64,000 nucleotides of DNA, taken from contig NZ_HF570956.1 in the NCBI RefSeq assembly GCF_000367525.1, positions 300,721-364,720 of the forward strand. Direction: 5' to 3'. The stretch is from Phycicoccus elongatus Lp2 (GTDB taxonomy: Bacteria > Actinomycetota > Actinomycetes > Actinomycetales > Dermatophilaceae). A model generated the notes under the pieces. The model did not search any database and had not been told where the DNA came from. It saw only the letters and a program-made list of their open reading frames with translations. Position 1 is the first letter of the stretch. Every line of letters begins with the position of its first letter. Below are positions 1 to 64,000 of this stretch, in pieces. A program made the position numbers and the translations under genes.

Positions 1-795
1 CTGGCACCGCTCATCATGCTCATCGCGGCGTTGTCTCCGCTCCTGCCGCAGTCGCCGCTCTACTTCTTCCCCGACGCCGCCAAATGGCTCAACGACCCGG
101 CCAATGCGGTGGGCTCGGCCCCGCTCCTCCTCACGCTCGCCTTCCCCACCGTCGCGGCCCTCTTTCTCGTCTGGCTGGCCATGACCCGGCTCCAGGGGCG
201 GCCGCTTCGCGACGCCGGCGCACTGTGGACGCGCGCCTCGTTCGGCCTCCTCGGGGTCGGCCTGGCGCTCTCCTTCGCCGTCACCTTTGCAACAGCACTG
301 CCCTTCCAGAGCAGTGCGCGCGGTGTGGAGGACATCGGGTCGCCGCTCTGGGTGGGCGTTCTGGCGGCCGTCGTGCGCGGCGTCTTCATGCAGGGCTTCC
401 CTGAGGAACTCGTCATGCGCGGTTGGCTGATGCAGGTCCTGCGTGATCGCCCGCTCGTCGCCGTCGCCGTCTCCACGGTCATTTTCGGTGTCCTGCACTA
501 CTTCTCGTCCGGCGGCCAGGAGTCCGCGGGCGAGCGCGTGGTCTACCTGCTCAACCCGACGGCCTTCGGCTTCTGCGCTGCCGCGTTCGTCCTGCTGACC
601 CGGTCCATCTGGCCGGCCGTCGGCATCCACGCCGGGATGCACTTGGCCCACCTGGCCGGGGCGCTGATGGGGGTGGCCTTCGAGTCGCCGACGATCTGGA
701 TCACCAGTGCGATCGGGTATGCCGTGGCCGGAGTCGTCGTGCTGGTGCTGTGGCACCGCCGAGGCCGGTCCACGGAGGTCGTCATCGACCGCTGA
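1..795 (+). CDS. CPBP family intramembrane metalloprotease (5' end outside window)
   Basis: Membrane-embedded CPBP/Abi-type glutamic metalloprotease. The frame is open from the first base. The first ATG is at 16, but the residues before and after it look like part of a first membrane helix, so the true start is probably upstream. Family motifs are visible: an EELVMRG box near the middle, then FGVLHYF and a late GIHAGMHLAH, giving the Glu-Glu-Arg and His residues of the active site. At least six hydrophobic segments are present. The stop is followed by a strong hairpin, so this is the last gene of its unit. The substrate cannot be told from sequence. Confidence 0.85.
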   Translation: MAPLIMLIAALSPLLPQSPLYFFPDAAKWLNDPANAVGSAPLLLTLAFPTVAALFLVWLAMTRLQGRPLRDAGALWTRASFGLLGVGLALSFAVTFATALPFQSSARGVEDIGSPLWVGVLAAVVRGVFMQGFPEELVMRGWLMQVLRDRPLVAVAVSTVIFGVLHYFSSGGQESAGERVVYLLNPTAFGFCAAAFVLLTRSIWPAVGIHAGMHLAHLAGALMGVAFESPTIWITSAIGYAVAGVVVLVLWHRRGRSTEVVIDR

Positions 796-810
796 CCCGG
801 CCCAACGATC

Positions 811-856
811 AAGGCGAGGTATGCCGTGGAGCTGAGTCCGCGGCATACCTCGCCTT
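811..856. terminator. 20-bp hairpin terminator
   Basis: The arms at 811-830 and 837-856 pair along 20 bp with one G-T wobble around a 6-nt loop. It lies between the CPBP gene and a converging gene remnant, so it could stop transcription from both sides. The arm contains GGCGAGGTATGCCG, also found in the hairpin at 5913-5958. Confidence 0.8.
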
Positions 857-880
857 GTGTCTTGATTTGGGAAGGGGTCC

Positions 881-1114
881 TTACTTACCGCAGTCGTTCT
901 GGACGACGGAGAACGGCACGGAGTCGGCCTTGCCGGTGGAGAACTCCATGTTCTTCTTCCACATGTCCTCGTCGATCGAGGTGAGGAAGGAGTCGTGGCC
1001 CTCCTCCCAGATCTGGGTGGCGACCTTGGCGTCGATGGACAGGTTCTTCTGGAGCAGGGCGATGGCCTTGTCCTTGTTGGCCTTGTCGTTGATCCAGGTG
1101 ACGGCTTCCTTCAT
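881..1114 (-). pseudogene. C-terminal remnant of an ABC transporter substrate-binding protein
   Basis: 77 codons resembling the C-terminal lobe of an SsuA/NMT1-like periplasmic binding protein: an amphipathic helix rich in Asn, Lys and Ala, then the WEEG and MWKKNMEF region, ending NDCGK. Whole proteins of this kind are about 330 residues. A TGA in the same frame lies just before the ATG at 1114, there is no signal peptide or lipobox, and no ABC ATPase or permease is nearby, so the 5' three quarters are gone. The family call is moderate and the remnant status is firmer. Confidence 0.5.
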
Positions 1115-1215
1115 CGCTCAACACCTGGTACGACGACGTCGACGACGCCCTGGCGCGTCTCGGCTTCCCGCCCAACCGCAAGCCGGGGCAGCTCGGTTTC
1201 CTGATGCACGCCTGA
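1111..1215 (+). pseudogene. 3' remnant of an unidentified gene
   Basis: About 31 codons ending in TGA at 1213 read NTWYDDVDDALARLGFPPN followed by a short Gly/Leu tail. Composition looks coding, but no start or upstream part exists: the left border coincides with the truncated 5' end of the opposite-strand remnant at 1114. The family was not recognised. A deletion that joined two genes would explain the arrangement. Confidence 0.35.
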
Positions 1216-1243
1216 TCCAGGGATCAGACTGAGGAGACGAGTG

Positions 1244-2596
1244 ATGACGTCGGTCACCGAGGCAGCCCCCGTGGCTGCCGATGACACGGTGCCGAACCAG
1301 GCGCCGGGGAAGAAGTCCCGATTCTTCCCCGGTCTGGTGTTCGGCCTGACCTTCGCGCTGCTCCTGTCGGACTACATGTCCCGTCAGGTGCTCGCGGCAG
1401 TCTTCCCCCTCCTCAAGGCGGAGTGGGGTCTCACCGACACCGAGCTCGGCACGCTCAACAGCGTCGTCGCCCTCGCGGTCGGACTGCTCGCTGTGCCCTT
1501 GTCCGTCCTGGGTGACCGCTTCGGCCGGGCCCGGGCGATCGTCGGCATGGCAACCCTGTGGAGCTTGGCGACGCTGGCGTCGGCCTGGGCGTCGAACTAT
1601 GGCGAGCTGCTCGTGGCTCGCATCATTGTCGGTGTCGGTGAGGCCGCCTACGGCAGCATCGGTCTGGCCGTCGTCTTCCTCGTGTTCAAGCCTCACCTGC
1701 GCTCGACCCTCTCCGGGGCCTTCCTCGGTGGTGGCGCCTTCGGCTCCGTCATCGGTGTCGCCCTCGGTGGCGTCATCGCGATGCGCTTCGGCTGGCGCCA
1801 CGCCTTCATCGTCATGGGTGTCATCGGCCTGGTGCTCGCGGTCATCTACGCCTTCACCATCACCGAGAAGAAGCTCCGGGACCACGCCATCCCGGACGCC
1901 GCCGCCAAATTGGAGCCGACGACCAAGAAGCTCATGACCAAGGCGCGCTTCAAGACCCTCTTCTCCACACCTGCCGTCGTCATGGCCTACCTGGGCAGTG
2001 GCCTGCAGTTGTTCATGACCGGCACCCTGCTCGCCTGGCTGCCGAGCTTCTTCAACCGCACCTACGGCATGACCCCGGACCGTGCGGGCAAGGTCGCTGC
2101 GCTCTTCCTGCTCCTCCTCGGCGTGGGCATGATCGGCACCGGCATCATCAGCGACCGGGTCAGCAAGGTGGTCACGGTGCGCAAGTGGACCACGTCTATC
2201 GTGTACTCCATTGTGAGCCTGATCTTCCTCGTCGCCGCCTTCTCGTTTGGCCCGTGTGCCCTCCAGCTCACGCTGCTCGCCGTCGGCGCCTTCTTCGTCT
2301 CCGGTCCCGCGGGGCCGGCCGGGGCGATGGTCGCGGCCCTGACCACCCCCTCCATCCGGGCGACTGCCTTTGCCACGTTGGCCCTGGCCAACAATGTCCT
2401 CGGCCTGGCCCTGGGTCCGATCGTGACCGGTCGCATCGCCGACTCCATCGGCCTGGCCGACGCCCTGCGTCTCGTGCCGTGGGTGGGACTGCTCGCGATC
2501 ACCGCGCTGGTCATCGGCTGGCGCACCCACCACTCGAGCCTGGCCAAGCTCGGCCTGGCCCCCGACGTCCGTCGAGTCAAGGGAGAGATCCGATGA
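1244..2596 (+). CDS. MFS transporter, Spinster-like
   Basis: 450-residue, 12-helix major facilitator of the inner membrane. After about 27 polar residues the first helix carries SDYMSRQ (42-48), where Asp and Arg are typical of Spinster/anion-symporter-like MFS proteins. The inter-helix motif GDRFGRAR lies at 90-97, and Gly-rich helices follow (GVGEAAYGS, LGGGAFGS). ATG 1244 is preferred to GTG 1241 because GAGGAG at 1231 is then properly spaced. The stop overlaps the next ATG (ATGA), so the gene is coupled to the hydrolase downstream. A carboxylate or lipid-like substrate would suit the acyl-CoA ligase in the same operon, but that is inference. Confidence 0.85.
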   Translation: MTSVTEAAPVAADDTVPNQAPGKKSRFFPGLVFGLTFALLLSDYMSRQVLAAVFPLLKAEWGLTDTELGTLNSVVALAVGLLAVPLSVLGDRFGRARAIVGMATLWSLATLASAWASNYGELLVARIIVGVGEAAYGSIGLAVVFLVFKPHLRSTLSGAFLGGGAFGSVIGVALGGVIAMRFGWRHAFIVMGVIGLVLAVIYAFTITEKKLRDHAIPDAAAKLEPTTKKLMTKARFKTLFSTPAVVMAYLGSGLQLFMTGTLLAWLPSFFNRTYGMTPDRAGKVAALFLLLLGVGMIGTGIISDRVSKVVTVRKWTTSIVYSIVSLIFLVAAFSFGPCALQLTLLAVGAFFVSGPAGPAGAMVAALTTPSIRATAFATLALANNVLGLALGPIVTGRIADSIGLADALRLVPWVGLLAITALVIGWRTHHSSLAKLGLAPDVRRVKGEIR

Positions 2597-3165
2597 CCCT
2601 CGTCCTCGTGCCCGGTCTGCGCGGATCCGCACCGGATCACTGGCAGGAGCACCTCGCCCAGCGCGCCGATGCCGTCCACCTGCGCACCGACCGCGGCCCC
2701 CTCGACCTCGATGCCCGCGTCGCGGACCTGGACGAGGCGGTGACGTCGGTCGACCGGCCGATCATCATCGCTCACAGCGCGGGAGTGCTGACGCTCCTGC
2801 ACTGGGCGGCGCGAGCCCCTCGGTCCGTCACGTCCAAGGTCCTCGAGGCCCTCCTCGTGACACCGCCGACGCTCAATGCCGAACTGCCGCCGGTCTATCC
2901 GCGGCTGACCGAGCTGGCCGACCACGGCTGGCTCCCGGTGCCCACGCAGGCCCTGCCGTTCCCGGCCACTGTCGGGCTGAGCGATGACGACCCGCTCGGC
3001 CCGGCCGGCGAGGTCCGCGACCTCGCCGCTGACTGGGGAGCCGTCGTCGTCGAGCTCGGCGCTGTCGGCCACGCGAACCCGGCGTCGGGCCACGGACCCT
3101 GGCCGGCGATGGACACCCTCGTCGAGGCCACGCTGCGCGAGTACTTCACCGAGGTGGACGCGTGA
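2593..3165 (+). CDS. RBBP9/YdeN-type serine hydrolase
   Basis: 190-residue alpha/beta hydrolase of the small RBBP9/YdeN family. It starts PGLRGSAPDHWQ as these proteins do. The nucleophile is Ser62 in IAHSAGV, the acid is within SDDDP (130-134), and the catalytic His160 is in GHANPASGHGPW. Length is normal and there is no signal peptide, so it is cytosolic. Its ATG overlaps the MFS stop, which places it second in an operon of transporter, hydrolase, permease and acyl-CoA ligase. It could release an acid for the ligase; this is inference. Confidence 0.85.
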   Translation: MTLVLVPGLRGSAPDHWQEHLAQRADAVHLRTDRGPLDLDARVADLDEAVTSVDRPIIIAHSAGVLTLLHWAARAPRSVTSKVLEALLVTPPTLNAELPPVYPRLTELADHGWLPVPTQALPFPATVGLSDDDPLGPAGEVRDLAADWGAVVVELGAVGHANPASGHGPWPAMDTLVEATLREYFTEVDA

Positions 3166-3190
3166 GCAAGGCGGGACGGGCGCGGCCACC

Positions 3191-4300
3191 GTGCCGGCTC
3201 CCGCTCCCACGACCGACGCCTCGGGCGGTGCGACTGCTCCGATCAGCCCGACTGCTCCGGACGCGGTGACCCCCGCCGGTCGCGGTCCGAAGCTGCCGAC
3301 CCGTCTGGCTTGGGTGCCCGGTGTCGCGCTCTCCTTCGCCGTGGCGCTCGCCGCCCTCGCGCTGCACCGCGCGGTCCCCATGGTCAATGCGGTGCTCGTG
3401 TGCATCATCCTCGGCGCCCTCGCGGGCAACCTGATCCGCATCCCCGCGACCTTCGCCCCCGGCTTGGCCATGTCCGCCCGGCGAGTCCTGCGGATCGGCA
3501 TCGTCATCCTGGGTCTGCAGCTGTCCCTGACCCAGATCGCCGCCCTCGGCCCGGGCATGTTGATCGTCGTCGTGGCCGTCGTCGGCGGCGGGATCCTCGG
3601 CACGCTGGCCATTGGGCGACTCCTGCGGGTGCCCATGGCTCAGCGGCTGCTCATCGCCACCGGCTTCTCGATCTGTGGCGCGGCGGCCGTCGCCGCGGTC
3701 GAGGGGACCATCGACCGCGAGGACGAGGACGTCGCGGCCTCCATCGCCCTCGTCGTCCTCTTCGGGACGCTGATGATCCCGCTGATCCCCCTGCTCGTCG
3801 GGCTCCTGTCGATGGACATCCACAGCGGTGGCCTGCTCGCCGGTGCCGCCACCCACGAGGTGGCCCAGGTCGTCGCCATCGGATCGCTGCTCGGGCCGGA
3901 TGCCGTCGGAGCCGCTGTCGTCGTCAAGCTCGCTCGTGTCGCGCTCCTCGCGCCGGTCGTCGTCACCGTCGGCTGGGCCGTCGCTCGCGGCCGTGCCCGG
4001 GTCGCCGACCAGGGCGGCAGTGCAACGCGTGCGACCAAGAAGCCGCCGATCATCCCCCTCTTCCTCGTCGGCTTCCTCGCGGCGTCCGTCATCGCGACGG
4101 TCTTCAGCCCGAGCGCGGGGGTGCTGCACCTGGCCTCCAGCGTGCAGAGCCTGTGCCTGGGCGCGGCGATGTTCGCCCTTGGCATCTCGGTGCGTGTCTC
4201 CATCCTGCGCAACCTCGGCCCACGCCCGCTCGTCCTGGGCTTCCTGTCCACCCTGCTGGTGCTCGTGATCGCGCTGACCGGCATCGCTCTGGTCGCCTGA
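3191..4300 (+). CDS. YeiH/PSE family putative sulfate exporter
   Basis: About 370-residue integral membrane protein of the YeiH (UPF0324) family with ten or so hydrophobic segments. Typical features are HRAVPMVNAVLVCIILGALAGN, GIVILGLQLSLTQI, the SICGAAAVAAVEGTI stretch and GATHEVAQVVAIGS with conserved His. No ATG precedes the first helix. GTG 3191 gives about 45 polar, Pro/Ala-rich residues before the first helix, and its RBS is weak, so the start is uncertain. Some relatives are described as sulfate or sulfonate exporters, and the substrate is unproven. It lies 25 bases after the hydrolase gene in the same operon. Confidence 0.8.
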   Translation: MPAPAPTTDASGGATAPISPTAPDAVTPAGRGPKLPTRLAWVPGVALSFAVALAALALHRAVPMVNAVLVCIILGALAGNLIRIPATFAPGLAMSARRVLRIGIVILGLQLSLTQIAALGPGMLIVVVAVVGGGILGTLAIGRLLRVPMAQRLLIATGFSICGAAAVAAVEGTIDREDEDVAASIALVVLFGTLMIPLIPLLVGLLSMDIHSGGLLAGAATHEVAQVVAIGSLLGPDAVGAAVVVKLARVALLAPVVVTVGWAVARGRARVADQGGSATRATKKPPIIPLFLVGFLAASVIATVFSPSAGVLHLASSVQSLCLGAAMFALGISVRVSILRNLGPRPLVLGFLSTLLVLVIALTGIALVA

Positions 4301-4375
4301 CCCACTCGCACCACCTGCTCGTCTGCTTCCTCCCCTCCTCTCTCGCAACGGATGCATCGAAAGGCTCCACCCACC

Positions 4376-5881
4376 ATGAGCAATCTCGCTGCCAACCTCA
4401 CCTCCACCGCGGCGGCCTCACCGCAGGCGCCCGCCCTTCGCCTGGGCGACGTCATCGTCACCTTCGCCGAGTTGCAGGAGCAGGCCGCGCGCGTCGCTGC
4501 CGTTCTGGACTCCCGTGGCGTCGGCGTCGGTGACCGGGTCGCCATGATGCTGCCCAACGTGCTCGCCTTCCCGGCGATCTTCTACGGCATCCTGCGTGCC
4601 GGCGCGATCGCCGTGCCCCTCAACCCGCTGCTGAAGTCCGGCGAGGTCGAGTACATGCTGCGCGACTCCGGCGCCGGCCTGCTCTTCGGCTGGGAGGCCA
4701 TGGGTCAGGACGCCAGCGCAGGGGCTGCGGCCGCCGCCGCGGACGTCATTCTCATCGGTGACGCGGGCCTGGCCCCGGTCATCGAGGGCGTGACCCCGGC
4801 CGGTGCGCCCGTGGACCGCGCCGACGACGACACGGCCGTCATCCTCTTCACCTCCGGCACGACCGGCCACCCCAAGGGCGCCGAGCTCACGCACCACGGC
4901 CTCGACAGCAACCAGTCGCTCACCGTCCGCACCCTCATCAACCTCACCGCGGACGACGTCGTCATGGGCTGCCTGCCGCTCTTCCACATCTTCGGACTCA
5001 CGACCGGGCTCAACGCGGCCATCGGTGCGGGCGCCTGCCTGACGATGCTCCCGCGCTTCGACCCGCGCGCCGCCCTCGACATCCTCGCCGGGCACAACGT
5101 CACCGTCTTCGAAGGCGTGCCGACCATGTACTCGGCCATGCTCGCCGCCGCCGGCGACGACGAGATCTCCATCCCCGACCTGCGCATCTGCGTCAGCGGT
5201 GGATCGGCCCTGCCCGTGCGCGTGCTCGAGGAGTTCGAGGAGCGTTTCGGCTGCATCATCCTCGAGGGCTACGGCCTGTCCGAGACCTCTCCGGTCGCCT
5301 CCTTCAACCACCCCGACCGCGACCGCAAGCCCGGCTCGATCGGCACCCCGGTCGAGGGCGTCGAGATGCGCCTCGTCGACGACGAGCGTCGCCCGGTCGC
5401 GGAGGGTGAGCCCGGCGAGATCCAGATCCGGGGCGCCAACGTCATGAAGGGCTACTGGGGTCGCCCGGATGCCACGGCCTTGGCCATCGACGCGGACGGT
5501 TGGTTCTCCACCGGTGACATCGCCACCCGCGACGAGGAGGGCTACTACCGGATCGTCGACCGCAAGAAGGACCTCATCCTCCGCGGCGGTTACAACGTCT
5601 ACCCGCGTGAGGTCGAGGAGGTGCTGCACCAGCACCCGTCGGTCGCCGAGGCCGCCGTCGTCGGTGTCCCGCACGACAGCCTCGGCGAGGAGGTCGCTGC
5701 GGCGGTCGCGCTCAAGCCGGGCAAGGAGGCCACGCCCGAGGAGCTCACCGAGTTCGTCCGTGACCGGATCGCGGCCTACAAGTACCCCCGCCACGTCTGG
5801 ATCGTCGACGCGCTCCCCAAGAGCGCGACCGGCAAGATCCTGCGCCGCGAGGTGCGCGCCACGACTCACGCCGAGTCCTGA
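4376..5881 (+). CDS. Acyl-CoA synthetase (AMP-dependent ligase)
   Basis: 501-residue member of the ANL adenylating family, forming acyl-CoA from acid, ATP and CoA. The P-loop-like A3 motif TSGTTGHPKG is near residues 158-168, A5 is YGLSETSPV, A8 is STGDIATRDEEGYYRIVDRKKD, and the catalytic A10 Lys is in PKSATGKILRR near the C-terminus. ATG 4376 is preferred to 4352 because GAAAGG precedes it. It is the last gene of the operon that begins at 1244 and is followed by two hairpins. The chain length or aromatic nature of the substrate cannot be read from the sequence. Confidence 0.9.
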   Translation: MSNLAANLTSTAAASPQAPALRLGDVIVTFAELQEQAARVAAVLDSRGVGVGDRVAMMLPNVLAFPAIFYGILRAGAIAVPLNPLLKSGEVEYMLRDSGAGLLFGWEAMGQDASAGAAAAAADVILIGDAGLAPVIEGVTPAGAPVDRADDDTAVILFTSGTTGHPKGAELTHHGLDSNQSLTVRTLINLTADDVVMGCLPLFHIFGLTTGLNAAIGAGACLTMLPRFDPRAALDILAGHNVTVFEGVPTMYSAMLAAAGDDEISIPDLRICVSGGSALPVRVLEEFEERFGCIILEGYGLSETSPVASFNHPDRDRKPGSIGTPVEGVEMRLVDDERRPVAEGEPGEIQIRGANVMKGYWGRPDATALAIDADGWFSTGDIATRDEEGYYRIVDRKKDLILRGGYNVYPREVEEVLHQHPSVAEAAVVGVPHDSLGEEVAAAVALKPGKEATPEELTEFVRDRIAAYKYPRHVWIVDALPKSATGKILRREVRATTHAES

Positions 5882-5883
5882 TC

Positions 5884-5905
5884 GGTCGGGCCCTTCGGCC
5901 CGACC
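5884..5905 (+). terminator. Short GC hairpin terminator
   Basis: A perfect 9-bp stem, GGTCGGGCC with GGCCCGACC, around a CTTC loop, three bases after the ligase stop. This is the compact GC-hairpin terminator common in actinobacteria. Confidence 0.75.
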
Positions 5906-5912
5906 CACCGTC

Positions 5913-5958
5913 AAGGGCGAGGTATGCCGTGTGTCCGCACACGGCATACCTCGCCTTT
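5913..5958. terminator. 21-bp hairpin between convergent genes
   Basis: The arms at 5913-5933 and 5938-5958 pair with one mismatch around TCCG. It lies between the converging acyl-CoA ligase and regulator genes and shares GGCGAGGTATGCCGTG with the hairpin at 811-856, so the two probably belong to one terminator/repeat family. Confidence 0.8.
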
Positions 5959-5967
5959 GGTCTCGGC

Positions 5968-6927
5968 TCAGTCCCGGCCGAGGCCGTGGCGGCGCGCGTA
6001 CTCCAGGATCCCCTGTGCCGCAGCGGAATCGGTGGCCAGATGGGTGATGAAGCCGGCGGCCAGGGCGACGGCAAGGGCCTTGGACTTCACCCGCCCCCCG
6101 GCGATGCAGACGCGCCGCTCAATGGCGCTCAGGTCGGCCAGGGGCAGGGCGACGGTGCGGTCATCGAGGTCGGGAAGGCAGATCCGACCGGAGTCGTCGT
6201 AGAACCGGGAGAAGATGTCGCCGGCCGCGTGGCGGGACAGGTGTTCCCGTTCGGCGGGGGTGAAGTAGTCGAGGGCGAAGAGGGTCGAGTCCGGGGCGAT
6301 GTGACCCACCGTGAAGGCCGCCGTCGAGACCTGCCTGCCCATCTCGAGGACGAGTTGGATTTGACGCTCCTGCTCGAGGGCGCGCACCGTCTCGACATGC
6401 TCGAGGTAGACCGGGATGTGCAGGGTGCGCGGATAGGCGTTGAAGGCGGCGCAGAAGAGGGACATCGTTTCGTACTCACGGGTGCGCTTGGGTTGCAGCG
6501 GCACGCCGCCCTTGAGCTCGACGATCTCGACGCCGTCGCGGGCCGTCGTTGCGAGGTGTTGCGCCACCGCATACATGCTCTCGCCCCACGAGAGTCCCAG
6601 GTGCTCGCCATCGCGCACGAGACCCTCGATCAGAGTGGCCCCGACGCGGCCCAGGGCATCCAGGGGCGCGAGCGGGTCGACCGGCCCCGCCGCGACACGC
6701 ACCTCGGCCAGGCCGAAGCGCCGGGCGATCTGGTCACCGAGGTCGGAGGCGATCTCGCGCGGATCGTGGACGTCGATCGTGACGAAGCGAAGGTCCTTGG
6801 CGGTCTGGATCAGCTTGGAGACGGTGGGGCGTGAGACCCCGAGTTGCTGGGCCACCTCGTCCTGGGACAGGCCACGGACGTAGTAGAGCTTGGCCGCGTC
6901 GAGCGCCTGTTGCTCGCGTGCATCCAT
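5968..6927 (-). CDS. deoR: SorC/DeoR-type sugar-phosphate-responsive regulator
   Basis: 319-residue regulator of the SorC family (Bacillus DeoR type). The N-terminal helix-turn-helix at about 20-43 has LSQDEVAQQLGVSRPTVSKL. The rest is the sugar-phosphate-binding domain, with GLSWGESMYAVAQHL, VELKGGV and a C-terminal CIAGGRVKSKAL. It is transcribed divergently from deoC across an intergenic region holding repeated GAACATTCGT half-sites, so it most likely represses deoC and is relieved by deoxyribose phosphate. The neighbourhood supports the gene name; the ligand is inferred. Confidence 0.85.
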   Translation of the reverse strand: MDAREQQALDAAKLYYVRGLSQDEVAQQLGVSRPTVSKLIQTAKDLRFVTIDVHDPREIASDLGDQIARRFGLAEVRVAAGPVDPLAPLDALGRVGATLIEGLVRDGEHLGLSWGESMYAVAQHLATTARDGVEIVELKGGVPLQPKRTREYETMSLFCAAFNAYPRTLHIPVYLEHVETVRALEQERQIQLVLEMGRQVSTAAFTVGHIAPDSTLFALDYFTPAEREHLSRHAAGDIFSRFYDDSGRICLPDLDDRTVALPLADLSAIERRVCIAGGRVKSKALAVALAAGFITHLATDSAAAQGILEYARRHGLGRD

Positions 6928-6947
6928 CGCTGATCCTCCCGGTCTGG

Positions 6948-7035
6948 AACATTCGTCACCCTAGCATTTGACGTTTGTTCTATGGCGCTCCTATGCTGAT
7001 TGAACATTCGTGCAGCCCTTCATGGACATTCGTTC
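6948..7035. promoter_or_regulatory. deoR-deoC operator and deoC promoter
   Basis: Direct copies of GAACATTCGT occur at 6948-6957 and 7002-7011, a variant GGACATTCGTTC at 7024-7035, and an inverted copy ACGTTTGTTC at 6971-6980. A plausible deoC promoter is TTGACG (6968-6973) and TATGCT (6992-6997) with an 18-bp spacer. One half-site covers the -35 and another the expected start, as in repression by a multimeric SorC-family protein. Confidence 0.7.
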
Positions 7036-7078
7036 CGCTGAAGTCCGTCGTTGCACGAAGGCCAGGAAAGGAAGCGCC

Positions 7079-7732
7079 ATGACCGCTCACGCCAACGTCG
7101 CCCAGCTCATCGACCACACCCTCCTCAAGCCCGACGCCACGACCGCCGACATCGAGCGCCTCGTCGCCGAGGCCGCCGACCTGGGCACCTACTCGGTGTG
7201 CGTCTCCCCGAACCTCCTCCCTTTGGCCGATGCGCGCGGTCTCAAGGTCGCGACCGTGTGTGGCTTCCCCTCGGGCGCCCACCGCGCCGACGTCAAGGCT
7301 TTCGAGGCTGCAGCGTCGGTGCGCGATGGCGCGGACGAGATCGACATGGTCATCGACCTGGCCAAGCTCAAGTCCGGAGACATCGCCGGCACCGAGGCCG
7401 AGATCCGCGCCGTCCGCGAGGCCTGCCCGGCCCCGGTCGTGCTCAAGGTCATCATCGAGTCCGCGACCCTGACCGACGACGAGATCGTCGCCGCGTGCCG
7501 CGCCAGCGAGGCTGCCGGTGCCGACTTCGTCAAGACCTCGACCGGCTTCCACCCCGCCGGTGGTGCCACGGTCCACGCTGTCGAGTTGATGGCGAAGACC
7601 GTCGGTGGTCTACTGGGCGTCAAGGCCTCCGGGGGAGTGCGCACCGGTGCGGACGCGCTCGCCATGATCGAGGCCGGGGCCACGCGTCTCGGGGTCTCGG
7701 GGTCGCGCGAGGTCCTGGCCGGGCTGGCCTGA
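7079..7732 (+). CDS. deoC: Deoxyribose-phosphate aldolase
   Basis: 217-residue class I aldolase that splits 2-deoxyribose 5-phosphate into glyceraldehyde 3-phosphate and acetaldehyde in deoxynucleoside breakdown. TIM-barrel motifs are clear: [11 protein letters not shown], Asp89 in EIDMVID, the Schiff-base Lys152 in [11 protein letters not shown] and the second Lys182 in [10 protein letters not shown], matching Asp102, Lys167 and Lys201 of the E. coli enzyme. ATG 7079 follows GGAAAGGA, while the longer reading from 7010 would start inside the operator. Divergent deoR-like regulation and a transporter downstream complete a small deoxyribose unit. Confidence 0.95.
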
Positions 7733-7780
7733 GCAGCGCCCGCGGACCTTCGACCACGTCACCCAGAACGGACAACCGAC

Positions 7781-9244
7781 ATGACCTCCTATGACAGCAG
7801 TTCATCCGGTGCCGCTGATGCGCCCGCATCGCCGGCCTCCAGTGCGCCCGCCCAGGACAACCCGAAGCGCGCCGTGCCGGTGCTGCTCGGCCTCTTCGTC
7901 TTCTCCCTGATCGTCGACTCGGCCTTCCGCTTCACGTCCAAGCCGATCGCCGACGACCTCGGCCTCTCGGTCACGACCGTCAGTCTGCAGACGACGCTGG
8001 CGGGCATCATCATTGGCGTCGGTGCGGTGGTCTACGCGACCCTCGCCGACTCGATCAGCATGCGCAAGATCCTCCTCGCGGCGATCGCCATGATCTGTGC
8101 CGGCTCGCTCATCGGCTTCGCCTTCCGCGAGAACTGGTCGATGATCCTCACTGGTCGGATCATCCAGACGTCCGGTCTGGCCGCCGCCGAAACGCTCTAC
8201 GTCATCTACGTGACGAAGTATCTCTCCAAGGAGGATCGCCGCACCTACCTCGGGTTCTCCACCAGCGCCTTCCAGCTCGCCATGCTCGTCGGCATCCTGA
8301 CCACGGGCTACATCTCCACCTACATCAGCTGGAGCGTGCTCTTCCTCGTCCCGCTGCTCTCGGTGCTCGCCGTGCCCAGCGTCCTGAAGACCGTGCCGGA
8401 CCACCAGCTCAGCGGGTCCCGCCTGGACGTCTTCGGCATCGTGCTCATCGCGGCGCTCGCGACCAACGTGATGCTCTTCCTGCAGAACTTCAACTGGTGG
8501 TTCATGGTGCCGGTCGTCATCTCGATCGCGCTGCTGTGGTGGCACATCTCCTCGCACACCAACGTCCTGGTCGACCGGGCCTTCTTCGCCGACCGGCGGT
8601 ATGTGTCGATGTTGCTCGTCGTCTTCATCCTCTATTCGGTGCAGCTCGCCTACATCTTCATGTTCCCGTTCATGGTGTCCGAGCTCTACGGGATCTCCTT
8701 CGACAACATCTCCCTGCTGACCGTGCCGGGTTATGCGTGCGCCGTCGTCGTGGGTGCCTTGAGCGGCAAGATCGGTGAGCGCCTCTCGGTGCGGTCCACG
8801 ATCACGCTGGCGATGGTGCTCATCGTGGCCTCGCTGCTGATCCCGGCGGTGTTCGTCACGACGTCCGTGGTGCCCTTCGTCCTCTCGATGGTCGTCTTCG
8901 GGTCCGGGTTCGCCCTGATGTACGCGCCGTTGGTGGCGACGGCCATCCGCGAGATCACGCCGGAGCGCTCCGGCGTGGCCATCGGGTTCTACAACCTCAC
9001 GATCAACGTCGCCGTCTCGGTCGGGATCGCCTACACCGCCAAGTTGCTCGACCTCAAGCCGTCCCTGTTCGACGGCATCGTCAGCACGCCCGACGGCTTC
9101 GACCCGAGCTTCTCGAACGTCCTGGTCATCGTCGCCGTCGTCGCGCTTTTGGGTCTGGTGGTCTATCGGGTCGCCTCGTCGCTGCTGGCTCGCGCCGACC
9201 GTGCGGCCGGCCGCCCGGTCGAGACCGCTGCGCTCGACGGCTGA
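7781..9244 (+). CDS. MFS transporter, DHA2-like
   Basis: 487-residue major facilitator with about 14 hydrophobic segments, the count of the DHA2 drug/proton antiporter branch. A Ser/Ala/Pro-rich tail of 27 residues precedes the first helix. Landmarks are the helix 2-3 loop ADSISMRK, the GRIIQTSG region of motif C type, and a late ITPERSGVAIGFYNL. It starts 48 bases after deoC with no terminator between, so it may be cotranscribed and might move a deoxynucleoside or product, but sequence alone fits drug efflux equally well. A hairpin follows. Confidence 0.8.
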   Translation: MTSYDSSSSGAADAPASPASSAPAQDNPKRAVPVLLGLFVFSLIVDSAFRFTSKPIADDLGLSVTTVSLQTTLAGIIIGVGAVVYATLADSISMRKILLAAIAMICAGSLIGFAFRENWSMILTGRIIQTSGLAAAETLYVIYVTKYLSKEDRRTYLGFSTSAFQLAMLVGILTTGYISTYISWSVLFLVPLLSVLAVPSVLKTVPDHQLSGSRLDVFGIVLIAALATNVMLFLQNFNWWFMVPVVISIALLWWHISSHTNVLVDRAFFADRRYVSMLLVVFILYSVQLAYIFMFPFMVSELYGISFDNISLLTVPGYACAVVVGALSGKIGERLSVRSTITLAMVLIVASLLIPAVFVTTSVVPFVLSMVVFGSGFALMYAPLVATAIREITPERSGVAIGFYNLTINVAVSVGIAYTAKLLDLKPSLFDGIVSTPDGFDPSFSNVLVIVAVVALLGLVVYRVASSLLARADRAAGRPVETAALDG

Positions 9245-9274
9245 CGCCCTCGATCGCCGCACCCGCCCGACGTC

Positions 9275-9302
9275 GGGGCCCTCGCCAGGGGGTGAGGGCC
9301 CC
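9275..9302 (+). terminator. GC hairpin after MFS gene
   Basis: A perfect 9-bp stem, GGGGCCCTC (9275-9283) with GAGGGCCCC (9294-9302), 30 bases after the transporter stop. Confidence 0.75.
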
Positions 9303-9331
9303 TATGTCTGGAGCGCACGCCCTGACGTGAA

Positions 9332-9345
9332 TACGTGATGACGTA
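9332..9345. promoter_or_regulatory. Candidate ArsR-type operator
   Basis: The short inverted repeat TACGT-N4-ACGTA lies 12 bases before the ATG of an ArsR-type gene, within a run of related TGACGT/TACGTGA words from 9323. Such placement is usual for autorepression, but the site is short. Confidence 0.35.
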
Positions 9346-9356
9346 ATCATCGACAC

Positions 9357-10271
9357 ATGACCAAGGACGTCCTGGCCGACCTCGAACGCAGACTCGCCCG
9401 CCTCGAGGCTCGCGTGGAGGGGTCCGTGGGGCCACCGGCATCTCACCGGACCGGCCCCCTGGCGCCCGACGCCGAGACATTCTGGGCGCGCAACGGATTG
9501 ATCGAGCGCCATGCCACGGCCGAGCACTCCGCGACACCAGCCGGGGCCGTCATGATCCTCGGGGCGATCGATCTGCCGGCCGGCCAGCAGGCCCAGTGGC
9601 AGGAGGGCGCAGCCGCCGAGGACCTCCTCGACGACCCGTGGGAGCTGGCTGCGGACGCACTCCAGGCGCTCGGCCACCCGGTGCGACTGCGCCTGCTCCA
9701 GGAGGTGCTGCGTGGGCGCGCCACCGCACGCGACCTGGCCGACCTCGAGGGCCTCGGCACGACCGGGCAGGTCTATCACCACCTGCGCCAACTCGTGGCT
9801 GCCGGGTGGCTGCGCGCCCGGGCCGGCGGACAGCACGAGGTGCCCGCCGAGCGACTCGTCCCGCTGCTGACGACGATCGTGGGAGCCCGACGATGTCCTC
9901 GCTCAAGCGCACCGTCGCGTCCCTGCAGGGGTGGTGTACCCGCCTCTTCCTTCTTGGCATCGTCCTCGCCCCTGGTCCTGGACGTGCCCTTCTGGATCGA
10001 CCTCCCGGCGCTGGCCGTCCTGCTCACCCTGTCTCTCGTCCGGGCCCCGCGGCGCGACGACCACCCGCCGGTGGCCGTGGCTTGCCCCTCACCGGGCGCT
10101 GGGCCGCACTCAACTCTCCCGCCGACACGGTGCCGAGTCACGGCATACGGGCTTATGGCCAAGCGTTCGCGATCGACATCGCCCACCCGCGCCCCGCGGA
10201 CTTCTCCACGCGGATCAGCTGGGGCCTGCGGCAACGTAGGGACTCGACGTCGTCCACGCGCCACGAGGTGA
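9357..10271 (+). CDS. ArsR-type winged-helix regulator with lost stop
   Basis: The first ~178 codons are a convincing HTH regulator: an N-terminal coiled coil LERRLARLEARVEG, then LQALGHPVRLRLLQEVLRGRATARDLADL and TTGQVYHHLRQLVAAGWL, ending LLTTIVGARR near 9892. The frame then runs on for some 120 low-complexity Pro/Arg/Ser codons that belong to other frames. The next gene starts ATGTCC exactly where an ATGA overlap would be expected, so one substitution (TGA to TGT) could have removed the stop. The protein may be functional with a junk tail. Confidence 0.65.
   Translation: MTKDVLADLERRLARLEARVEGSVGPPASHRTGPLAPDAETFWARNGLIERHATAEHSATPAGAVMILGAIDLPAGQQAQWQEGAAAEDLLDDPWELAADALQALGHPVRLRLLQEVLRGRATARDLADLEGLGTTGQVYHHLRQLVAAGWLRARAGGQHEVPAERLVPLLTTIVGARRCPRSSAPSRPCRGGVPASSFLASSSPLVLDVPFWIDLPALAVLLTLSLVRAPRRDDHPPVAVACPSPGAGPHSTLPPTRCRVTAYGLMAKRSRSTSPTRAPRTSPRGSAGACGNVGTRRRPRATR
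9892..10056 (+). pseudogene. Frameshifted small membrane protein
   Basis: From ATG 9892 the reading MSSLKRTVASLQGW continues for about 20 codons, then sense moves to another frame, where DVPFWIDLPALAVLLTLSLVRAP makes a good membrane helix. A regulator followed by a short membrane protein is a common actinobacterial pair, so this looks like a broken partner of the ArsR-type gene. Confidence 0.45.
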
Positions 10272-10302
10272 GGACGAGGCGCGAGGTGGTCAGGACGACG
10301 GC
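10231..10302 (-). pseudogene. Possible GNAT N-terminal scrap
   Basis: About 24 codons read VVLTTSRLVLTSWRVDDVESL, close to the start of RimJ-type GNAT acetyltransferases. Nothing recognisable follows. The stretch 10060-10550 otherwise shows no gene I can support. Confidence 0.25.
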
Positions 10303-10552
10303 ACGCTGCAGTCGGTCCGGCTCAGGCTCCACGTCCAGAAGTCTCGCAGGCCCTGGTCGCGCCGCGGCGCCACGCATGGGGGCCAACCGACGCTCGTCCG
10401 TGAACCGCACGCTCAGCATCGTGGCGCGCCAGCGGATCGCAACCACTCGGACGTCGGCAAAGTCAGTTTGCGCCGCCGCCGCAGGTGACGATCATGGGCT
10501 GGCGAACGTCACCTCGACCGAGTCGACCACTGGTGCGCCGGGCCCTGATGTC

Positions 10553-11431
10553 GTGACGAAGTTGCTTGCCGATCAGGCTCCGCACCTGGCCGACCTGCCC
10601 GTCCGAGCGAGCAGTGCATCAGGCAGCAGCAACTGGGTCTTTCGCCTGGGGGACGAGATGGCCGTGCGGTTGCCCCGAGCGGACCGGTACGTCCCTGACC
10701 TCCTCAAGGAGATCCGCTGGCTGCCCCACCTCGCCCCCCACCTGGCCGCGCCCGTTCCTGAAGTCATCGCCTCCGGTGACGCGACCCGGGCGTTCCCTCG
10801 CCCCTGGGCGGTCCTGTCCTGGATTCCCGGCAAATCGCCGGGAACGCTGGACCAGGTGCAGCAGGCAAGACTTGCCCAGAGCCTCGGCGTCTTCCTGCAG
10901 AGCCTCCACGCAGTCGAGACGACCAGCGCCCCGCACGGCGCCGACGCGTGGGGATACCGGTGTGGCGAGCCGGTCACGGACGTGATCGACGGCTGGGCCG
11001 AGCAGGCGGCAACGGACCTGGCGGACCTCTTCGACCCGGATCGCGTCCGCGAAGCCTGGCGTCGGCTTCGCCGAGTCCCGCCCGCCACCCAACCCGCGTG
11101 TTGGGTGCACACCGACCTGTCCGCCGAGAACCTCCTCACCCACCGCGACGGACGCCTAGCAGGAGTGATCGACTTCGGCGGCATCGGCATCGGCGACCGG
11201 TCCGTGGACCTGCTGTACGCGTGGAGCCTGCTCGATGCACCAGCTCGTGACCGCCTGCGCGTCGCGTCCGGGTCGGACGAGGCCACCTGGGTCAGAGCCC
11301 GAGCCTGGGCCTTCGTCGGGCCTGGACTCGCGACCATCGCCCAATATCGCCACACCATGCCTGCCAGAACGAGCCGCCTGATCGCCATGGTCGAGGCCGT
11401 TGCGGGCGAGGTTGATGTCGACCTGCGTTGA
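10553..11431 (+). CDS. Aminoglycoside phosphotransferase-family kinase
   Basis: About 292-residue protein-kinase-like small-molecule kinase (APH/choline kinase fold). The N-lobe has SSNWVFRLGDEMAVRLP with the ATP-site Lys replaced by Arg, common in this branch. The catalytic loop is WVHTDLSAENLL and the metal-binding loop is VIDFGGIGIGD. A hinge with VLSWIPG is present. No good ATG or RBS is visible: GTG 10553 is the nearest in-frame start, though relatives begin a few residues earlier. It sits alone between decayed genes and IS debris, which suggests acquired DNA. Actual drug resistance cannot be claimed. Confidence 0.75.
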   Translation: MTKLLADQAPHLADLPVRASSASGSSNWVFRLGDEMAVRLPRADRYVPDLLKEIRWLPHLAPHLAAPVPEVIASGDATRAFPRPWAVLSWIPGKSPGTLDQVQQARLAQSLGVFLQSLHAVETTSAPHGADAWGYRCGEPVTDVIDGWAEQAATDLADLFDPDRVREAWRRLRRVPPATQPACWVHTDLSAENLLTHRDGRLAGVIDFGGIGIGDRSVDLLYAWSLLDAPARDRLRVASGSDEATWVRARAWAFVGPGLATIAQYRHTMPARTSRLIAMVEAVAGEVDVDLR

Positions 11432-11548
11432 CCTGAGATGCCCGGATGTCGGCCACGGGCATACGTCGATGCCGTTGGCGTCGGCTGCGCGGAGCGATAC
11501 CCGTACTGAATCGCCCCGGGTCTGGTGGAGGCTCTCAATCCATGGAGG

Positions 11549-11818
11549 ATGAGAGTCATGGCAGCACCCAAGAAGTACAGCGATGAGTTGCGTGAGCGCG
11601 CGACGCGGATGGCTGTGGAGTTGAGGCAGGACCCGGCGACCAGGCCAGGTGCGATTTCTCGAGTAGCCGGCCAGCTCGGTATGCACCCCGAGACGTTGCG
11701 CAACTGGGTCCGGCAAGCCGAGGTCGACGGCGGCACCCGGGCGGGCACCACGACCAGTGACGCGCAGCGGTTGGTGGAGTTGGAGCGGGAGAACCGTGAA
11801 CTGCGTCGGGCCAACCAC
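11549..11818 (+). mobile_element. IS3-family orfA remnant
   Basis: The left part of an IS3-type element: a TGAATCGCCCCGG end-like sequence at about 11507, then an orfA starting MRVMAAPKKYSDELRERATRMAVE with HTH and leucine-zipper helix LVELERENRELRRAN. After this the frame enters unrelated DNA, and orfB with its DDE domain is absent, so the element is dead. Confidence 0.75.
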
Positions 11819-11827
11819 ATGGCGGAT

Positions 11828-12156
11828 TCAAGCGGTGGGCGCAAAGAACTCTGCGAGTTCTCTGATGGTGTCAGATAGCCCAGCGTCTTGCGGGGGCGTC
11901 CGTTGAGGCTGTCCTGGATCGCGTCCAACTCCTCGCGGCTGACCGTGCTCAGGTCGGTGCCTTTGGGCAGGTACTGGCGCAGCAGGCCGTTGGTGTTCTC
12001 GTTGCTCCCCCGCTGCCAGGGCGAGTGGGGATCGCAGAAGTAGATCGGGATTCCTGTGGCGATGGTGAACGCGGCGTGCTTGGACATCTCCGCGCCTTGG
12101 TCCCAGGTGATCGTTCGGATCAACGAGGACGGCAGCTTGCTGATTGCGGCGCACAT
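11828..12156 (-). mobile_element. IS30-family transposase C-terminal remnant
   Basis: About 105 codons of an IS30 transposase: WDQGAEM carries the second Asp, YFCDPHSPWQRGSNENTNGLLRQYLPKG carries the Glu, and the terminal NGRPRKTLGY is intact. A frameshift near 11870 moves the natural ending (LAEFFAPTA stop) into another frame. The N-terminal half is missing at 12157. It abuts the IS3 fragment, suggesting insertion followed by deletion. Confidence 0.8.
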
Positions 12157-12206
12157 CGCGGCCTACGGATGGTCGAGGTCATCCCGCCGGACCGGGAGGC
12201 GGTCGG

Positions 12207-12377
12207 CGACCGGCCCTCGTGGAGTGGACCGAGCTGTCGGGGCACCTGCCGCGCGTGCAGGCGGCACTGCGTGCCCACGCGACCCAGGTGACGGTCGACG
12301 GGGCGGATGTCGTGCACGTCGGCGGTCAGCGCGAGCCGATCGTCACGCGCGTGGGCCTGCGGCCGGTCGCGACCTGA
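12207..12377 (+). pseudogene. 3' remnant resembling a PIG-L deacetylase
   Basis: About 56 codons reading LVEWTELSGHLPRVQAAL, then AHATQVTV and GGQREPIVTRVGL, and a normal stop. The AL-AHATQV stretch followed by a short beta end resembles the C-terminus of MshB/LmbE-type PIG-L deacetylases. The left side is cut where the IS30 remnant begins. The family call is tentative. Confidence 0.35.
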
Positions 12378-12475
12378 AGACGGCGCCTGTCCAACACTCA
12401 GGGTCACCCTGAGCGGTCCCTGATCCGACCCGGATCTCGGTGCTGATCGCCGACCTCGCGTGGCGTGGCGCCCAT

Positions 12476-12508
12476 AGCGTTCCCTTCCCATACCTGGAAA
12501 GGAACGCT
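12476..12508 (+). promoter_or_regulatory. Hairpin covering the RBS of the CPBP gene
   Basis: AGCGTTCCCTTCC (12476-12488) pairs with GGAAAGGAACGCT (12496-12508), one mismatch, 7-nt loop, ending two bases before ATG 12511. The right arm contains the Shine-Dalgarno GGAAAGGA, so the fold would hide it. Confidence 0.6.
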
Positions 12509-12510
12509 TC

Positions 12511-13326
12511 ATGTCCCCATCCGCCGCCCCTGGCCTCGGCGAGAACAGTTCGGGCGCAGACCGTCGCCCGGAGACAATCCCTCAATACTCGGCGGGCCGC
12601 ATCCTCGGCCTGTGGGCGGCCGTCACCGCACCGATGGGGCTGTTGGCCTTCGTCGTGGCCCCCTTGATGGCTCCGCATGTCGGGCTGCACCGCGGCCTCC
12701 TGCACTGGATCCTCATGGTCGTGGGCATGGCGTGGCAGTGCGTCCTCTCGATCATGCTCCTTCGACGGGAAGGACCCATGGACTGGGTGGCGGTGCGACA
12801 GCGCATCTGGCTCAACGGTCCCCGGGATCCCGGCACCGGTCAGGCACGCGCACGCCTGTGGTGGTGGGTCGTTCCCGCCATCGCAGCCAACGTTCTTCTC
12901 GGCTTCGCCGCCGATCCACTCGTCTCCCTGTGGTCACGACTGACCGGGCTGGAGGAGCCCGCGTGGGCCAGCATCACTGCACTGGCGCAACCGGAGTTCG
13001 TCGGTCAGTGGTGGATCGTGGGTCTCGCCCTCGTCAGTTCCGCCTTCAACTACGTGCTCGGTGAGGAGCTCTTCTTCCGCGGGATCCTCCTGCCCCGGAT
13101 GGAGAAGGCCTTCGGACGGTGGGACTGGGTCGTCAACACGCTGCTCTTCGGGCTCTACCACGTGCACAAGATCTGGTTCTGGCCGGCGATGGTGATGAGT
13201 TCATTCGGCATCGTCTGGGCGGCCCGGCGCTACCGGAGCCTGTGGATGTCGATCGCCGTCCACGGTGTGGAGAGCCTCTTCGTCATCGTGGTCCTCGCAG
13301 TCGTCGCCGGCTGGTGGATGCCCTGA
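12511..13326 (+). CDS. CPBP family intramembrane metalloprotease
   Basis: 271-residue membrane protein with seven or eight helices. CPBP active-site boxes are complete: GEELFFRGILLPRM, then FGLYHVHKIWFW and a final IAVHGVESLF. The start ATG 12511 follows GGAAAGGAACGCTTC. It is a second, unrelated CPBP protein compared with the one at the window start. In bacteria such proteases are linked to bacteriocin immunity, signal processing or membrane stress; nothing nearby decides which. The RBS lies in a hairpin. Confidence 0.9.
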   Translation: MSPSAAPGLGENSSGADRRPETIPQYSAGRILGLWAAVTAPMGLLAFVVAPLMAPHVGLHRGLLHWILMVVGMAWQCVLSIMLLRREGPMDWVAVRQRIWLNGPRDPGTGQARARLWWWVVPAIAANVLLGFAADPLVSLWSRLTGLEEPAWASITALAQPEFVGQWWIVGLALVSSAFNYVLGEELFFRGILLPRMEKAFGRWDWVVNTLLFGLYHVHKIWFWPAMVMSSFGIVWAARRYRSLWMSIAVHGVESLFVIVVLAVVAGWWMP

Positions 13327-13536
13327 GCTGCGCAGGACGCAAGGGTTCACGTCTCATGGGGCTGGAGGGACTACGCGAGCATGACAAGGATGCCGCGCCC
13401 CCCTCGGTCGCTACCCCTCGCAACGGGGCAGCCATGGCCCTGGCCGGCCGCGCGGCATACGGATCAGGTCGCGGCGGATGGGATGGCGAGGGGAGCGCGG
13501 GACGAGAGAAGAGCGGGTTGTGTGTGCGCACGAGGA

Positions 13537-13582
13537 ATTCACGGATCGTGCGCGGGAAGGGGTTTGAGCACGATCCGTGAAT
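13537..13582. terminator. Perfect 15-bp hairpin between convergent genes
   Basis: ATTCACGGATCGTGC at 13537-13551 is repeated inverted without mismatch at 13568-13582, with a 16-nt loop. It lies between the CPBP stop and the stop of the opposite epimerase gene, so a two-way terminator is the simplest reading. The rest of 13327-13623 shows no gene. Confidence 0.6.
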
Positions 13583-13623
13583 CCGCCCCGGCACGCACCC
13601 GTCCGGTGGCCGGCATGGCGACG

Positions 13624-14598
13624 TTAGGCCTCACTCAGGTTTCGGAGCCGATGCTCGTCGTCGCTGGTAAGTCCGGTGTGGCGTGGCTCGCTTCGTTCCT
13701 GCTCGTAGTTAAGCGCGGCTGTCAGGGTCTGCTCCAGCGGGCGCGTGTCCAGCCCTCGGGCTCGTGCTCGCGTGGTGTCAAGGGTCGCGAAGTAGCGCCA
13801 GGACGGGTCGTCGATCCACAGGGGAAGTGAAGAAGGCCCCATCCACGAGGAGATCCCGGCCTCCTTCAGAGCGTCGTCAGGAACAGCCATGGCTGGGACC
13901 GAGCTCCCGGCCACGGATTGCGCAAGAGCCAGAACAGCGCTCAGCGTTGTCGTGACACCGGTGGCGTTGAAGGTGCCAACCGTTCGCTGCTCCGCACAGG
14001 TGAGCAGCCAAGCAGCGAGATCCTCGACATCGATGAGAGCGACGGGGAAGCTGAGGTCGGGCGGGACGAAGACTTCGGGACCAGAAGGATTGGCGAATCG
14101 CCAGGGGTAGTAGCCGCTGCGACCGGACCAGTCGCCGGCCCCGCCGATGAGCCCCGATCGGATGATCGTGTGGCTGGGATAGCGAGCACGCACGGCGTCT
14201 TCGCAGGCCACCTTGGCCGACCCGTACTCCGTCATGTCTGCCATGACGTCGCCCCCCAAGGGCTCCACGGTGGGACTGTCCTCGTCTTGCTCGAGACGGT
14301 CGAAAGCCCTGTAGACGTTCAGCGAAGAAACGAAGACCCAGTGAGTCGCATCCAGCTCCCGAACTGCTCTGCGGGCCTGGCCCGGTTGCCGCGTCAGATC
14401 AATCACGGAGTCCCAACGATGCCGTGACACCACCGACAGCGCATCGTCGCGCTCACGATCCCGCGAGATGAAGGCGGCCCCGTCAGGCACCTCCGCGCTA
14501 CCCCGCGCCAAGCAGGTCAGGTCATGGCCTCGAGCAATCGCCTGACTCGCAATGGCACTCCCCAAGAACACCGTTCCACCGAGCAAGAGGATCTTCAC
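13624..14598 (-). CDS. NAD-dependent epimerase/dehydratase
   Basis: 324-residue short-chain dehydrogenase of the extended (epimerase) type. The Rossmann motif KILLLGGTVFLGSAIA is at the N-terminus, and the YxxxK pair is in YGSAKVACEDAV. A substrate region with RSGLIGGAGDWSGRSGYYPWR follows, as in reductases annotated near isoflavone or nucleotide-sugar enzymes. GTG 14598 is chosen because the Rossmann strand starts there and GGTGGAGGA lies just before it. Substrate unknown. 14599-14987 upstream carries no gene I can support. Confidence 0.75.
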   Translation of the reverse strand: MKILLLGGTVFLGSAIASQAIARGHDLTCLARGSAEVPDGAAFISRDRERDDALSVVSRHRWDSVIDLTRQPGQARRAVRELDATHWVFVSSLNVYRAFDRLEQDEDSPTVEPLGGDVMADMTEYGSAKVACEDAVRARYPSHTIIRSGLIGGAGDWSGRSGYYPWRFANPSGPEVFVPPDLSFPVALIDVEDLAAWLLTCAEQRTVGTFNATGVTTTLSAVLALAQSVAGSSVPAMAVPDDALKEAGISSWMGPSSLPLWIDDPSWRYFATLDTTRARARGLDTRPLEQTLTAALNYEQERSEPRHTGLTSDDEHRLRNLSEA

Positions 14599-14987
14599 GT
14601 CCTCCACCTTCCGGCCTCCCTGCCCGGGTCGCAAGCATGATCGCTGTGGGCGGACGCCTGCACCCCGGCACTGAACGGACTTGTGACCCCGACCCTGGGC
14701 AGGAGGCCCGAGCCCAGCCGAGTCGAGCCGGGAGCTACTCGATCGCCTCGTCCGCGCTCCGCGCTCTCTCGACCCAGATGATTCACAAGTCAGCGAACTC
14801 AACGCCTTCATCGCCCACCTCACTCACCTGAGCTAGACCATGGCGGCGGGGGCCAGACTCGCAGTCGAATCGCTACTGCTGGGCGACGAACGCGCGTAGC
14901 GAGACCGTGGGAGACCACGCCGACGAACGACCAGCCTGCTTGGATCCGAGGCGGCCAACGAGTGGACAAGACCTGGTGAACAGAGAC

Positions 14988-15038
14988 ACATAACGTGATG
15001 TGCAGTCCGACGGCCCTGTCACAACCTCTGGACATACC
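14988..15038. repeat. Truncated right end of a further array element
   Basis: This stretch matches the inner part of the right end at 36040-36072: ACATAACGTGA, then CAGTCCGACG and CCCTGTCA in the same order. The outermost ~60 bp, which would end GCATCTCGACA, are missing, and an intact left end follows at 15039. It looks like the worn right end of a sixth element once lying to the left. Confidence 0.6.
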
Positions 15039-15130
15039 TGTCGAGATGCAGCTAAGACTGCACGATGTCGTGCTGGGTACTCTGCACAACTCGGCCCGTC
15101 GGCTGGGGCCTTGCAAGATCGCCTTCGAGC
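15039..15130 (+). repeat. Left transposon end, element 1
   Basis: Starts TGTCGAGATGCAGC. Inside are AGACTGCACGA, TACTCTGCACA and an inverted-type CTTGCAAGATCGCC, spaced as TnsB/TniA-binding repeats are in Tn7 and Tn5053 ends. 15131-15292 shows nothing further. Confidence 0.7.
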
Positions 15131-15292
15131 AACCGGGGAGCGTCTACGTACTCTATGCGCTCTATGCGCGGCAGAAGAGTGCGTTCCTCGCAGCCAACTC
15201 GCCGTCGTGAACGACCTGCGAATAGTCGCCGGGGTGACAGTCCGCCAACGGTTCTTCTGGCCTGACGCGCCAGTCCTCAAGGTTGCTGAGCG

Positions 15293-17653
15293 TCAGTCGA
15301 TGGATTGTGCGCGAAGGCGTAGGGCGTTGGTGATGACGCTGACGCTGGATAGGGCCATGGCGGCCGCGGCGATGATGGGTGAGAGCAGGAGCCCGAAGAC
15401 GGGGTAGAGGACGCCGGCGGCGATGGGGATGCCGAGTGCGTTGTAGACGAAGGCGAAGAAGAGGTTCTGTCGGATGTTGGCCATCGTTTTCGCTGAGAGG
15501 TTTCGGGCTCGCACGATGCCGGTGAGGTCGCCTTGGAGGAGGGTGACGCCGGCGCTTTCGATGGCGACGTCGGTGCCGGTGCCCATGGCGATGCCGACGT
15601 CGGCGGCGGCGAGGGCGGGGGCGTCGTTGACGCCGTCGCCGGCCATGGCAACGACGTGGCCCAGGCTGCGGAGCCTGATCACGATGTCGCTCTTGTGGTC
15701 GGGCAGGACTTCGGCCTCGACCTGCTCGATCCCCAGGGTCGCGGCGACGGCTTGGCCGGTCACCCGGTTGTCGCCGGTGAGCATGACGACGTGGATGCCG
15801 TCCGCACGCAGTGTTTTGAGGGCGTCGGGGGTGGTGGCCTTGATGGGGTCGGCGATGGCGAAGAGTCCGGCGAGCTGGTCGTCGATACCGATGTAGATGA
15901 CGGTGGCGCCGTCGCCGCGCAGGTGGTCGGCCCTCTCCCGGACGTCGGTGCTGTCGATGCCGTGTGAGTCCAGGAAGGTGGCGCTGCCCAGGGCAACCCG
16001 GTGCCCGTCGACGACACCTTGGGCGCCGCGACCGACGGGTGAGTCGAAGTCGGTGACGTCGGGAACATCGAGGCTTCGGGTCGTGGCGGCCTCGACGATC
16101 GCCAGGGCCAGTGGGTGTTCGGAGGCGCGTTCAACCCCGGCGGCAAAGCGGAGCAGGTCGTCCTGGGAGTGACTACCGGTGGCGACGATGTCGGTCACGG
16201 TGGGTCGGCCTTCAGTGAGGGTGCCGGTCTTGTCGACGACGAGGGTGTCGACCTTCTCCATCCGCTCGAGCGCCTCGGCGTTCTTGATCAGCACGCCTAG
16301 TCCCGCGCCGCGTCCGACTCCGACCATGATCGACATGGGTGTGGCCAGTCCGAGTGCGCAGGGGCACGCGATGATCAGCACGGCGACGGCAACGACGAGG
16401 GCGTGTGCCAGTTTGGGGTCGGGTCCGACCAGGCCCCACACGATGAACGCGATGACGGCGATGACGATGACGACGGGCACGAAGATGCCGGCGACCTTGT
16501 CGGCCATCCTCTGGATGGGTGCGCGGGAGCGTTGCGCTTCTGAGACCATGGCCACGATCCGGGCCAGCATGGTGTCGATGCCGACCTTTTCGGCTTCCAT
16601 CATCAGCGCGCCGCTGCCGTTGATGGTGCCGCCGATGACGGGGTCGCCGGTGGTCTTGGTGACCGGCATCGACTCGCCGGTGACCAAGGACTCATCGACG
16701 GCGGAACGGCCATCGATGACGGTCCCGTCGACGGGGACGGCTTCGCCCGGGCGGACGCGGAGCCGGTCGCCGCGCTGGACGGCGTCCAGGGGGATCTCTT
16801 CGTCGTCGCCGCTGTCGGTGATGCGGCGGGCCGTCTTGGGGCTGAGGTCGAGCAGTGCCTTGATCGCCCCGGAGGTTTGCTCGCGGGCCCGCAGCTCGAG
16901 CACTTGGCCGAGGAGGACCAAAGTGGTGATGACGGCGGCGGCCTCGAAGTAGACGTCGACGGTGCCGTCGTCGCTGCGGAAAGAGGTGGGGAAGATCCCC
17001 GGCGCGAGTGTCGCGACGAGGCTGAACAGCCAGGCGATGCCGGTGCCCATCGCGATCAGGGTGAACATGTTGAGGTTACGGGTCCGGACCGAGGCCCAGC
17101 CGCGCACGAAGAAGGGCCAACCCGCCCAGAGCACGACCGGCGTGGCCAGGAGCATTTGCGCCCACACCGACGCGGTGGCCGGGATCAGGTCGTGCAGCCA
17201 CGGGACGAAGTGGCGGCCCATCTCGAGAATGACGATAGGGATGGTCAACGAAGTGGCGACCCAGAAGCGGCGGGTCATGTCGGCCAGTTCCGGACTTGGC
17301 CCGGTGTCGGCGGTCACGGTGACCGGTTCCAGGGCCATCCCACAGATCGGGCACGACCCGGGGCCGAGTCGGCGGATCTCGGGATGCATCGGGCAGGTCC
17401 ACTCCGCGACCTCACCCTGCACTGGCGAGGTCGCGGGGGGGATGCCGCTTGGGGCGCCGACGGCTTGGACATACGCGGACGGGTCCTGCTGGAACCGGTC
17501 GCGGCACCTCTGGGAGCAGAAGTGGTATGCCGTGCCGTCGTGCTCGAGGGTCAGCACGCTCTCGCGGTCGACGTCCATCCCACAGACGGGGTCGGTCGCG
17601 CCCGGTCGGGTGGGCACGTTGTCGTGTGGGGCGAGGTGGTGTTCGTGCTGCAT
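15293..17653 (-). CDS. copA: Copper-transporting P1B-type ATPase
   Basis: 786-residue P-type ATPase exporting copper across the inner membrane. It begins with a YHS-type domain (DPVCGMDV and [11 protein letters not shown]) and a second metal-binding stretch WTCPMHPE with CPICGMAL, features of the CopB/SilP-like branch. Eight helices follow, with the transport motif [11 protein letters not shown], phosphorylation loop [16 protein letters not shown] and the hinge [19 protein letters not shown] 17653 is preferred because the YHS domain begins just after it. It heads the left side of a copper operon read leftward, with the transposon end 160 bases past its stop. Confidence 0.9.
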
Positions 17654-17715
17654 GTCCGCTGCTCCTGACGTGGCGCTCGGGATGCCCCTGAAATGCAGGG
17701 CCGGGATCGTGTGGG

Positions 17716-17823
17716 TCAGCGTCGGCTGGCGGAGTAGCTGGCCTCGGTGACCGCGCGGATGACGTCTGCGTCGTCGACCGGGAGATCGCTGATGATCGTG
17801 AGTTCGCCGTTGGCGCGGTGGTC
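17716..17823 (-). pseudogene. C-terminal scrap of a CopZ-like metal-binding domain
   Basis: About 35 codons reading [18 protein letters not shown], then [11 protein letters not shown] and a stop: the last strand-helix-strand of a heavy-metal-associated domain. There is no start, and the frame is closed by the TGA of the upstream gene. The metal-binding CxxC half is missing, so it is a remnant of a copper chaperone between two copper genes. Confidence 0.6.
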
Positions 17824-18102
17824 TCAGTGTTTGGGTTGGTTGTTGCCGTGGTTCATCCAAGCCATCATCAGGCCCATCATGAGCAGGCAGCCGGCGGCGT
17901 AGATGAGCCCGCCGAGGCCGAGGCGGCCGGTGGCGATCAGGGCACCGACGAGCAGCACCATGGGCAGGCACATCAGCCACATGAGCCAGTGCTGGCGGGC
18001 GCCGTGGTGCGCGTGTGGGGCCTGGGTGTCTTCGGCGGCGGGCGTGTTGGTCGGTGTGGTGAAGGCGGCGTACTCGTCGGGGTGTCGGGTCGAGTGGTTC
18101 AT
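17824..18102 (-). CDS. Small His/Met-rich two-helix membrane protein
   Basis: 92 residues: a polar N-terminus with several His ([16 protein letters not shown]), two membrane helices rich in Met and Leu with little charge, and a His-ending tail. It resembles the DUF2933-like small proteins found beside copper ATPases and oxidases. It may bind or pass copper in the membrane. It is read in the same direction as copA. Confidence 0.65.
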
Positions 18103-18218
18103 CGTTCCGCTCCTTGGGTGTCTTCCCGGGCGGGTGCCTGGGTGTTCTCAGCCTGCGCAGCTGTTGCCGAGGTGGGGCCGTGGTGGCGTGAAGGTCTGGT
18201 CAAGATCGCGTCGCCGGA

Positions 18219-19142
18219 TCATGGCAAGAGGTTCTCGGTGGTGGTGCCGCCATCGAGGGTGCGCAAGACCTTGCTGTCGGCGACGACGACGATCTCGAGG
18301 CCCCCGTCGCTGCCGCGCCGCGCGTGCAGCGCCTCGGCAGGGCCGATGCGTGTGGGGTTGAGACTCCAGGTGGCTCCGGCGTCGCTGCTGACGCCCAACT
18401 GGCCGGTTGTGGTGGCGATGACGATGGTCTTCTCGTCGGCCCAGGTGACGAGCAGGGCGGTCCCGGGCGGGGACAGTGGTCGCCAGGTGCTGCCGGTGTC
18501 GCTGCTGGCCAGGAGCCCGGCTTCGGTGGTGGCGAGCAGGGCCCCCGAGGTGGGGGCCGCAGCCAGCGTGCGCGGCGGAGCCGGGATCGAGCGGGTGGTC
18601 CACGTCGTGCCGTCGGTGCTCGACCGAAGGACACCGTCGAAGCCGACCACCGCGGCAGGGCCCGCGGTCAGGGCGTGGAAGTCGGACTGGCCGCCGCGGG
18701 AGGCCACTCGCCAGGTTCGGCCGGTATCGGTGGAGGTGATGAGTCCGACCGGCTGTGGAAGATCGACCCCGGCGCCGGGGTGTCCGGAGGCGTAGTAGGT
18801 GCCGTCGGGGGCGACGGCAAACCCCATCAGGTCGATGACCTGGCCGTTCTGAACCAACTCGCCGTTGACGTGGCGGAAGAGTCCTTCGTGGGTGGCCAGG
18901 AGGAGTTCCCCGGAGTTGGGGTCGCGGGCCACGGCGTGGATGTGGGTGATCGCCACGGGAGGCCGGCTCGACGAAGTCTCCGCCGGGGACGTGGCCGCGG
19001 CCGTGGCGGCGGGCGCTATGGCAGGGGACCCGCCGCGTGCCGAGGGGGTGGCGGTGCCCGGGGAACCACAAGCGGTCAGCACGGCCATTGTCGCGAGGGC
19101 GCTACCGGCGAGGAGGAGCCGACGGCGGGCGCGGGTGCTCAC
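18219..19142 (-). CDS. Lipoprotein with BNR/sialidase-like beta-propeller repeats
   Basis: 307 residues. The N-terminus has RARRRLLLAGSALATMAVLTACGSPG, a lipoprotein signal with lipobox LTAC. The mature part holds repeated Asp-box/BNR-like units (TDTGRTWR, STDGTTWT, SSDTGSTWR, SSDAGATWS), as in the F510_1955-type proteins of copper loci. GTG 19142 overlaps the stop of the oxidase gene, so it is translationally coupled. Anchored outside the membrane; the role with the oxidase is inferred. Confidence 0.75.
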   Translation of the reverse strand: MSTRARRRLLLAGSALATMAVLTACGSPGTATPSARGGSPAIAPAATAAATSPAETSSSRPPVAITHIHAVARDPNSGELLLATHEGLFRHVNGELVQNGQVIDLMGFAVAPDGTYYASGHPGAGVDLPQPVGLITSTDTGRTWRVASRGGQSDFHALTAGPAAVVGFDGVLRSSTDGTTWTTRSIPAPPRTLAAAPTSGALLATTEAGLLASSDTGSTWRPLSPPGTALLVTWADEKTIVIATTTGQLGVSSDAGATWSLNPTRIGPAEALHARRGSDGGLEIVVVADSKVLRTLDGGTTTENLLP

Positions 19143-20659
19143 GTCGCGTACTCCAGCGCGATCATCATGCCGGCCTCGGCGTGGTAGATGTTGTGGCAGT
19201 GGATCATCCAGTCGCCGGCGTTGTCGGCGTCCAGGTCGATCGCGAAGGACTGCATCGGCGCCATGAGGACGGTGTCCTTGCGCAGCCCGGAGGGCAGGGC
19301 GAAGGTGTGCCCGTGTAGGTGCAGCGGGTGGGTCATCATCGTCTGGTTCGTGGCGTTGATCCGCAGCCGCTGGCCAGCCTTGACGGTCAGTGGTTCGTTC
19401 TCCCCGAACTTGGCACCGTTCATGCCCCATTGGTAGGGCTTCATCGAGCCTTGCAGCGCCAGGTCCACGGTGGCATCCGGGGCCCTGTCCGGTAGTTTCG
19501 CGGACTCCGCCGGCCGCAGCTGGGAGCCGATGAGGACCTGCCCGGACAGCTCCGCCGGAGCGGCGTCGACGGCGGGCGCGCTGCCGCTGCCGGTGCGGAC
19601 CACCGCGATCGCCTGGCCGCCGCTGGTTTTGCCGAACGGGCGGGCCACGAGCGGGAACACGCCGTCGCCGAGGGTGACGATCGCGTCATAGCGTTCACCC
19701 ATCCCGATGTAGAACGCGCCGACCTCGGTCGGTTCGACGGCGTGGCCGTCACTGTGGGTGATCGTCAGCCGGTGTCCGCCAAGCGTGACGGTGAAGATGG
19801 TGTCAGAGGCGGCATTGATGACGCGCAACCGGATCCGCTGACCCGGCTTGGCGGTCAGGACATCGGGGTCGGTGGGTGGTTTGCCGTTGATCAGGAAGAA
19901 CGGGTAGGTCACGTCCCCGGCATCTCCCCACGGGGGCGTCCCCATCGACATTCCGCCCATCGACCCATGGTCCATGCCGCCCATCGACCCGTGGTCCATC
20001 CCGCCCATGCCGCCGGAGGAGGCGGGGCCGCCGTCGGCGATGAGTTTCTTGAGGACGTCATCGGGTGTGGTGCCGGTGCCGTCGATCCAGTCATCGAGGA
20101 CGACGATCCACTCGGCGTCATAGTCGCCGGCTTCGTTCGGGTCGTCGATGATCATCGGTGCGTACAGGCCTCGGTCGAGCTGGACCCCGACGTGGGGGTG
20201 GAAGAAGTAGGTGCCCGGGTCAGGTGCGGTGAACTCGTACACGTATTTGGTTCCGGAGCTGATCGGGTCCTGGGTCAGGCCGGGCACGCCGTCGGCGGCG
20301 TTGCGCAGCCGGATCCCGTGCCAGTGGATCGTGGTGTCGGCCGGGAGCTGGTTGTCCAGGGACACCCGCAGGAAGTCCCCGGCAGTGGCCCGGACCAGCG
20401 GCCCGGGGAGGGTCCCGTCGTACGCCCAGGTCGACACGGTTCGACCGCCGAGGTCGAGACTGACCGGCTTGGCCACCAAAGTCTTCTCGACGAGACGTTG
20501 GCTCGGGGAGGGGGAGAGCGGGGCCGGGGCGCCGAAGGTGCGCGACGGCATACCTGCCTTCCCCGGCGCCGGTGTGGTGCATGCCGCCACGGTGGCGGTG
20601 GCGGCGATGCCGAATCCGCCGAGGAGGATGTTGCGTCGCGAGAGCAGGGGGGAGGTCAT
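19139..20659 (-). CDS. Multicopper oxidase
   Basis: 506-residue laccase-type oxidase, probably oxidising Cu(I) outside the cell. It starts MTSPLLSRRNILLGGFG, a Tat-like twin-Arg signal, followed by a possible lipobox AACT. All copper ligand clusters are visible: HWHGIRL, FFHPHVGVQ, HPLHLHGHTF and HCHNIYHAEAGMM. A Met/His repeat GGMDHGSMGGMDHGSMGG in the middle could bind extra copper. ATG 20659 follows GAAAGG. It resembles mycobacterial MmcO. Confidence 0.9.
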   Translation of the reverse strand: MTSPLLSRRNILLGGFGIAATATVAACTTPAPGKAGMPSRTFGAPAPLSPSPSQRLVEKTLVAKPVSLDLGGRTVSTWAYDGTLPGPLVRATAGDFLRVSLDNQLPADTTIHWHGIRLRNAADGVPGLTQDPISSGTKYVYEFTAPDPGTYFFHPHVGVQLDRGLYAPMIIDDPNEAGDYDAEWIVVLDDWIDGTGTTPDDVLKKLIADGGPASSGGMGGMDHGSMGGMDHGSMGGMSMGTPPWGDAGDVTYPFFLINGKPPTDPDVLTAKPGQRIRLRVINAASDTIFTVTLGGHRLTITHSDGHAVEPTEVGAFYIGMGERYDAIVTLGDGVFPLVARPFGKTSGGQAIAVVRTGSGSAPAVDAAPAELSGQVLIGSQLRPAESAKLPDRAPDATVDLALQGSMKPYQWGMNGAKFGENEPLTVKAGQRLRINATNQTMMTHPLHLHGHTFALPSGLRKDTVLMAPMQSFAIDLDADNAGDWMIHCHNIYHAEAGMMIALEYAT

Positions 20660-20678
20660 GGTGCCTTTCACGGTGGGG

Positions 20679-20921
20679 TCAGTGGCCATCAACGATCAGG
20701 CGGCGTCGTTGCTCGTACTCCTCGACGCTCACCTCGCCGCGCGCCAGGGATTCCTTGAGCAGCGTCAACGGATCGGGGCGATCCATGCCGCCCCCCTGCC
20801 GATTCCGGGCCGGGAGCAGGGCGCGGACCACCAGGACCACGGCGATCCAGAACGTCAGGGTTCCGGCGGCCATCAGCAGCCACATCCACCAGCCCATGCC
20901 GTACCCGTTGCCCCACATCAT
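20679..20921 (-). CDS. SHOCT-domain membrane protein
   Basis: 80 residues: an N-terminal Met/Gly/Trp-rich helix (MMWGNGYGMGWWMW), a membrane span, and a C-terminal SHOCT motif DPLTLLKESLARGEVSVEEYEQRR. First gene of the leftward copper operon, with GGAGAG before ATG 20921. SHOCT proteins are usually small membrane or oligomerising parts; the precise role is unknown. Confidence 0.8.
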   Translation of the reverse strand: MMWGNGYGMGWWMWLLMAAGTLTFWIAVVLVVRALLPARNRQGGGMDRPDPLTLLKESLARGEVSVEEYEQRRRLIVDGH

Positions 20922-20939
20922 CGGTGCTCTCCTGACCCT

Positions 20940-20974
20940 GTCCTGCCCGCCTCATGAGGAGAGGCGGACAGGAC
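20940..20974. promoter_or_regulatory. 14-bp inverted repeat upstream of the copper operon
   Basis: GTCCTGCCCGCCTC (20940-20953) faces GAGGCGGACAGGAC (20961-20974) with one mismatch and a 7-nt gap. It lies 19 bases upstream of the first operon gene, between it and the divergent regulator gene. It could be an operator or a leader hairpin. Confidence 0.5.
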
Positions 20975-21091
20975 CACTGTCCGTGGGTGACCTCAAGGCC
21001 CGGCCGTGGTCACGTTGAGATTTGACGAAGATCGTCCCCTGAGAAGGCCGGGAGTGGACGAGGTTCGCTCTTGAGCCGGGAGACTGAGGCG

Positions 21092-21817
21092 GTGAGCACG
21101 AACCCCACACCACCACCGGCAAGGGTGCTGGTCATCGAGGACGAGACCACGCTGGCCGGGCTGATCGCCGCCTACCTGTCCCGGGCCGGGTACGCCACGA
21201 CGACCGTCCACACCGGGCCCGACGGGGTGCAGGCCGTGCGCGAACACGCCCCCGACGTCGTCATCCTCGACCTGGGGTTGCCCGGGCTGGATGGCATCGA
21301 GGTATGCCGCCAGATCCGAACCTTCTCCGACTGCTACGTCATTGTCGTCACCGCCCGCAAGGACGAGGTCGACACCCTCATCGGCCTGTCCGTGGGCGCG
21401 GACGACTACGTCACCAAACCGTTCAGCGTCCGCGAACTCCTCGCCCGCGTCCAGACCGTGCTGCGCCGCCCCCGGACCGGGTCCACGAGCGCATCAGAGA
21501 CCCCGAGCAGCGAACCGATCCGAGTGGTCGGGGCACTCCGTGTTGACCCCAACGGTCATCGCGTCCACCTGGCCGACACCGAGGTGGCCCTCACTCCGAC
21601 GGAACGGGACCTCCTCATCACGCTGGCTCGACGACCCACGATGGCCTTCACCCGTCGCCAGCTCATTGACGTCATCTGGGGAACCGACTGGGTCGGGGAC
21701 GAGCACCTCGTCGATGTCCACGTTGCCCACCTGCGCCGCAAACTCGGCGACGACCCCGACACCGGCCGCTACGTCACGACCGTGCGAGGCATCGGCTACC
21801 GGATGGGACAAGGATGA
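21092..21817 (+). CDS. OmpR-family response regulator, copper element
   Basis: 241-residue regulator with a receiver domain (phospho-Asp in DVVILDLGLPGLDG, Lys in YVTKPFSVREL) and a C-terminal OmpR winged helix (LTPTERDLLITLARRP, HLVDVHVAHLRRKLGDD). GTG 21092 follows GGGAG. It is divergent from the copper operon and overlaps the kinase gene, so it probably controls the copper genes in the manner of CopR/CusR. Confidence 0.9.
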   Translation: MSTNPTPPPARVLVIEDETTLAGLIAAYLSRAGYATTTVHTGPDGVQAVREHAPDVVILDLGLPGLDGIEVCRQIRTFSDCYVIVVTARKDEVDTLIGLSVGADDYVTKPFSVRELLARVQTVLRRPRTGSTSASETPSSEPIRVVGALRVDPNGHRVHLADTEVALTPTERDLLITLARRPTMAFTRRQLIDVIWGTDWVGDEHLVDVHVAHLRRKLGDDPDTGRYVTTVRGIGYRMGQG

Positions 21818-22929
21818 CCACCACCCACAGTCCCTCGTCGACCGGCCTCGCGACCAGGCTGCTGGCCGGGCAGGCCATCGTCCTGGTGGCCGGCGCGCTG
21901 ACCGTGGGACTGGTCGCAGCCGTCATCGGACCCCCGATCTTCCACCAGCACCTTCTCGAAGCCGGACACCAGCAGAACTCCCCCGAGCTCGTGCACATCG
22001 AGATGGCCTACCGCGACTCATCCCTCATCTCCGTTGGGATCGGTCTGCTCATCTCGCTGCTCGCCGCAGGCGCCGTCACCTGGTTCCTCACCCGCCGACT
22101 GCGCCGCCCCCTCGAGCAAGTCACCCACGCGGCCCGCGAACTGACCATGGGGCACTACGCCATCCGCGTCCCTGCGATCGCTGCCGGCACCGAACTCGAA
22201 ACCCTCGCCGCAGCCTTCAACACCATGGCGGCCCGACTCGACAGCGTCGAAGACACCCGTCGCAGAATGCTCTCGGACCTGGCCCACGAACTCCGCACCC
22301 CCATCGCCACCATCAGCGCGTACCACGAAGGCCTCCACGACGGCGTAACCAGCCTCGGTCCCGAGTCCAGGGCCGCACTGGAGGAACAGACCCAACGGCT
22401 GGCCCGTCTCGCCGACGACATCGACGAAGTCTCCACCGCAGAGGAAGGCCGACTTGCGCTCGACCTCCGCAGCCACCATGTCACCGACCTGCTCTGGGCA
22501 GCCCACGACGGCATGCGCGACGCCTATGCCGCCAAAGGCATCAACCTCATCGTCGAGACCTCGACTACCGCCGGCCTCGACATCCACGTCGATCGCCACC
22601 GGATCGGCCAGGTTCTCGCCAACCTGCTGAGCAACGCCCTACGACACACCCCGCCCGGTGGGACCGTCACGCTGACCGGTCACAGCAGCCCTCACCACAC
22701 GACTCTCACCGTCACCGACGACGGAGACGGAATGACCCCCGAACAACTCCAGCACGCCTTCGAACGCTTCTACCGAGCGGACTCCGCCCGCACGCACGAC
22801 CGCACCGGCTCAGGCATCGGCCTGACGATCAGCCGGGCCATCATCAACGCCCACGGCGGCAGCCTCACCGCAGCCAGCAAAGGCACGGACCAAGGCAGCA
22901 CGCTCACCATCAACCTGCCTACCCCGTAG
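21814..22929 (+). CDS. Sensor histidine kinase, copper element
   Basis: 371 residues: a first membrane helix near 15-40, a short outer loop of about 30 residues with several His (FHQHLLEAGHQQ), a second helix, a HAMP linker, HisKA with LSDLAHELRTPIATI (phospho-His), and an HATPase with N box LLSNALRHTPPGG and G boxes DDGDGM and GSGIGLTI. ATG overlaps the regulator stop. The His-containing loop would suit copper sensing; this is inference. Confidence 0.9.
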   Translation: MTTTHSPSSTGLATRLLAGQAIVLVAGALTVGLVAAVIGPPIFHQHLLEAGHQQNSPELVHIEMAYRDSSLISVGIGLLISLLAAGAVTWFLTRRLRRPLEQVTHAARELTMGHYAIRVPAIAAGTELETLAAAFNTMAARLDSVEDTRRRMLSDLAHELRTPIATISAYHEGLHDGVTSLGPESRAALEEQTQRLARLADDIDEVSTAEEGRLALDLRSHHVTDLLWAAHDGMRDAYAAKGINLIVETSTTAGLDIHVDRHRIGQVLANLLSNALRHTPPGGTVTLTGHSSPHHTTLTVTDDGDGMTPEQLQHAFERFYRADSARTHDRTGSGIGLTISRAIINAHGGSLTAASKGTDQGSTLTINLPTP

Positions 22930-22944
22930 CGGCACCAGGTCGCT

Positions 22945-23166
22945 GTCCGCCCGGCGCGAGGCGGTTGGGAAGGTTCGACGGCGCGGCTCCGACGCGGGCG
23001 TGCAGCCGGCCTTTGATGCGGCCCTCCGGGACGCCGCATCTCCACCCGGCTGCCTCCGCCCGGGCGGCGTACCAGACACGCACGTCGGGGTCGTCGAGGC
23101 GGTAGAGCAGAACCATGACGTGGCCCCACGGCAATTGCGCAGCAGCTGCTGCGCAATTGGGGTCCG
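22945..23166 (-). pseudogene. DUF1016 (YhcG-type nuclease) remnant, copy 1
   Basis: About 70 codons match the N-terminal DUF1016 domain: LPWGHVMVLLYRLDDP, VWYAARAEAAGW and GRLHARVGAAPSNL. The PD-(D/E)xK nuclease half is missing. Bases 22985-23163 are nearly identical to 39824-40003. It lies just inside the right end of element 1. Confidence 0.7.
23132..23159. repeat. 28-bp perfect palindrome, copy 1
   Basis: CAATTGCGCAGCAG is followed directly by its reverse complement with no loop. It lies inside the DUF1016 remnant and encodes the run of Ala. An identical palindrome is at 39968-39995. Confidence 0.85.
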
Positions 23167-23249
23167 TAGGCAACCGCGGAGAGTCAGTCACGGCTTGCCC
23201 ACGCAAAGGCCATCGATCCATAATGTCGGGGTAGAAAATGCGGCGGAGG

Positions 23250-23410
23250 CATAACACGACGTTAATGTTTCATGGAAACCGCGTTTGTGAAATCTTCGCT
23301 GCATCTCGACAACATCTGTCGAGATGCAGTCAAGATTGCACGACCGTATGCGGCGTACTCTGCACCATCGGTCGAACTTGAAGACGTCGTGCAAGAGCCG
23401 CTGGGCTCAC
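23250..23410. repeat. Element 1/2 junction: right end, 5-bp spacer, left end
   Basis: The right end has ATAACACGACGTTAATG, then TTTGTGAAATCTTCGC and GCATCTCGACA ending 23311. Spacer ACATC (23312-23316). The left end has TGTCGAGATGCAGTCAAGAT from 23317, then GTACTCTGCAC and GTCGTGCAAGAG. Five bases is the usual Tn7/Tn5053 target duplication length. Confidence 0.75.
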
Positions 23411-23453
23411 CAAAGGTGACGAGAACTCTCTCTCCGGCTTCACCTTGGAACAG

Positions 23454-23912
23454 TCACTCGCGTTGGAGGCGGACCATCGGCAGCACGTCCGGCGCAGTGC
23501 CCGTGGCCTCCTTGATAGCTCCGCGCAGCCTGTCCCATGCCCTCGGATGCTCGGCTTGGTAGCGCGATAGAACGGCCTGCGAGTCCGCTTGGCTCAATGG
23601 TGTGGCTCGTGCTGCACGTCGACCGTCTCGCCCCAAAGTCACGAAGCAGTCTGGGTGGGCAACCAAGTTCCTATACCACTGCGCACGTTCGCCAAAGCCG
23701 CTGACCAGGACGAAGGTGTCGACCCCCTCGCGCTGAACGACTTCCAGACAGACGTACCGAGGCTCACCGGTCTTCCGACCGACATGTTCGAGCATCAGAA
23801 CTCGAGGTCCGAGCAGCCACCCCAGCCCATGGCGGTACAGCCAGATGGGCGAGCGGACCAGCCTTCGGTTGCGGAGCGCTCGGGCAACCCAGCGGTCAAC
23901 CATCTGAGCCAT
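23454..23912 (-). CDS. F420-dependent nitroreductase-family oxidoreductase
   Basis: 152-residue protein of the deazaflavin-dependent nitroreductase (Ddn) family, a split-barrel fold using F420H2. Typical features are MLEHVGRKTGEPRYVCLEV, LVSGFGERAQWYRNLVAHPDCFVTLG and an Arg/Ala-rich end. ATG 23912 gives the usual short N-terminus. The substrate is unknown; relatives reduce quinones or nitro compounds. It is read leftward with its stop about 45 bases from the end repeat. Confidence 0.8.
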   Translation of the reverse strand: MAQMVDRWVARALRNRRLVRSPIWLYRHGLGWLLGPRVLMLEHVGRKTGEPRYVCLEVVQREGVDTFVLVSGFGERAQWYRNLVAHPDCFVTLGRDGRRAARATPLSQADSQAVLSRYQAEHPRAWDRLRGAIKEATGTAPDVLPMVRLQRE

Positions 23913-24041
23913 CGTTCGAGAGTACGCGCCCGACTCGTGCACGGTGCGCCCTCTCTGGGCCGTTATCCCGCGTGGAGTCACCGGCGCGGCCACGGCCCGC
24001 TGCCCTCACCGCTCGCGGCCGACCGCACGAGGTGCCGCGGT

Positions 24042-24761
24042 CTAGGGAACCGCGGGGGAGCGCCGGGTGAGCATCCGGGCGACCATGCCGAAGGTGACGA
24101 CGGCAGAGGCCAGTCCCACGATGCCGGCGGGGAGGCCACCCACGGTGCCGGTGACGGCGAAGACGACGGCTGCCACCGGGACCCAGATGGGGAGCAGCCG
24201 GGCGCGCCTCAATCCCCAGGTGAGGAGGATCGGACCCAACGTCATGCCGGCGATGAAGGCGATGATGACGAGGACGAACAAGGGGTAGCTGTTGGACGCG
24301 TCCTCCATGGCGGTCACGGCGCTCATGGGTGCCCCGGACGTGCCGTCGATGGCCGCCATCCCATAGAAGGCCAGGGCATGGGCCACCGACGCCACGAGCC
24401 CGAGGGCGACGAGGAAGGCACCCACTCGGATCGTGCGTTGGCCGCGGGTGGCCGGGTCGCCGGTCGAGGCCGTGACCTGGGGGTGATAGAGGATCCTCAG
24501 GATGCCCGGCAGCATCGCGAGCGACCCTAGGGTGACCGCAAGACCGAGGGCCAGCCACAGGCCGGAGTGGGCCTGGACGCGACGGACCATGTCGGGGATG
24601 CCGGTCACCTCGTCGTCGGGGAGGACGAGTCGACGACCGAGGTCACCGGCAGCGAAGGCGATCGCCCCGACGAGGAGTGCGAGAGCCGTGGTGCCAGCCG
24701 AGCCGGGGTAGTCGACGCGCCGTGCCGCCGATGCCGTGGTGGAGGAGGTTTCGGTGTCCAT
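24042..24761 (-). CDS. Six-helix membrane protein of unknown function
   Basis: 239 residues with about six membrane helices and short loops, including DLGRRLVLPDDEV after the first helix and a final LTRRSPAVP. ATG 24761 follows GAAAGGCGTGTC. It is divergent from the sensor kinase gene, so it may be the target of that two-component system. I do not recognise a family with confidence. Confidence 0.6.
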   Translation of the reverse strand: MDTETSSTTASAARRVDYPGSAGTTALALLVGAIAFAAGDLGRRLVLPDDEVTGIPDMVRRVQAHSGLWLALGLAVTLGSLAMLPGILRILYHPQVTASTGDPATRGQRTIRVGAFLVALGLVASVAHALAFYGMAAIDGTSGAPMSAVTAMEDASNSYPLFVLVIIAFIAGMTLGPILLTWGLRRARLLPIWVPVAAVVFAVTGTVGGLPAGIVGLASAVVTFGMVARMLTRRSPAVP

Positions 24762-24956
24762 GACACGCCTTTCGTTGGTGATGTGGTGGTGCTGCCTCCA
24801 CGGTGCGGCGACGACGTGGCAGTACACATCGCCCAGTGGGGCCCCTGCGAGCAACCCTTTGGGCCAGGGCCGGGAGGCCGTCATCCGCACGATGGCGCAC
24901 ACCTCTCATCACATCGGCCGAGCCGCTCCGCCGACCGTGAGGCGTACGCTCGATGG

Positions 24957-26099
24957 GTGCACGGGTCATCGAACTCGTGGCGCTCACGCCGCATCCGTGG
25001 CGTCCCCGTCATCGATCTGACCCTCGCATCGGCCCTCGGTGCGGTGGCGATCATCGGTGCCCTACGCCATGAACCGCCCGAGGGGCCGGACCTGCTCACC
25101 CTCCCCGTGGCCGTGGTCATGTGCGGCGCCCTCAGCCTGCGCCGCATCCACCCGTTCGCCATGGCCGTGCTCGTCTCCGTGCCGGCCCTTGTGCAAGCCC
25201 TGGTGTCGGTGTCCCCGGGGGCGTTGTGGGCGCTGGCGGTGTACCTCGTGGCCACCGTGTCGGTCGCGACCCACGACACCGAGGCTCGCGCGGCCGCCGG
25301 GGGCGGCCTGCTCCTGGTTTCGCTCTTCCTCCAGGAGTGGCTTGACCACGGCACGGACTACGTCTTCATCGTCCTCGTCTTCGGCGGTGCCTGGCTGATC
25401 GGTCGTGGCCTCAACGCCTGGACCACGCGCGCGCTCAGCGCGGAGACCACGAGCAGCGAGACGGCCCGACTGGCCGTCGCCGAGGAACGCCTGCGGGTCG
25501 CCCGAGAACTGCACGACGTCGTCGCCCACTCGCTCGGGGTGATCGCCGTCCAGTCCGAGGCCGCCGACGCCCTCCTGGAGCGCGACCCGACCCTGGCCCG
25601 GGCATCGGTCCAAGCCGTCCGATCGAGCGCGCGGGGTGCCCTCGACGAGATGCGCCAACTGCTCGGGGTCCTCCGAGCGGAGCCCGACGGCCTCCCACTC
25701 GAACCACAACCGCGACTGGCCGGACTGGCCCAGCTGGTCGACTCGTTCACGGCCGCAGGTCTTCGGGTTGCCCTGACCCAGTCGACACGACCCGCGCACC
25801 TGCGGCCCGGACTGGACCTCACGGCATTCCGGATCGTCCAGGAGTCCCTCTCGAACGTCCTTCGCCATGCCGGGCCGGTCCCCGTGAGCGTATCCGTGAC
25901 CGTGGCCGGGGACGCTCTCGTCGTCGAGGTCCGCAACGCGTCCAGTGCCCCGGGCCCTCGACGTCTGCCGGGGACAGGCCTCGGCCTGATCGGGCTCCGG
26001 GAGCGGGTCCAGGCCCTCGACGGGACGCTCGTCCACGGACCTGACGGCAGCGGATTCCGTGTCACCGCAACGCTTCCACTGAGCGGGAGCACAGCGTGA
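24957..26099 (+). CDS. NarL-type sensor histidine kinase
   Basis: 380 residues: four or five N-terminal membrane helices with almost no outer loops, a coiled segment, the HisKA_3 motif ARELHDVVAHSLGVIAVQ with phospho-His, and an HATPase with FRIVQESLSNVLRHAG and GTGLGLIGLRERV. GTG 24957 is the first in-frame start before the membrane part. Kinases of this form often sense membrane stress or antibiotics. GTGA overlap with the regulator shows translational coupling. Confidence 0.85.
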   Translation: MHGSSNSWRSRRIRGVPVIDLTLASALGAVAIIGALRHEPPEGPDLLTLPVAVVMCGALSLRRIHPFAMAVLVSVPALVQALVSVSPGALWALAVYLVATVSVATHDTEARAAAGGGLLLVSLFLQEWLDHGTDYVFIVLVFGGAWLIGRGLNAWTTRALSAETTSSETARLAVAEERLRVARELHDVVAHSLGVIAVQSEAADALLERDPTLARASVQAVRSSARGALDEMRQLLGVLRAEPDGLPLEPQPRLAGLAQLVDSFTAAGLRVALTQSTRPAHLRPGLDLTAFRIVQESLSNVLRHAGPVPVSVSVTVAGDALVVEVRNASSAPGPRRLPGTGLGLIGLRERVQALDGTLVHGPDGSGFRVTATLPLSGSTA

Positions 26100-26791
26100 T
26101 CCGGGTGGTGATCGCCGATGACCAGGCCTTGGTGCGGGACGGGTTCTCGCTCATCCTCAACCTCGAGGAAGACATCGACGTCGTCGCGGTGGCCGGTGAC
26201 GGCCGCCAATGCCTGCGGGAGGTCGCGCGGACCCGCCCGGACGTGGTCCTCATGGACATCCGGATGCCGGTCCTCGATGGGATCGCCGCGACCGAGGAGA
26301 TCATGCGATCGGGGGCGAGCGCGCGGGTGCTCATCCTCACGACATTCGACCTCGACGTCTACGTCTATCGCGCGCTGCGCGCCGGTGCCTCGGGGTTCCT
26401 TCTCAAGGACGTGCCGCGACAGCAGTTGGCCGCGGCGGTTCGGATCGTCGCTGACGGAGGATCCGTCGTCGGACCGGCCATCACGCAACGCCTCATCGAG
26501 CACTTCGTCGGCCGACCGCCCGTGGGCAACCCGCTGCCACCGACCCTGAGGCGACTGACCGTCCGCGAGAGCGAGATCCTGCGAGCGCTCGCGCAGGGCC
26601 GGTCCAACCGGGAACTCGCGCGAGCGCTCGCCCTATCCGACGCCACGGTCAAGACCCACGTCGCGACGATCCTCGCCAAACTCGGAGTGCGGGACCGGCT
26701 CCAGGCGGTGGTCCTCGCCTACGAGTCGGGTTTCGTCCAGCCGGGACGGGTGGACGACGCCAACAGCCCGGGTGGTCCCGACGCGCGATGA
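26096..26791 (+). CDS. NarL/LuxR-family response regulator
   Basis: 231 residues: a receiver domain with DDQ near the N-terminus, phospho-Asp in PDVVLMDIRMPVLDG and Lys in GFLLKDVPR, then a LuxR-type helix-turn-helix LTVRESEILRALAQGRSNRELARALALSDATVKTHVATIL. GTG 26096 overlaps the kinase stop. It probably controls the divergent membrane protein gene and itself. Confidence 0.9.
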   Translation: MIRVVIADDQALVRDGFSLILNLEEDIDVVAVAGDGRQCLREVARTRPDVVLMDIRMPVLDGIAATEEIMRSGASARVLILTTFDLDVYVYRALRAGASGFLLKDVPRQQLAAAVRIVADGGSVVGPAITQRLIEHFVGRPPVGNPLPPTLRRLTVRESEILRALAQGRSNRELARALALSDATVKTHVATILAKLGVRDRLQAVVLAYESGFVQPGRVDDANSPGGPDAR

Positions 26792-26859
26792 GTCACGACG
26801 CCGCGACCTCGCCGCATCTGGACAGCTGAACCAGCCTCATAACTGAAGGCGCTCAACGC

Positions 26860-27062
26860 GCCCGAGATGCATATCCTCGGGCAATTCTTAGAATCAACTG
26901 CCGTTCTTACAAGATTGAGCGCATCTCGACACTGCCGCCGCCTCCTAGAAAGAGGAGGGGGCAATCATGTCGAGATGCAGCGAAGACTCCACGAACTCAG
27001 GCGGCGTACTTTGCAGAAATCGTCCCGATCAGTGGGGTCGTGCAAGTTCGCCCCGAGCAGCC
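26860..27062. repeat. Element 2/3 junction: right end, 36-nt spacer, left end
   Basis: The right end finishes GAGCGCATCTCGACA at 26931. The spacer 26932-26967 contains its own hairpin (CCTCCT with AGGAGG). The left end starts TGTCGAGATGCAGCGAAGAC at 26968, with GGCGTACTTTGCAG and GTCGTGCAAGTTCGCC inside. Confidence 0.7.
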
Positions 27063-27985
27063 GGGAGAGCCCAAATCCTCCATGCGGCAGAGTCGGGCAT
27101 GTGTGTGACCTCGTACCCTTACAGGCTCATCACAGGGCGTGTTCCTCAAGGACTGACCATCTTCCGCATCACCCAGCGCCACTTCGCGATCTTGCGTTCC
27201 CGGCTGAACCCAAACGCGGCATAGAGCGATTCCGGCCCGGTGTGAAAGTAGGAGCCTCTCTGCGGAGCGCGGTCCTCGACTTGTTCTGGGTATGACTCCA
27301 CGAGTCCCCCGCCGGCGGCCCTGATCTCCTCGAGTGCACGTGCCACAGCGGCATGAGCAACACCTTGGTTGCGGTGGCCCCTGCCGGTGAAGATGCACCC
27401 GATTCTCCAATCTGGTAGGGACTGGGCATCCTTGGCGTACGCCTTGGCGTTCTGGATCGTAGGCAGTTCGGCTGGACTTCCGAATTGGCACCAGCCGACG
27501 CAGTCGTCCCCCTCATAGACCAGGACCTGATGGACGGTGCCCTTGCGGACATGTTCGTGCTTGGCCTCCTCGTTCGCGCCACGGCTCGTTCGGGAGAGAC
27601 CTTCGGGATGAAAGCCCATGCACCAGCATCCGCCCCAGACGCCGTTGTTGTCTTCCACCAGACGAGCGAAGTCATCCCAGGTCTCAACGGTGAGCAGGCG
27701 AGTCGTGTACTCGGGAATCTCGCGTTCGGTGCCCATGACGACCATCGTGCCGGGCCCTTCATTTTGTAGGCAAGCACACGGTCGCTTCTCTCCGCACTCT
27801 GCCCGATTGTTGGGGTTGCCGAATGCACTCAACTCGGCAGTACAGCGAGATGCCGCACGAGAAGCGGACCGGCGGAAGACGGGCTCCGGCCTACTGCAAC
27901 GGTGTAGCGGCAGCACGCCCGAGCATCGCATCGCGGCAATACAGCATTAAAACGCCACTACTCCAGTCTTCGCTGCATCTCGACA
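26968..27985. mobile_element. Array element 3: 1.0-kb mini-element with a GNAT gene
   Basis: 1018 bp between two inverted ends that both read TGTCGAGATGCAGCGAAGACT, a 21-bp match of which the first 11 are shared by all copies. Only one gene is inside. This is the cleanest case of a transposase-less unit in the array. Confidence 0.75.
27146..27736 (-). CDS. GNAT-family N-acetyltransferase
   Basis: About 196 residues. It starts with YTTRLLTVETWDDFARLVEDNNGVWGGCWCMGFH, a Cys/Trp-rich opening seen in one GNAT subgroup. The acetyl-CoA loop is IFTGRGHRNQGVAHAAV, a slightly altered RxxGxG/A, and the last strands carry LYAAFGFSRERKIAKWRWVMRK. ATG 27736 or 27745 are both possible. The substrate is unknown; small-molecule or toxin acetylation would suit cargo of a mobile element. 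Confidence 0.75.
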   Translation of the reverse strand: MGTEREIPEYTTRLLTVETWDDFARLVEDNNGVWGGCWCMGFHPEGLSRTSRGANEEAKHEHVRKGTVHQVLVYEGDDCVGWCQFGSPAELPTIQNAKAYAKDAQSLPDWRIGCIFTGRGHRNQGVAHAAVARALEEIRAAGGGLVESYPEQVEDRAPQRGSYFHTGPESLYAAFGFSRERKIAKWRWVMRKMVSP

Positions 27986-28080
27986 CGACAACAACAACTG
28001 TCGAGATGCAGCGAAGACTGCAGGGGCACGTGCGTTCTACTTGGTACAGATCGGCCTATCCGGTGAGGTCGTGCATGATC
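27920..28080. repeat. Element 3/4 junction: right end, 13-nt spacer, left end
   Basis: The right end contains CAGCATTAAAACGCC, then CAGTCTTCGCTGC and ATCTCGACA to 27985. The spacer 27986-27998 is CGACAACAACAAC. The left end starts TGTCGAGATGCAGCGAAGAC at 27999, with GTCGTGCATGATCG near 28070. Confidence 0.7.
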
Positions 28081-28198
28081 GAACCCGACCGCTGGACCGC
28101 CCCGCACTCTCTTTGGCAAATCGGGCCTCCCGGGCTGTTGCGGACGGACATCGCGTGGATGACCATTTCGTGGCCCTCGCCTCGAGTCCGGCACGGAC

Positions 28199-28888
28199 TC
28201 ACGGGTCGAGCCGATAGCCCAGACCGGGTTCGGTGATCAGGTGTCGAGGTCGCCCGGGGGCGGGCTCGAGTTTGCGGCGGATTTGGTTGGCGAAGACGCG
28301 AAGGTAGTTGGATTCGCGACCGTAGCCAGGCCCCCAGACCGCTTTGAGGAGCGCCTCGTGCGGAACCAGCCGGCCCGGCTGCCGTGCCAGCGTCGTGAGG
28401 ATCCGCCATTCGGTCGGGGTGAGATGCACATGCTTGTCACCGTCGGTCAGACGGGCGCTCATGGTCGTGAAGTCCAACCTGAAGGCGTCGCACGTGAACG
28501 CCGGCGCAGGGCCGACCGCATCCCCGGTGCCACGGCGCAGGGCAACTCGCACACGGGCCATGAGCTCGTCGGCGCCAAAAGGTTTGGTGACGTAGTCGTC
28601 CGCCCCCTCGTCGAGCGCCTCGACCTTGTCGTCGGACTGCTGACGAGCGGACAGGACGATGACCGGAACTTTGCTCCTTCGACGCAGTCGGCGAAGGACC
28701 TCCACCCCGTCGATGTCGGGCAACCCCAGGTCCAGAATGACCAGATCGGGGGTCTCCTCGTCGGCCGCCGCCAGAGCGTCCCGTCCTGACCCCACCGTCT
28801 CCACCTCGTAGCCGCGCGCCCGAAGGTTGATTCGCAGGGTGCGCTGGATGGCCGGGTCGTCCTCGACGACGAGGATCCGATCGGTCAT
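28199..28888 (-). CDS. kdpE: Response regulator KdpE
   Basis: 229-residue OmpR-family regulator activating the kdp operon at low potassium or high osmolarity. Receiver: ILVVEDDPAI, phospho-Asp in DLVILDLGLPDIDG, and YVTKPFGADELMARV. DNA-binding domain: LTPTEWRILTTLARQPGRLV and YLRVFANQIRRKLEP. It overlaps kdpD by four bases and is last in the leftward operon. Confidence 0.95.
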   Translation of the reverse strand: MTDRILVVEDDPAIQRTLRINLRARGYEVETVGSGRDALAAADEETPDLVILDLGLPDIDGVEVLRRLRRRSKVPVIVLSARQQSDDKVEALDEGADDYVTKPFGADELMARVRVALRRGTGDAVGPAPAFTCDAFRLDFTTMSARLTDGDKHVHLTPTEWRILTTLARQPGRLVPHEALLKAVWGPGYGRESNYLRVFANQIRRKLEPAPGRPRHLITEPGLGYRLDP

Positions 28889-31416
28889 GGTCGCTCCCCC
28901 GAACCGGATGGCGCCTCGGCAGGGGACCGACTCGGCAGGGTGACGACCATGGTCAGCCCACCTCCAGGCGTGTCCTCCGCATCGACCGTGCCGCCCATCG
29001 CGTCGGTCAACCCGCGAGCGACGGCCAGACCCAACCCGACACCGTCGCCTGCGGGTGAGTCGCCGAGCCGTTGGAAGGGCTGGAACATCTGCTCCCGCTT
29101 GCCTTCGTCCAGCCCCGGTCCTGAGTCGACGACCCGGATCTCGACGGTGTCGCCGAGCCCACTGGTCGTGATCCGGACCGGCGCGCCCGGGGGTGAGTGA
29201 CGCAGGGCATTCTCAAGGAGGTTTCCCAGAACTCGCTCGAGGAGCCCTGCGTCGGCGTGGAGCCAGCGCGCGGTGGGCGAGATCTCCCAGAGCACCAGCC
29301 TCGGGTCGGTCAGGGTGGCTGCCGTGTGGGGGATGGCGTCGGCGAGGTCGATGGTTCGGGGCCGCGCGACGAGTGCACCGACCTGCAGGCGGGACATGTC
29401 GAGCAGGTTGCCGACGAGGGCGTCGAGGCGGTCGGCGGACTCCTCGATGATGCTCTCCAACTCGGCCTCGTCGTCAGCCGAGAAGTCCACTTCATCGCTG
29501 CGCAAGCTGCCGATGGCCGCCTTGATCGAGGCCAAGGGCGTGCGCAGATCATGAGAGACGGCCGAAAGCAGGGCGGTCCGGGCGCGGTTGTCGCGGGCCA
29601 GCGATTCGGCGTCCCCGGCCGAGCGTTGCAGGGCTCGGCGATGCAGGATGGCGGCGGCATGGGCGGCGTACGCGGCAAGCAGCCTCTGGCGGTCGGCCGC
29701 AGGTGGCGGCCCGAGGAGGACCAGATCGTGGTCGTCGTTGACCTTCTCGATTGTGGGTGCTGCAGAGGCCGTGTCCGAGGCGTACGACTCGGTCGCGTCG
29801 ACGACCTCAGGCTCGCGATGCTCCTTGGTCGACCGGCGGATGATGGCCGCCGAGGACGCACCGAACATGTCGACCGCCCGACGGAGGAGCACCGCCATCT
29901 GATCCGTGGACCCAAGCAGGGTGTGGGTGAGCTCGGCCAGGGCTGCGGACTCTTGTTGCGCCTCGATCGCCGCGTCGGCCCGACGTGCGCTGCGATGCAC
30001 CACGGTGGAAACAATGGCCGCGATCGCGACGAAGACGAAGAGCGCCACGACGTGTTCGGGGTCGCCGATGGTGAGGGTCTGTAGGGGCGGGGTGAAGAAC
30101 CAGTTGATCAGCAAGGAGGCCACCACGGCCGAGGCGATGGCTGGCCACATTCCGCCGACCACGGCCACACCCACGACCGCCAACAGGTAGACGAGCACGA
30201 TGAGGGGGAGGCCCACGTCGTACGGGCTGAAACTCAGCACAGCGCTCAGCAGGGCTGGCAGCACCAGGGCGAGCACTGCTCCCAGCCGGACGCGGTCAGC
30301 CGAGAGAGCACCGACAGGCCGGGGGGCGGTACCTCGGCCGGTGCGAGGTTGCGTCACGACGAGGACATCGATGCTGCCGCTTTCGGCAATGACCGATTCG
30401 CCGATGCTTGCTCTGATGGCACGGCGCCATGGGGGCCGGCGGCTGGCACCGATGACGATCTGGGTGGCATTCAGACCGCGCGCAAAGTCCAGAATGGCCG
30501 GTGCAGCAGCCTCGCCGGTCACGGTGTGGAACGTACCCCCGAGTTCCTCTGTGAGCGTCCGCAGCTCGGCGACCTCGGGCAGCGAGGGACCGGCGAGCCC
30601 GTCCTGTCGAGCGACATAGACCGCGTGCAACTCGCCTCCGGCGCCGCGGGTGGCGATCCGCGCGCCGCGCCGCAGCAGGCCGGCGCTCTCTGGCCCTCCC
30701 GAGATCCCGACGACCACGCGTTCACGCGTCGGCCACGTGCCAGTGATGCCGTGGCCCTCCCGGTATTCCTCGACCGCTTCTTCGACTCGATCGGCCAACC
30801 ACAGGAGAGCGAGTTCGCGGAGCGCGCCGAGGTTGCCGACGCGGAAGTAGTTGGACAGCGCCGCATCGATCTTCTCGGCCTTGTAGATGTTGCCGTGGGC
30901 CATCCGTCGACGCAGTGACTCCGGTGACATGTCGACGAGCTCGATCTGGTCGGCCGAGCGCACCACCTGATCGGGCACGGTCTCCTGCTGGACGATGCCT
31001 GTGATCGCGGTGACCGCGTCGTTGAGCGACTCCAGATGCTGGATGTTGACCGTCGAGATGACGTCGATACCTGTATCGAGGAGCTCCTCGATGTCCTGCC
31101 ATCGCTTCTCGTGGCGTGAGCCCGGTGCGTTGGTGTGGGCGAGTTCGTCGACGAGCGCGACCTTTGGCGCTCGGGCGAGGACGGCGTCGAGGTCCATCTC
31201 CTCGAAGGTGGCCCCCCGGTAGACCACGGTCCGACGGGGGATGACCTCAAGCCCTTCGAGCATGCTCATGGTGTGAGGCCGGCCATGGGTCTCGCACAGC
31301 GCGACGACGACGTCGGTGCCGCGCTTGGCGCGGCGCACTCCCTCGGAGAGCATGGCGACGGTCTTGCCGACACCGGGTGCAGCGCCCAGGTAGATCCTCA
31401 GCCGACCGCGACCCAT
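28885..31416 (-). CDS. kdpD: Sensor kinase KdpD
   Basis: 843 residues with the full KdpD layout: N-terminal KdpD domain with Walker A GAAPGVGKTVAML and a DELAHTNAPGSRHEKRWQD box, a universal-stress-protein-like domain (VVVGISGGPESAGLL), four close membrane helices near 395-480, a GAF-like region, HisKA with SAVSHDLRTPLASIKAAIGS, and HATPase with NLLENALRHSPPG and VDSGPGLDEGKREQMFQPF. It senses potassium and turgor and phosphorylates KdpE. Confidence 0.95.
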   Translation of the reverse strand: MGRGRLRIYLGAAPGVGKTVAMLSEGVRRAKRGTDVVVALCETHGRPHTMSMLEGLEVIPRRTVVYRGATFEEMDLDAVLARAPKVALVDELAHTNAPGSRHEKRWQDIEELLDTGIDVISTVNIQHLESLNDAVTAITGIVQQETVPDQVVRSADQIELVDMSPESLRRRMAHGNIYKAEKIDAALSNYFRVGNLGALRELALLWLADRVEEAVEEYREGHGITGTWPTRERVVVGISGGPESAGLLRRGARIATRGAGGELHAVYVARQDGLAGPSLPEVAELRTLTEELGGTFHTVTGEAAAPAILDFARGLNATQIVIGASRRPPWRRAIRASIGESVIAESGSIDVLVVTQPRTGRGTAPRPVGALSADRVRLGAVLALVLPALLSAVLSFSPYDVGLPLIVLVYLLAVVGVAVVGGMWPAIASAVVASLLINWFFTPPLQTLTIGDPEHVVALFVFVAIAAIVSTVVHRSARRADAAIEAQQESAALAELTHTLLGSTDQMAVLLRRAVDMFGASSAAIIRRSTKEHREPEVVDATESYASDTASAAPTIEKVNDDHDLVLLGPPPAADRQRLLAAYAAHAAAILHRRALQRSAGDAESLARDNRARTALLSAVSHDLRTPLASIKAAIGSLRSDEVDFSADDEAELESIIEESADRLDALVGNLLDMSRLQVGALVARPRTIDLADAIPHTAATLTDPRLVLWEISPTARWLHADAGLLERVLGNLLENALRHSPPGAPVRITTSGLGDTVEIRVVDSGPGLDEGKREQMFQPFQRLGDSPAGDGVGLGLAVARGLTDAMGGTVDAEDTPGGGLTMVVTLPSRSPAEAPSGSGERP

Positions 31417-31426
31417 GACGCCATTC

Positions 31427-31999
31427 TCACCGATCGAGGCGCGCGGCCAGGGCGGCGTTGAGTTCGGTCACGTTGACCGTGGCGTTCCCGATGAAACCGA
31501 GAGCGGGGTATGCCGTGTGCTCACCCACCATCGTCTCCAGGTCGGCCATGGGCAGGGCGGTCGCCGCCGCTATCCGTGGAAGCTGCCACGCGGCATACGC
31601 CGGACTGATGTGCGGGTCGAGTCCGGAGGAGGAGGCGGTGAGTGCGTCGGCTGGGATCGGCCCGGTCGCGTTCGGGTTGGCAGCGCGAAGGGTTGCCTCG
31701 CGTTCGGACACGGCTGCCGCCAGCCGGACGTCGCCCGGGCCCAGGTTGCTGCCGCCGCTCGTGGCGCCGGAGGCATCGGAGGCCGAGGGACGGCCTTGGA
31801 ACAGGCGCGGATCGGTGACCGCCTGCCCGAGCAGTGCCGAGCCGACGACCTTTCCCTGCACGGAGATCAGGGATCCGTCGGCACGGCCCGGCGCGAGTCT
31901 CCCGATGGCGAGCACGACGGCCGGGTAGCCGATGCCAAGGATCACGGTGAGGACAAGGAGCAGCTTCGCGGCGGCGATGGTGGGGCGCAGGAGGGACAT
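31427..31999 (-). CDS. kdpC: Potassium-transporting ATPase subunit KdpC
   Basis: 190 residues with one N-terminal membrane helix and a periplasm-side domain. Family marks are SALLGQAVTDPRLFQGRPSA, LDPHISPAYAAWQLPRIA and LGFIGNATVNVTELNAAL. It stabilises the KdpA-KdpB complex. It starts one base after the kdpB stop. Confidence 0.95.
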   Translation of the reverse strand: MSLLRPTIAAAKLLLVLTVILGIGYPAVVLAIGRLAPGRADGSLISVQGKVVGSALLGQAVTDPRLFQGRPSASDASGATSGGSNLGPGDVRLAAAVSEREATLRAANPNATGPIPADALTASSSGLDPHISPAYAAWQLPRIAAATALPMADLETMVGEHTAYPALGFIGNATVNVTELNAALAARLDR

Positions 32000-32000
32000 G

Positions 32001-34088
32001 TCAGGCCATTCCGGGGAGCAGGGAGACGAGGAGGTCGATGACCTTGATCCCGACGAAGGGAGCGATCAGGCCGCCAAGCCCGTAGACGAGCAGGTTGCGA
32101 CGCAACATCGCGGTGGCGCTCAGCGGCCTGTAGGCAACGCCCCTGAGCGACAACGGAATCAGGGCGACGATGATGAGCGCGTTGAAGATGACGGCCGCGA
32201 GCATGGCCGACTTCGGACTGGACAGACCCATGACGTTGAGCGCGGCCAGGCCCGGGAAGATGCCGACAAACATCGCCGGGATGATCGCGAAGTACTTCGC
32301 GACGTCGTTGGCGATCGAGAAGGTCGTCAGCGCCCCACGGGTGATGAGCAGCTGCTTGCCGATGCCCACGATGTCGATGAGCTTCGTCGGGTCGGAGTCG
32401 AGATCGACCATGTTTCCGGCCTCCTTGGCCGCGGACGTGCCGGTGTTCATCGCGACCCCGACGTCGGCCTGGGCCAGCGCGGGCGCGTCGTTGGTGCCGT
32501 CGCCAGCCATGGCGACGAGGCGACCGCCCTGCTGCTCCGCTTTGATGAGACGCATCTTGTCTTCGGGGGTGGCTTCGGCCAAGTAGTCGTCGACTCCGGC
32601 CTCGGCGGCGATGGAGGCTGCGGTCAACGGGTTGTCGCCGGTGATCATCACCGTGCGAATTCCCATCTCCCGCAGCTGATCGAAGCGTTCGCGCATCCCG
32701 GGCTTCACCACATCCTTGAGGAAGATCACCCCCAACTGGCGCGGCGGCATACCCACGTCTTGCACGGCGACCACGAGCGGCGTGCCACCGGCCCGGCTCA
32801 CGGTGTCGACGGCCTCGTCGACGTCGTGGGCCATGTGTCCCGCCTCGGCGTGCACCCATGCCGCCACGGCCGAGCCGGCACCCTTGCGCACCCGCGAGCC
32901 ATCGGGCAAGTCGACCCCCGACATGCGGGTCTGGGCCGTGAAGGGCACGAATTCGGCTCCGGTGCGCAGCAACTCGGGGGTCGAGGTGATGTCGGCGGTG
33001 AAACCTTGCGCCAGCGCGTAGTCGACGATGGAGCGCCCCTCGGGGGTCTCGTCGGCGAGGGAGGAGAGGTATGCCGCGCGCAACAGTTCGGTGCGATCGA
33101 CACCGGCCACCGGGAGGACGTCGGCCGCCTGACGGTTGCCGAATGTGATCGTGCCGGTCTTGTCGAGCAGCAGGGTCGAGACGTCGCCAGCGGCCTCGAC
33201 GGCTCGTCCGGACATGGCCAGGACGTTGCGTTGCACCAGCCGGTCCATCCCGGCGATGCCGATGGCCGAGAGCAGTGCCCCGATGGTCGTGGGGATGAGG
33301 CAGACAAGCAGCGCGACGAGGACCACGAGGTGGAGCCGGTCGCCGGAGTAGATCGCCATTGGCTGCAACGCCATGACGGCGAGCAGGAAGATGATCGTCA
33401 GCACGGTGAGCAGGATCGAGAGGGCGACCTCGTTGGGCGTCTTCTGCCGGGCCGCACCCTCGACGAGGGCGATCATTTTGTCGATGAAGCTCTCGCCCGG
33501 CTTGCTCGTGATCTGCACGACGATCCGGTCCGAGAGCACGGTCGTCCCGCCCGTCACGGCGCTGCGGTCGCCACCGGACTCGCGGATCACGGGCGCGGAT
33601 TCGCCGGTGATGGCGGACTCGTCGACGGTGGCCACCCCCTCGACGACATCGCCGTCGCCGGGGATGACCTGCCCGGCCTCGACGACGACGCGGTCGCCGA
33701 CCTTGAGGTCCTGCCCCGAGATCTGCTCCTCGGAGCCGTCAGCGAGCAGTCGTCGCGCAGCCGTGTCCACGCGGGTCTGCCGCAGGGACGCGGCCTGGGC
33801 CTTGCCGCGCCCCTCGGCGATCGCCTCGGCGAGGTTGGCGAAGATCAGGGTCGCCCAGAGCCAGAGCGTGATCAAAACAGAGAAGACGCTCGAGTCGAGG
33901 ACGGAGAGGACGGTCGTCAGGACCGATCCCACCCACACGACGAAGATGACCGGCTGACGGACCAGGTGGCGCGGGTCGAGCTTGACGAGGGCCTGCGGGA
34001 GGTTCTCCCAGGCCGTGGTGCCCAACGACTTCCGCGGCGCGGCCGGGTGGATGTGCTTGTCAGGGACGTGGTCGGTCAAGGCAGTCAT
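32001..34088 (-). CDS. kdpB: Potassium-transporting ATPase subunit KdpB
   Basis: 695-residue P-type ATPase subunit that powers KdpA. Visible are [21 protein letters not shown] (TGES loop), the phosphorylation site [16 protein letters not shown], the ATP-binding region, [20 protein letters not shown] and the final helices. ATG 34088 overlaps the kdpA stop (ATGA) and gives the usual KdpB N-terminus; the longer open frame upstream is the kdpA antiphase. Confidence 0.95.
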
Positions 34089-35731
34089 GAGAGGGCCTCC
34101 GCGAGGGGCCCGAGGGCCAAGGACGGGAAGAAGGTCAGGCCGGCCAGCAAGAGCACGATCCCGACGAGGAGCACCCCGAAGATGGGCGTGTGCGTGGGCA
34201 TGGTGCCCGCGGTGACCGGTCGGCGGAGTTGACTGGCCAGGGCGCCGGCCAGGGCCAGGGTGAGGACGATGATCCCGAATCGGGCGAGGAACATCACCGC
34301 GCCGAGCGACAGGTTGAGCCACGGCTGGTCGGCGGATAGCCCCGCGAAGGCGGAGCCGTTGTTGTTGCCTGCCGAGGAGAAGGCGTAGAGCATCTCGCTC
34401 AGCCCGTGCGGGCCGTCCGCGAGCATCGCCGCTCGGGCGCTGGGTAGTAGGAGGGAGATCGCGGTCCCGGTGAGGACGAGGGTCGGCATGATGATGGAGG
34501 CCAACGCGGCATACGTGATCTCCTTGCGGCCCACGGTCTTGCCGAGCAACTCCGGGGTCCGGCCCACCATGAGCCCGGCGATGAAGACCGTGATGATCGC
34601 CAGCACGAGCATCCCGTAGAGCCCGGTTCCGACACCTCCGGGCGAGACCTCTCCCAGCATCATGTTGAGCATGAGCATGCCTCCGCCGAGCGGGCTGTAG
34701 CTCTCGTGCATCGAGTTGACCGCGCCCGTCGAGGTCGCCGTCGTGGCCGTGCCGAAGAGGGCTGACCAGGCGATTCCGAAGCGTTCTTCCTTTCCTTCCA
34801 TCGACCCGGTAGCCAGTGTCGAGGCGGCAGTCTCGGACCACGTGGTCAGCAGCGCTGCACCGGCGAAGAGGACGGCCATCACCGCTGCGACGAGTCGGCC
34901 TTGACGACGGTCGCCGACCATGAGTCCGTAGGTGCGGGTCAAGGCGAAGGGGATGAGCAGGACGAGGACGATCTCGAGCAGGTTGGTCCAGGCGTTGGGG
35001 TTCTCGAAGGGGTGGGCCGAGTTGGCGTTGAAGAATCCGCCACCGTTGGTGCCCAGCATCTTGATCGCCTCTTGGGAGGCAACCGGCCCGCCCGGGATGG
35101 TCTGGGGGCCGCCGGTGAGGGTCTGGACGACGGAGGGAGCGTTGAGGTTTTGGATCACTCCGCCGAGGATCAGCAGGAGGGCGGCCACCGTGGCGATCGG
35201 GAGCAGGACCCGCACGCTGCCGCGGGTCAGGTCGACCCAGAAGTTGCCGACGCGGTCGGCGCCGGCCCGCGCGAGACCTCGCACCAGGGCGATGGCGACG
35301 GCGAGGCCGGTCGCGGCGGAGACGAAGTTCTGGACCGTCAGGCCCAGCATCTGGACGGTGTGACCGGCACCGGCCTCACCGGCATACGACTGCCAGTTCG
35401 TGTTCGTCGTGAAGCTGATGGCGGTGTTGAGCGCGCCGTGCCAGGTCTGGGAGCGGCCGAAGGACCACGGGAGCCAGCCCTGGACGAGGATGAGGAGCCA
35501 GAGGGCGACCACCGAGACAACCCCGAAGGCGACGACGGAGATCGCGTAGACACTCCAGCGTTGCTCGGTGTTGGGGTCGACGCCGACGATGCGGTAGATC
35601 GCGCGCTCGACCCGCCAGTGCCGCTCGTCGGTGAAGACGCGGTGGAGCCAGGTGGCCAAGGGGTACCCGAGGACCGCGACGATCACACCCACGGTCGCCA
35701 GTGCGAGGACGGTTTGAAGGAGGGGGCTCAT
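34085..35731 (-). CDS. kdpA: Potassium-transporting ATPase subunit KdpA
   Basis: 548-residue potassium channel-like subunit with ten membrane helices. Selectivity-filter-type loops are present: [34 protein letters not shown] and [15 protein letters not shown]. Starts ATG 35731, three bases past the kdpF stop. Confidence 0.95.
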
Positions 35732-35734
35732 CGG

Positions 35735-35821
35735 TCAGAACCGTTCCGGGCAGAGCAGGGCATAGAACAGGTAGCCGAGAAGGGCCAGGCCGATGACTGC
35801 GGCCACGAGGTCTTCGATCAC
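35735..35821 (-). CDS. kdpF: Small subunit KdpF
   Basis: 28 codons from GTG 35821 encoding a single membrane helix: MIEDLVAAVIGLALLGYLFY followed by ALLCPERF. Size, position directly before kdpA and the ending PERF match KdpF, the lipid-like stabiliser of the complex. Too short for most gene finders. Confidence 0.9.
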   Translation of the reverse strand: MIEDLVAAVIGLALLGYLFYALLCPERF

Positions 35822-36036
35822 CTCACCATGCAACCTCGCGGCGCCTGCCCGCGCGTCGGAGGTGACGAGTCCATGACGGATCTTGACGCAATCCTGACGA
35901 CCCCGGCGCAGCCAACCGGCGCGGGCCGGTTTGCCTACGTCAGGCTGGGATTACGAGTGGAACGGCGCTTCATCGTCGATGGGGACCAACTGACAGCCCA
36001 CTGTCCTCCGGGAAGTGATCTCGGCGCCGGATTGGC

Positions 36037-36230
36037 ACATAACGTGACGTCCAGTCCGACGCCCCTGTCATAACGCGACGTTTATGTTTCATGCAAACCG
36101 CGTTTGTGAAATCTTCGCTGCATCTCGACACATCTGTCGAGATGCAGCCAAGACTGCGCGAGGGTGCGCGGGGCACTCTGCACACGCGGCTGCCCGGGAG
36201 AGGTCGTGCAAGGATGCCTGTGTTGGCATG
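36037..36230. repeat. Element 4/5 junction: right end, 4-nt spacer, left end
   Basis: The right end is long: CACATAACGTGACG, CAGTCCGACGCCCCTG, CATAACGCGACGTTTATG, TTTGTGAAATCTTCGC and GCATCTCGACA to 36130. Spacer CATC. The left end starts TGTCGAGATGCAGCCAAGAC at 36135, with GGCACTCTGCACAC and GTCGTGCAAGGATG inside. Right-end half nearly identical to that at 23250-23311. Confidence 0.75.
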
Positions 36231-36268
36231 TGGGCAAGCCGCGCAGGGCGACCGGGTTCGGGCTGCAG

Positions 36269-38608
36269 TCAGGCGCGGAGGCGCACGCGGGTCGGCAAGC
36301 GAAGTTCCTGCCGCAAGATCTGGTGCAAATCAGCGGTCGCGAGTTCGCGGTCTTCGAGCGTGGCCGCGAGGGCATAGCTCTGTTGCTCATAGTTTGCGTC
36401 ACCCCGAGCCCAGGTCTGAGCCTTGTGAGTGACGGCGATGTGGAAGGTCTCATTGTCGTTCACGAACGAGTTGTGCCCGACCCAAGCGCGGAGCTGCAGT
36501 GTGCTGTGCGTGAACGTGTTCACGCCTGGTCGGAGGTTCAGTCTTCGGCGGTCGTTGATCAGATCGTTCGGATCGTCGGGGTCTTGTCGCTGCAGAATCT
36601 CGGCAAGCTCATCAGGATCGATGTCCCGGTACACGTTGAACTTCATGGTCCCGGCGAGATACTCCCGCCGCTGGCGCCGAACAGGTGGGTCGAATGCAAG
36701 GGCAACGCTGATAACGCGATCGCGCCGACTCCCTTGCCGAAAGGCCTCGGGGATCGGCATCGGGTGGATCTGAACCGTGTCGACTGGCATAGCGCCGTCG
36801 TAGGTCATCGTCACTCGTCTGGCATCGCTTGATGTCGCTCTGTGGACGTCCGGCAGGCCCAATCCGTATACGCGGTTTCGGCGATGCAGTTCGGACAGGC
36901 TGGCCGCCGGAGGGGTCTGTGCCGAGCCCGCTGCGAGCAGGGCCCTGACCAAGTTTCCTGAGGCGTCAGGGTAGGAGTAGGCGATATCGGCCGCCACCCT
37001 GGCCACCGCTGGGGCGGCATAGCTGGTCCCATTCACCGTCGCGAAAATCTGGCCACCGGACCCTCTCGTCGACGTGCTGATGAGCGAGGCGCCCAAGTCG
37101 TTCTGCACGATGTTTCCGGTGTCGGACACGACGAGGTTGCCACCGTAATGCGTAACGTCCGGCTTGTTGGCTCGTTTCGAGTTGGTCCCTAGGCCAGGCC
37201 CAGTCCTGCTAAAAGGTGCAGCCTCGTCGGCATCGGCAGCTGCCTGCCAGCCAAAACGTCCATGAAGTTCAGCCGGTGCCCCACTAAGAGCGAGCGCTCC
37301 GACGGTCACAGCCAAGGCAGCTGGACCCGGCTCCGACAAACGATGCTCGGGCGCGAAAAAGAACTCCGGCTTGTCGTCGATTACATGGTGCCCGCTTGGA
37401 GTTCGGGCCGAAAGGTCGGCAGGAGCATTCCCAGTGGGAAGAACCACGACGATGCCCAGCTCACGAATCAGATCGTCAATCGTCTCAGTGAGTGGACCGA
37501 GATGGAGGTCGTTGAACGGCTCTGAGTAGCCGACGGAGAGGTTGAAGATCCTCACCCCATGAGTGCCGTGGAGGTGACGGATGGCGCCTTCGACCAGATC
37601 GTGGGGAGCTGCGTAAGTCGCGAACCGCGGCGCGCGGTCTGGACGCGAGGGATCCGGTTCAAGGATGCGAACGACCCGGACACTCCCGACAGCAGCCGAG
37701 ATCGGCAGCGCATCCCGAAGCTCTTCATGCAGGCCGGGGAGGAGAACTCGCCCGACCACTTCCGTGCCATGAGTGCCGCGCTGCTGCCACTGGTAGGCAG
37801 GGGGCGCTAGAGACTCGTCCGACACAACCAGTCCACTCAGCAGCGGGTGCGCTGACTCGGGGGAGTCGTCGAGTACCCCGACCACCTCGCTGACTACCTC
37901 CGACCGAGAGGTTGTTGAGATGTCGAGGTTCCTCCAGTCGCGGAAGTCCAAGAACGGGACCGGAGGTGTACGCACCAACTCGACTACCGAGGTGTTCAAG
38001 AGGTCATCGAGCCCAGTGGAAGAGACACTTACCCTCAGATAGCTGCGTCTCGCCGACACAGATCGAAGCAGGACCCGGCCGGCATTCTGAGCCAAGATCT
38101 GCTCAACGCTGCGGGTACGCCGTTCAGCTTCGCTATACGTTCCACTGGGCCAGATGATGACGTCGAGCGTGTGCTGGCTCAGGCGTCCGTCGAGGTCGGC
38201 GATGCCGGGTCCGGAGCGGTCGGCGGGGCCGTAAGGTTCGATGTCGTCGATCTGGTTGAAGAAGGTCCGCATCTCTCCTGTGCGGACGTACCGCTCGATT
38301 GCCTGCTCCAGCGAAGAGCCCTGATCGCTCGCGAGCACAAAGTAGGTGTAGTCGACTGTCTCACCCAGAACCTGCAGTCCGCGTCCCTCAAACGAAGAAT
38401 CCTCTGGTCGTGCACCCGCCTTGATCTTGAAGACGAGGTCAGGGTCCACGCCAGCGTTCAACTGGCGCGGCGCGCGGGCAGTCTGCAGTTGCTGACGTAG
38501 GTGCGCACCGTGCTGGCCACGCTGACGGTTCGGCGAACCGCCGCCTGCGGGACTTGAACGTCGCGACTGCAGCGGACGAGGGTTCGGCAGCAAGAGGTGT
38601 TCGGGCAT
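36269..38608 (-). CDS. ietS: Subtilisin-like serine protease, IetS-like
   Basis: 779-residue S8-family protease without a signal peptide, so it acts in the cytoplasm. The catalytic triad is visible: Asp247 or 248 in GVLDDSPES, His280 in RGTHGTEVVG, Ser529 in NGTSYAAP, with the oxyanion Asn394 in LPTGN. A 200-residue N-terminal domain and a C-terminal beta domain of about 170 residues flank it. It follows an AAA ATPase gene by four bases; this pair is the make-up of the IetAS anti-phage system. Name by family and context. Confidence 0.8.
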   Translation of the reverse strand: MPEHLLLPNPRPLQSRRSSPAGGGSPNRQRGQHGAHLRQQLQTARAPRQLNAGVDPDLVFKIKAGARPEDSSFEGRGLQVLGETVDYTYFVLASDQGSSLEQAIERYVRTGEMRTFFNQIDDIEPYGPADRSGPGIADLDGRLSQHTLDVIIWPSGTYSEAERRTRSVEQILAQNAGRVLLRSVSARRSYLRVSVSSTGLDDLLNTSVVELVRTPPVPFLDFRDWRNLDISTTSRSEVVSEVVGVLDDSPESAHPLLSGLVVSDESLAPPAYQWQQRGTHGTEVVGRVLLPGLHEELRDALPISAAVGSVRVVRILEPDPSRPDRAPRFATYAAPHDLVEGAIRHLHGTHGVRIFNLSVGYSEPFNDLHLGPLTETIDDLIRELGIVVVLPTGNAPADLSARTPSGHHVIDDKPEFFFAPEHRLSEPGPAALAVTVGALALSGAPAELHGRFGWQAAADADEAAPFSRTGPGLGTNSKRANKPDVTHYGGNLVVSDTGNIVQNDLGASLISTSTRGSGGQIFATVNGTSYAAPAVARVAADIAYSYPDASGNLVRALLAAGSAQTPPAASLSELHRRNRVYGLGLPDVHRATSSDARRVTMTYDGAMPVDTVQIHPMPIPEAFRQGSRRDRVISVALAFDPPVRRQRREYLAGTMKFNVYRDIDPDELAEILQRQDPDDPNDLINDRRRLNLRPGVNTFTHSTLQLRAWVGHNSFVNDNETFHIAVTHKAQTWARGDANYEQQSYALAATLEDRELATADLHQILRQELRLPTRVRLRA

Positions 38609-38612
38609 CGCG

Positions 38613-39587
38613 TCACCAGGGCCGCGCGGTTATGCCTGGCATCGCCCGATCCACGTCCTGGGCCATCACGACGGCTGAATTTCGCAAGAGCGCATTCCGC
38701 CGGGCATCGATAACTAGCTTCTCCGCCGCCGCGTGCGGTCGACCCTTCAATGCGCTGGCATATCGGTTGATCTCAAGGCCCGAGTGCGCGACCCCCTTCA
38801 GGCGCAACCTGAGGACCTGCCGGATTTGGTGCACCGTCGGCAGCCCGAAGGTGAGCACCTCATCGAAACGCCGCCATAGCGCCTCGTCGAGCAGTGCTGG
38901 GTGGTTCGTGGCGGCAAGCAGCAAGCTTGGGCCACGGTAACGATCCGTCATTTGGAGGAAAGCACTGACGACTCGCTTCATCTCGCCGTGCTCTGACGCG
39001 TCGTCGCGCGACCGGCCCAACGCATCGAACTCATCGAACAGGACCACAAATGGCGCTTGGTCGGCATACTCGAAAATTCGGCGGAGATTGCTCGAAGTCT
39101 CCCCCAAGTACGAGGAGACGACCGCATCCAGCCTGACCATCAGAAGCGGTCGCCCCAACTCGACTGCGATGGCCTCCGCCGCTGTTGTCTTGCCACATCC
39201 GGGCGGTCCCTGAAGGAGAAGGCGCTGGCGTCGCGGCAGGCCGGCAGCATCCAAGGCTGGCCACTGGCGGACTTCTTCGACGACGTTCTCCAAAACCAAA
39301 GAGACGGCATCTTGCAGGACGAGGTCTTCCAAGAGGTGCTCCGGCTCGCGAACCTCCCCTAGGTCCCACTCGCCTTCCCGGTCCTTCGGGGGTGCGGGGA
39401 CCACGATCGTCGAGCCGGGATCGAGCGAGCCACCGCCGGCAACGAGGAGCTTCTGCAGGTCACGGGCAAGCGCGTTGTGGTGCTTGGCCTGCTCTTCCTC
39501 AATAATCTCCATCGCGGCACGACGGAAGGCCAACTCGTCTCGCGCATGGAACGCGCGGAAGATCTCCTTCAACTGTCGGCCGGCCAC
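38613..39587 (-). CDS. ietA: AAA+ ATPase, IetA-like
   Basis: 324-residue AAA ATPase: an N-terminal helical part of about 100 residues, Walker A GPPGCGKTTAAEAIA (127-134), Walker B VVLFDEFDALG (182-187), sensor-1 LLLAATNHPALLDEALWRRFDE with arginine finger, and a helical lid. The subtilase gene follows at once. In IetAS both genes are needed for phage defence; how the ATPase controls the protease is not known from sequence. Confidence 0.8.
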   Translation of the reverse strand: MAGRQLKEIFRAFHARDELAFRRAAMEIIEEEQAKHHNALARDLQKLLVAGGGSLDPGSTIVVPAPPKDREGEWDLGEVREPEHLLEDLVLQDAVSLVLENVVEEVRQWPALDAAGLPRRQRLLLQGPPGCGKTTAAEAIAVELGRPLLMVRLDAVVSSYLGETSSNLRRIFEYADQAPFVVLFDEFDALGRSRDDASEHGEMKRVVSAFLQMTDRYRGPSLLLAATNHPALLDEALWRRFDEVLTFGLPTVHQIRQVLRLRLKGVAHSGLEINRYASALKGRPHAAAEKLVIDARRNALLRNSAVVMAQDVDRAMPGITARPW

Positions 39588-39627
39588 GCTCCCATCCTAG
39601 AGATGGGGTCAGACTGGGCAGGGACCT

Positions 39628-39822
39628 CGTAGTGGTGGTGTGTTGAACGTCGATGGCTCGGTCGATACTGGCATCCCCGCTTGGCGCGAGGACGCGCTTG
39701 TCCGCAGGCTCGGTGGGGATGGCGGTGAGGTCGTGCAGGCACTGCTTCGTGGGGCCGGCGCCGAGTGATTTCCCGCACACGGTGGCGGCGCGGACCCGGC
39801 GGAGGTGGAGTTCGAGGGCACG
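39628..39822 (-). pseudogene. Fragment of a second tniQ lineage
   Basis: About 64 codons reading LHLRRVRAATVCGKSLGAGP, then KQCLHDLTAIPT and DASIDRAIDVQ align in order with HSHLRVVGASTRCGNPLGAGP, KKCRQELTDIRA and QARIDAALNGAQ of the intact tniQ at 42146-43837. Both ends are broken. It is a relict of another Tn7-like element. Confidence 0.7.
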
Positions 39823-39823
39823 C

Positions 39824-40003
39824 TCCGACGCGGGCGTGCAGCCGGCCTTTGATGCGGCCCTCCAGGACACCGCAGCTCCACCCGGCGGCCACCGCCCGGG
39901 CGGCGTACCAGACACGCACGTCGGGGTCGTCGAGGCGGTAGAGCAGAACCATGACGTGGCCCCACGGCAATTGCGCAGCAGCTGCTGCGCAATTGGGGTC
40001 CGG
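39824..40003 (-). pseudogene. DUF1016 (YhcG-type nuclease) remnant, copy 2
   Basis: Nearly identical at DNA level to 22985-23163 and encoding the same LPWGHVMVLLYRLDDPD fragment. It joins directly to the tniQ fragment on its left. 40004-40280 shows no gene. Confidence 0.7.
39968..39995. repeat. 28-bp perfect palindrome, copy 2
   Basis: Same loopless palindrome as at 23132-23159, starting CAATTGCGCAGCAG. Confidence 0.85.
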
Positions 40004-40280
40004 CGACTCTCGGGCGACGGTGTGCATGGACTGCAGTCTCGATCTAGAACTCAGCGATCCGAGGTCGGTCCTCCATGCGTCGATGGGTCCCTTGGGTGTC
40101 GGGATCGCACTCGGATGAACACCTCACGCATTGGATCGTCCTCGGTCCTACGAGGTTAGCCCCGAGCTATGCCTGCGGCATCAGAACTCCGGCATCCTCG
40201 ATGCCAAGGGGGCGCCCGCTTGGTCGCTGGCAAGAGCATGTGGGCCGTTAAGGCCAGGTAGGGAGAAGTGCCTCGGCGAG

Positions 40281-41975
40281 TCAGTGGTAGCCGTAGGGGC
40301 TCCAGCCCTTCATGTGCGGCTGGAGTTCGTCGGGCGTTGCCTGGATCCTGCGGATGATGTTGAGGTCGCCGTTAAGCGGGTCGACGCGGTCGGCATGCTC
40401 GCGAAGCCACTTGGCCCATTCCCCGGCAGCGACTGCTGCCTCCCCGTCGAGCTGGCCGGCTCGCACGTCGACCTCGTCCGCGTAGTCCCGGAGCCAGGTC
40501 GCCGTCTGCCGGTCCTTGAGTTGGGTGACAGCTTGATTGGCGTTGCGTTCGTACCGGACCTTCTCGACCGCGGCCGCACGGATCTCTTCGCCGCGTTCCT
40601 GGCGGATCTTCTGGCGCCTCTCCCGTTCCTGCCATTCCCACTTCTCCTCGGCGACACGCAGCTCGAGCTTGCGGATGAGGACAGCGAGTTGGTCTTCCAG
40701 TGGCGCCCCGGGCTCGTCGCTGAGCCGGACCAGATCAGTCGCACCCCAGCCCGTCGTGACCGTCACGGTCAATCGGCCAGAAGGCTCGAAGGCCTTGTTG
40801 GCGACGGTCTTGGAGGTGTGGCCGCGGTAGTAGTCCCATTCCTGGACGTACGGTGTCGGCGATCGCCGCCGGTTTTGAGCATCGGTTTCGCGGATCGCGA
40901 CCTCGTAGGTGGTTGGTCCGATGCGGAACTCCAGATCCGTGGCCGAGTGGATGTCGTTCCCGCCGAACGAGCGACTCACCTTGTCGGCGACCTTCCAACC
41001 CACAATGTCGCAGCCGTCAACGATTCCTTGGAGGAATCGACCAGCCCTGGGGATGCTGCCTCTCGAGACGTTGGCGCGCCGCTCGAGGAAACGAGTGACC
41101 GCCGGATGCTTGGCCTTCGGCATCCGCCCGGGTGCCTTCAGGGCGCGGACTGGGATGCGCTGCTCGTAGTCGGGTCGCAGGTAGAGAGTGAATCCGAGGT
41201 CGGGGTCCATGCGCGTGTGCTCGTGGGTGAGCTTCTCGCCGTCGGGGAGTGTCCCGAGGCGGTGCGCTTCGCGTTCGATCCGGACAAGTTCGTTCTCGGT
41301 GTAGTCGTGGGCGACGTCGACGCGGCCCGTACTGAGGATTCGATCCATGAGGTCGGCGGCTCGTTGCTGCGCGAGGGTGGCCTCACGGGCTTGGCGTTCC
41401 TTCTCGGCTGCCTCGGCGGCTTCGCGTTCGGCCTTCTCCCGCAGTCGCCTGGCCCCTTGGTCGACGCGTCGTTGTCCGTCTGGGGTGATCGTGGCGGCCC
41501 AACCTGACCGATTGCCGGTCAGCCGAATGAGTCCGCAGTCCCGCAACGCAAGCAGGGTGCGGCGATTCGCGACGTCAGCACTGCGTCCTGCCTCGGCGGA
41601 GTTCGCGATCGCCGTGAGGATCGCGAACTGAGCCGGTGTCAGGTGGCTGTTGGGCGACTTGCCCGAGCGGGCAGGCGGGACGGCATTCACCGGCTGAGTC
41701 GTGGTTCGAGCCTTCTTCGTCTTGGGCACTCGGGACGAGTTGGTCGCCAAGGCTTCGAGGACCTCGACGGGGTAGGCATCGTTGGCTGCGTAGTAGCGGC
41801 CAGCCTCAGTAAGCGTCGCTGTCCAGACCCCCTTGCGGCGGGTGACGGTGGCCAGCCCGCGGTTGGCCAAGGCGCGGGCGGAAGTCTTGTACTCCTCGCG
41901 CGGCGGGTGAGTGCTGCCCCCGCCGGCGAGCCATTGAAGGACTTCGCGCTGCACGGCATTCAGGTCCCTGTTCAT
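40281..41975 (-). CDS. Hypothetical 564-residue protein with winged-helix-like repeats
   Basis: Not recognised. The N-terminal 160 residues hold two similar segments that look like winged helices (VQREVLQWLAGGG with RALANRGLATVTRRKGVW; PAQFAILTAIANSAE with LLALRDCGLIRLTGNRSGW). A charged coiled coil RREKAEREAAEAAEKERQAR-type stretch follows, then a mixed alpha/beta part, and another coiled coil near 430-480. It reads the same way as tniQ, 170 bases downstream of it. The position beside transposition genes suggests an accessory DNA-binding role, but it may simply be cargo. Confidence 0.6.
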   Translation of the reverse strand: MNRDLNAVQREVLQWLAGGGSTHPPREEYKTSARALANRGLATVTRRKGVWTATLTEAGRYYAANDAYPVEVLEALATNSSRVPKTKKARTTTQPVNAVPPARSGKSPNSHLTPAQFAILTAIANSAEAGRSADVANRRTLLALRDCGLIRLTGNRSGWAATITPDGQRRVDQGARRLREKAEREAAEAAEKERQAREATLAQQRAADLMDRILSTGRVDVAHDYTENELVRIEREAHRLGTLPDGEKLTHEHTRMDPDLGFTLYLRPDYEQRIPVRALKAPGRMPKAKHPAVTRFLERRANVSRGSIPRAGRFLQGIVDGCDIVGWKVADKVSRSFGGNDIHSATDLEFRIGPTTYEVAIRETDAQNRRRSPTPYVQEWDYYRGHTSKTVANKAFEPSGRLTVTVTTGWGATDLVRLSDEPGAPLEDQLAVLIRKLELRVAEEKWEWQERERRQKIRQERGEEIRAAAVEKVRYERNANQAVTQLKDRQTATWLRDYADEVDVRAGQLDGEAAVAAGEWAKWLREHADRVDPLNGDLNIIRRIQATPDELQPHMKGWSPYGYH

Positions 41976-42145
41976 GTCCGGTCCAAGGTCATGTCGTCAG
42001 GATCCCCATCGCTACCGACAGGGGCAAGGTGAGCCCTGGCGTCAACGGGCAGACTGCGGTTGGCCTCAGCGGGGGCCACGCCCACCCCTGAGCCTTGGCA
42101 CGGTCAACGCCTTCGTCCCAACACTGTTGGGACAATTGCCTTTGA

Positions 42146-43837
42146 TTAGGTTCGATGCGAATCCCAATCACCGCCGCCAATCCTGGAAAGGCGGGCCCGG
42201 TCGCCCTCGGACAGGCCGCGGCTGAACTTTCGGAACCCAGCCCGATCCGCCGACGTCGGTGGGTGCGCCCATGCGGGGGTGGCGCTGAGGTGTCCATGGG
42301 CGAGTTGCGTCCACACCCACGCCACGGCATACGGTCGCGACGACGCGCGGGTCCCCGGTCGTTCGGCAGCGAAGGCCTTGAACCACGTGTCATCGCAGCC
42401 AGCCCGAAGGTCGCGCTCACATTGTCGCCAGTCGACGTGGGGTAGGTCGGCGGCGACCGACCGCAGCCGGGCCTCGAGGACGGGGATGGGTAGCAGGAGG
42501 CTGGCGCTGCATGCGCGAGCCGTGCGGACGGCCAGGTCTTCGGGGAGCCCGAGGAGGTGACCGGTGGCGCTCCAGGTGCTCGCGCGTGGGTCGGTCCGGG
42601 CCAGGCACATCGTGGTGAAGAGCCGGACGGTGGCCGGTCCTGAGTCGAAGGCGTCCGCCAGATGGCGGTCAAACAGCTCGGTGGGCAGCATCTGCGGAAT
42701 GTGGCGAAGCGGGGCGAGGGGCTCGCTGTGATCGAGCAGCGTGGACAGGCGGCGGTGTGGGGCTCGCGCCGCGAGGACCAGCCGGGTGAGGGTTGGTGTC
42801 ATGACGGTGTGGTCGGCCAGCCAGCCCAGGGGCCCGTCCGGGGTCGTGGGGGTGAGTTCGGTCCAGGTGGCCAGCGCGGCTGTCGCGTCGTCCAGGTCGG
42901 CAGCGGCGAGTATGCCGTCGGCGGCCGCCAACGCTGCCGATCGGACGCCCGGGTCGTCCGGCGGGCGCAGACCCCACCGGGGGCCGCGCGCACGAGTGCG
43001 CGTGACCGCGTCACTCGTCAAGCCGGTCACCCATGAGGCGAGCCGTTCGGCCCCGGTTTGTCCGGCCAGATGGAGAAGGAGGGTGGCCAGGTGTCGCAGG
43101 TCGTGCAGGTAGGAGGCGGCTGACACCGGCTCTCCCAGAACGATCATCTGCGCGCCGTTGAGCGCTGCGTCGATGCGCGCCTGCGTGGCCAGTACGTCAT
43201 CCGTGGCTGGGACTGCACGGATGTCGGTGAGCTCTTGGCGGCACTTTTTGGCCGGTCCAGCCCCGAGCGGGTTGCCGCAACGGGTGCTGGCGCCGACGAC
43301 GCGCAAGTGGGAGTGGCGCTGATCTCGGAACGGCCGTTGACACGACGGGCAGACCGCGCACAGCAGGTTCTGGTGGCGACGACAGCTGGTGACGATGGGC
43401 AAACGCCAACTGCTCTGCCAGACTCCCTTTTCAGAAAGGCAACGCGGACAGATCTGGGTTCCACGATGGGGCGCCCATCCCGGAGCCGCGATCTGCCGGT
43501 AAGAATCTCGGTTGTTCGGGTTGAGATTGGTCAGGTCGAGGGCGGTGCCGTCGAAGGTGGCCATCGTTGCGGCATACACCTCGCTCTCGCTGACTCGGGC
43601 GATGGCCGCCACTGTGGCGACCGTCTCCGGTGCCGGCGCGATGGTGAGGAAGCGCGTGTGGGCACCAGATTCTCGGATCATGGTGAGGACGGCAGCGGTG
43701 CTGAGACCGTTGAGTTCAGCGAGGTGTTCCAGCCAGGACTCGATCGACTCCCCGGGTCTGGGCGTCAGCGTCGCCGGCAACACGTGTGTCGCACGGCTGG
43801 TGGCCCCTGCCGGCATGGAGCCTGATGGTTCGGTCAC
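42146..43837 (-). CDS. tniQ: TniQ-family target-selection protein 1
   Basis: 563 residues. The TniQ opening PRPGESIESWLEHLAELNGLS is at 27-45, followed by the paired Cys/His zinc motifs (ICPRCLSEKGVWQ, CRRHQNLLCAVCPSC) of TniQ/TnsD, a second CGNPLGAGPAKKC cluster, and a long helical C-terminus with LLHLAGQTGAERLASWV. TniQ proteins link TnsC to a chosen target. GTG 43837 overlaps the upstream tniQ stop by four bases. Last gene of the transposition operon. Confidence 0.85.
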   Translation of the reverse strand: MTEPSGSMPAGATSRATHVLPATLTPRPGESIESWLEHLAELNGLSTAAVLTMIRESGAHTRFLTIAPAPETVATVAAIARVSESEVYAATMATFDGTALDLTNLNPNNRDSYRQIAAPGWAPHRGTQICPRCLSEKGVWQSSWRLPIVTSCRRHQNLLCAVCPSCQRPFRDQRHSHLRVVGASTRCGNPLGAGPAKKCRQELTDIRAVPATDDVLATQARIDAALNGAQMIVLGEPVSAASYLHDLRHLATLLLHLAGQTGAERLASWVTGLTSDAVTRTRARGPRWGLRPPDDPGVRSAALAAADGILAAADLDDATAALATWTELTPTTPDGPLGWLADHTVMTPTLTRLVLAARAPHRRLSTLLDHSEPLAPLRHIPQMLPTELFDRHLADAFDSGPATVRLFTTMCLARTDPRASTWSATGHLLGLPEDLAVRTARACSASLLLPIPVLEARLRSVAADLPHVDWRQCERDLRAGCDDTWFKAFAAERPGTRASSRPYAVAWVWTQLAHGHLSATPAWAHPPTSADRAGFRKFSRGLSEGDRARLSRIGGGDWDSHRT

Positions 43838-45207
43838 GCCAAAGCACCCACCCTTGTGTCGGCGCCTTGACCGAGGACGGTGTCCAGCGTCAGGTCAGAG
43901 GCGAGAAGAGTTGCCCCATAGTCGGCGAGGACGAGCCTGCCCTCCGCGGTGAGCGATTCGTTGAACTCGCGAAGACTGCGCTGTTTGAGCGGGTGGGGAC
44001 CGCCGCGCGGAGTTCCCCGGGTGTGGTGGATCCAAATCCATGCGGCAGCCAACTTTGCAGTCTCGGCGTCGATCCGCAGGCCCGGGACACTGCGGAGGAT
44101 TGACGTGGGGGCGCGCCGCAGACCCGCCAGTACGGCGCGGGCGTGATGGAAGTCGGTCAGCCCTTCTTGGTTGAGCCGGTGCACATGGTGGGTCAGGTAG
44201 GTCAGGCCGGCGACGCTGTTGCCTAAGTCGGTGGCGAGGGCGGTGGAGTCCTTCCTCGGCAGACCGAGGATGGACCAGAGCGATTCCATCCGTGGCCGTC
44301 GACTCTCCCCGCCAGGACCACCGCGAACCAGCACCAACTCCCTCAGGAGCGCCAATGCCGCATTACGACTGGCCTCCTGCTCCTGCTGACCCTCAAGGAA
44401 GACCTCGGGCGTGCGCGAGAGCGCTGCAGGGACATGCTGCTGGCCCAGGCCGACCTCGGCGATGGCCCGCCACAGTTCTGCCCGGGCCACGGCGACCTCG
44501 AGAGCATCGAGCAATGTTTGTTCGTCGCGATCGTTCGCGGCCCGATCGACCAGTTCGGTATCGAGGGCTACTGTCAGCCGTGCCGCGCGGAAGAGCGCGG
44601 GGCTCTGACTCGACTGCCACGACGCGACCAGGACCCGAGCCTGCGTCGCCAGGTCCTCGTCGGGCACGACGGCCATGCCATAAGCCCTCGTGAGTCTGCG
44701 GAACCGCTGCAGGCGCGGGTCCTCGCGATCACGAGTGCGGGCGAGCAAGGCCAAGAGCTCGCTTTGGGCGATCCAGAGGTCGCCCAGTTCGAGCGGGGTG
44801 AAGTCAGGCGCAGAATCGGTTCGGCGACGTAGAGGCGATCCACAGTCGGGGCAGACCAAGACCCATGCCACCCGCGTCCACAGGTGGCCGCTGCGTCGGC
44901 AGCAGCTGCACACCATCGTCATCGGGTCACGCCGCGGCAACTGCAACGCTCCGGGCAGGCGACAGCCGAGGGTCTGGGCGCTTAGCGTGTTTCGGCCAAT
45001 CCCGACCGCATGGGAGAGGGACCGCACGGTCTCGACGGAGGGGTCGTCATAGAGCCCCTGAAGGCTGGTCGGCGCTTCCGGCCAGAGTTGCTTGACTGTC
45101 AGCCCTAGCCGCTCTGCCACCCGATGGACCATCGCCGGCAATGACTCCCCGGGCAGGAGCTGGACATAGACCGGCAGGCGATCTGGCCGCCGCTTCGCCC
45201 TGGTCAC
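43834..45207 (-). CDS. TniQ-family target-selection protein 2
   Basis: 457 residues: LLPGESLPAMVHRVAERLGLT near 18-38 is the TniQ opening, and zinc pairs C100-C103 and C119-C122 (VCSCCRRSGHLW, VCPDCGSPL) follow. The rest is helical with a TnsD-like tail. Two TniQ proteins in one operon suggest two targeting choices or a joint complex. GTG 45207 lies just past the tnsC stop. Confidence 0.75.
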   Translation of the reverse strand: MTRAKRRPDRLPVYVQLLPGESLPAMVHRVAERLGLTVKQLWPEAPTSLQGLYDDPSVETVRSLSHAVGIGRNTLSAQTLGCRLPGALQLPRRDPMTMVCSCCRRSGHLWTRVAWVLVCPDCGSPLRRRTDSAPDFTPLELGDLWIAQSELLALLARTRDREDPRLQRFRRLTRAYGMAVVPDEDLATQARVLVASWQSSQSPALFRAARLTVALDTELVDRAANDRDEQTLLDALEVAVARAELWRAIAEVGLGQQHVPAALSRTPEVFLEGQQEQEASRNAALALLRELVLVRGGPGGESRRPRMESLWSILGLPRKDSTALATDLGNSVAGLTYLTHHVHRLNQEGLTDFHHARAVLAGLRRAPTSILRSVPGLRIDAETAKLAAAWIWIHHTRGTPRGGPHPLKQRSLREFNESLTAEGRLVLADYGATLLASDLTLDTVLGQGADTRVGALA

Positions 45208-45208
45208 C

Positions 45209-46255
45209 TCACTGCCCACTGGCCGTGGCCATCGCCTCAGCCCGCGCGGTCTGGTCCTGGGCGCGGCCGCTGAGCCGGACAGCGTCGAAGTGGGCACGGC
45301 CCAGCGGCTCGCCCGTGGCGAGGGCCGCGGTAGCGGCGTCGATGACGACAGTGGCCGTGTCCCCAACGAAGCCTTGGGTGCGGGACCAGAGGTATGCCGC
45401 GTGATGGCGGGCGAGGTAGCCGGGCGGTTCGCCGGGTAGATAGGGCGACAGCATCTCCTCCAAGCCACGCAGGAGGCGCTGCCAGTCACGTCGACCGGCT
45501 GGGGTATCGATCGCGTAGGGAGCGACCGTGTGTTCGGAGAGACGACCGCGGATCTGCGGGTCGGACAATGCCTCTCCACCAGAGATGTGGGCGCCAACCA
45601 GGACAAGGACGCCGCCATGCTCCCCCAGTGTCGTGTTCAGATGCTTGACCGCATTGAGGGTGGCGCGGCCAGTGATGCTGCTGGTACGCAGCATGTGGGC
45701 GTCATCGATGATGAGCAGCCGAATCTGGTGCAAGCCGAACGATTTCGTGGTTTGCAGCGCCATCCGGGTCTCGGTGCTCTCGGCGGCTTTGATGTTGCCG
45801 ATGAACCCCAGGATCTGGGCATAGAGATCCCGGCTGCGCGACTCGGACTGCAGCGACAGATAGACCACCGGCACCCAATCGGCCATCAGCCCCGGCTCCG
45901 GAGCCCAGCGCGGACACGAATCAGAGGCGACGTCGCCCAGCCAATGACGGTGCAACGACTGGGCCCACGCCTTGACGAGCGTGGACTTGCCCGCCGTGAA
46001 CGGCGCGGACACAGCAATCACGGTTCGTGCGCCGGCCGGCGCCAGCATCGCCGACTCCAACGCGAACGTGAGATCGGCACTGACTCGCTCGTGAACCGGA
46101 GAAGGGACAGGTCGACCTCGCAAGGCGATCCTGACCGAGTCGGCATACGCGGTCCGCGCCTCAGGTGACGAAGCGGCCAACTGTGCAGGTGGCAGGGGCG
46201 CCGGCAACGCTGGCGGCGGACTGGTCGCTTGGGCGTGCCAGAGTTGCGCATCCAT
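45209..46255 (-). CDS. tnsC: TnsC/TniB-like AAA+ transposition regulator
   Basis: 348-residue AAA ATPase. Walker A is SAPFTAGKST (84-91; first Gly replaced by Ala), Walker B is LLIIDDAHML (180-186), with sensor VLVGAHISG and arginine RGRLSEH. A C-terminal helical region follows. Such proteins polymerise on DNA between the TniQ-bound target and the transposase. ATG shares one base with the tnsB stop (TGATG). Confidence 0.85.
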   Translation of the reverse strand: MDAQLWHAQATSPPPALPAPLPPAQLAASSPEARTAYADSVRIALRGRPVPSPVHERVSADLTFALESAMLAPAGARTVIAVSAPFTAGKSTLVKAWAQSLHRHWLGDVASDSCPRWAPEPGLMADWVPVVYLSLQSESRSRDLYAQILGFIGNIKAAESTETRMALQTTKSFGLHQIRLLIIDDAHMLRTSSITGRATLNAVKHLNTTLGEHGGVLVLVGAHISGGEALSDPQIRGRLSEHTVAPYAIDTPAGRRDWQRLLRGLEEMLSPYLPGEPPGYLARHHAAYLWSRTQGFVGDTATVVIDAATAALATGEPLGRAHFDAVRLSGRAQDQTARAEAMATASGQ

Positions 46256-48438
46256 CAGTCGCCCACGTCGTCATAGTCCGGCCAGACCTCATCGACATCG
46301 ACAACGGTTGCCGATTCGCGGATCCGTGCCCGTGCTGGACGGAGGGGGACCACGTTGCTGTCCGGCTGACCATCGACCAAGACCCGAGCCTCTGCAGCCT
46401 CGCAGTGGTCGATCAGCGCCTGTTGGTGACGGAGCGCGGCTGCGCCGAGTTGGGTGCGCCATTCCTCGACCGACGGTGGCGTGGTGAGTTCGCCGATTGC
46501 GTCGATGATCTCGTGCATGGTGCCGCGCCGGGACAGGACGTTGTTGCCGCCGCGGGCCTTGATCAACTGCCGGGCGCGCTGGACCACGACATCCGTGAGC
46601 GGCGCATCGACGAGGCCCGCGTGGCGCCATCGCAGCTCCACGACGCGATCGTTGGTGATCGCGGACCGGTGCCACAAACGGGTCCGATCCCGCGGGTCAT
46701 AGAAGAAGGGGATCTTGCTGTCCTCGGCTCGGAACGTCCCGGGTCGCAGCCCGCGTAGCTCGTCGACGACCGGCCCGTCGTACGTCAGGCCCTTGTAGGT
46801 GACGCCGGCGTTGCCGATGCTCAACCAGCGGATCGGCAGGAACTGATAGATCAGGTCCGGGTGTTGTGGCACGAGGATCCTGCCGGTCGCCACCGAGAGC
46901 ATGTCGAAGGCCTCGAGCGGGGAGAACTTGCCGTCCTCGACTCCGGGGATCTTGATGCCGTCGTGCTTGTTGCGGTGATAGTCCAATGCAATGAACCGGT
47001 GCAGATGCTGCTCCAGTTCCCGCGCGGTCAGGAGCGGCTCGTCGGCGGTCATGCCCACATGTCGGCCGCGCTCCTGGACGTTGCGGCCCTTGAATCCCGG
47101 GATCGCCTGATAGGCCCGCTGCAGGGTGTCGTGCCAGCGCTCGACGTGCGCGTTGTCCGTCGGGTGCCCGACGCGTGAAGTCAGCAGGTCGACGCCCAGG
47201 TCACGCAGGACCTCCCGTAGATGGGTGGAGATGAAGATCGCGCCGTTGTCGGCGCGGATCGACTTCGGTGTCACCCCCGGCTTCACGTGGACCCCGTCGA
47301 GGGAGCGGTCGGTCTTCAACGCCGGCTTGTGAGCCACCAGTGGGTGCGGTGAGAAGTCCAACGACGCCGGTATGCCGCACCAGCGGAAGTCATCGATGGT
47401 GGTCCCGTTCACCACCATCGAGAACGGGCGCATCACGTCATACAACGCCATCGCGACATCGATCGCGGTCGCCGACCGAGGGACCACGCGGCACGCGACG
47501 ACCACCCTGGTGGGCACTGAGATGAAGGTGATGATCTCAACCGAGAACGCACGTGAATGGACGTCATCCCAGACCAGGTTGTCCGCACGGGTCACGTCCA
47601 CCGCGAGGTGACCGGGGTGAATGTCGGGGTAGCTGTCGAAACCGCGCCGCTTGCGCATCTTGACGCCCTTGTGGCCACGCGCCGTGGAGCCCAGTGCGGC
47701 GTAGCGTTGCGACAGATACTGCTGCGCCAGGCGTTGGGGGAGCTGGAGATCCGTGATCCCGTCCTGCTTCAGCCGCACGTGGATCCGGCGCTCGATCTCG
47801 ATCAGGTTGACCTTCGACACCGTCCCATCGAAGGGAGCCAACTCCTCGTCGACGATGCGAATGAATCGCGCATCCAGCACCTCCCAGCCCTGTTTGCCCT
47901 TCGTCTTACGTCGATCAACCAACCCACGAAGACCGTGTCGACGCCATGCCTTGATCCAGTTCCACAACGTGGTCGCAGATGTGTTGGTGTCCTTCAGCTC
48001 ACCGGACATCACCCGCCACGCGAGCACCCGGTCGCCCGCGTTCTCCTGCGAGAGTTGGCGTGCCATCGCCTCGACCCTCTTGGTCAAGGGCAAACCAAAG
48101 CCGTCTCCGTACGGGTAGTGCGGTTCGCCTTCACGGGCAAGTTCGGGGCAGCCGTCGGCATACGAGGTGAGGATTACGAGCACGACTTCCAGTCGAACGA
48201 GCGCTTGGTTTCGGGCGCTTTGGGCAAGGCTGCTCCACCAGGGCTCGAGCGCGGTGTGAGTCACCTGCTCGCCGCCACCCGACTTCTGCACGACCAGCCG
48301 ATCCCAGCGAATGTGCTCAACGTCGCCCAGCGCTCCCTTCACGGCCGGGCCGTGCCGGTCGATCGCCATAACGACAGCCGGTCCCGTAGGCATCAGGATC
48401 CGCGAGCCCAGTGAGAGCTCAACGCCGGCAATGGTCAC
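46255..48438 (-). CDS. tnsB: TnsB/TniA-type DDE transposase
   Basis: 727-residue integrase-fold transposase. It has N-terminal HTH domains (TNTSATTLWNWIKAWRRHGLRGLVD), a catalytic core with Asp281 (HLAVDVT), Asp397 (IRADNGAIF) and Glu433 (NAHVERWH), spacing DD35E, then a Mu-type beta barrel and a C-terminal tail for TnsC contact. GTG 48438 gives a four-base overlap with tnsA and is preferred to TTG 48465. It should bind the repeats in the TGTCGAG ends. Confidence 0.9.
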   Translation of the reverse strand: MTIAGVELSLGSRILMPTGPAVVMAIDRHGPAVKGALGDVEHIRWDRLVVQKSGGGEQVTHTALEPWWSSLAQSARNQALVRLEVVLVILTSYADGCPELAREGEPHYPYGDGFGLPLTKRVEAMARQLSQENAGDRVLAWRVMSGELKDTNTSATTLWNWIKAWRRHGLRGLVDRRKTKGKQGWEVLDARFIRIVDEELAPFDGTVSKVNLIEIERRIHVRLKQDGITDLQLPQRLAQQYLSQRYAALGSTARGHKGVKMRKRRGFDSYPDIHPGHLAVDVTRADNLVWDDVHSRAFSVEIITFISVPTRVVVACRVVPRSATAIDVAMALYDVMRPFSMVVNGTTIDDFRWCGIPASLDFSPHPLVAHKPALKTDRSLDGVHVKPGVTPKSIRADNGAIFISTHLREVLRDLGVDLLTSRVGHPTDNAHVERWHDTLQRAYQAIPGFKGRNVQERGRHVGMTADEPLLTARELEQHLHRFIALDYHRNKHDGIKIPGVEDGKFSPLEAFDMLSVATGRILVPQHPDLIYQFLPIRWLSIGNAGVTYKGLTYDGPVVDELRGLRPGTFRAEDSKIPFFYDPRDRTRLWHRSAITNDRVVELRWRHAGLVDAPLTDVVVQRARQLIKARGGNNVLSRRGTMHEIIDAIGELTTPPSVEEWRTQLGAAALRHQQALIDHCEAAEARVLVDGQPDSNVVPLRPARARIRESATVVDVDEVWPDYDDVGD

Positions 48439-49205
48439 CGCGCGGCCGCCGACGCCGTCAGACAAACCCGAGTCTCGCGACCCAATCGCTCATCAAGGTC
48501 CACCGTGAGGTCACCGCTGCGGATCCCATGCCAGACCGCCGAGAGAAGGTGCCCTTCGCCCTCGTCCAGGTCAATCACTTGACCTATGGTCCAAAGAGTT
48601 CCCAGATTCTCAACGAGCATCTTGAGGGCTGTCCGGTGCCACGGCATCGTGCGCCGGTAGCCATCCAGCCACATCAGGTTGACCCGCCGGGTGGCACTCA
48701 TGCCCGAGAAGAGCTCGTAGCGCCAGCCAAAAATGGCGCACGCCTCGCGAGTCAGCTCAGCGTGGGACTGGAACTTCTCGTCCTGCCGTTCGACCGGGCG
48801 AACGTCCCACACAGTGACGACACCAGCGACATCGATGCTCAAGAGATCTGGGTAATGGAAATCAAGCCTCCCGGCCTTTGCGATTTGGAACAGAACCCGC
48901 GCAGGCTGCGGAACCAACCACACAATGCTGGGTCGCTGATCAAGGTCGCGGACGAGGTCATGTTCGAGCCCAGACTCAAGGCGCAGATGCTGGCCAACGG
49001 TGATTGAGAACGCCCACACAGGTATATGAGATTGATGGCTTCCACTTCGGATCCCACGCGCCTGCCGGATTCTCGCGAGGTCGGGCGGCGCTGGCCCGAC
49101 CCAGGGCGTAGTCCCCGCACCAAAGTTGAAGTGCCATCGCGGCCCGCTCGGCGAGGTGGCACAAGAGCGCCCATGGGCAGGCAAACTCGCAATAGAGTGC
49201 TGCAT
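48435..49205 (-). CDS. tnsA: TnsA-like endonuclease subunit
   Basis: About 256 residues. Restriction-enzyme-like signature: Glu in LESGLEHDLVRDLDQRP (near 77-81), Asp120 in FHYPDLL, then VVTVWDVRPVERQ (131-141). TnsA cuts the 5' strands so that the element leaves cleanly. In the last motif an Arg stands where Tn7 TnsA has the catalytic Lys; DVRP seems usual in actinobacterial TnsA-like proteins. ATG 49205 follows GAAGGTG. First gene of the tnsA-B-C-tniQ-tniQ operon. Confidence 0.75.
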   Translation of the reverse strand: MQHSIASLPAHGRSCATSPSGPRWHFNFGAGTTPWVGPAPPDLARIRQARGIRSGSHQSHIPVWAFSITVGQHLRLESGLEHDLVRDLDQRPSIVWLVPQPARVLFQIAKAGRLDFHYPDLLSIDVAGVVTVWDVRPVERQDEKFQSHAELTREACAIFGWRYELFSGMSATRRVNLMWLDGYRRTMPWHRTALKMLVENLGTLWTIGQVIDLDEGEGHLLSAVWHGIRSGDLTVDLDERLGRETRVCLTASAAAR

Positions 49206-49500
49206 GACGGCACCTTCGTTCTTCGCGGACTCATCGGGACCGTCACTGGGGCACTGTTCGTCGCAACCGAACGGTGCCCCTCTCTCGTGGTCCCTCAGCA
49301 CAGGCTAGGACCGCTTCCCGGCTAATACCGCCATCCGTTGAGAACCAAACGGCATTCGCTTATTGCGTCCGCGCTTCTATCCACAGGGCGCCCGGAGAGG
49401 CCCCGCTACAGCGATATCAGACCGCCGCTGACCTGCGGGGACGCAATAATTGCGCCACCAGCGGTCTCGGTTCAAAACGCCAGCGAAGAGGTTCACGGCC
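49206..49500. other. Divergent intergenic region of element 5
   Basis: 295 bases between tnsA (leftward) and the zinc-finger gene (rightward). Both promoters must be here. AT-richer stretches such as TTGAGAACCAAACGG and CGCAATAATTGCG are visible; the latter is a short palindrome at about 49442-49454. No gene seen. Confidence 0.4.
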
Positions 49501-50106
49501 ATGACGAATTTTGGGATGAGCAACGGCGAGTTCAATGCGATGCTGGTTCAGCTCGACGAACTGCCTGGGCGCTGCGTGAACCCCATGTGCCTTCGACAAG
49601 TCACCTACCGAACGACAACGCGTGGTCGACAATCGCTCTTCTGCTCCACTCGTTGCCGCAAGGACACGTGGCGAATGAAGATCAAGCTCGCCAGATGGCT
49701 CCAACAGGTTGAGGAGAGTGCAGACCTCATCGATCGGCCAGCGTCCATGGCATCACTCAATGCCGCGGCCGCCCGCCTTCGATGGCTGCTGGTGCGCTAT
49801 CCGTTGGCTGAGGACTCCGGGGCGAAATCTTCAACCGACGACGAGTACATGCCCCTCGCCGTAGCCATGGCACGGCTCGGTGGGGGTTTCACCCCCGAGA
49901 TCCTTGACGAAGCATTGAGGTACGACGCTCGGATGCGCGTTCGTAGGCTGAGCCGCCGGACCAAGGTCCAGCCAGTGAGCCCGACCGACGTTGAGCTAGC
50001 GGACCAACGCAGGTATGCCGTCCGCTGGCAAGAACTAGCTCGGCGCCTCTCCTCGCGCGAGGAGGCCCCCAACGCATCCGAGCCCACGCCTGTGTCGGCG
50101 CAGTAG
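49501..50106 (+). CDS. Zinc-finger-like hypothetical protein
   Basis: 201 residues. An N-terminal CVNPMC and FCSTRCRKDTWR pair about 23 residues apart looks like a small zinc ribbon found at the end of CGNR-type or toxin-associated regulators. The rest is helical, Arg-rich, with a Ser/Pro tail. ATG 49501 follows AAGAGG. It precedes the helicase gene by 14 bases, in the same operon, so a DNA-binding regulator of the defence module is plausible. Family not recognised. Confidence 0.55.
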   Translation: MTNFGMSNGEFNAMLVQLDELPGRCVNPMCLRQVTYRTTTRGRQSLFCSTRCRKDTWRMKIKLARWLQQVEESADLIDRPASMASLNAAAARLRWLLVRYPLAEDSGAKSSTDDEYMPLAVAMARLGGGFTPEILDEALRYDARMRVRRLSRRTKVQPVSPTDVELADQRRYAVRWQELARRLSSREEAPNASEPTPVSAQ

Positions 50107-50120
50107 GGCAGGATCAACTC

Positions 50121-53100
50121 GTGCCAACGATCTTCGACAACCTTGCAATCGACCGTCAACTGGGCGGGGCTCTGAGGGAGCACTTTGCGAATTCCTACAG
50201 TCGAGTCGACGTGGCGACGGGGTATCTGGACTTGCGGGGGTGGGCTCATCTTGGCGAGGTCATCGAGCAGAAGACCTTCGCTGAAGGGGACGAGCCTGTC
50301 GCCCGAGTTCTCGTGGGCATGGTGGCCCCATCGGACTCGCAGGCGATCCTCAACTCACTTCAGAGTGAGCTGGCGGAACCCGATGTGGGTCCTGCGATCC
50401 ATGACAATGCCAAAGCGATTGAGCAGAAGGAGCGACTGGTGCGTCACCTACGCACCCAGCTGATGCGCGGTCTACCGACGAAGAGCGGTCAGACCACTCT
50501 GCAACTGATGAAGCGTCAGCTGGAATCGGGGCGTGTCCAGATCAAGGTGTTCACGCGTCGCCCACTGCACGGGAAGACGTACATCCTTCGAGGTGGGGGC
50601 GGACCTGTGCCCTTGTGGTCGTACCTCGGGTCATCCAACTTCACGGGCGCCGGGCTGTTCAACAATCTGGAACTCAATATCGACATCGCCGACCAAGACC
50701 CGAACCAGAAACTTGCCGCCTGGTTCGAGGACCGTTGGAACGACAAGTACTCGTTGACGATCACCAAGGAGATCATCGAACTCATCGAGGAGTCGTGGTC
50801 GGGCGAGGAACAAGCGACCCCGTTCGAGGTCTACCTCAAGGTCTGCCACGCCCTTTCACAAGACGCCCGCGACGGCCTGGGGTACATCCTCCCGAAATCC
50901 ATGCAAGACCTGCTGCTCGACTACCAAGTCACGGCCGTTCGCACCCTGGCCCGCCGCATCGTCCGCCGCGGCGGCACCATGCTCGGCGACGTCGTCGGCC
51001 TCGGCAAGACCCTCACGGCCATCGCTACCGCCCTCATGCTCCAAGCGGCCGAGGACTACTCCACCTTGGTCCTCTGCCCGAAGAACCTCGAGCAGATGTG
51101 GAAGGAGCACCTTGAGGCATACGGCGTCGAGGGTGCACGCGTCGTGCCCTACTCGATGGCCGACAAACTGTTGCCGGACCTGAAGCTCTTCAAGCTCGTA
51201 ATCTGCGATGAGTCCCACAACTTGCGCAATGACTCGACGAAGGCACACGAGGCCATCAGGGAATACGTACGACGGAACTCCAGCAAGGTTCTGCTGCTCA
51301 CGGCCACGCCATACAACCTGGCCTTCGCCGACGTGGCGAACCAGCTCGCCCTCTACATCGACGACGACGATGACCTCGGGATTGTCCCCTCAGCCGCCAT
51401 GGCGAAAGACCCGAACCTGGTCGACAGGGTCGACGGCAAGACGAACACACTGGTCGCCTTCAAACGATCCGAGGAAGCCGACGACTGGCGGCGCCTCATG
51501 TCAGATCATCTCGTTCGTCGCACCCGGACCTTCATCAAGAAGTCGGCGCGCAAAAAGACCGTCACCATGCCGGACGGCACGACGGGGCAGCGGGAGTACT
51601 TGCAGTTCGCCGATGGCAGGGAGTTCTTCTTCCCCACCCGGATCCCACACCCACTGACGCACAAGTTCGGAGAGAACGACCCGGCCTCACTCATGGAGGA
51701 TGACGACACGCTCAATGCCATCGCGAGGCTGACTCTGCCCAGGTACCGACTGTCCGACTACGAAGACCCCAGAACCGCCAAGACGCCGCAGGACAAGCAG
51801 TACCTGGACGACATCCGGTCCGGCCGTGGCAACGTGAGCGGCTTCGTCCGCGTCGGGCTCTTCAAGCGGCTCTCTTCCTCAGGCCACTCCTTCATTTTGT
51901 CTCTCCAGCGGCAGCGAGCCCGCAACGAGCTCTTCATCTACGCCCTCGACGAGAAGCTGCAGATCCCGTTGGGCACCTTTACGGACCGTCAGATCTTGGT
52001 CAGCGATGAGGACCTCGAGAACGACGAGCCAGTCGGCGGGTCCCTGGCGAGCCGATATGAGGAACTTCGCCAAAACGCGCCGGCCAAGAGCAAATGGCTC
52101 AACTCCACCGTCTTCAAGACGACACTGCGCCACGACCTCGTCAAGGACAACGAACTCATCACGGCCATGCTGAACCGGTTCGGCAGCTGGGACTCCACCC
52201 GCGACACGAAGGTCAACGCGCTGGTCGACCTGCTCCGAGGCGAGCACGAGGGCAAGAAGGTCCTCGTCTTCAGCGAGTACAAAGACACCGCCGACTACGT
52301 CGCCGAGGCCCTTGAAACCGCCGGAATCGACAATGTGGGCCTGGCTACCGGCGACTCCACAGACCCTTCCGACGCCGCTCGTCGCTTCTCGCCGCGCTCC
52401 AACCGGCTCCCCGGCCAGAGCGTCGAGGAGGTGAAGGAACCCGACAACCCGATCGACGTCCTGGTCGCCACGGACGTGCTCTCGGAGGGCCAGAACCTCC
52501 AAGACAGTCACGTCATCGTCAACTACGACCTCCCGTGGGCGATCATCCGCCTCATCCAGCGCGCCGGCCGCGTCGACCGTGTCGGACAAGAATCCGACAC
52601 GGTCCACGTATACCTGATCACTCACGACAAGCTCGAACAGCAGATCCGCCTGCGACAGCGCATCCGCGCACGCCTCAGCGCAGCAGCCGAGGCATTTGGG
52701 TCCGACGAACAGTTCTTCGGGACCGACGACGAAGTCAAACTGCTCAACGACTTCTACGACGGCCGACTATCAGACAGCGATGACGATGGTGAGGGCGAAG
52801 CGGACGCGGTCAGCGAGGCATGGCTCGCGTGGAGCAACGCGCAGGACAGCCACCCGGCCGTGACCAAGCGGGTCCTGGCCCTGCCAGACCTCATCCACTC
52901 AACCCGGGGCAGATACGCCCGCGAGGCCACGGGCGGCGTGACCTGCTTCGTTCGCACCGAGTCTGGCGTCGACGCCTTCGCAATCAGCGAGTCGGCGAGC
53001 GGCACTGAACGACTCCTCACACCAGCCGAGGCTCTACGCATCTTCGAGGCCGAGCCCACCACTCCGACCGCACCGCTACGTGACGATCACTTCGAGCGGG

Positions 53101-53420
53101 AAGCCGAGTTGGTCCGCGGCCCATTGACCATCGAGGCTCGAGCAGCCGGCAATCTCCGCGGAGTCCGCAAGCGGATCTGGGAACGCTTCGGTGGCACGTT
53201 CTACGCAGAGCAGGCGGAGGAGGCGCTCAACGCGCTTCACGAGCGGCCCCTAACAACCCATGCAACCAACCAACTATCTATCGCCCTGCGCAACAAGTAC
53301 GCCGACCAGGACGTCCTCGACCTGCTCGACCGCCTCTACCGGGAGGAACGCCTCGTCATCGGCTCCAGCGAGTCCGATGAGCTTCGGATCGTCTGTTCGA
53401 TTGGAGTCGCTGACACATGA
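50121..53420 (+). CDS. PLD-nuclease/SNF2-type helicase fusion
   Basis: 1099 residues. The N-terminal phospholipase-D-like nuclease domain has H150-x-K152 (PLHGKTYILRG) and GSSNFTGAGLFNNLELN. The helicase has Walker A GDVVGLGKT (289-297), DESH (363-366), LTATPYN and the C-terminal motifs LVFSEYKDTADY, ATDVLSEGQNLQ and IQRAGRVDRVGQ. A C-terminal 250-residue part is of unknown fold. The start is GTG 50121. It overlaps the methylase gene by four bases, so it probably works as the translocating nuclease of a restriction-like system. Confidence 0.85.
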   Translation: MPTIFDNLAIDRQLGGALREHFANSYSRVDVATGYLDLRGWAHLGEVIEQKTFAEGDEPVARVLVGMVAPSDSQAILNSLQSELAEPDVGPAIHDNAKAIEQKERLVRHLRTQLMRGLPTKSGQTTLQLMKRQLESGRVQIKVFTRRPLHGKTYILRGGGGPVPLWSYLGSSNFTGAGLFNNLELNIDIADQDPNQKLAAWFEDRWNDKYSLTITKEIIELIEESWSGEEQATPFEVYLKVCHALSQDARDGLGYILPKSMQDLLLDYQVTAVRTLARRIVRRGGTMLGDVVGLGKTLTAIATALMLQAAEDYSTLVLCPKNLEQMWKEHLEAYGVEGARVVPYSMADKLLPDLKLFKLVICDESHNLRNDSTKAHEAIREYVRRNSSKVLLLTATPYNLAFADVANQLALYIDDDDDLGIVPSAAMAKDPNLVDRVDGKTNTLVAFKRSEEADDWRRLMSDHLVRRTRTFIKKSARKKTVTMPDGTTGQREYLQFADGREFFFPTRIPHPLTHKFGENDPASLMEDDDTLNAIARLTLPRYRLSDYEDPRTAKTPQDKQYLDDIRSGRGNVSGFVRVGLFKRLSSSGHSFILSLQRQRARNELFIYALDEKLQIPLGTFTDRQILVSDEDLENDEPVGGSLASRYEELRQNAPAKSKWLNSTVFKTTLRHDLVKDNELITAMLNRFGSWDSTRDTKVNALVDLLRGEHEGKKVLVFSEYKDTADYVAEALETAGIDNVGLATGDSTDPSDAARRFSPRSNRLPGQSVEEVKEPDNPIDVLVATDVLSEGQNLQDSHVIVNYDLPWAIIRLIQRAGRVDRVGQESDTVHVYLITHDKLEQQIRLRQRIRARLSAAAEAFGSDEQFFGTDDEVKLLNDFYDGRLSDSDDDGEGEADAVSEAWLAWSNAQDSHPAVTKRVLALPDLIHSTRGRYAREATGGVTCFVRTESGVDAFAISESASGTERLLTPAEALRIFEAEPTTPTAPLRDDHFEREAELVRGPLTIEARAAGNLRGVRKRIWERFGGTFYAEQAEEALNALHERPLTTHATNQLSIALRNKYADQDVLDLLDRLYREERLVIGSSESDELRIVCSIGVADT

Positions 53421-56230
53421 TTCAAGACCTGCTGCCCAAGGTTGATCGAGGAGACTTCCAGGAGGTCTTCATCGAGGACCTCAACTGGCTCGCCCCAGAC
53501 GTGAAGCAGTCCGTCACAGCGACCGGCGATGACGGCCGCAAGGTCAGTGCCCGGAACATTGCCTCCTACAAGGGGTTGCGTGTCTGGCTCTGCGATGAAC
53601 GCCCAGGTTCTGTCCTTGAGGCCGAGCTCGACCGCCTCATCGCCAAGACCTCGACTGACCGGCTCGTCATCTTTGACGATGACAAGGAGCAGGTCTGGCG
53701 GTGGCCGGTTCGTCGGGCCAAGGACGGCTCCGTCACCTCACGCCTGACCAGCCACCGACACAAGAAGGGCGACGCTGACCCGAAGTTCGCCGCGCGGCTC
53801 GACATCATCCGTATGCCGTTCGACGTCGTGCTGGATGCCAACGCGGTGCTGGGCAAAGTCCGTGAGGCCTTCGACACCGAGGCCCAGAACGAGTCAAAGC
53901 GCGCCTCGAAGCTCATGGCCACCATGTATGCCGCGGTCGAGAAGGCATACCCCACGAAGGTCGATCCCAAGGTCCGGGACCACGAGATCTCGGTGACGCT
54001 TGCCCGCATCCTCTTTCTCATGTTCGGCGACGACACCGAGATGTGGGAAACGGACGCCTTCCGAAACGTTATCCAGCACGAAGTCTTGCCCGACGGCTCG
54101 AACCTTGCCCGGGTGCTGAACGACCTCTTCGCCTTCCTCGACACCGCGCACCCGCAGCAGATTCCGACCGGCTTCGGTGGCTTCAAGTACGTCAACGGCG
54201 GCATCTTCGAAGAACCGATCGAGCTCCCCCCGCTCGGCAAGGACTTCCGCACGGCGATCCTCGACGCCTGCGCCGTCGACTGGTCAGGGATCAGCCCCGC
54301 CATCTTCGGCTCCATGTTCCAGTCCGTCCGTGACGCCGAGACCCGTCGCGCCCTCGGCGAGCACTACACCTCTGAGGAGAACATCCTCAAGACACTCAAC
54401 CCACTCTTCCTCGACGAGCTGCGCGAAGAGTTCACCGCGGCTCTTGCCCGAGATACCACGCAAAAGAAGGTCAACTCGCTCAACAAGCTGTGGGAGCGAC
54501 TCGGTGACACCCGATTCATGGATCCAGCCTGCGGCTGCGGCAACTTCATCATCGTGGCCTATCGCGAGCTCCGTGCGATCGAGCTCCAGGTCATGGAGGC
54601 CCTGCATAGCCTGAACCAAGTGGCCGGTCAGGAAACGTTGGGCGGGGACCTCGTGCGGCAGATCCGGGTAACCCTCGACCACTTCTACGGCATAGAGATC
54701 GACGAATGGCCAGCCCGAATCGCCGAGACAGCGATGTTCATGATCGACCGGCAGTGCGACCTCAAGCTTCGCGAGAGTTTTGGCTATGCCCCCGAGCGCC
54801 TCCCGATCCAGCGTGAGGCGACGGTGGCCGTTTCCAATGCTCTTCGCGTCAACTGGGCGGACATACTCCCGCCCAGTCCCGGTGTCGTCGTCGCGGGAAA
54901 CCCGCCCTTCTTGGGCAAGACCGAACGCACCGCCGAACAGACAGAGGACATGAAGTGGGCTTGGGGAGCTGATTACTCGGGTGAGGCCGATTTCGTCACC
55001 TCCTGGTTTGCCAAGGCAGTGGACTACTTCAACGACGTGGACGGACGTTGGGCCTTCGTTTCGACGAACTCGGTTACTCAAGGCGTCGTCGTCGCACCCG
55101 TGTTCGGACAAATAGCATCCCGTGGGTGGCATATCCGGTTCGCTCACAGAACCTTTGAGTGGACTTCAGACGCCACGGGAACCGCTGCCGTCCACTGCGT
55201 AATCTTCGGCATGGACCGCAGGGCAGCGGGCCCCCGGCGGCTGTTCAACTACGCCTCTGTGAAGTCGCAACCCATCGAGTTCCAGCCGTCAATAATCAAC
55301 GCATACCTCGTAGACGCAGCCGAGATCGTGGTGCGGGACCGACGGACCGCTCTCGCGCCGGAGATGACAACCAACATTCGATTCGGCTCGATGCCTGCCG
55401 ATGGCGGCGGTTTGCTGGTGAACGCAACAGAGGCGGCACACGTACGGTCCGTGGACCCTATTGCGCGCCGGTACCTTCGGAGATTCGTTGGCGCCAAGGA
55501 ACTGCTCAACAACGCGGAGCGATGGTGCATTTGGTTACCGGACGAACAACCCGAATCCATCGCCAAGTCGCCATTTCTCTCCCATCGAATCGAGATGGTC
55601 CGCGACTTCCGCACTGTGAAAGCGAAGGATGCTGGCGTGCGGGCAGCGTCTGGCACCCCGCACCGATTCAACCGGGTCCAGCAGCCACCCGGCCCGTACC
55701 TTTGTATTCCTCGTCACGTCCCCGAGTCGTACACGCACTTCCCGGCTGCCCACTTCGGACCTGACGTGATCTCGGGCGATGCCAACTTCGTCCTAGATGA
55801 TCCAACGGGGATCTTCTTCGCCATTGTGTCCTCAGGGATGTTCATGGTCTGGCAGAAGATGGTTGGCGGGCGCATCAAGAACGATCCCCGCTTCGCCAGC
55901 ACTGTGACATGGAATACCTTCCCTCTTCCTCCACTGACACCTCCGGCGCGGCAAGCCATCGTTCGTGCTGGTATGTCAGTGCGCGAGGCTCGTGCAAGCA
56001 CGCCGGATCTCACGCTAGCTCAGCTCTACGAGCCAGGATCCATGACGAGTCGTCTCCAGGCCTCCCACGAACATCTCGATGAGATCGTCGAGTCCTTGTT
56101 CGGCCTCAATCCTCGGTCATCGACTGAGATCGAACGTCAGACCGCGCTCTTCTCCCGCTACGTGGAGATGGTGACAGGACCCCTATCACTGGCGGTCACC
56201 CAGGGGCGCAGTCGTGCAAGAGCCAAGTAG
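53417..56230 (+). CDS. N6-adenine DNA methyltransferase of the Eco57I/MmeI type
   Basis: 937 residues. The N-terminal 150 residues contain RLVIFDDDKEQVWRW, like regulatory or nuclease-like leaders of this family. A helical part with GEHYTSEENILKTLNPLF follows, then the methylase core: motif I DPACGCGNF (369-377), GIEIDEWPARIAE, and motif IV GNPPFLG (494-500). The remaining 400 residues hold the target-recognition region (VDPIARRYLRRFVGAKELLN). It would mark self DNA or act with the neighbouring helicase-nuclease. Confidence 0.85.
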   Translation: MIQDLLPKVDRGDFQEVFIEDLNWLAPDVKQSVTATGDDGRKVSARNIASYKGLRVWLCDERPGSVLEAELDRLIAKTSTDRLVIFDDDKEQVWRWPVRRAKDGSVTSRLTSHRHKKGDADPKFAARLDIIRMPFDVVLDANAVLGKVREAFDTEAQNESKRASKLMATMYAAVEKAYPTKVDPKVRDHEISVTLARILFLMFGDDTEMWETDAFRNVIQHEVLPDGSNLARVLNDLFAFLDTAHPQQIPTGFGGFKYVNGGIFEEPIELPPLGKDFRTAILDACAVDWSGISPAIFGSMFQSVRDAETRRALGEHYTSEENILKTLNPLFLDELREEFTAALARDTTQKKVNSLNKLWERLGDTRFMDPACGCGNFIIVAYRELRAIELQVMEALHSLNQVAGQETLGGDLVRQIRVTLDHFYGIEIDEWPARIAETAMFMIDRQCDLKLRESFGYAPERLPIQREATVAVSNALRVNWADILPPSPGVVVAGNPPFLGKTERTAEQTEDMKWAWGADYSGEADFVTSWFAKAVDYFNDVDGRWAFVSTNSVTQGVVVAPVFGQIASRGWHIRFAHRTFEWTSDATGTAAVHCVIFGMDRRAAGPRRLFNYASVKSQPIEFQPSIINAYLVDAAEIVVRDRRTALAPEMTTNIRFGSMPADGGGLLVNATEAAHVRSVDPIARRYLRRFVGAKELLNNAERWCIWLPDEQPESIAKSPFLSHRIEMVRDFRTVKAKDAGVRAASGTPHRFNRVQQPPGPYLCIPRHVPESYTHFPAAHFGPDVISGDANFVLDDPTGIFFAIVSSGMFMVWQKMVGGRIKNDPRFASTVTWNTFPLPPLTPPARQAIVRAGMSVREARASTPDLTLAQLYEPGSMTSRLQASHEHLDEIVESLFGLNPRSSTEIERQTALFSRYVEMVTGPLSLAVTQGRSRARAK

Positions 56231-56993
56231 CGGTCTTCCAGTTCGCGTGGTCGAACTGGCGACCACGATGTTCGCGCGGGAGACAGGCTTCAGCGGTCCA
56301 GACCTTTACCGGCTCTTCGCGGAGTACACGGATGGGCTCGGCGAGTATGCCGGCTGGGGCGGGGGAGCCGAGTCGCGCTGGCAGACCTTCCAACGCGGTC
56401 TCAAGTTGCTCACGCGAGAACATCAGGTGCGCTTCCTGCTCGAACTGTGCGAGTACGACGGCTACATCAAACACGGCCGGCCATCAGACGAGCAGATCGC
56501 CAAGCTACGCGCGCTGCTGCTGGCCGAGAGCGCGCCGGGCTCGGATGCATCTGGTGAACGACTCGCGACCTTGGAGGACTGGAAGTCCGTACAGACCTCC
56601 TGGCGTCAGGCCCTCGACAAGATCCACTCAGACCCTGAGGGAGCCATCACGGCCACGCGCACTCTGTTGGAGAGCACCTGTAAGCACATCTGCGACGAAC
56701 GCGGGGTGGCCTACGAGAACTCATGGGACCTTAGCCGCCTCTACAAGGCAGCGTCGGGAGCCATGAACCTGGCTCCCGATCAGCACACAGAGCAGGTGTT
56801 CAAGCAGATCCTGTCCGGAGTGTCCACGGTCGTCATAGGTCTAGGTGCGATGCGCAACAGCCTCAGCGACGCGCATGGTCGAGGGAAGAACGCTGTCCGC
56901 CCGGCACCTCGACACGCCAAGCTTGCCGTGAATGCAGGCTTTGCCATCGCAGGCTTCCTCATCGATACGCACATTGAGCGTCCCGCGTCGTAG
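56214..56993 (+). CDS. Abi_C-type abortive-infection-like protein
   Basis: 259 residues. The C-terminal half matches the abortive infection C-terminal domain: ALDKIHSDPEGAITATRTLLESTCKHICDE, LYKAAS, ILSGVSTVVIGLGAMRNSLSDAHGRG and a final helical AKLAVNAGFAIAGFLIDTH. GTG 56214 overlaps the methylase end by 17 bases. Such domains are found beside restriction-like genes and are thought to add growth arrest. Stop lies 70 bases from the element's right end. Confidence 0.75.
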   Translation: MQEPSSGLPVRVVELATTMFARETGFSGPDLYRLFAEYTDGLGEYAGWGGGAESRWQTFQRGLKLLTREHQVRFLLELCEYDGYIKHGRPSDEQIAKLRALLLAESAPGSDASGERLATLEDWKSVQTSWRQALDKIHSDPEGAITATRTLLESTCKHICDERGVAYENSWDLSRLYKAASGAMNLAPDQHTEQVFKQILSGVSTVVIGLGAMRNSLSDAHGRGKNAVRPAPRHAKLAVNAGFAIAGFLIDTHIERPAS

Positions 56994-57044
56994 ACGGGCA
57001 GGGGAATAGCTAGTCGACCCAAGACTGGCACCCATAACGCGACC

Positions 57045-57126
57045 TGGCCAACACGCCCGAGCTGCATAACGTCACGTTAATACTGTATTGAAGCGCCGTT
57101 ACTCCAATCTTGGCTGCATCTCGACA
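57045..57126. repeat. Right end of element 5 beside dnaB
   Basis: CGCCCGAGCTGCATAACGTC, ACGTTAATACTG, GCGCCGTTACTCCAATC and TTGGCTGCATCTCGACA. No left end follows: the next bases are AA and then the dnaB stop. It marks the outer border of the array. Confidence 0.75.
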
Positions 57127-57128
57127 AA

Positions 57129-60100
57129 TCAGAAGCCGCCTTCGCGGGCCATGTTGTTGAACCGGCTGTAGTGCCCTTGGAACGCCAGGACGATGTCCTT
57201 CGTCGGACCGTTTCGGTGCTTGGCGACGATCACGTCAGCCTCCCCGTCGCGCTCGGGGTCGGACCGATCCCGGTGCAGCAGGATGACGACGTCGGCATCT
57301 TGTTCGATCGAGTTGTGGACCGCGATGCCTTCGGCAATGAAGTTGTGGCAATCCAGGACCGTTGCGTCATAGACCTCTTCGATGCCCTCGGCCTCGACCG
57401 AGACCACTTGGTCCCAGAACACATCGTTCGTCGCCATGAGCTCCAAATCGGCACTGTCGAGCACCTCGGCCACGCGTGACAGCCGGGCCCGAGACGGCGC
57501 CGAGGCATAGAGCGCCGAGCCGCAGTACTGGGTGCCCAGCGCGGACTGGAACTGCCGGGCCGTCATCCCTTGAGCGGACATCTCCTCTCGGACGTCGTCC
57601 CACACCTGCTTCGGGACGGTGTCCACGTTGGTATTCGCGGTGAGACCGCGGACGATTTCGAGCAACCTCTCCGCAGCCACTCCCCGCTCGCCGTGGACGC
57701 CGATCTCCTGGAGGAAACGGCGCTGGCTGTCTACACCGCTGATGTCCAAGGTGTAGTTGCGCCGGTACTCGCCCTTCGTCACCGACCTGATCCGTGTCTG
57801 GATGCCGAAGCGGAGCAACAACCTCGACAGGTCATCGACCAGACGGCGTGACGTCGACCCGTAGTAGATCCGACCGCCGCGACCGCTCTTGTTCACGGTC
57901 ACGGAGCCATCGGTGGCCCAGATGTGCCGGATGAAGAGGGCGATCTGCTCCTTGGGTAGGCAGAACACATCACCCGGCACGAACTTCTCATGCGACCGCA
58001 AACCGAAGAGGCCCAGTTCGTCCAGCCACGCAGCAATGGGGTTCCGCACACCGTGAGTCAGCCGGAACGGTGCGCGTAGACGCAGGGTCGTGCAACGAGC
58101 AGCCGCGTAGTCATCCCGCGCCGCAGCCACGCCGAAGACGAGTGCCGCCTTCGTGACGGCCTCCAGGTTCGCCTCGTCGATGGAGGCATAGCGTATCGGC
58201 TGGCGCTTCACGAACGAGCCGTCCCCCAGAAGGTGAGCCAGAAGCACCACTTTGGAGTCCTCCCAGTCCGCCACCAGGAGCGGCGAAGGCACGTGACGGG
58301 GAACGGCCACCCGGTCGCCCGTCCGCAGCGACGCGAGAGGCGACCACCCGGCATACGTGAGGAAGGGGTGGTTCTCCGTCGCCCGCACTGTCTTGCCCGA
58401 CGCCAAGGTGAGCCGGAAGACGGGCGCGAACCCGGTCGAGAAGGCGTGGGTCATCGTTCGCTTCGTGTAGCGCAGCCCGTCGTCCAGCGCCCACACCGTG
58501 ATGTCGCGCTCACCCGATGCCGCCAGCTCACCGATGGTTACCTCGGCGCCCGTGTCAGCGCGCAGGATCCGCGTCTCCGCTGGGAGACAGCCAGATTCGC
58601 GCAGGTCAGACATCTGCGGCCGCTTGTCGGTGCGCTGCTCGGGGCCACGGTTCAACTGCGAGATCGCGATGACCGGCACCTCGAGCTCCTTGGCGAGCAG
58701 CTTCAGCGCCCGCGAGAACTCGGCGACCTCCTGCTGCCGGCTCTCGACCTTCTTGCCGCTGGACATGAGCTGGAGGTAGTCGATGACGACGAGCTTGAGG
58801 TTGTGCTGCTGCTTGAGCCGCCGCGCCTTGGCGCGGATCTCCATGAGCGACATGTTGGGCGAGTCGTCAATGAAGAGGGGCGCGTCACCGATCTTGCCCA
58901 TGATTCGCGCCAGCTTGTTCCACTGCTCCTGACCCTTGAGGCCCTTGCGCAGGTCCTGCAGCTGGATGGTCGCCTCAGCGGACAGGATGCGCATGGTGAT
59001 CTCGGTGCGGCTCATCTCGAGGGAGAAGACCGCCGTGGTCAGGTTGTGCTTGATCGCGGCGCTGCGCGCGATGTCGATACCCAGTGTCGAATTGTGCGTG
59101 GGCACCATCGAGCGGCTGGCCAGATAGAGGTGGTCGTCGTTGTCGACCTCGACACAACGCACCGGGACCGGCTCGATCGGCCGCACAGCAACGACGAACC
59201 TCGAATCGCGCCGCTGGAACTGCCGCGCGCGAAGTTCCTTGTGGCGCAGGACCTTTCGCGGAAGCCAGAACACATCGTCATCGCTCGAGAACGTTGTCGT
59301 GAAGGCAACGCTGGACTCGGGCCGTCGCCCGGTCACGGCCTTCTTGCTCACACCCGTGCGGTACCCCAGGCCGTGGATCAACTCCAAGACGTCCTCGTGA
59401 AGGCGCTGATCGGTCGTGGTGAACTGCGCGCACCCACCATTCGTCACCGTGCCGTCGGTGTCCAAGAGACCAGCGAGAAGCTCCCGGCGTTGCGCCTCGC
59501 TGGCGCGTTGGTAGTCGGCCGGGATGTGCTTGTTGCCCAGGACGCCAACCTTGCGCAGGAGTGCCTTGAACGTCCCGTGGTCCGCCCTGCACGACTGGCA
59601 GCGCGCCAGACCGGTGCAGCGCGCCCCGCAGTCACCGCAACGTGCTTCGAGTGGCTCCGTGCCCTTGGCCTTGCCGCCGCAGGACCGCCCGCACGTCTTC
59701 ACCTGGTTCGTGCGAGGTGTGAACGGCTCGCCACAGACCACACACTGCCTGCCGGACACCGCCTCGACCGGCAGTGTGAGGGAGTAGCGCATGGGCGCGG
59801 CAGTCGGCGTGACCACGAGGCCTTCGGCCTCCAGCCGCATCACCATCTCGGCATCGGCCGTCGTGATCTGCGCCGCCTGCGAGGTTCCATCCCCGAGCCA
59901 CGCACCGAGCACGTACGGCGGGAGGAGTAGGTCGCGCGCCGGCAGATCGAGCGGCTTGGTGAGCTTGACCGAGTGATTGAGACGAGCCTCGCGCGTCGCC
60001 GTGCGCAGGGTGTCGGCAATCTCCCGCGTCGTCCGCACGGCGGCGAAAGTCCGCTGGTTCCTGGTGCGGTTCCTGTGATCCCGCGCGGCCTGGAATGACT

Positions 60101-61004
60101 TCCGCGAAGCCCTCGTGTCCGTGAGCCACTGGTGCTCGGCGTCCGCGACGATCACGGTGCCATCGGAGAACTCGACCTCGAAGCACGGGCGGTCCCGGAG
60201 GACGTCGGTCGCGGCCACCACGGTGGTCGGTCGGCCATCGGCACCCAACAAGCGGTCCCCCACGGCCACCGCGCCCATGGTCGTCCAGCCGTCCGGCGTC
60301 GGCAGCGGGGTGTCGAGCGCGAGCGCCTTCCCGACCGCAGGTCTCGCCGCCACCACGATCATCTGGCCGGGGTGCAGCCCGTGCGTCAACTCGTCCAGCT
60401 CGAGGAAGCCGGTGGGCACACCGATCATCTCGTCGGTCCGCCCCGCAGCCGCCTCGATCTCGGTCAACGTCTGCTCGAGCACCTCGGAGAGCACGACATA
60501 GTCCTCGCCGCCGCGCTTCTCGGCGACCGAGTAGACCTCGGCCTGAGCCCGGTTGACGATGTCCTCGACGTCGCCCTCGCCCTGGCCATACCCCATCTGG
60601 ACGATCCGCGTGCCGGCCTCGACGAGCCGGCGCAGCACCGCTCGCTCGTGGACGATCTCGGCGTAGTAGGAGGCATTGGCCGCCGTCGGCACCGACTGCA
60701 CGAGCTCGTGCAGATACGAGGCCCCACCGACGCGGGACAGGTCGCCGCGCTTGGTCAGCTCATCGGCGACCGTGATCGCGTCAGCGGGCTCCCCCCGCCC
60801 GAAGAGGTCGAGGATCGCCTCGAAGATCGACTCGTGCGCCGGCCGATAGAAGTCGTGCCCCTTGACCAGCGCCAGGCTCTCGGCGATCGCATCCTTGTTG
60901 AGCAGCATCGAGCCCAGCACCGACTGCTCGGCCGACATGTCCTGCGGCGGCACCCGCTCATCGGAGGCGCCCTGGTAGCCGCTGCCCAGCTCAGCGATCG
61001 ACAA
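57129..61004 (-). CDS. dnaB: Replicative DNA helicase DnaB with two inteins
   Basis: About 1291 codons. Without its two inteins the product is about 453 residues, normal for DnaB. The N-terminal domain has PPQDMSAEQSVLGSMLL. Walker A ARPAVGK is split from STLGIDIARSAA by intein 1. Walker B region LVVIDYLQLM and AISQLNRGPEQRTDKRPQMSDLRESG follow; intein 2 lies after ESG, then SIEQDADVVILLHRD. TTG 61004 with GAAGGG upstream starts SIAELGSG, as in relatives; GTG 61085 is possible but has no RBS. Its stop is the chromosome side of the transposon array. 61086-61633 shows no gene apart from a hairpin. Confidence 0.95.
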   Translation of the reverse strand: MSIAELGSGYQGASDERVPPQDMSAEQSVLGSMLLNKDAIAESLALVKGHDFYRPAHESIFEAILDLFGRGEPADAITVADELTKRGDLSRVGGASYLHELVQSVPTAANASYYAEIVHERAVLRRLVEAGTRIVQMGYGQGEGDVEDIVNRAQAEVYSVAEKRGGEDYVVLSEVLEQTLTEIEAAAGRTDEMIGVPTGFLELDELTHGLHPGQMIVVAARPAVGKALALDTPLPTPDGWTTMGAVAVGDRLLGADGRPTTVVAATDVLRDRPCFEVEFSDGTVIVADAEHQWLTDTRASRKSFQAARDHRNRTRNQRTFAAVRTTREIADTLRTATREARLNHSVKLTKPLDLPARDLLLPPYVLGAWLGDGTSQAAQITTADAEMVMRLEAEGLVVTPTAAPMRYSLTLPVEAVSGRQCVVCGEPFTPRTNQVKTCGRSCGGKAKGTEPLEARCGDCGARCTGLARCQSCRADHGTFKALLRKVGVLGNKHIPADYQRASEAQRRELLAGLLDTDGTVTNGGCAQFTTTDQRLHEDVLELIHGLGYRTGVSKKAVTGRRPESSVAFTTTFSSDDDVFWLPRKVLRHKELRARQFQRRDSRFVVAVRPIEPVPVRCVEVDNDDHLYLASRSMVPTHNSTLGIDIARSAAIKHNLTTAVFSLEMSRTEITMRILSAEATIQLQDLRKGLKGQEQWNKLARIMGKIGDAPLFIDDSPNMSLMEIRAKARRLKQQHNLKLVVIDYLQLMSSGKKVESRQQEVAEFSRALKLLAKELEVPVIAISQLNRGPEQRTDKRPQMSDLRESGCLPAETRILRADTGAEVTIGELAASGERDITVWALDDGLRYTKRTMTHAFSTGFAPVFRLTLASGKTVRATENHPFLTYAGWSPLASLRTGDRVAVPRHVPSPLLVADWEDSKVVLLAHLLGDGSFVKRQPIRYASIDEANLEAVTKAALVFGVAAARDDYAAARCTTLRLRAPFRLTHGVRNPIAAWLDELGLFGLRSHEKFVPGDVFCLPKEQIALFIRHIWATDGSVTVNKSGRGGRIYYGSTSRRLVDDLSRLLLRFGIQTRIRSVTKGEYRRNYTLDISGVDSQRRFLQEIGVHGERGVAAERLLEIVRGLTANTNVDTVPKQVWDDVREEMSAQGMTARQFQSALGTQYCGSALYASAPSRARLSRVAEVLDSADLELMATNDVFWDQVVSVEAEGIEEVYDATVLDCHNFIAEGIAVHNSIEQDADVVILLHRDRSDPERDGEADVIVAKHRNGPTKDIVLAFQGHYSRFNNMAREGGF
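57312..58589 (-). other. DnaB intein 2 (class 1)
   Basis: 426 codons from Cys1 (CLPAETRILRADTG) to Asn before SIEQD, with block B ATENHPFLTYAGW, LAGLIDADG motifs LAHLLGDGSF and HIWATDGSV, block F EEVYDATVLDCHNFIA and terminal GIAVHN. Standard class 1 signature with Cys1, penultimate His, Asn and +1 Ser. Inserted at the conserved ESG/SIEQD site. Confidence 0.85.
59091..60326 (-). other. DnaB intein 1 (class 3-like), in the Walker A loop
   Basis: 412 codons from Ala after PAVGK to Asn before STLG. The N-terminal nucleophile is Ala, not Cys. Block B has DAEHQWLT (Trp), block F VRCVEVDNDDHLYLA (Cys at position 4), and the end is VPTHN (Thr). This Trp-Cys-Thr set defines class 3 inteins. LAGLIDADG-type motifs LGAWLGDGTS and LAGLLDTDGTV are present. 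Between them is a Cys-rich insertion of four Cys pairs (CVVCGE, CGRSC, CGDCGARC, CQSC), likely zinc ribbons. Confidence 0.8.
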
Positions 61005-61404
61005 TGTCGCGCCCTTCGATCCGTCGTGTGGTGAATCTCGTGACTCGAGCACATCAGGGCCCACCGACAGCCCGACCGTCACCACGATCGGCCCACGCTA
61101 CGAGGCCGGTATGCCGCGCTCCAACTCCCCGACGCAACTCCCGTCCCAGCGTTGTGGACAACATGGGTACGGCCTGTGGAACGCGCCCGGAAGGTGTGTG
61201 CACAGGGCGGGGAAAGACCTGTGGAGAAACCGCCGGCTGGGCGGCATACCAAGCCCTGACCTGCGCAAACGGAATCCACCGCATGTGCGCACGAAAAAGT
61301 CTCGGGCGTGTCGTATGCACATGACCGCCCTCACACACCAGGTCTCGGATCCCCTCCGACCCACGGCTACTCACGGTCACAACCGTTGCGGGGTGAAACG
61401 CGAA

Positions 61405-61449
61405 CTGGGGCGGCCGGCGCGCAGGGGGGTAGTGCGCCGGCCGCCCCAG
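61405..61449. terminator. Perfect 16-bp GC hairpin
   Basis: CTGGGGCGGCCGGCGC (61405-61420) is repeated inverted at 61434-61449 around a 13-nt loop. It lies about 185 bases after the kinase stop in its direction of transcription. A terminator is likely, but the distance is large. Confidence 0.55.
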
Positions 61450-61633
61450 CGATGGCGGCGACGAGGCCCAAAAGGACCACGCCGTCCCGCGATCGCCATC
61501 CCCCGGGCGGTGCGGCCACAGGGGGGTTGGCCGCGGGCACCGGACAGGACGGGCGTGTCCGTTGGGAGGGTCGGACAGAACGAGAATGCGTCACCCGGCG
61601 GCAAGACCGCGTCAGGAGAACCTCAAGACTTGG

Positions 61634-62938
61634 TTAAGGAATGCCGACCAGGGCCGGGCAGCGGGCCTCCGCACGAAGACCACCGAGGGCTCCGGACCGG
61701 CCGAGGGTGAGGGTCCCACCGGCCCCCTCGACGACGCGCCGGACAATCGAGAGGCCGAGTCCCGAGGACCCCGATCCACTGCGTCCACGCTCCGCGGCAT
61801 CCTCGGGCGCCCCCGGCCCCCCGTCCTCGACGGTCAACACCACCCAGCCGTCGTTGACGAGCACTTCCACCTGGAGGGCAACCCCCTCGGCCGTGTAGGC
61901 GAAGGCGTTGTCGATGAGACAGTCCAAGGCCTCCGTGAGGTCCACGGCGTCAGCGGCCACCCACGCGCCCACGCCCCCGGTGTCACGATGGATGACCAGA
62001 CGCAACTCACGCCCTTGGTCCTCGGCGAGCGGGAGCCACCAGTCGACCCGATCCCGGGCCACGGCCGCCACGTCACAGCGACGCTTCACGTCGTCACGAA
62101 CGTTGCGCCGCGCGTCGCGCACGACGTGGTCGATGCTGCGCTGCAAGTGGTCGACGTGCTCGCGGAACCGTCCGGCCACCTCATCGTCATCGATGAGTTC
62201 GGAGTCCAGTCGCAGGGCAGTGACCGGTGTGCGCAGCCGGTGTCCGAGGTCGGCCACCCGCTCCCGTTCGGCATCGAGCAGGTCCTCGATCCGCTCCGCG
62301 AGCGCGTTGAGGGCGGTGGCCAGTTCGACGGTTTCCGGTGGGCCTGCGACCTTGGCTCGCGCCGTCATCTCACCCTCGCGCAGCCGGTGGGCGGTCGCCG
62401 CCACGGCCGTGACCGGCGTCGTCACGCGTCGCGCGAGTTGGCGCGCCAGCAGGGTCGCGCCGACGATCAGCAGCGCCCCGATCGTGCAGATCGTGGTGAT
62501 GGCGGCCGGCACGCCCCGGTTGACCTGCCCGCTGGGGACCGTCGCGATGACGACGTCGACGCCGTTGGTCGTGGTCACCGGCACAACGGCGTCCAGACCG
62601 TGGTCCATCGTCGCGGTGAAGGCCTGCCGGTCCTTGCGTGCACGCTGGACCGACGTCCGGGTGTCGTCGGTCAGGCTCGAGGCGCCGATCAGGTCCTCGT
62701 CGGCCCGCACGACCGTCACCACGAGTCCCGCGCGGCTGATCGAGGACACCGCCGCGGCGAGGGTCGTGTCGTCGGGGACCGAGGCGATGAGACCGGCGAC
62801 CAACTGGGCTTGCTCGCGAGCCTGCGACTCGGCACGGTCATTGGCCAGGTTGATGATGAGCAGGCACATCGGGACGAGGAACCCCACGACGACGGCCGAG
62901 GTCGTCGCGGCGACCAACAGGACGATCCGGCGCCGCAT
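61634..62938 (-). CDS. Sensor histidine kinase
   Basis: 434 residues: two membrane helices around an outer domain of about 110 residues, HAMP, an unusual HisKA motif VADLGHRLRTPVTALRL (His followed by Arg where Glu or Asp is usual), and HATPase with CLIDNAFAYTAEG, DGGPGAPED and GLGLSIVRRV. ATG overlaps the regulator stop by four bases. Signal unknown. Confidence 0.9.
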   Translation of the reverse strand: MRRRIVLLVAATTSAVVVGFLVPMCLLIINLANDRAESQAREQAQLVAGLIASVPDDTTLAAAVSSISRAGLVVTVVRADEDLIGASSLTDDTRTSVQRARKDRQAFTATMDHGLDAVVPVTTTNGVDVVIATVPSGQVNRGVPAAITTICTIGALLIVGATLLARQLARRVTTPVTAVAATAHRLREGEMTARAKVAGPPETVELATALNALAERIEDLLDAERERVADLGHRLRTPVTALRLDSELIDDDEVAGRFREHVDHLQRSIDHVVRDARRNVRDDVKRRCDVAAVARDRVDWWLPLAEDQGRELRLVIHRDTGGVGAWVAADAVDLTEALDCLIDNAFAYTAEGVALQVEVLVNDGWVVLTVEDGGPGAPEDAAERGRSGSGSSGLGLSIVRRVVEGAGGTLTLGRSGALGGLRAEARCPALVGIP

Positions 62939-63621
62939 CAGGCCTCGGGCGCCGCCAGTCGCACGCCCACCCCGCGGACGCTGTGCAGGTATGCCGGGGC
63001 GGCGGCGGATTCGCCGAGCTTGCGGCGCAACCACGAGAGATGCACATCGACGGTGCGTTCCCCGCCGCCGTAGACCTGGTGCCACACCGTCGCGAGGATC
63101 TCGCGTTTGGTCACGACCTCGCCGGGGCGCTGGGCGAGCATGGCGAGCAGATCGAACTCGCGGCGCGAAAGCTCCATGCCTCGGCCGTCGAGCTGGGCCG
63201 TCCGCGCGGTGAGGTCGAGCACGAGACCACCGACGACGACGGTGTGACCGGGGCGATCCGGGACAGCGCGCCGCAGGACGGCACGGATCCGGGCCTCGAG
63301 TTGCTCGGTCGTGTAGGGCTTGACCACATAGTCGTCGGCACCGGCATCCAGGGCACGGACCATCGAGGGGTCGTCGTCCCGCGCGCTCACCACGATGACC
63401 GGGACCTGCCGGACGGCCCGCAGCATCGGGAGCACCGAATGCCCATCGATGTCGGGCAGGCCGAGGTCGAGCAGAACCACGTCCGGCTGGCCCTCGACAG
63501 CGATCCGCAACCCCTCGAGCCCATTGGGCGCACTGGTCACCGCGTGACCCTTGTCCGTGAGGGATCGCGTGAGGGCTCGGCGGATCGCCGGATCGTCCTC
63601 GATCAGCAATACGTGGGCCAC
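62938..63621 (-). CDS. OmpR-family response regulator
   Basis: 227 residues: receiver with LIEDDPAI, phospho-Asp in DVVLLDLGLPDIDGH, and YVVKPYTTEQL; winged helix with LSRREFDLLAMLAQRPGEVV and RTVDVHLSWLRRKLGES. GTG 63621 is the first start at the natural N-terminus. It is divergent from the membrane protein at 63664, 42 bases away, which it may control. Confidence 0.9.
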   Translation of the reverse strand: MAHVLLIEDDPAIRRALTRSLTDKGHAVTSAPNGLEGLRIAVEGQPDVVLLDLGLPDIDGHSVLPMLRAVRQVPVIVVSARDDDPSMVRALDAGADDYVVKPYTTEQLEARIRAVLRRAVPDRPGHTVVVGGLVLDLTARTAQLDGRGMELSRREFDLLAMLAQRPGEVVTKREILATVWHQVYGGGERTVDVHLSWLRRKLGESAAAPAYLHSVRGVGVRLAAPEA

Positions 63622-63663
63622 AGGCAAACGGTACGCTGACCCACGCCAATTGACGGGAGGGTC

Positions 63664-64000
63664 ATGAACGTCGTGCTGCGCCGACCGGTGGGTGCTGTAG
63701 CCACTTGGCTCCTCGTCGTCGCGATGGTGGCTGCCCTCAGCTCGGCCGTCATCCTCGTCGTCGGTCGGCACGCCCAGGTCGCCGGCTTCCGGATCCTCGG
63801 CGGCGCCTCGGTCACCGCGCCCGACGGCACGGCTCCGCAGAGCAGGTCCATGGCGGTCCGCGCCGTGCCGCTGGACGAGATCTCCCAAGTCTCGCTCCGG
63901 GCCGACCCGATGTCCGGCGCACCCTCGCCGATCAACGTCCGCCCGCTGGTCACGGCCATCCCCGCGGCTGCCCAGACCACTGCCGCCGCTGCCCCGGTGA
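63664..64000 (+). CDS. Membrane-anchored protein, 3' end outside window
   Basis: 112 codons, still open at the window end. A short Arg-containing N-terminus, one membrane helix (WLLVVAMVAALSSAVILVV) and an Ala/Pro/Thr-rich outer part. GGGAGG lies just before ATG 63664. Family not recognisable from this part. Confidence 0.6.
   Translation, partial: MNVVLRRPVGAVATWLLVVAMVAALSSAVILVVGRHAQVAGFRILGGASVTAPDGTAPQSRSMAVRAVPLDEISQVSLRADPMSGAPSPINVRPLVTAIPAAAQTTAAAAPV

Follow-up and report, generated by a model that had tools for sequence, protein, structure and literature searches.

An array of five cargo units with Tn7-like ends beside dnaB in Phycicoccus elongatus Lp2, very probably built by successive insertion

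In integron arrays, small cargo units accrete at one growth point, the newest nearest to it, and many of them carry no mobility gene. Composite SCC islands and tRNA-linked tycheposons hold serial cargo at the 3′ end of one gene and use serine or tyrosine recombinases. The Tn5053/Tn402 gene set consists of tniA, tniB, tniQ and tniR, and the termini of Tn5053 begin with TGTCG. Tn6022-like elements reportedly undergo internal deletions and use comM as their attachment site; to our knowledge, no ladders of machine-less units have been described for them. For Tn7-like elements, section 6 of PMC8649781 mentions neighbouring elements that give several left and right ends, and PMC10293859 reports two tniQ genes in 1,048 loci. 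Within the portion of the Tn7-like literature that was searched, no text names dnaB as a site or describes arrays of machine-less units. The earlier note on this DNA had regarded the arrangement as undescribed, which holds in that portion for the dnaB site and the machine-less arrays, but not for neighbouring insertions, which are in print.

The locus analyzed here lies in a window of 64,000 nucleotides from Phycicoccus elongatus Lp2. It shares with Tn7 and Tn7-like elements the proteins TnsA, TnsB, TnsC and TniQ, several inner sites at its ends and a single orientation beside a conserved gene and, in relatives, a 5-bp duplication. Its machine-bearing unit has two tniQ genes, as do the loci of PMC10293859, and its several neighbouring left and right ends resemble those mentioned in PMC8649781. 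It differs in its site at the dnaB 3′ end, in that the stop codon can be part of the duplication, and in the position of the machine, which is dnaB-proximal in every fetched locus. In addition, TnsB is missing from most units, and units can be as small as 0.5–2 kb; a mechanical count, which scored each left end with a right end after it as one unit, gave 32 of 40 without TnsB, although a duplication in G012 pairs a left end with a later right end. Relatives of TniB and TniQ and termini starting with TGTCG are in common with Tn5053/Tn402, but a TnsA-like gene is present here and no resolvase was found by Pfam and NCBIfam among the U5 genes scanned. Like integrons, the array would accrete at one growth point with the newest unit nearest, and many units have no mobility gene; unlike integron cassettes, its units are bounded by transposon ends, in relatives can show 5-bp duplications, are larger and often have their own regulators, and a Pfam scan of a subset of the array genes found no integrase. 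SCC islands and tycheposons likewise line up units at the 3′ end of a host gene, and many of those units have no recombinase of their own, whereas the transposase here is of the DDE type and is accompanied by TnsA, TnsC and TniQ. Tn6022-like elements are also heteromeric transposase elements that yield shortened derivatives, but their site is comM rather than dnaB.

Layout of the array and its ends

Five consecutive units with like ends had been proposed between positions 15039 and 57126, and their borders, lengths and gaps were confirmed. The abutting units U1 to U5 measure 8273, 3615, 1018, 8132 and 20992 bp, lie in one orientation and are separated, in order, by 5 (ACATC), 36, 13 and 4 (CATC) bases. 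Exact TGTCGAGATGC / GCATCTCGACA termini were found at all 10 unit borders, and all ten exact copies of TGTCGAGATGC in the window are at these borders (15039, 23317, 26968, 27999 and 36135 on the plus strand; 23311, 26931, 27985, 36130 and 57126 on the minus strand). The 3.17-Mb genome contains a single further exact copy, at 1,123,389, placing 10 of 11 copies at borders.

Inward of the termini, conservation extends over about 90 bp with three repeat-like sites in the left ends and over about 70 bp in the right ends; left and right ends differ, and each has several inner candidate transposase sites. The additional short repeats claimed for each end are partly degenerate: exact copies of ACTCTGCAC occur in three of the five left ends (U1, U2, and U5) and of GTCGTGCAAG in three (U2, U3, and U5), and GTTAATG is exact in only one of the five right ends (U1). 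The right ends are of three types, with U1 and U4 sharing 57 of the first 60 nucleotides, U3 nearest to U5 (46 of 60) and U2 standing apart. A 181-nt repeat (97%) is common to U1 and U5. The right end of U5 lies 2 bp from the stop codon of dnaB (57129–57131, minus strand). Directly to the left of U1, an older sixth unit has probably left a decayed right end of the U4 type (14987–15034), as suggested by 39 nucleotides that are 90% like the U4 right end and are followed by TCTGGACA; the array may thus once have been longer.

Cargo of the units and the transposition genes

The cargo differs from unit to unit, as had been noted, and comprises, by Pfam and PADLOC, copper, regulation, acetyltransferase, potassium and defence functions. 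U1 (15039–23311, plus strand) carries copper cargo, namely a heavy-metal P-type ATPase with YHS and HMBD domains (15293–17980, minus), a multicopper oxidase (19139–20692, minus), and a response regulator with a sensor histidine kinase (21071–22929, plus). This copper module recurs in different company in the arrays of three other genomes (G101, G102, and G157; survey genomes are given as G numbers), with two kinds of right end and, in G157, a perfect TCAGA duplication; no tns gene was found within the module in the window or in these three genomes. U2 (23317–26931, plus), which has a right end of its own type, encodes an uncharacterised protein of 313 residues, a histidine kinase and a LuxR-type response regulator, and U3 (26968–27985, plus) holds a single GNAT acetyltransferase gene (27146–27931, minus). 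U4 (27999–36130, plus) contains kdpA-kdpB-kdpC-kdpD and a response regulator for potassium uptake. Neither a homologue nor a remnant of the five transposition proteins of U5 was detected in U1 to U4, even at E 0.1, which upholds the claim of one machine-bearing unit and four transposase-less ones.

The machine genes are confined to the dnaB-proximal unit U5 (36135–57126, plus), in which all of them lie on the minus strand. A TnsA-like endonuclease subunit (48435–49301; NF033179, 111.9 bits against a cut-off of 110), for which no Pfam or PDB match was found, directly precedes the TnsB transposase (46255–48465). Alignment of the latter to the solved TnsB of a CRISPR-transposon (7svw) gave D290, D406 and E442 as candidate catalytic residues; the second D and the E are conserved relative to the solved protein, and the Pfam rve match is weak. 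These are followed by a TnsC/TniB AAA ATPase (45209–46255; Pfam TniB, E 3.3e-12), by TniQ-a, a second TniQ protein of 594 residues (43834–45618; Pfam TniQ, E 2e-4, under the curated cut-off), and by TniQ-b, of 563 residues (42146–43837; Pfam TniQ, E 5.6e-19), the candidate reader of the dnaB site. U5 thus has a heteromeric TnsA and TnsB transposase together with a TnsC-type AAA regulator and a TniQ/TnsD selector. The earlier note had also called the ends Tn5053-type; because of the TnsA-like gene, the element is Tn7-like, and membership of the Tn5053/Tn402 type, which has tniA-tniB-tniQ-tniR without tnsA, was rejected.

Directly after tniQ-b lies a gene for a 564-residue protein (40281–41975, minus), which has no Pfam or PADLOC family, a single NCBIfam match far under the cut-off, and, at E 1e-20, no counterpart in any of the other 107 dnaB loci. 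The defence cargo comprises a pair of an IetS-like S8 peptidase and an IetA-like AAA ATPase (36269–39587, minus; PADLOC E 6.2e-73 and 5.6e-85) and, on the plus strand, three proteins found in Pfam and PADLOC scans: a defence-like PLD/SNF2 helicase (50121–53420; also in the NCBIfam scan), an MmeI-like type IIG restriction-methylation protein (53417–56230), and an Abi_C/AbiJ-like protein (56214–56993).

The 3′ end of dnaB as the likely attachment site

The dnaB gene (57129–61085, minus) encodes a replicative helicase with intein domains, as identified by Pfam. The earlier note treated it as a neighbour; the comparison of genomes within the family suggests that its 3′ end is likely the attachment site and growth point of the array. 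The pattern TGTCGAGATGCNNNNAA was found in at least 74 of 186 family genomes, and a reversed-pattern control in none of the 186. A collection of such ends in relatives, which had been proposed as a check, showed that the same ends gather beside dnaB in many of them. At least 170 of the 186 genomes have a dnaB match, and 108 dnaB loci were chosen among them in a non-random manner, end-bearing genomes being fetched first and others after, with weaker dnaB matches mostly left out; most stretches are at most 20 kb, and two of the 108 have at most 150 bp past the stop codon. In this set, 42 of 108 loci have a right end no more than 110 bp from the dnaB stop codon, and none has a left end there; in 10 further loci, a second end type is found 0–6 bp from the stop codon. 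The end weight matrix was trained on ends with the exact motif and misses degenerate and second-type ends; a reversed control for it was run on 60 of the 108 loci. Site and orientation are thus fixed, with right ends facing dnaB.

Of the 42 loci with a right end at dnaB, 12 have TnsB within the stretch that was fetched. In 24 of the 30 remaining genomes, no TnsB was found genome-wide at E 1e-20, as scored on the best candidates of a first look and with several of the genomes being incomplete drafts. Ends away from dnaB were also found in some genomes. The genome G157 has an off-dnaB array (2.60 Mb) with the same TCAGA spacers, and a second TnsB 330 kb from dnaB. A predominance of the terminal sequence away from unit borders, which had been named as grounds for refutation, was not observed in the P. 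elongatus genome itself, but such off-dnaB ends qualify this for some other genomes.

A TniQ-b match was obtained in 19 of 21 dnaB-linked TnsB loci, two having none, whereas the off-dnaB control, consisting of four TnsB loci only, gave matches of 42–213 residues at 28–40%. This co-occurrence makes TniQ-b a candidate for reading dnaB. Scoring of 7,995 candidate proteins gave 320 relatives of TniQ-b. In the order as a whole, TniQ-b was found in 6 of 396 sampled genomes (E 1e-30), five of them within the family, and the system therefore looks narrow. On plasmids, TniQ-b had one match in 72,556 records, in pGKT2 of Gordonia sp. KTR9 (37%), where an end motif is found near TnsA and an IS3-family gene lies between two parts of TnsB; the 74 plasmid records matching TnsB all did so at less than 60% identity.

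Build-up of the array and alternative explanations

Perfect 5-bp duplications were found in 21 of 136 left-right combinations, whereas the rate in between-genome pairs (41 of 4928) predicts 1.1; an offset control gave 1 of 544. Six of the 21 are weak (G160, four in G163, and G165), their 5-mers lying in or overlapping the end sequence. A copy of the dnaB stop, [TC][TC]AGA, directly precedes 11 of 62 left ends, with 0.15 expected (3 of 1234 control positions). Single units at dnaB with perfect duplications are present in G144, G050 and G145. Of 26 junctions in 14 genomes, nine measure 5 bp, and the machine is in the element next to dnaB in all 21 fetched TnsB loci. Mobility is indicated by the G002 unit, which over its last 773 bp is 99.1% identical to U5, although the neighbouring dnaB segment reaches only 83%. 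In the two-unit array of G134, CTAGA is found to the left of unit 1, (A)CTAGA between the units and CTAGA at dnaB; in G122, dnaB is directly adjoined by the right 2.2 kb of this unit 1 (95.3%). The sister genome G126 joins both flanks of the G134 array (954 of 995 aligned bases identical), providing the empty site that had been asked for, with dnaB followed by the left flank; in the genus of the window, however, the left flank was not matched to an empty site, and G001 and G002 are both occupied. Boundaries vary among relatives, contrary to what would have spoken against the proposal.

Not all observations fit simple serial insertion. No single unit in the window has a perfect 5-bp duplication, although each was checked. 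The pentamer AATCA to the left of U3 (26963–26967) is identical to the 5 bp at the dnaB side (57127–57131), which include the dnaB stop codon in reverse complement; no other unit flank in the window has it, which would fit entry of U3 to U5 as one 30-kb composite, or mutation of the flanks. Simple duplications would not explain the gaps of 36, 13 and 4 bp, which count against serial insertion. Tn7 target immunity should also oppose entry a few bp from an existing end; ends only 4–5 bp apart suggest that immunity is weak, end-type specific or lost.

Taken together, we consider it very probable, from sequence comparison, that the five units with Tn7-like ends were assembled by successive site-specific insertion at the dnaB 3′ end, with the machine in the dnaB-touching unit only. 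This upholds the earlier proposal that transposition assembled a cargo array in the chromosome. The best reading is serial TniQ-directed insertion with the newest unit nearest to dnaB. TniQ-b would recognise the 3′ part of dnaB in the way that TnsD of Tn7 recognises glmS, and TnsC would bring in TnsA and TnsB on a pair of ends, one left and one right. The unit would be joined with its right end toward dnaB, and the 5 bp duplicated could include the stop codon, so that dnaB would stay intact. Each newcomer would separate dnaB from the older units, and unit order would thus record age. Machine-less units could result in two ways: internal deletion could strip the tns genes from an older machine-bearing unit, and a related machine could move, in trans, cargo bounded by a left and a right end. 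Both routes have support, and we give movement in trans of at least some units about an even chance.

Serial arrival followed only by decay, in which every unit came complete, older ones lost their tns genes and nothing moved in trans, falls somewhat short of an even chance. It accounts for the finding that, in all 21 fetched TnsB loci, TnsB and dnaB have no recognised left end between them; nine of these loci are informative on machine position because they have two or more left ends (TnsB genomes whose dnaB stretch was unfetched or on another contig, among them G018, G099, G105 and G129, are outside this set). It also accounts for remnants such as TnsA without TnsB in G104 and pieces of TniQ-b in G124 and G145, and for a TnsB-bearing contig of Janibacter limosus (L025) whose cargo matches 5.1 kb of a machine-less unit of G136 at 98% identity. 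Stretches matching the IetS and AbiC genes, which flank the machine in U5, are about 120 bp apart without a machine in G101, and G048 and G100 resemble machine-less versions of autonomous elements with different breakpoints. Decay alone, however, is at odds with the near-identical right ends of U1 and U4, whose cargo is unrelated, and with the copper module, within which no tns gene was found in four genomes, with its two right-end kinds and TCAGA duplication, and it would need near-total deletion to leave units of 0.5–1.1 kb with one gene or no long open frame.

Exchange of modules mainly by homologous recombination between arrays, through shared ends and dnaB and with transposition rare and ancient, is unlikely. 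The perfect 5-bp duplications and stop-codon copies, far above expectation, are products of transposition, and the shared end stretches are short (70–90 bp), but recombination would fit the irregular junction gaps (17 of 26 are not 5 bp), the 181-nt repeat of U1 and U5, the copper cargo between ends of two lineages, and the chimeric unit of G002, whose resemblance to U5 is essentially confined to its last 773 bp. A single large decayed element, or a tandem duplication containing repeated ends, would explain why the units adjoin in one orientation, but was rejected as highly improbable given the unrelated cargo, the three right-end types, similarity that stops 70–90 bp inside the ends, and the single units with perfect duplications at dnaB in three genomes.

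Beyond serial insertion, we tentatively propose, as a possibility we would put below even, that the dnaB 3′ end could be the growth point of a transposition-built counterpart of integrons. A Tn7-like machine would read dnaB through a dedicated TniQ and stack small cassettes, consisting of two ends and one or two genes, in trans and in order of arrival; a machine landing at the tip would cap the array until lost, and any left end could pair with any right end further toward dnaB, giving many nested mobile segments.

The likely stacking of genes by repeated insertion at the dnaB end has no counterpart in the portion of the literature searched, and Tn7-like elements would gain an attachment site at an essential replication gene that is absent from it. 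A search for Tn7 cargo that takes TnsB as its starting point would overlook many units, as illustrated by the TnsB-less genomes above. The array may serve as a natural ledger of insertions, in which immunity, machine loss and movement in trans become testable by comparison of strains. If units moved in trans, this would be a further route, beside integrons and SCC-type islands, by which unrelated traits such as copper, potassium and defence functions are stacked at one safe place.

Borders and contents of the five units

Five abutting units had been proposed in an earlier note, and a search of the window for the terminal 11-mer placed all ten borders exactly as claimed: U1 (15039..23311), U2 (23317..26931), U3 (26968..27985), U4 (27999..36130), and U5 (36135..57126), separated by gaps of 5, 36, 13, and 4 bases. 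A single extra copy of the 11-mer was found outside these borders in the whole genome (3,174,691 bases). Between genomes, left ends were alike over about 90 bp and right ends over about 70 bp, beyond which identity was flat at 0.26–0.28; the same drop was observed inside the five units of the window, with more noise (0.17–0.37). The right ends of the window are of three types: those of U1 and U4 share 57 of their first 60 positions, those of U3 and U5 share 46 of 60, and that of U2 stands apart. To the left of U1, a stretch that resembles the inner part of the U4 right end (90%) continues into TCTGGACA; we read it as the putative relic of a sixth unit.

The transposition genes are confined to U5, all on the minus strand, and encode a TnsA-like protein (NF033179, 111.9 bits against a cut-off of 110), TnsB, TnsC/TniB, and a pair of TniQ proteins, of which the second scores under the Pfam cut-off. 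The alignment of TnsB to the solved CRISPR-transposon TnsB (7svw, E 4.5e-8) spans two residues of the catalytic triad, its second D and its E; in the U5 protein, the motifs AVDVTRAD, RADNGAIF, and HVERWHD begin at residues 288, 404, and 440. No remnant of these proteins was detectable in U1–U4, in agreement with the suggestion of one machine-bearing unit and four without. A relative of the machine is carried by the Gordonia sp. KTR9 plasmid pGKT2 (L262), where an IS3-family gene lies between two parts of TnsB.

Gene content also bore out the idea that each unit carries a different cargo: copper genes in U1, two-component regulation in U2, one acetyltransferase in U3, and the Kdp potassium system in U4; U5 combines an IetA/IetS-like pair with a PLD/SNF2 helicase, a type IIG protein resembling MmeI, and a protein resembling AbiJ. 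The IetA/IetS-like defence pair (36269–39587) lies inside the machine-bearing unit, and over 684 aa its IetS shares 89% identity with a counterpart in the array of another family genome, G101. Directly after tniQ-b, a 564-aa protein (40281–41975) matched no known family and had no match in other dnaB loci at E 1e-20; it may be cargo or may act as a further selector. U1 (22986–23166) and U5 (39822–40002) each contain one copy of a 181-nt repeat with a 28-bp perfect palindrome; the two copies are 97% identical, and the repeat was absent from the other loci compared.

The 3′ end of dnaB and target duplications

The right end of U5 lies 2 bp from the stop codon of dnaB (57129..61085, minus strand). 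Collecting ends in relatives, as had been proposed, recovered the pattern TGTCGAGATGCNNNNAA in 74 of 186 family genomes, and its reverse, used as a control, in none of the 186. A 22-bp weight matrix (no match in 938 kb of reversed sequence from 60 of the loci) was applied to the dnaB 3′ flanks of 108 genomes, window included. In 42 of these flanks a right end lies no more than 110 bp from the dnaB stop, and in none does a left end lie that close; the set favoured genomes with nearby ends, so its frequencies do not describe the family as a whole. In 10 more loci, including G001 from the genus of the window, an end of a second, related type lies 0–6 bp from the stop, and G052, G055, and G117 carry end-like sequence there. 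An end also lies near dnaB in Cellulomonas humilata, a member of a different family. The dnaB product itself (1318 aa) contains intein splicing and LAGLIDADG domains; since open frames at the 3′ end of dnaB differ widely in length across the family (about 200–1330 aa), intein content probably varies.

Identical outer 5-mers were observed in 21 of 136 left–right combinations from the same locus, compared with 1.1 expected from pairs of different genomes and 1 of 544 in an offset control; the 21 include nested combinations with common flanks, and six (G160, four in G163, and G165), in or overlapping end sequence, were given no weight. Clear duplications around single units are TTAGA in G002 and G144, ACAGC in G050, GGCAC in G145, TCTTG in G170, and TCCGT in G102, and, where the unit bears a machine, CTAGA in G134, GGCGT in G012, and CCATT in G028. 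Two of these, TTAGA and CTAGA, include the dnaB stop codon; [TC][TC]AGA immediately precedes 11 of 62 left ends (0.15 predicted from control positions), and a looser pattern 16 of 62 (2.9 predicted). The clearest ladder, in G134, reads CTAGA, unit 1, (A)CTAGA, unit 2, CTAGA, dnaB. For this array, an empty site of the kind called for in the earlier note was found in the close relative G126, where the two flanks are contiguous (identity at 954 of 995 aligned bases, plus 12 extra bases). In G122, a unit adjoining dnaB directly is 95.3% like G134 unit 1 across the right 2.2 kb and unlike it in the left 0.9 kb.

In the window, AATCA occurs to the left of U3 and the right of U5, and ACATC or CATC at two junctions. 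The pattern is blurred here, either because U3–U5 were inserted as a composite or because flanks have mutated. L129 (G102), about 40 kb from dnaB, holds a miniature element: this 494-bp unit has both ends and a perfect TCCGT duplication, and none of its open frames reaches 130 aa.

Position of the machine and origin of machine-less units

TnsB was present in 21 of the 108 loci, nine of which are informative, having two or more left ends each, so that an exception could have shown. In all 21, the span from TnsB to dnaB is free of recognised left ends, so where an array holds a machine, that machine arrived last, or earlier ones have been lost, or both. Against a strict tip rule stands a second TnsB in G157, 330 kb from dnaB. 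In a mechanical count of a left end followed by a right end, 8 of 40 units contain TnsB (16–28 kb) and 32 do not (0.5–9 kb). TnsB is missing from the fetched stretch in 30 of the 42 genomes in which a right end adjoins dnaB; a genome-wide search at E 1e-20 found none in 24 of these, and only distant homologues outside the array in the other six.

The origin of machine-less units by deletion is well supported. A Janibacter limosus contig that also bears TnsB (L025) shares 5.1 kb of cargo, at 98% identity, with a machine-less unit of G136; IetS-like and AbiC-like stretches whose counterparts flank the machine in U5 lie about 120 bp apart in G101; and single tns or tniQ pieces are kept in G104, G124, and G145. 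Movement in trans has about an even chance of having contributed. It is suggested by a copper module with no tns gene inside (window, G101, G102, and G157), by the right ends that U1 and U4, but not their cargo, have in common, and by perfect duplications around very small units. Full borders of the copper module were recovered in the window and in G157; in the latter its left end is of the first type and its right end of the second, and a perfect TCAGA duplication encloses it. Over its last 773 bp the G002 unit matches U5 at 99.1% identity, against 83% for the dnaB segment next to it, a pattern that points to a recent transfer between genomes.

One array and some further ends were also observed away from dnaB. 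In the array at L245 (G157, 2,600,500–2,620,499; dnaB at 3.229 Mb), which has TCAGA spacers, a copper unit adjoins one that carries TniQ-b, TnsA, and part of TnsB. At L242 (G126) and L249 (G136), about 550–560 kb from dnaB, inverted ends lie by copper genes that are 88% identical to each other; Janibacter-like genomes perhaps have another place of insertion here.

Target recognition and relation to known elements

TniQ-b (42146–43837) is present in 19 of the 21 dnaB-linked TnsB loci, and four TnsB loci away from dnaB show only partial similarity to it. It is scarce on plasmids (1 of 72,556) and in the order (6 of 396 genomes). By analogy with TnsD and glmS, TniQ-b may read dnaB, and the presence of two TniQ proteins would be compatible with a second route directed at plasmids.

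Passages of published work report tandem tniQ genes in Tn7-like elements (PMC10293859) and attribute extra ends to neighbouring elements (PMC8649781, section 6). Among PMC10293859, PMC8649781, PMC11406308, PMC12915292, PMC10991518, PMC8987985, and PMC6360697, passages describe attachment sites at glmS, tRNA, parE, comM, yciA, IMPDH, and SRP-RNA, as well as an uncharacterised actinobacterial clade and Tn7 immunity. Passages from papers that mention both dnaB and Tn7-like elements do not concern an attachment site; one further such paper, PMC3332091, is about an E. coli plasmid. The arrangement is not described in the titles and abstracts searched; an earlier mention may exist elsewhere.

The arrangement is real and unusual: Tn7-like genomic islands with dnaB as their likely site, in a layout similar to that of an integron. 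Such arrays were likely built by serial site-specific transposition.
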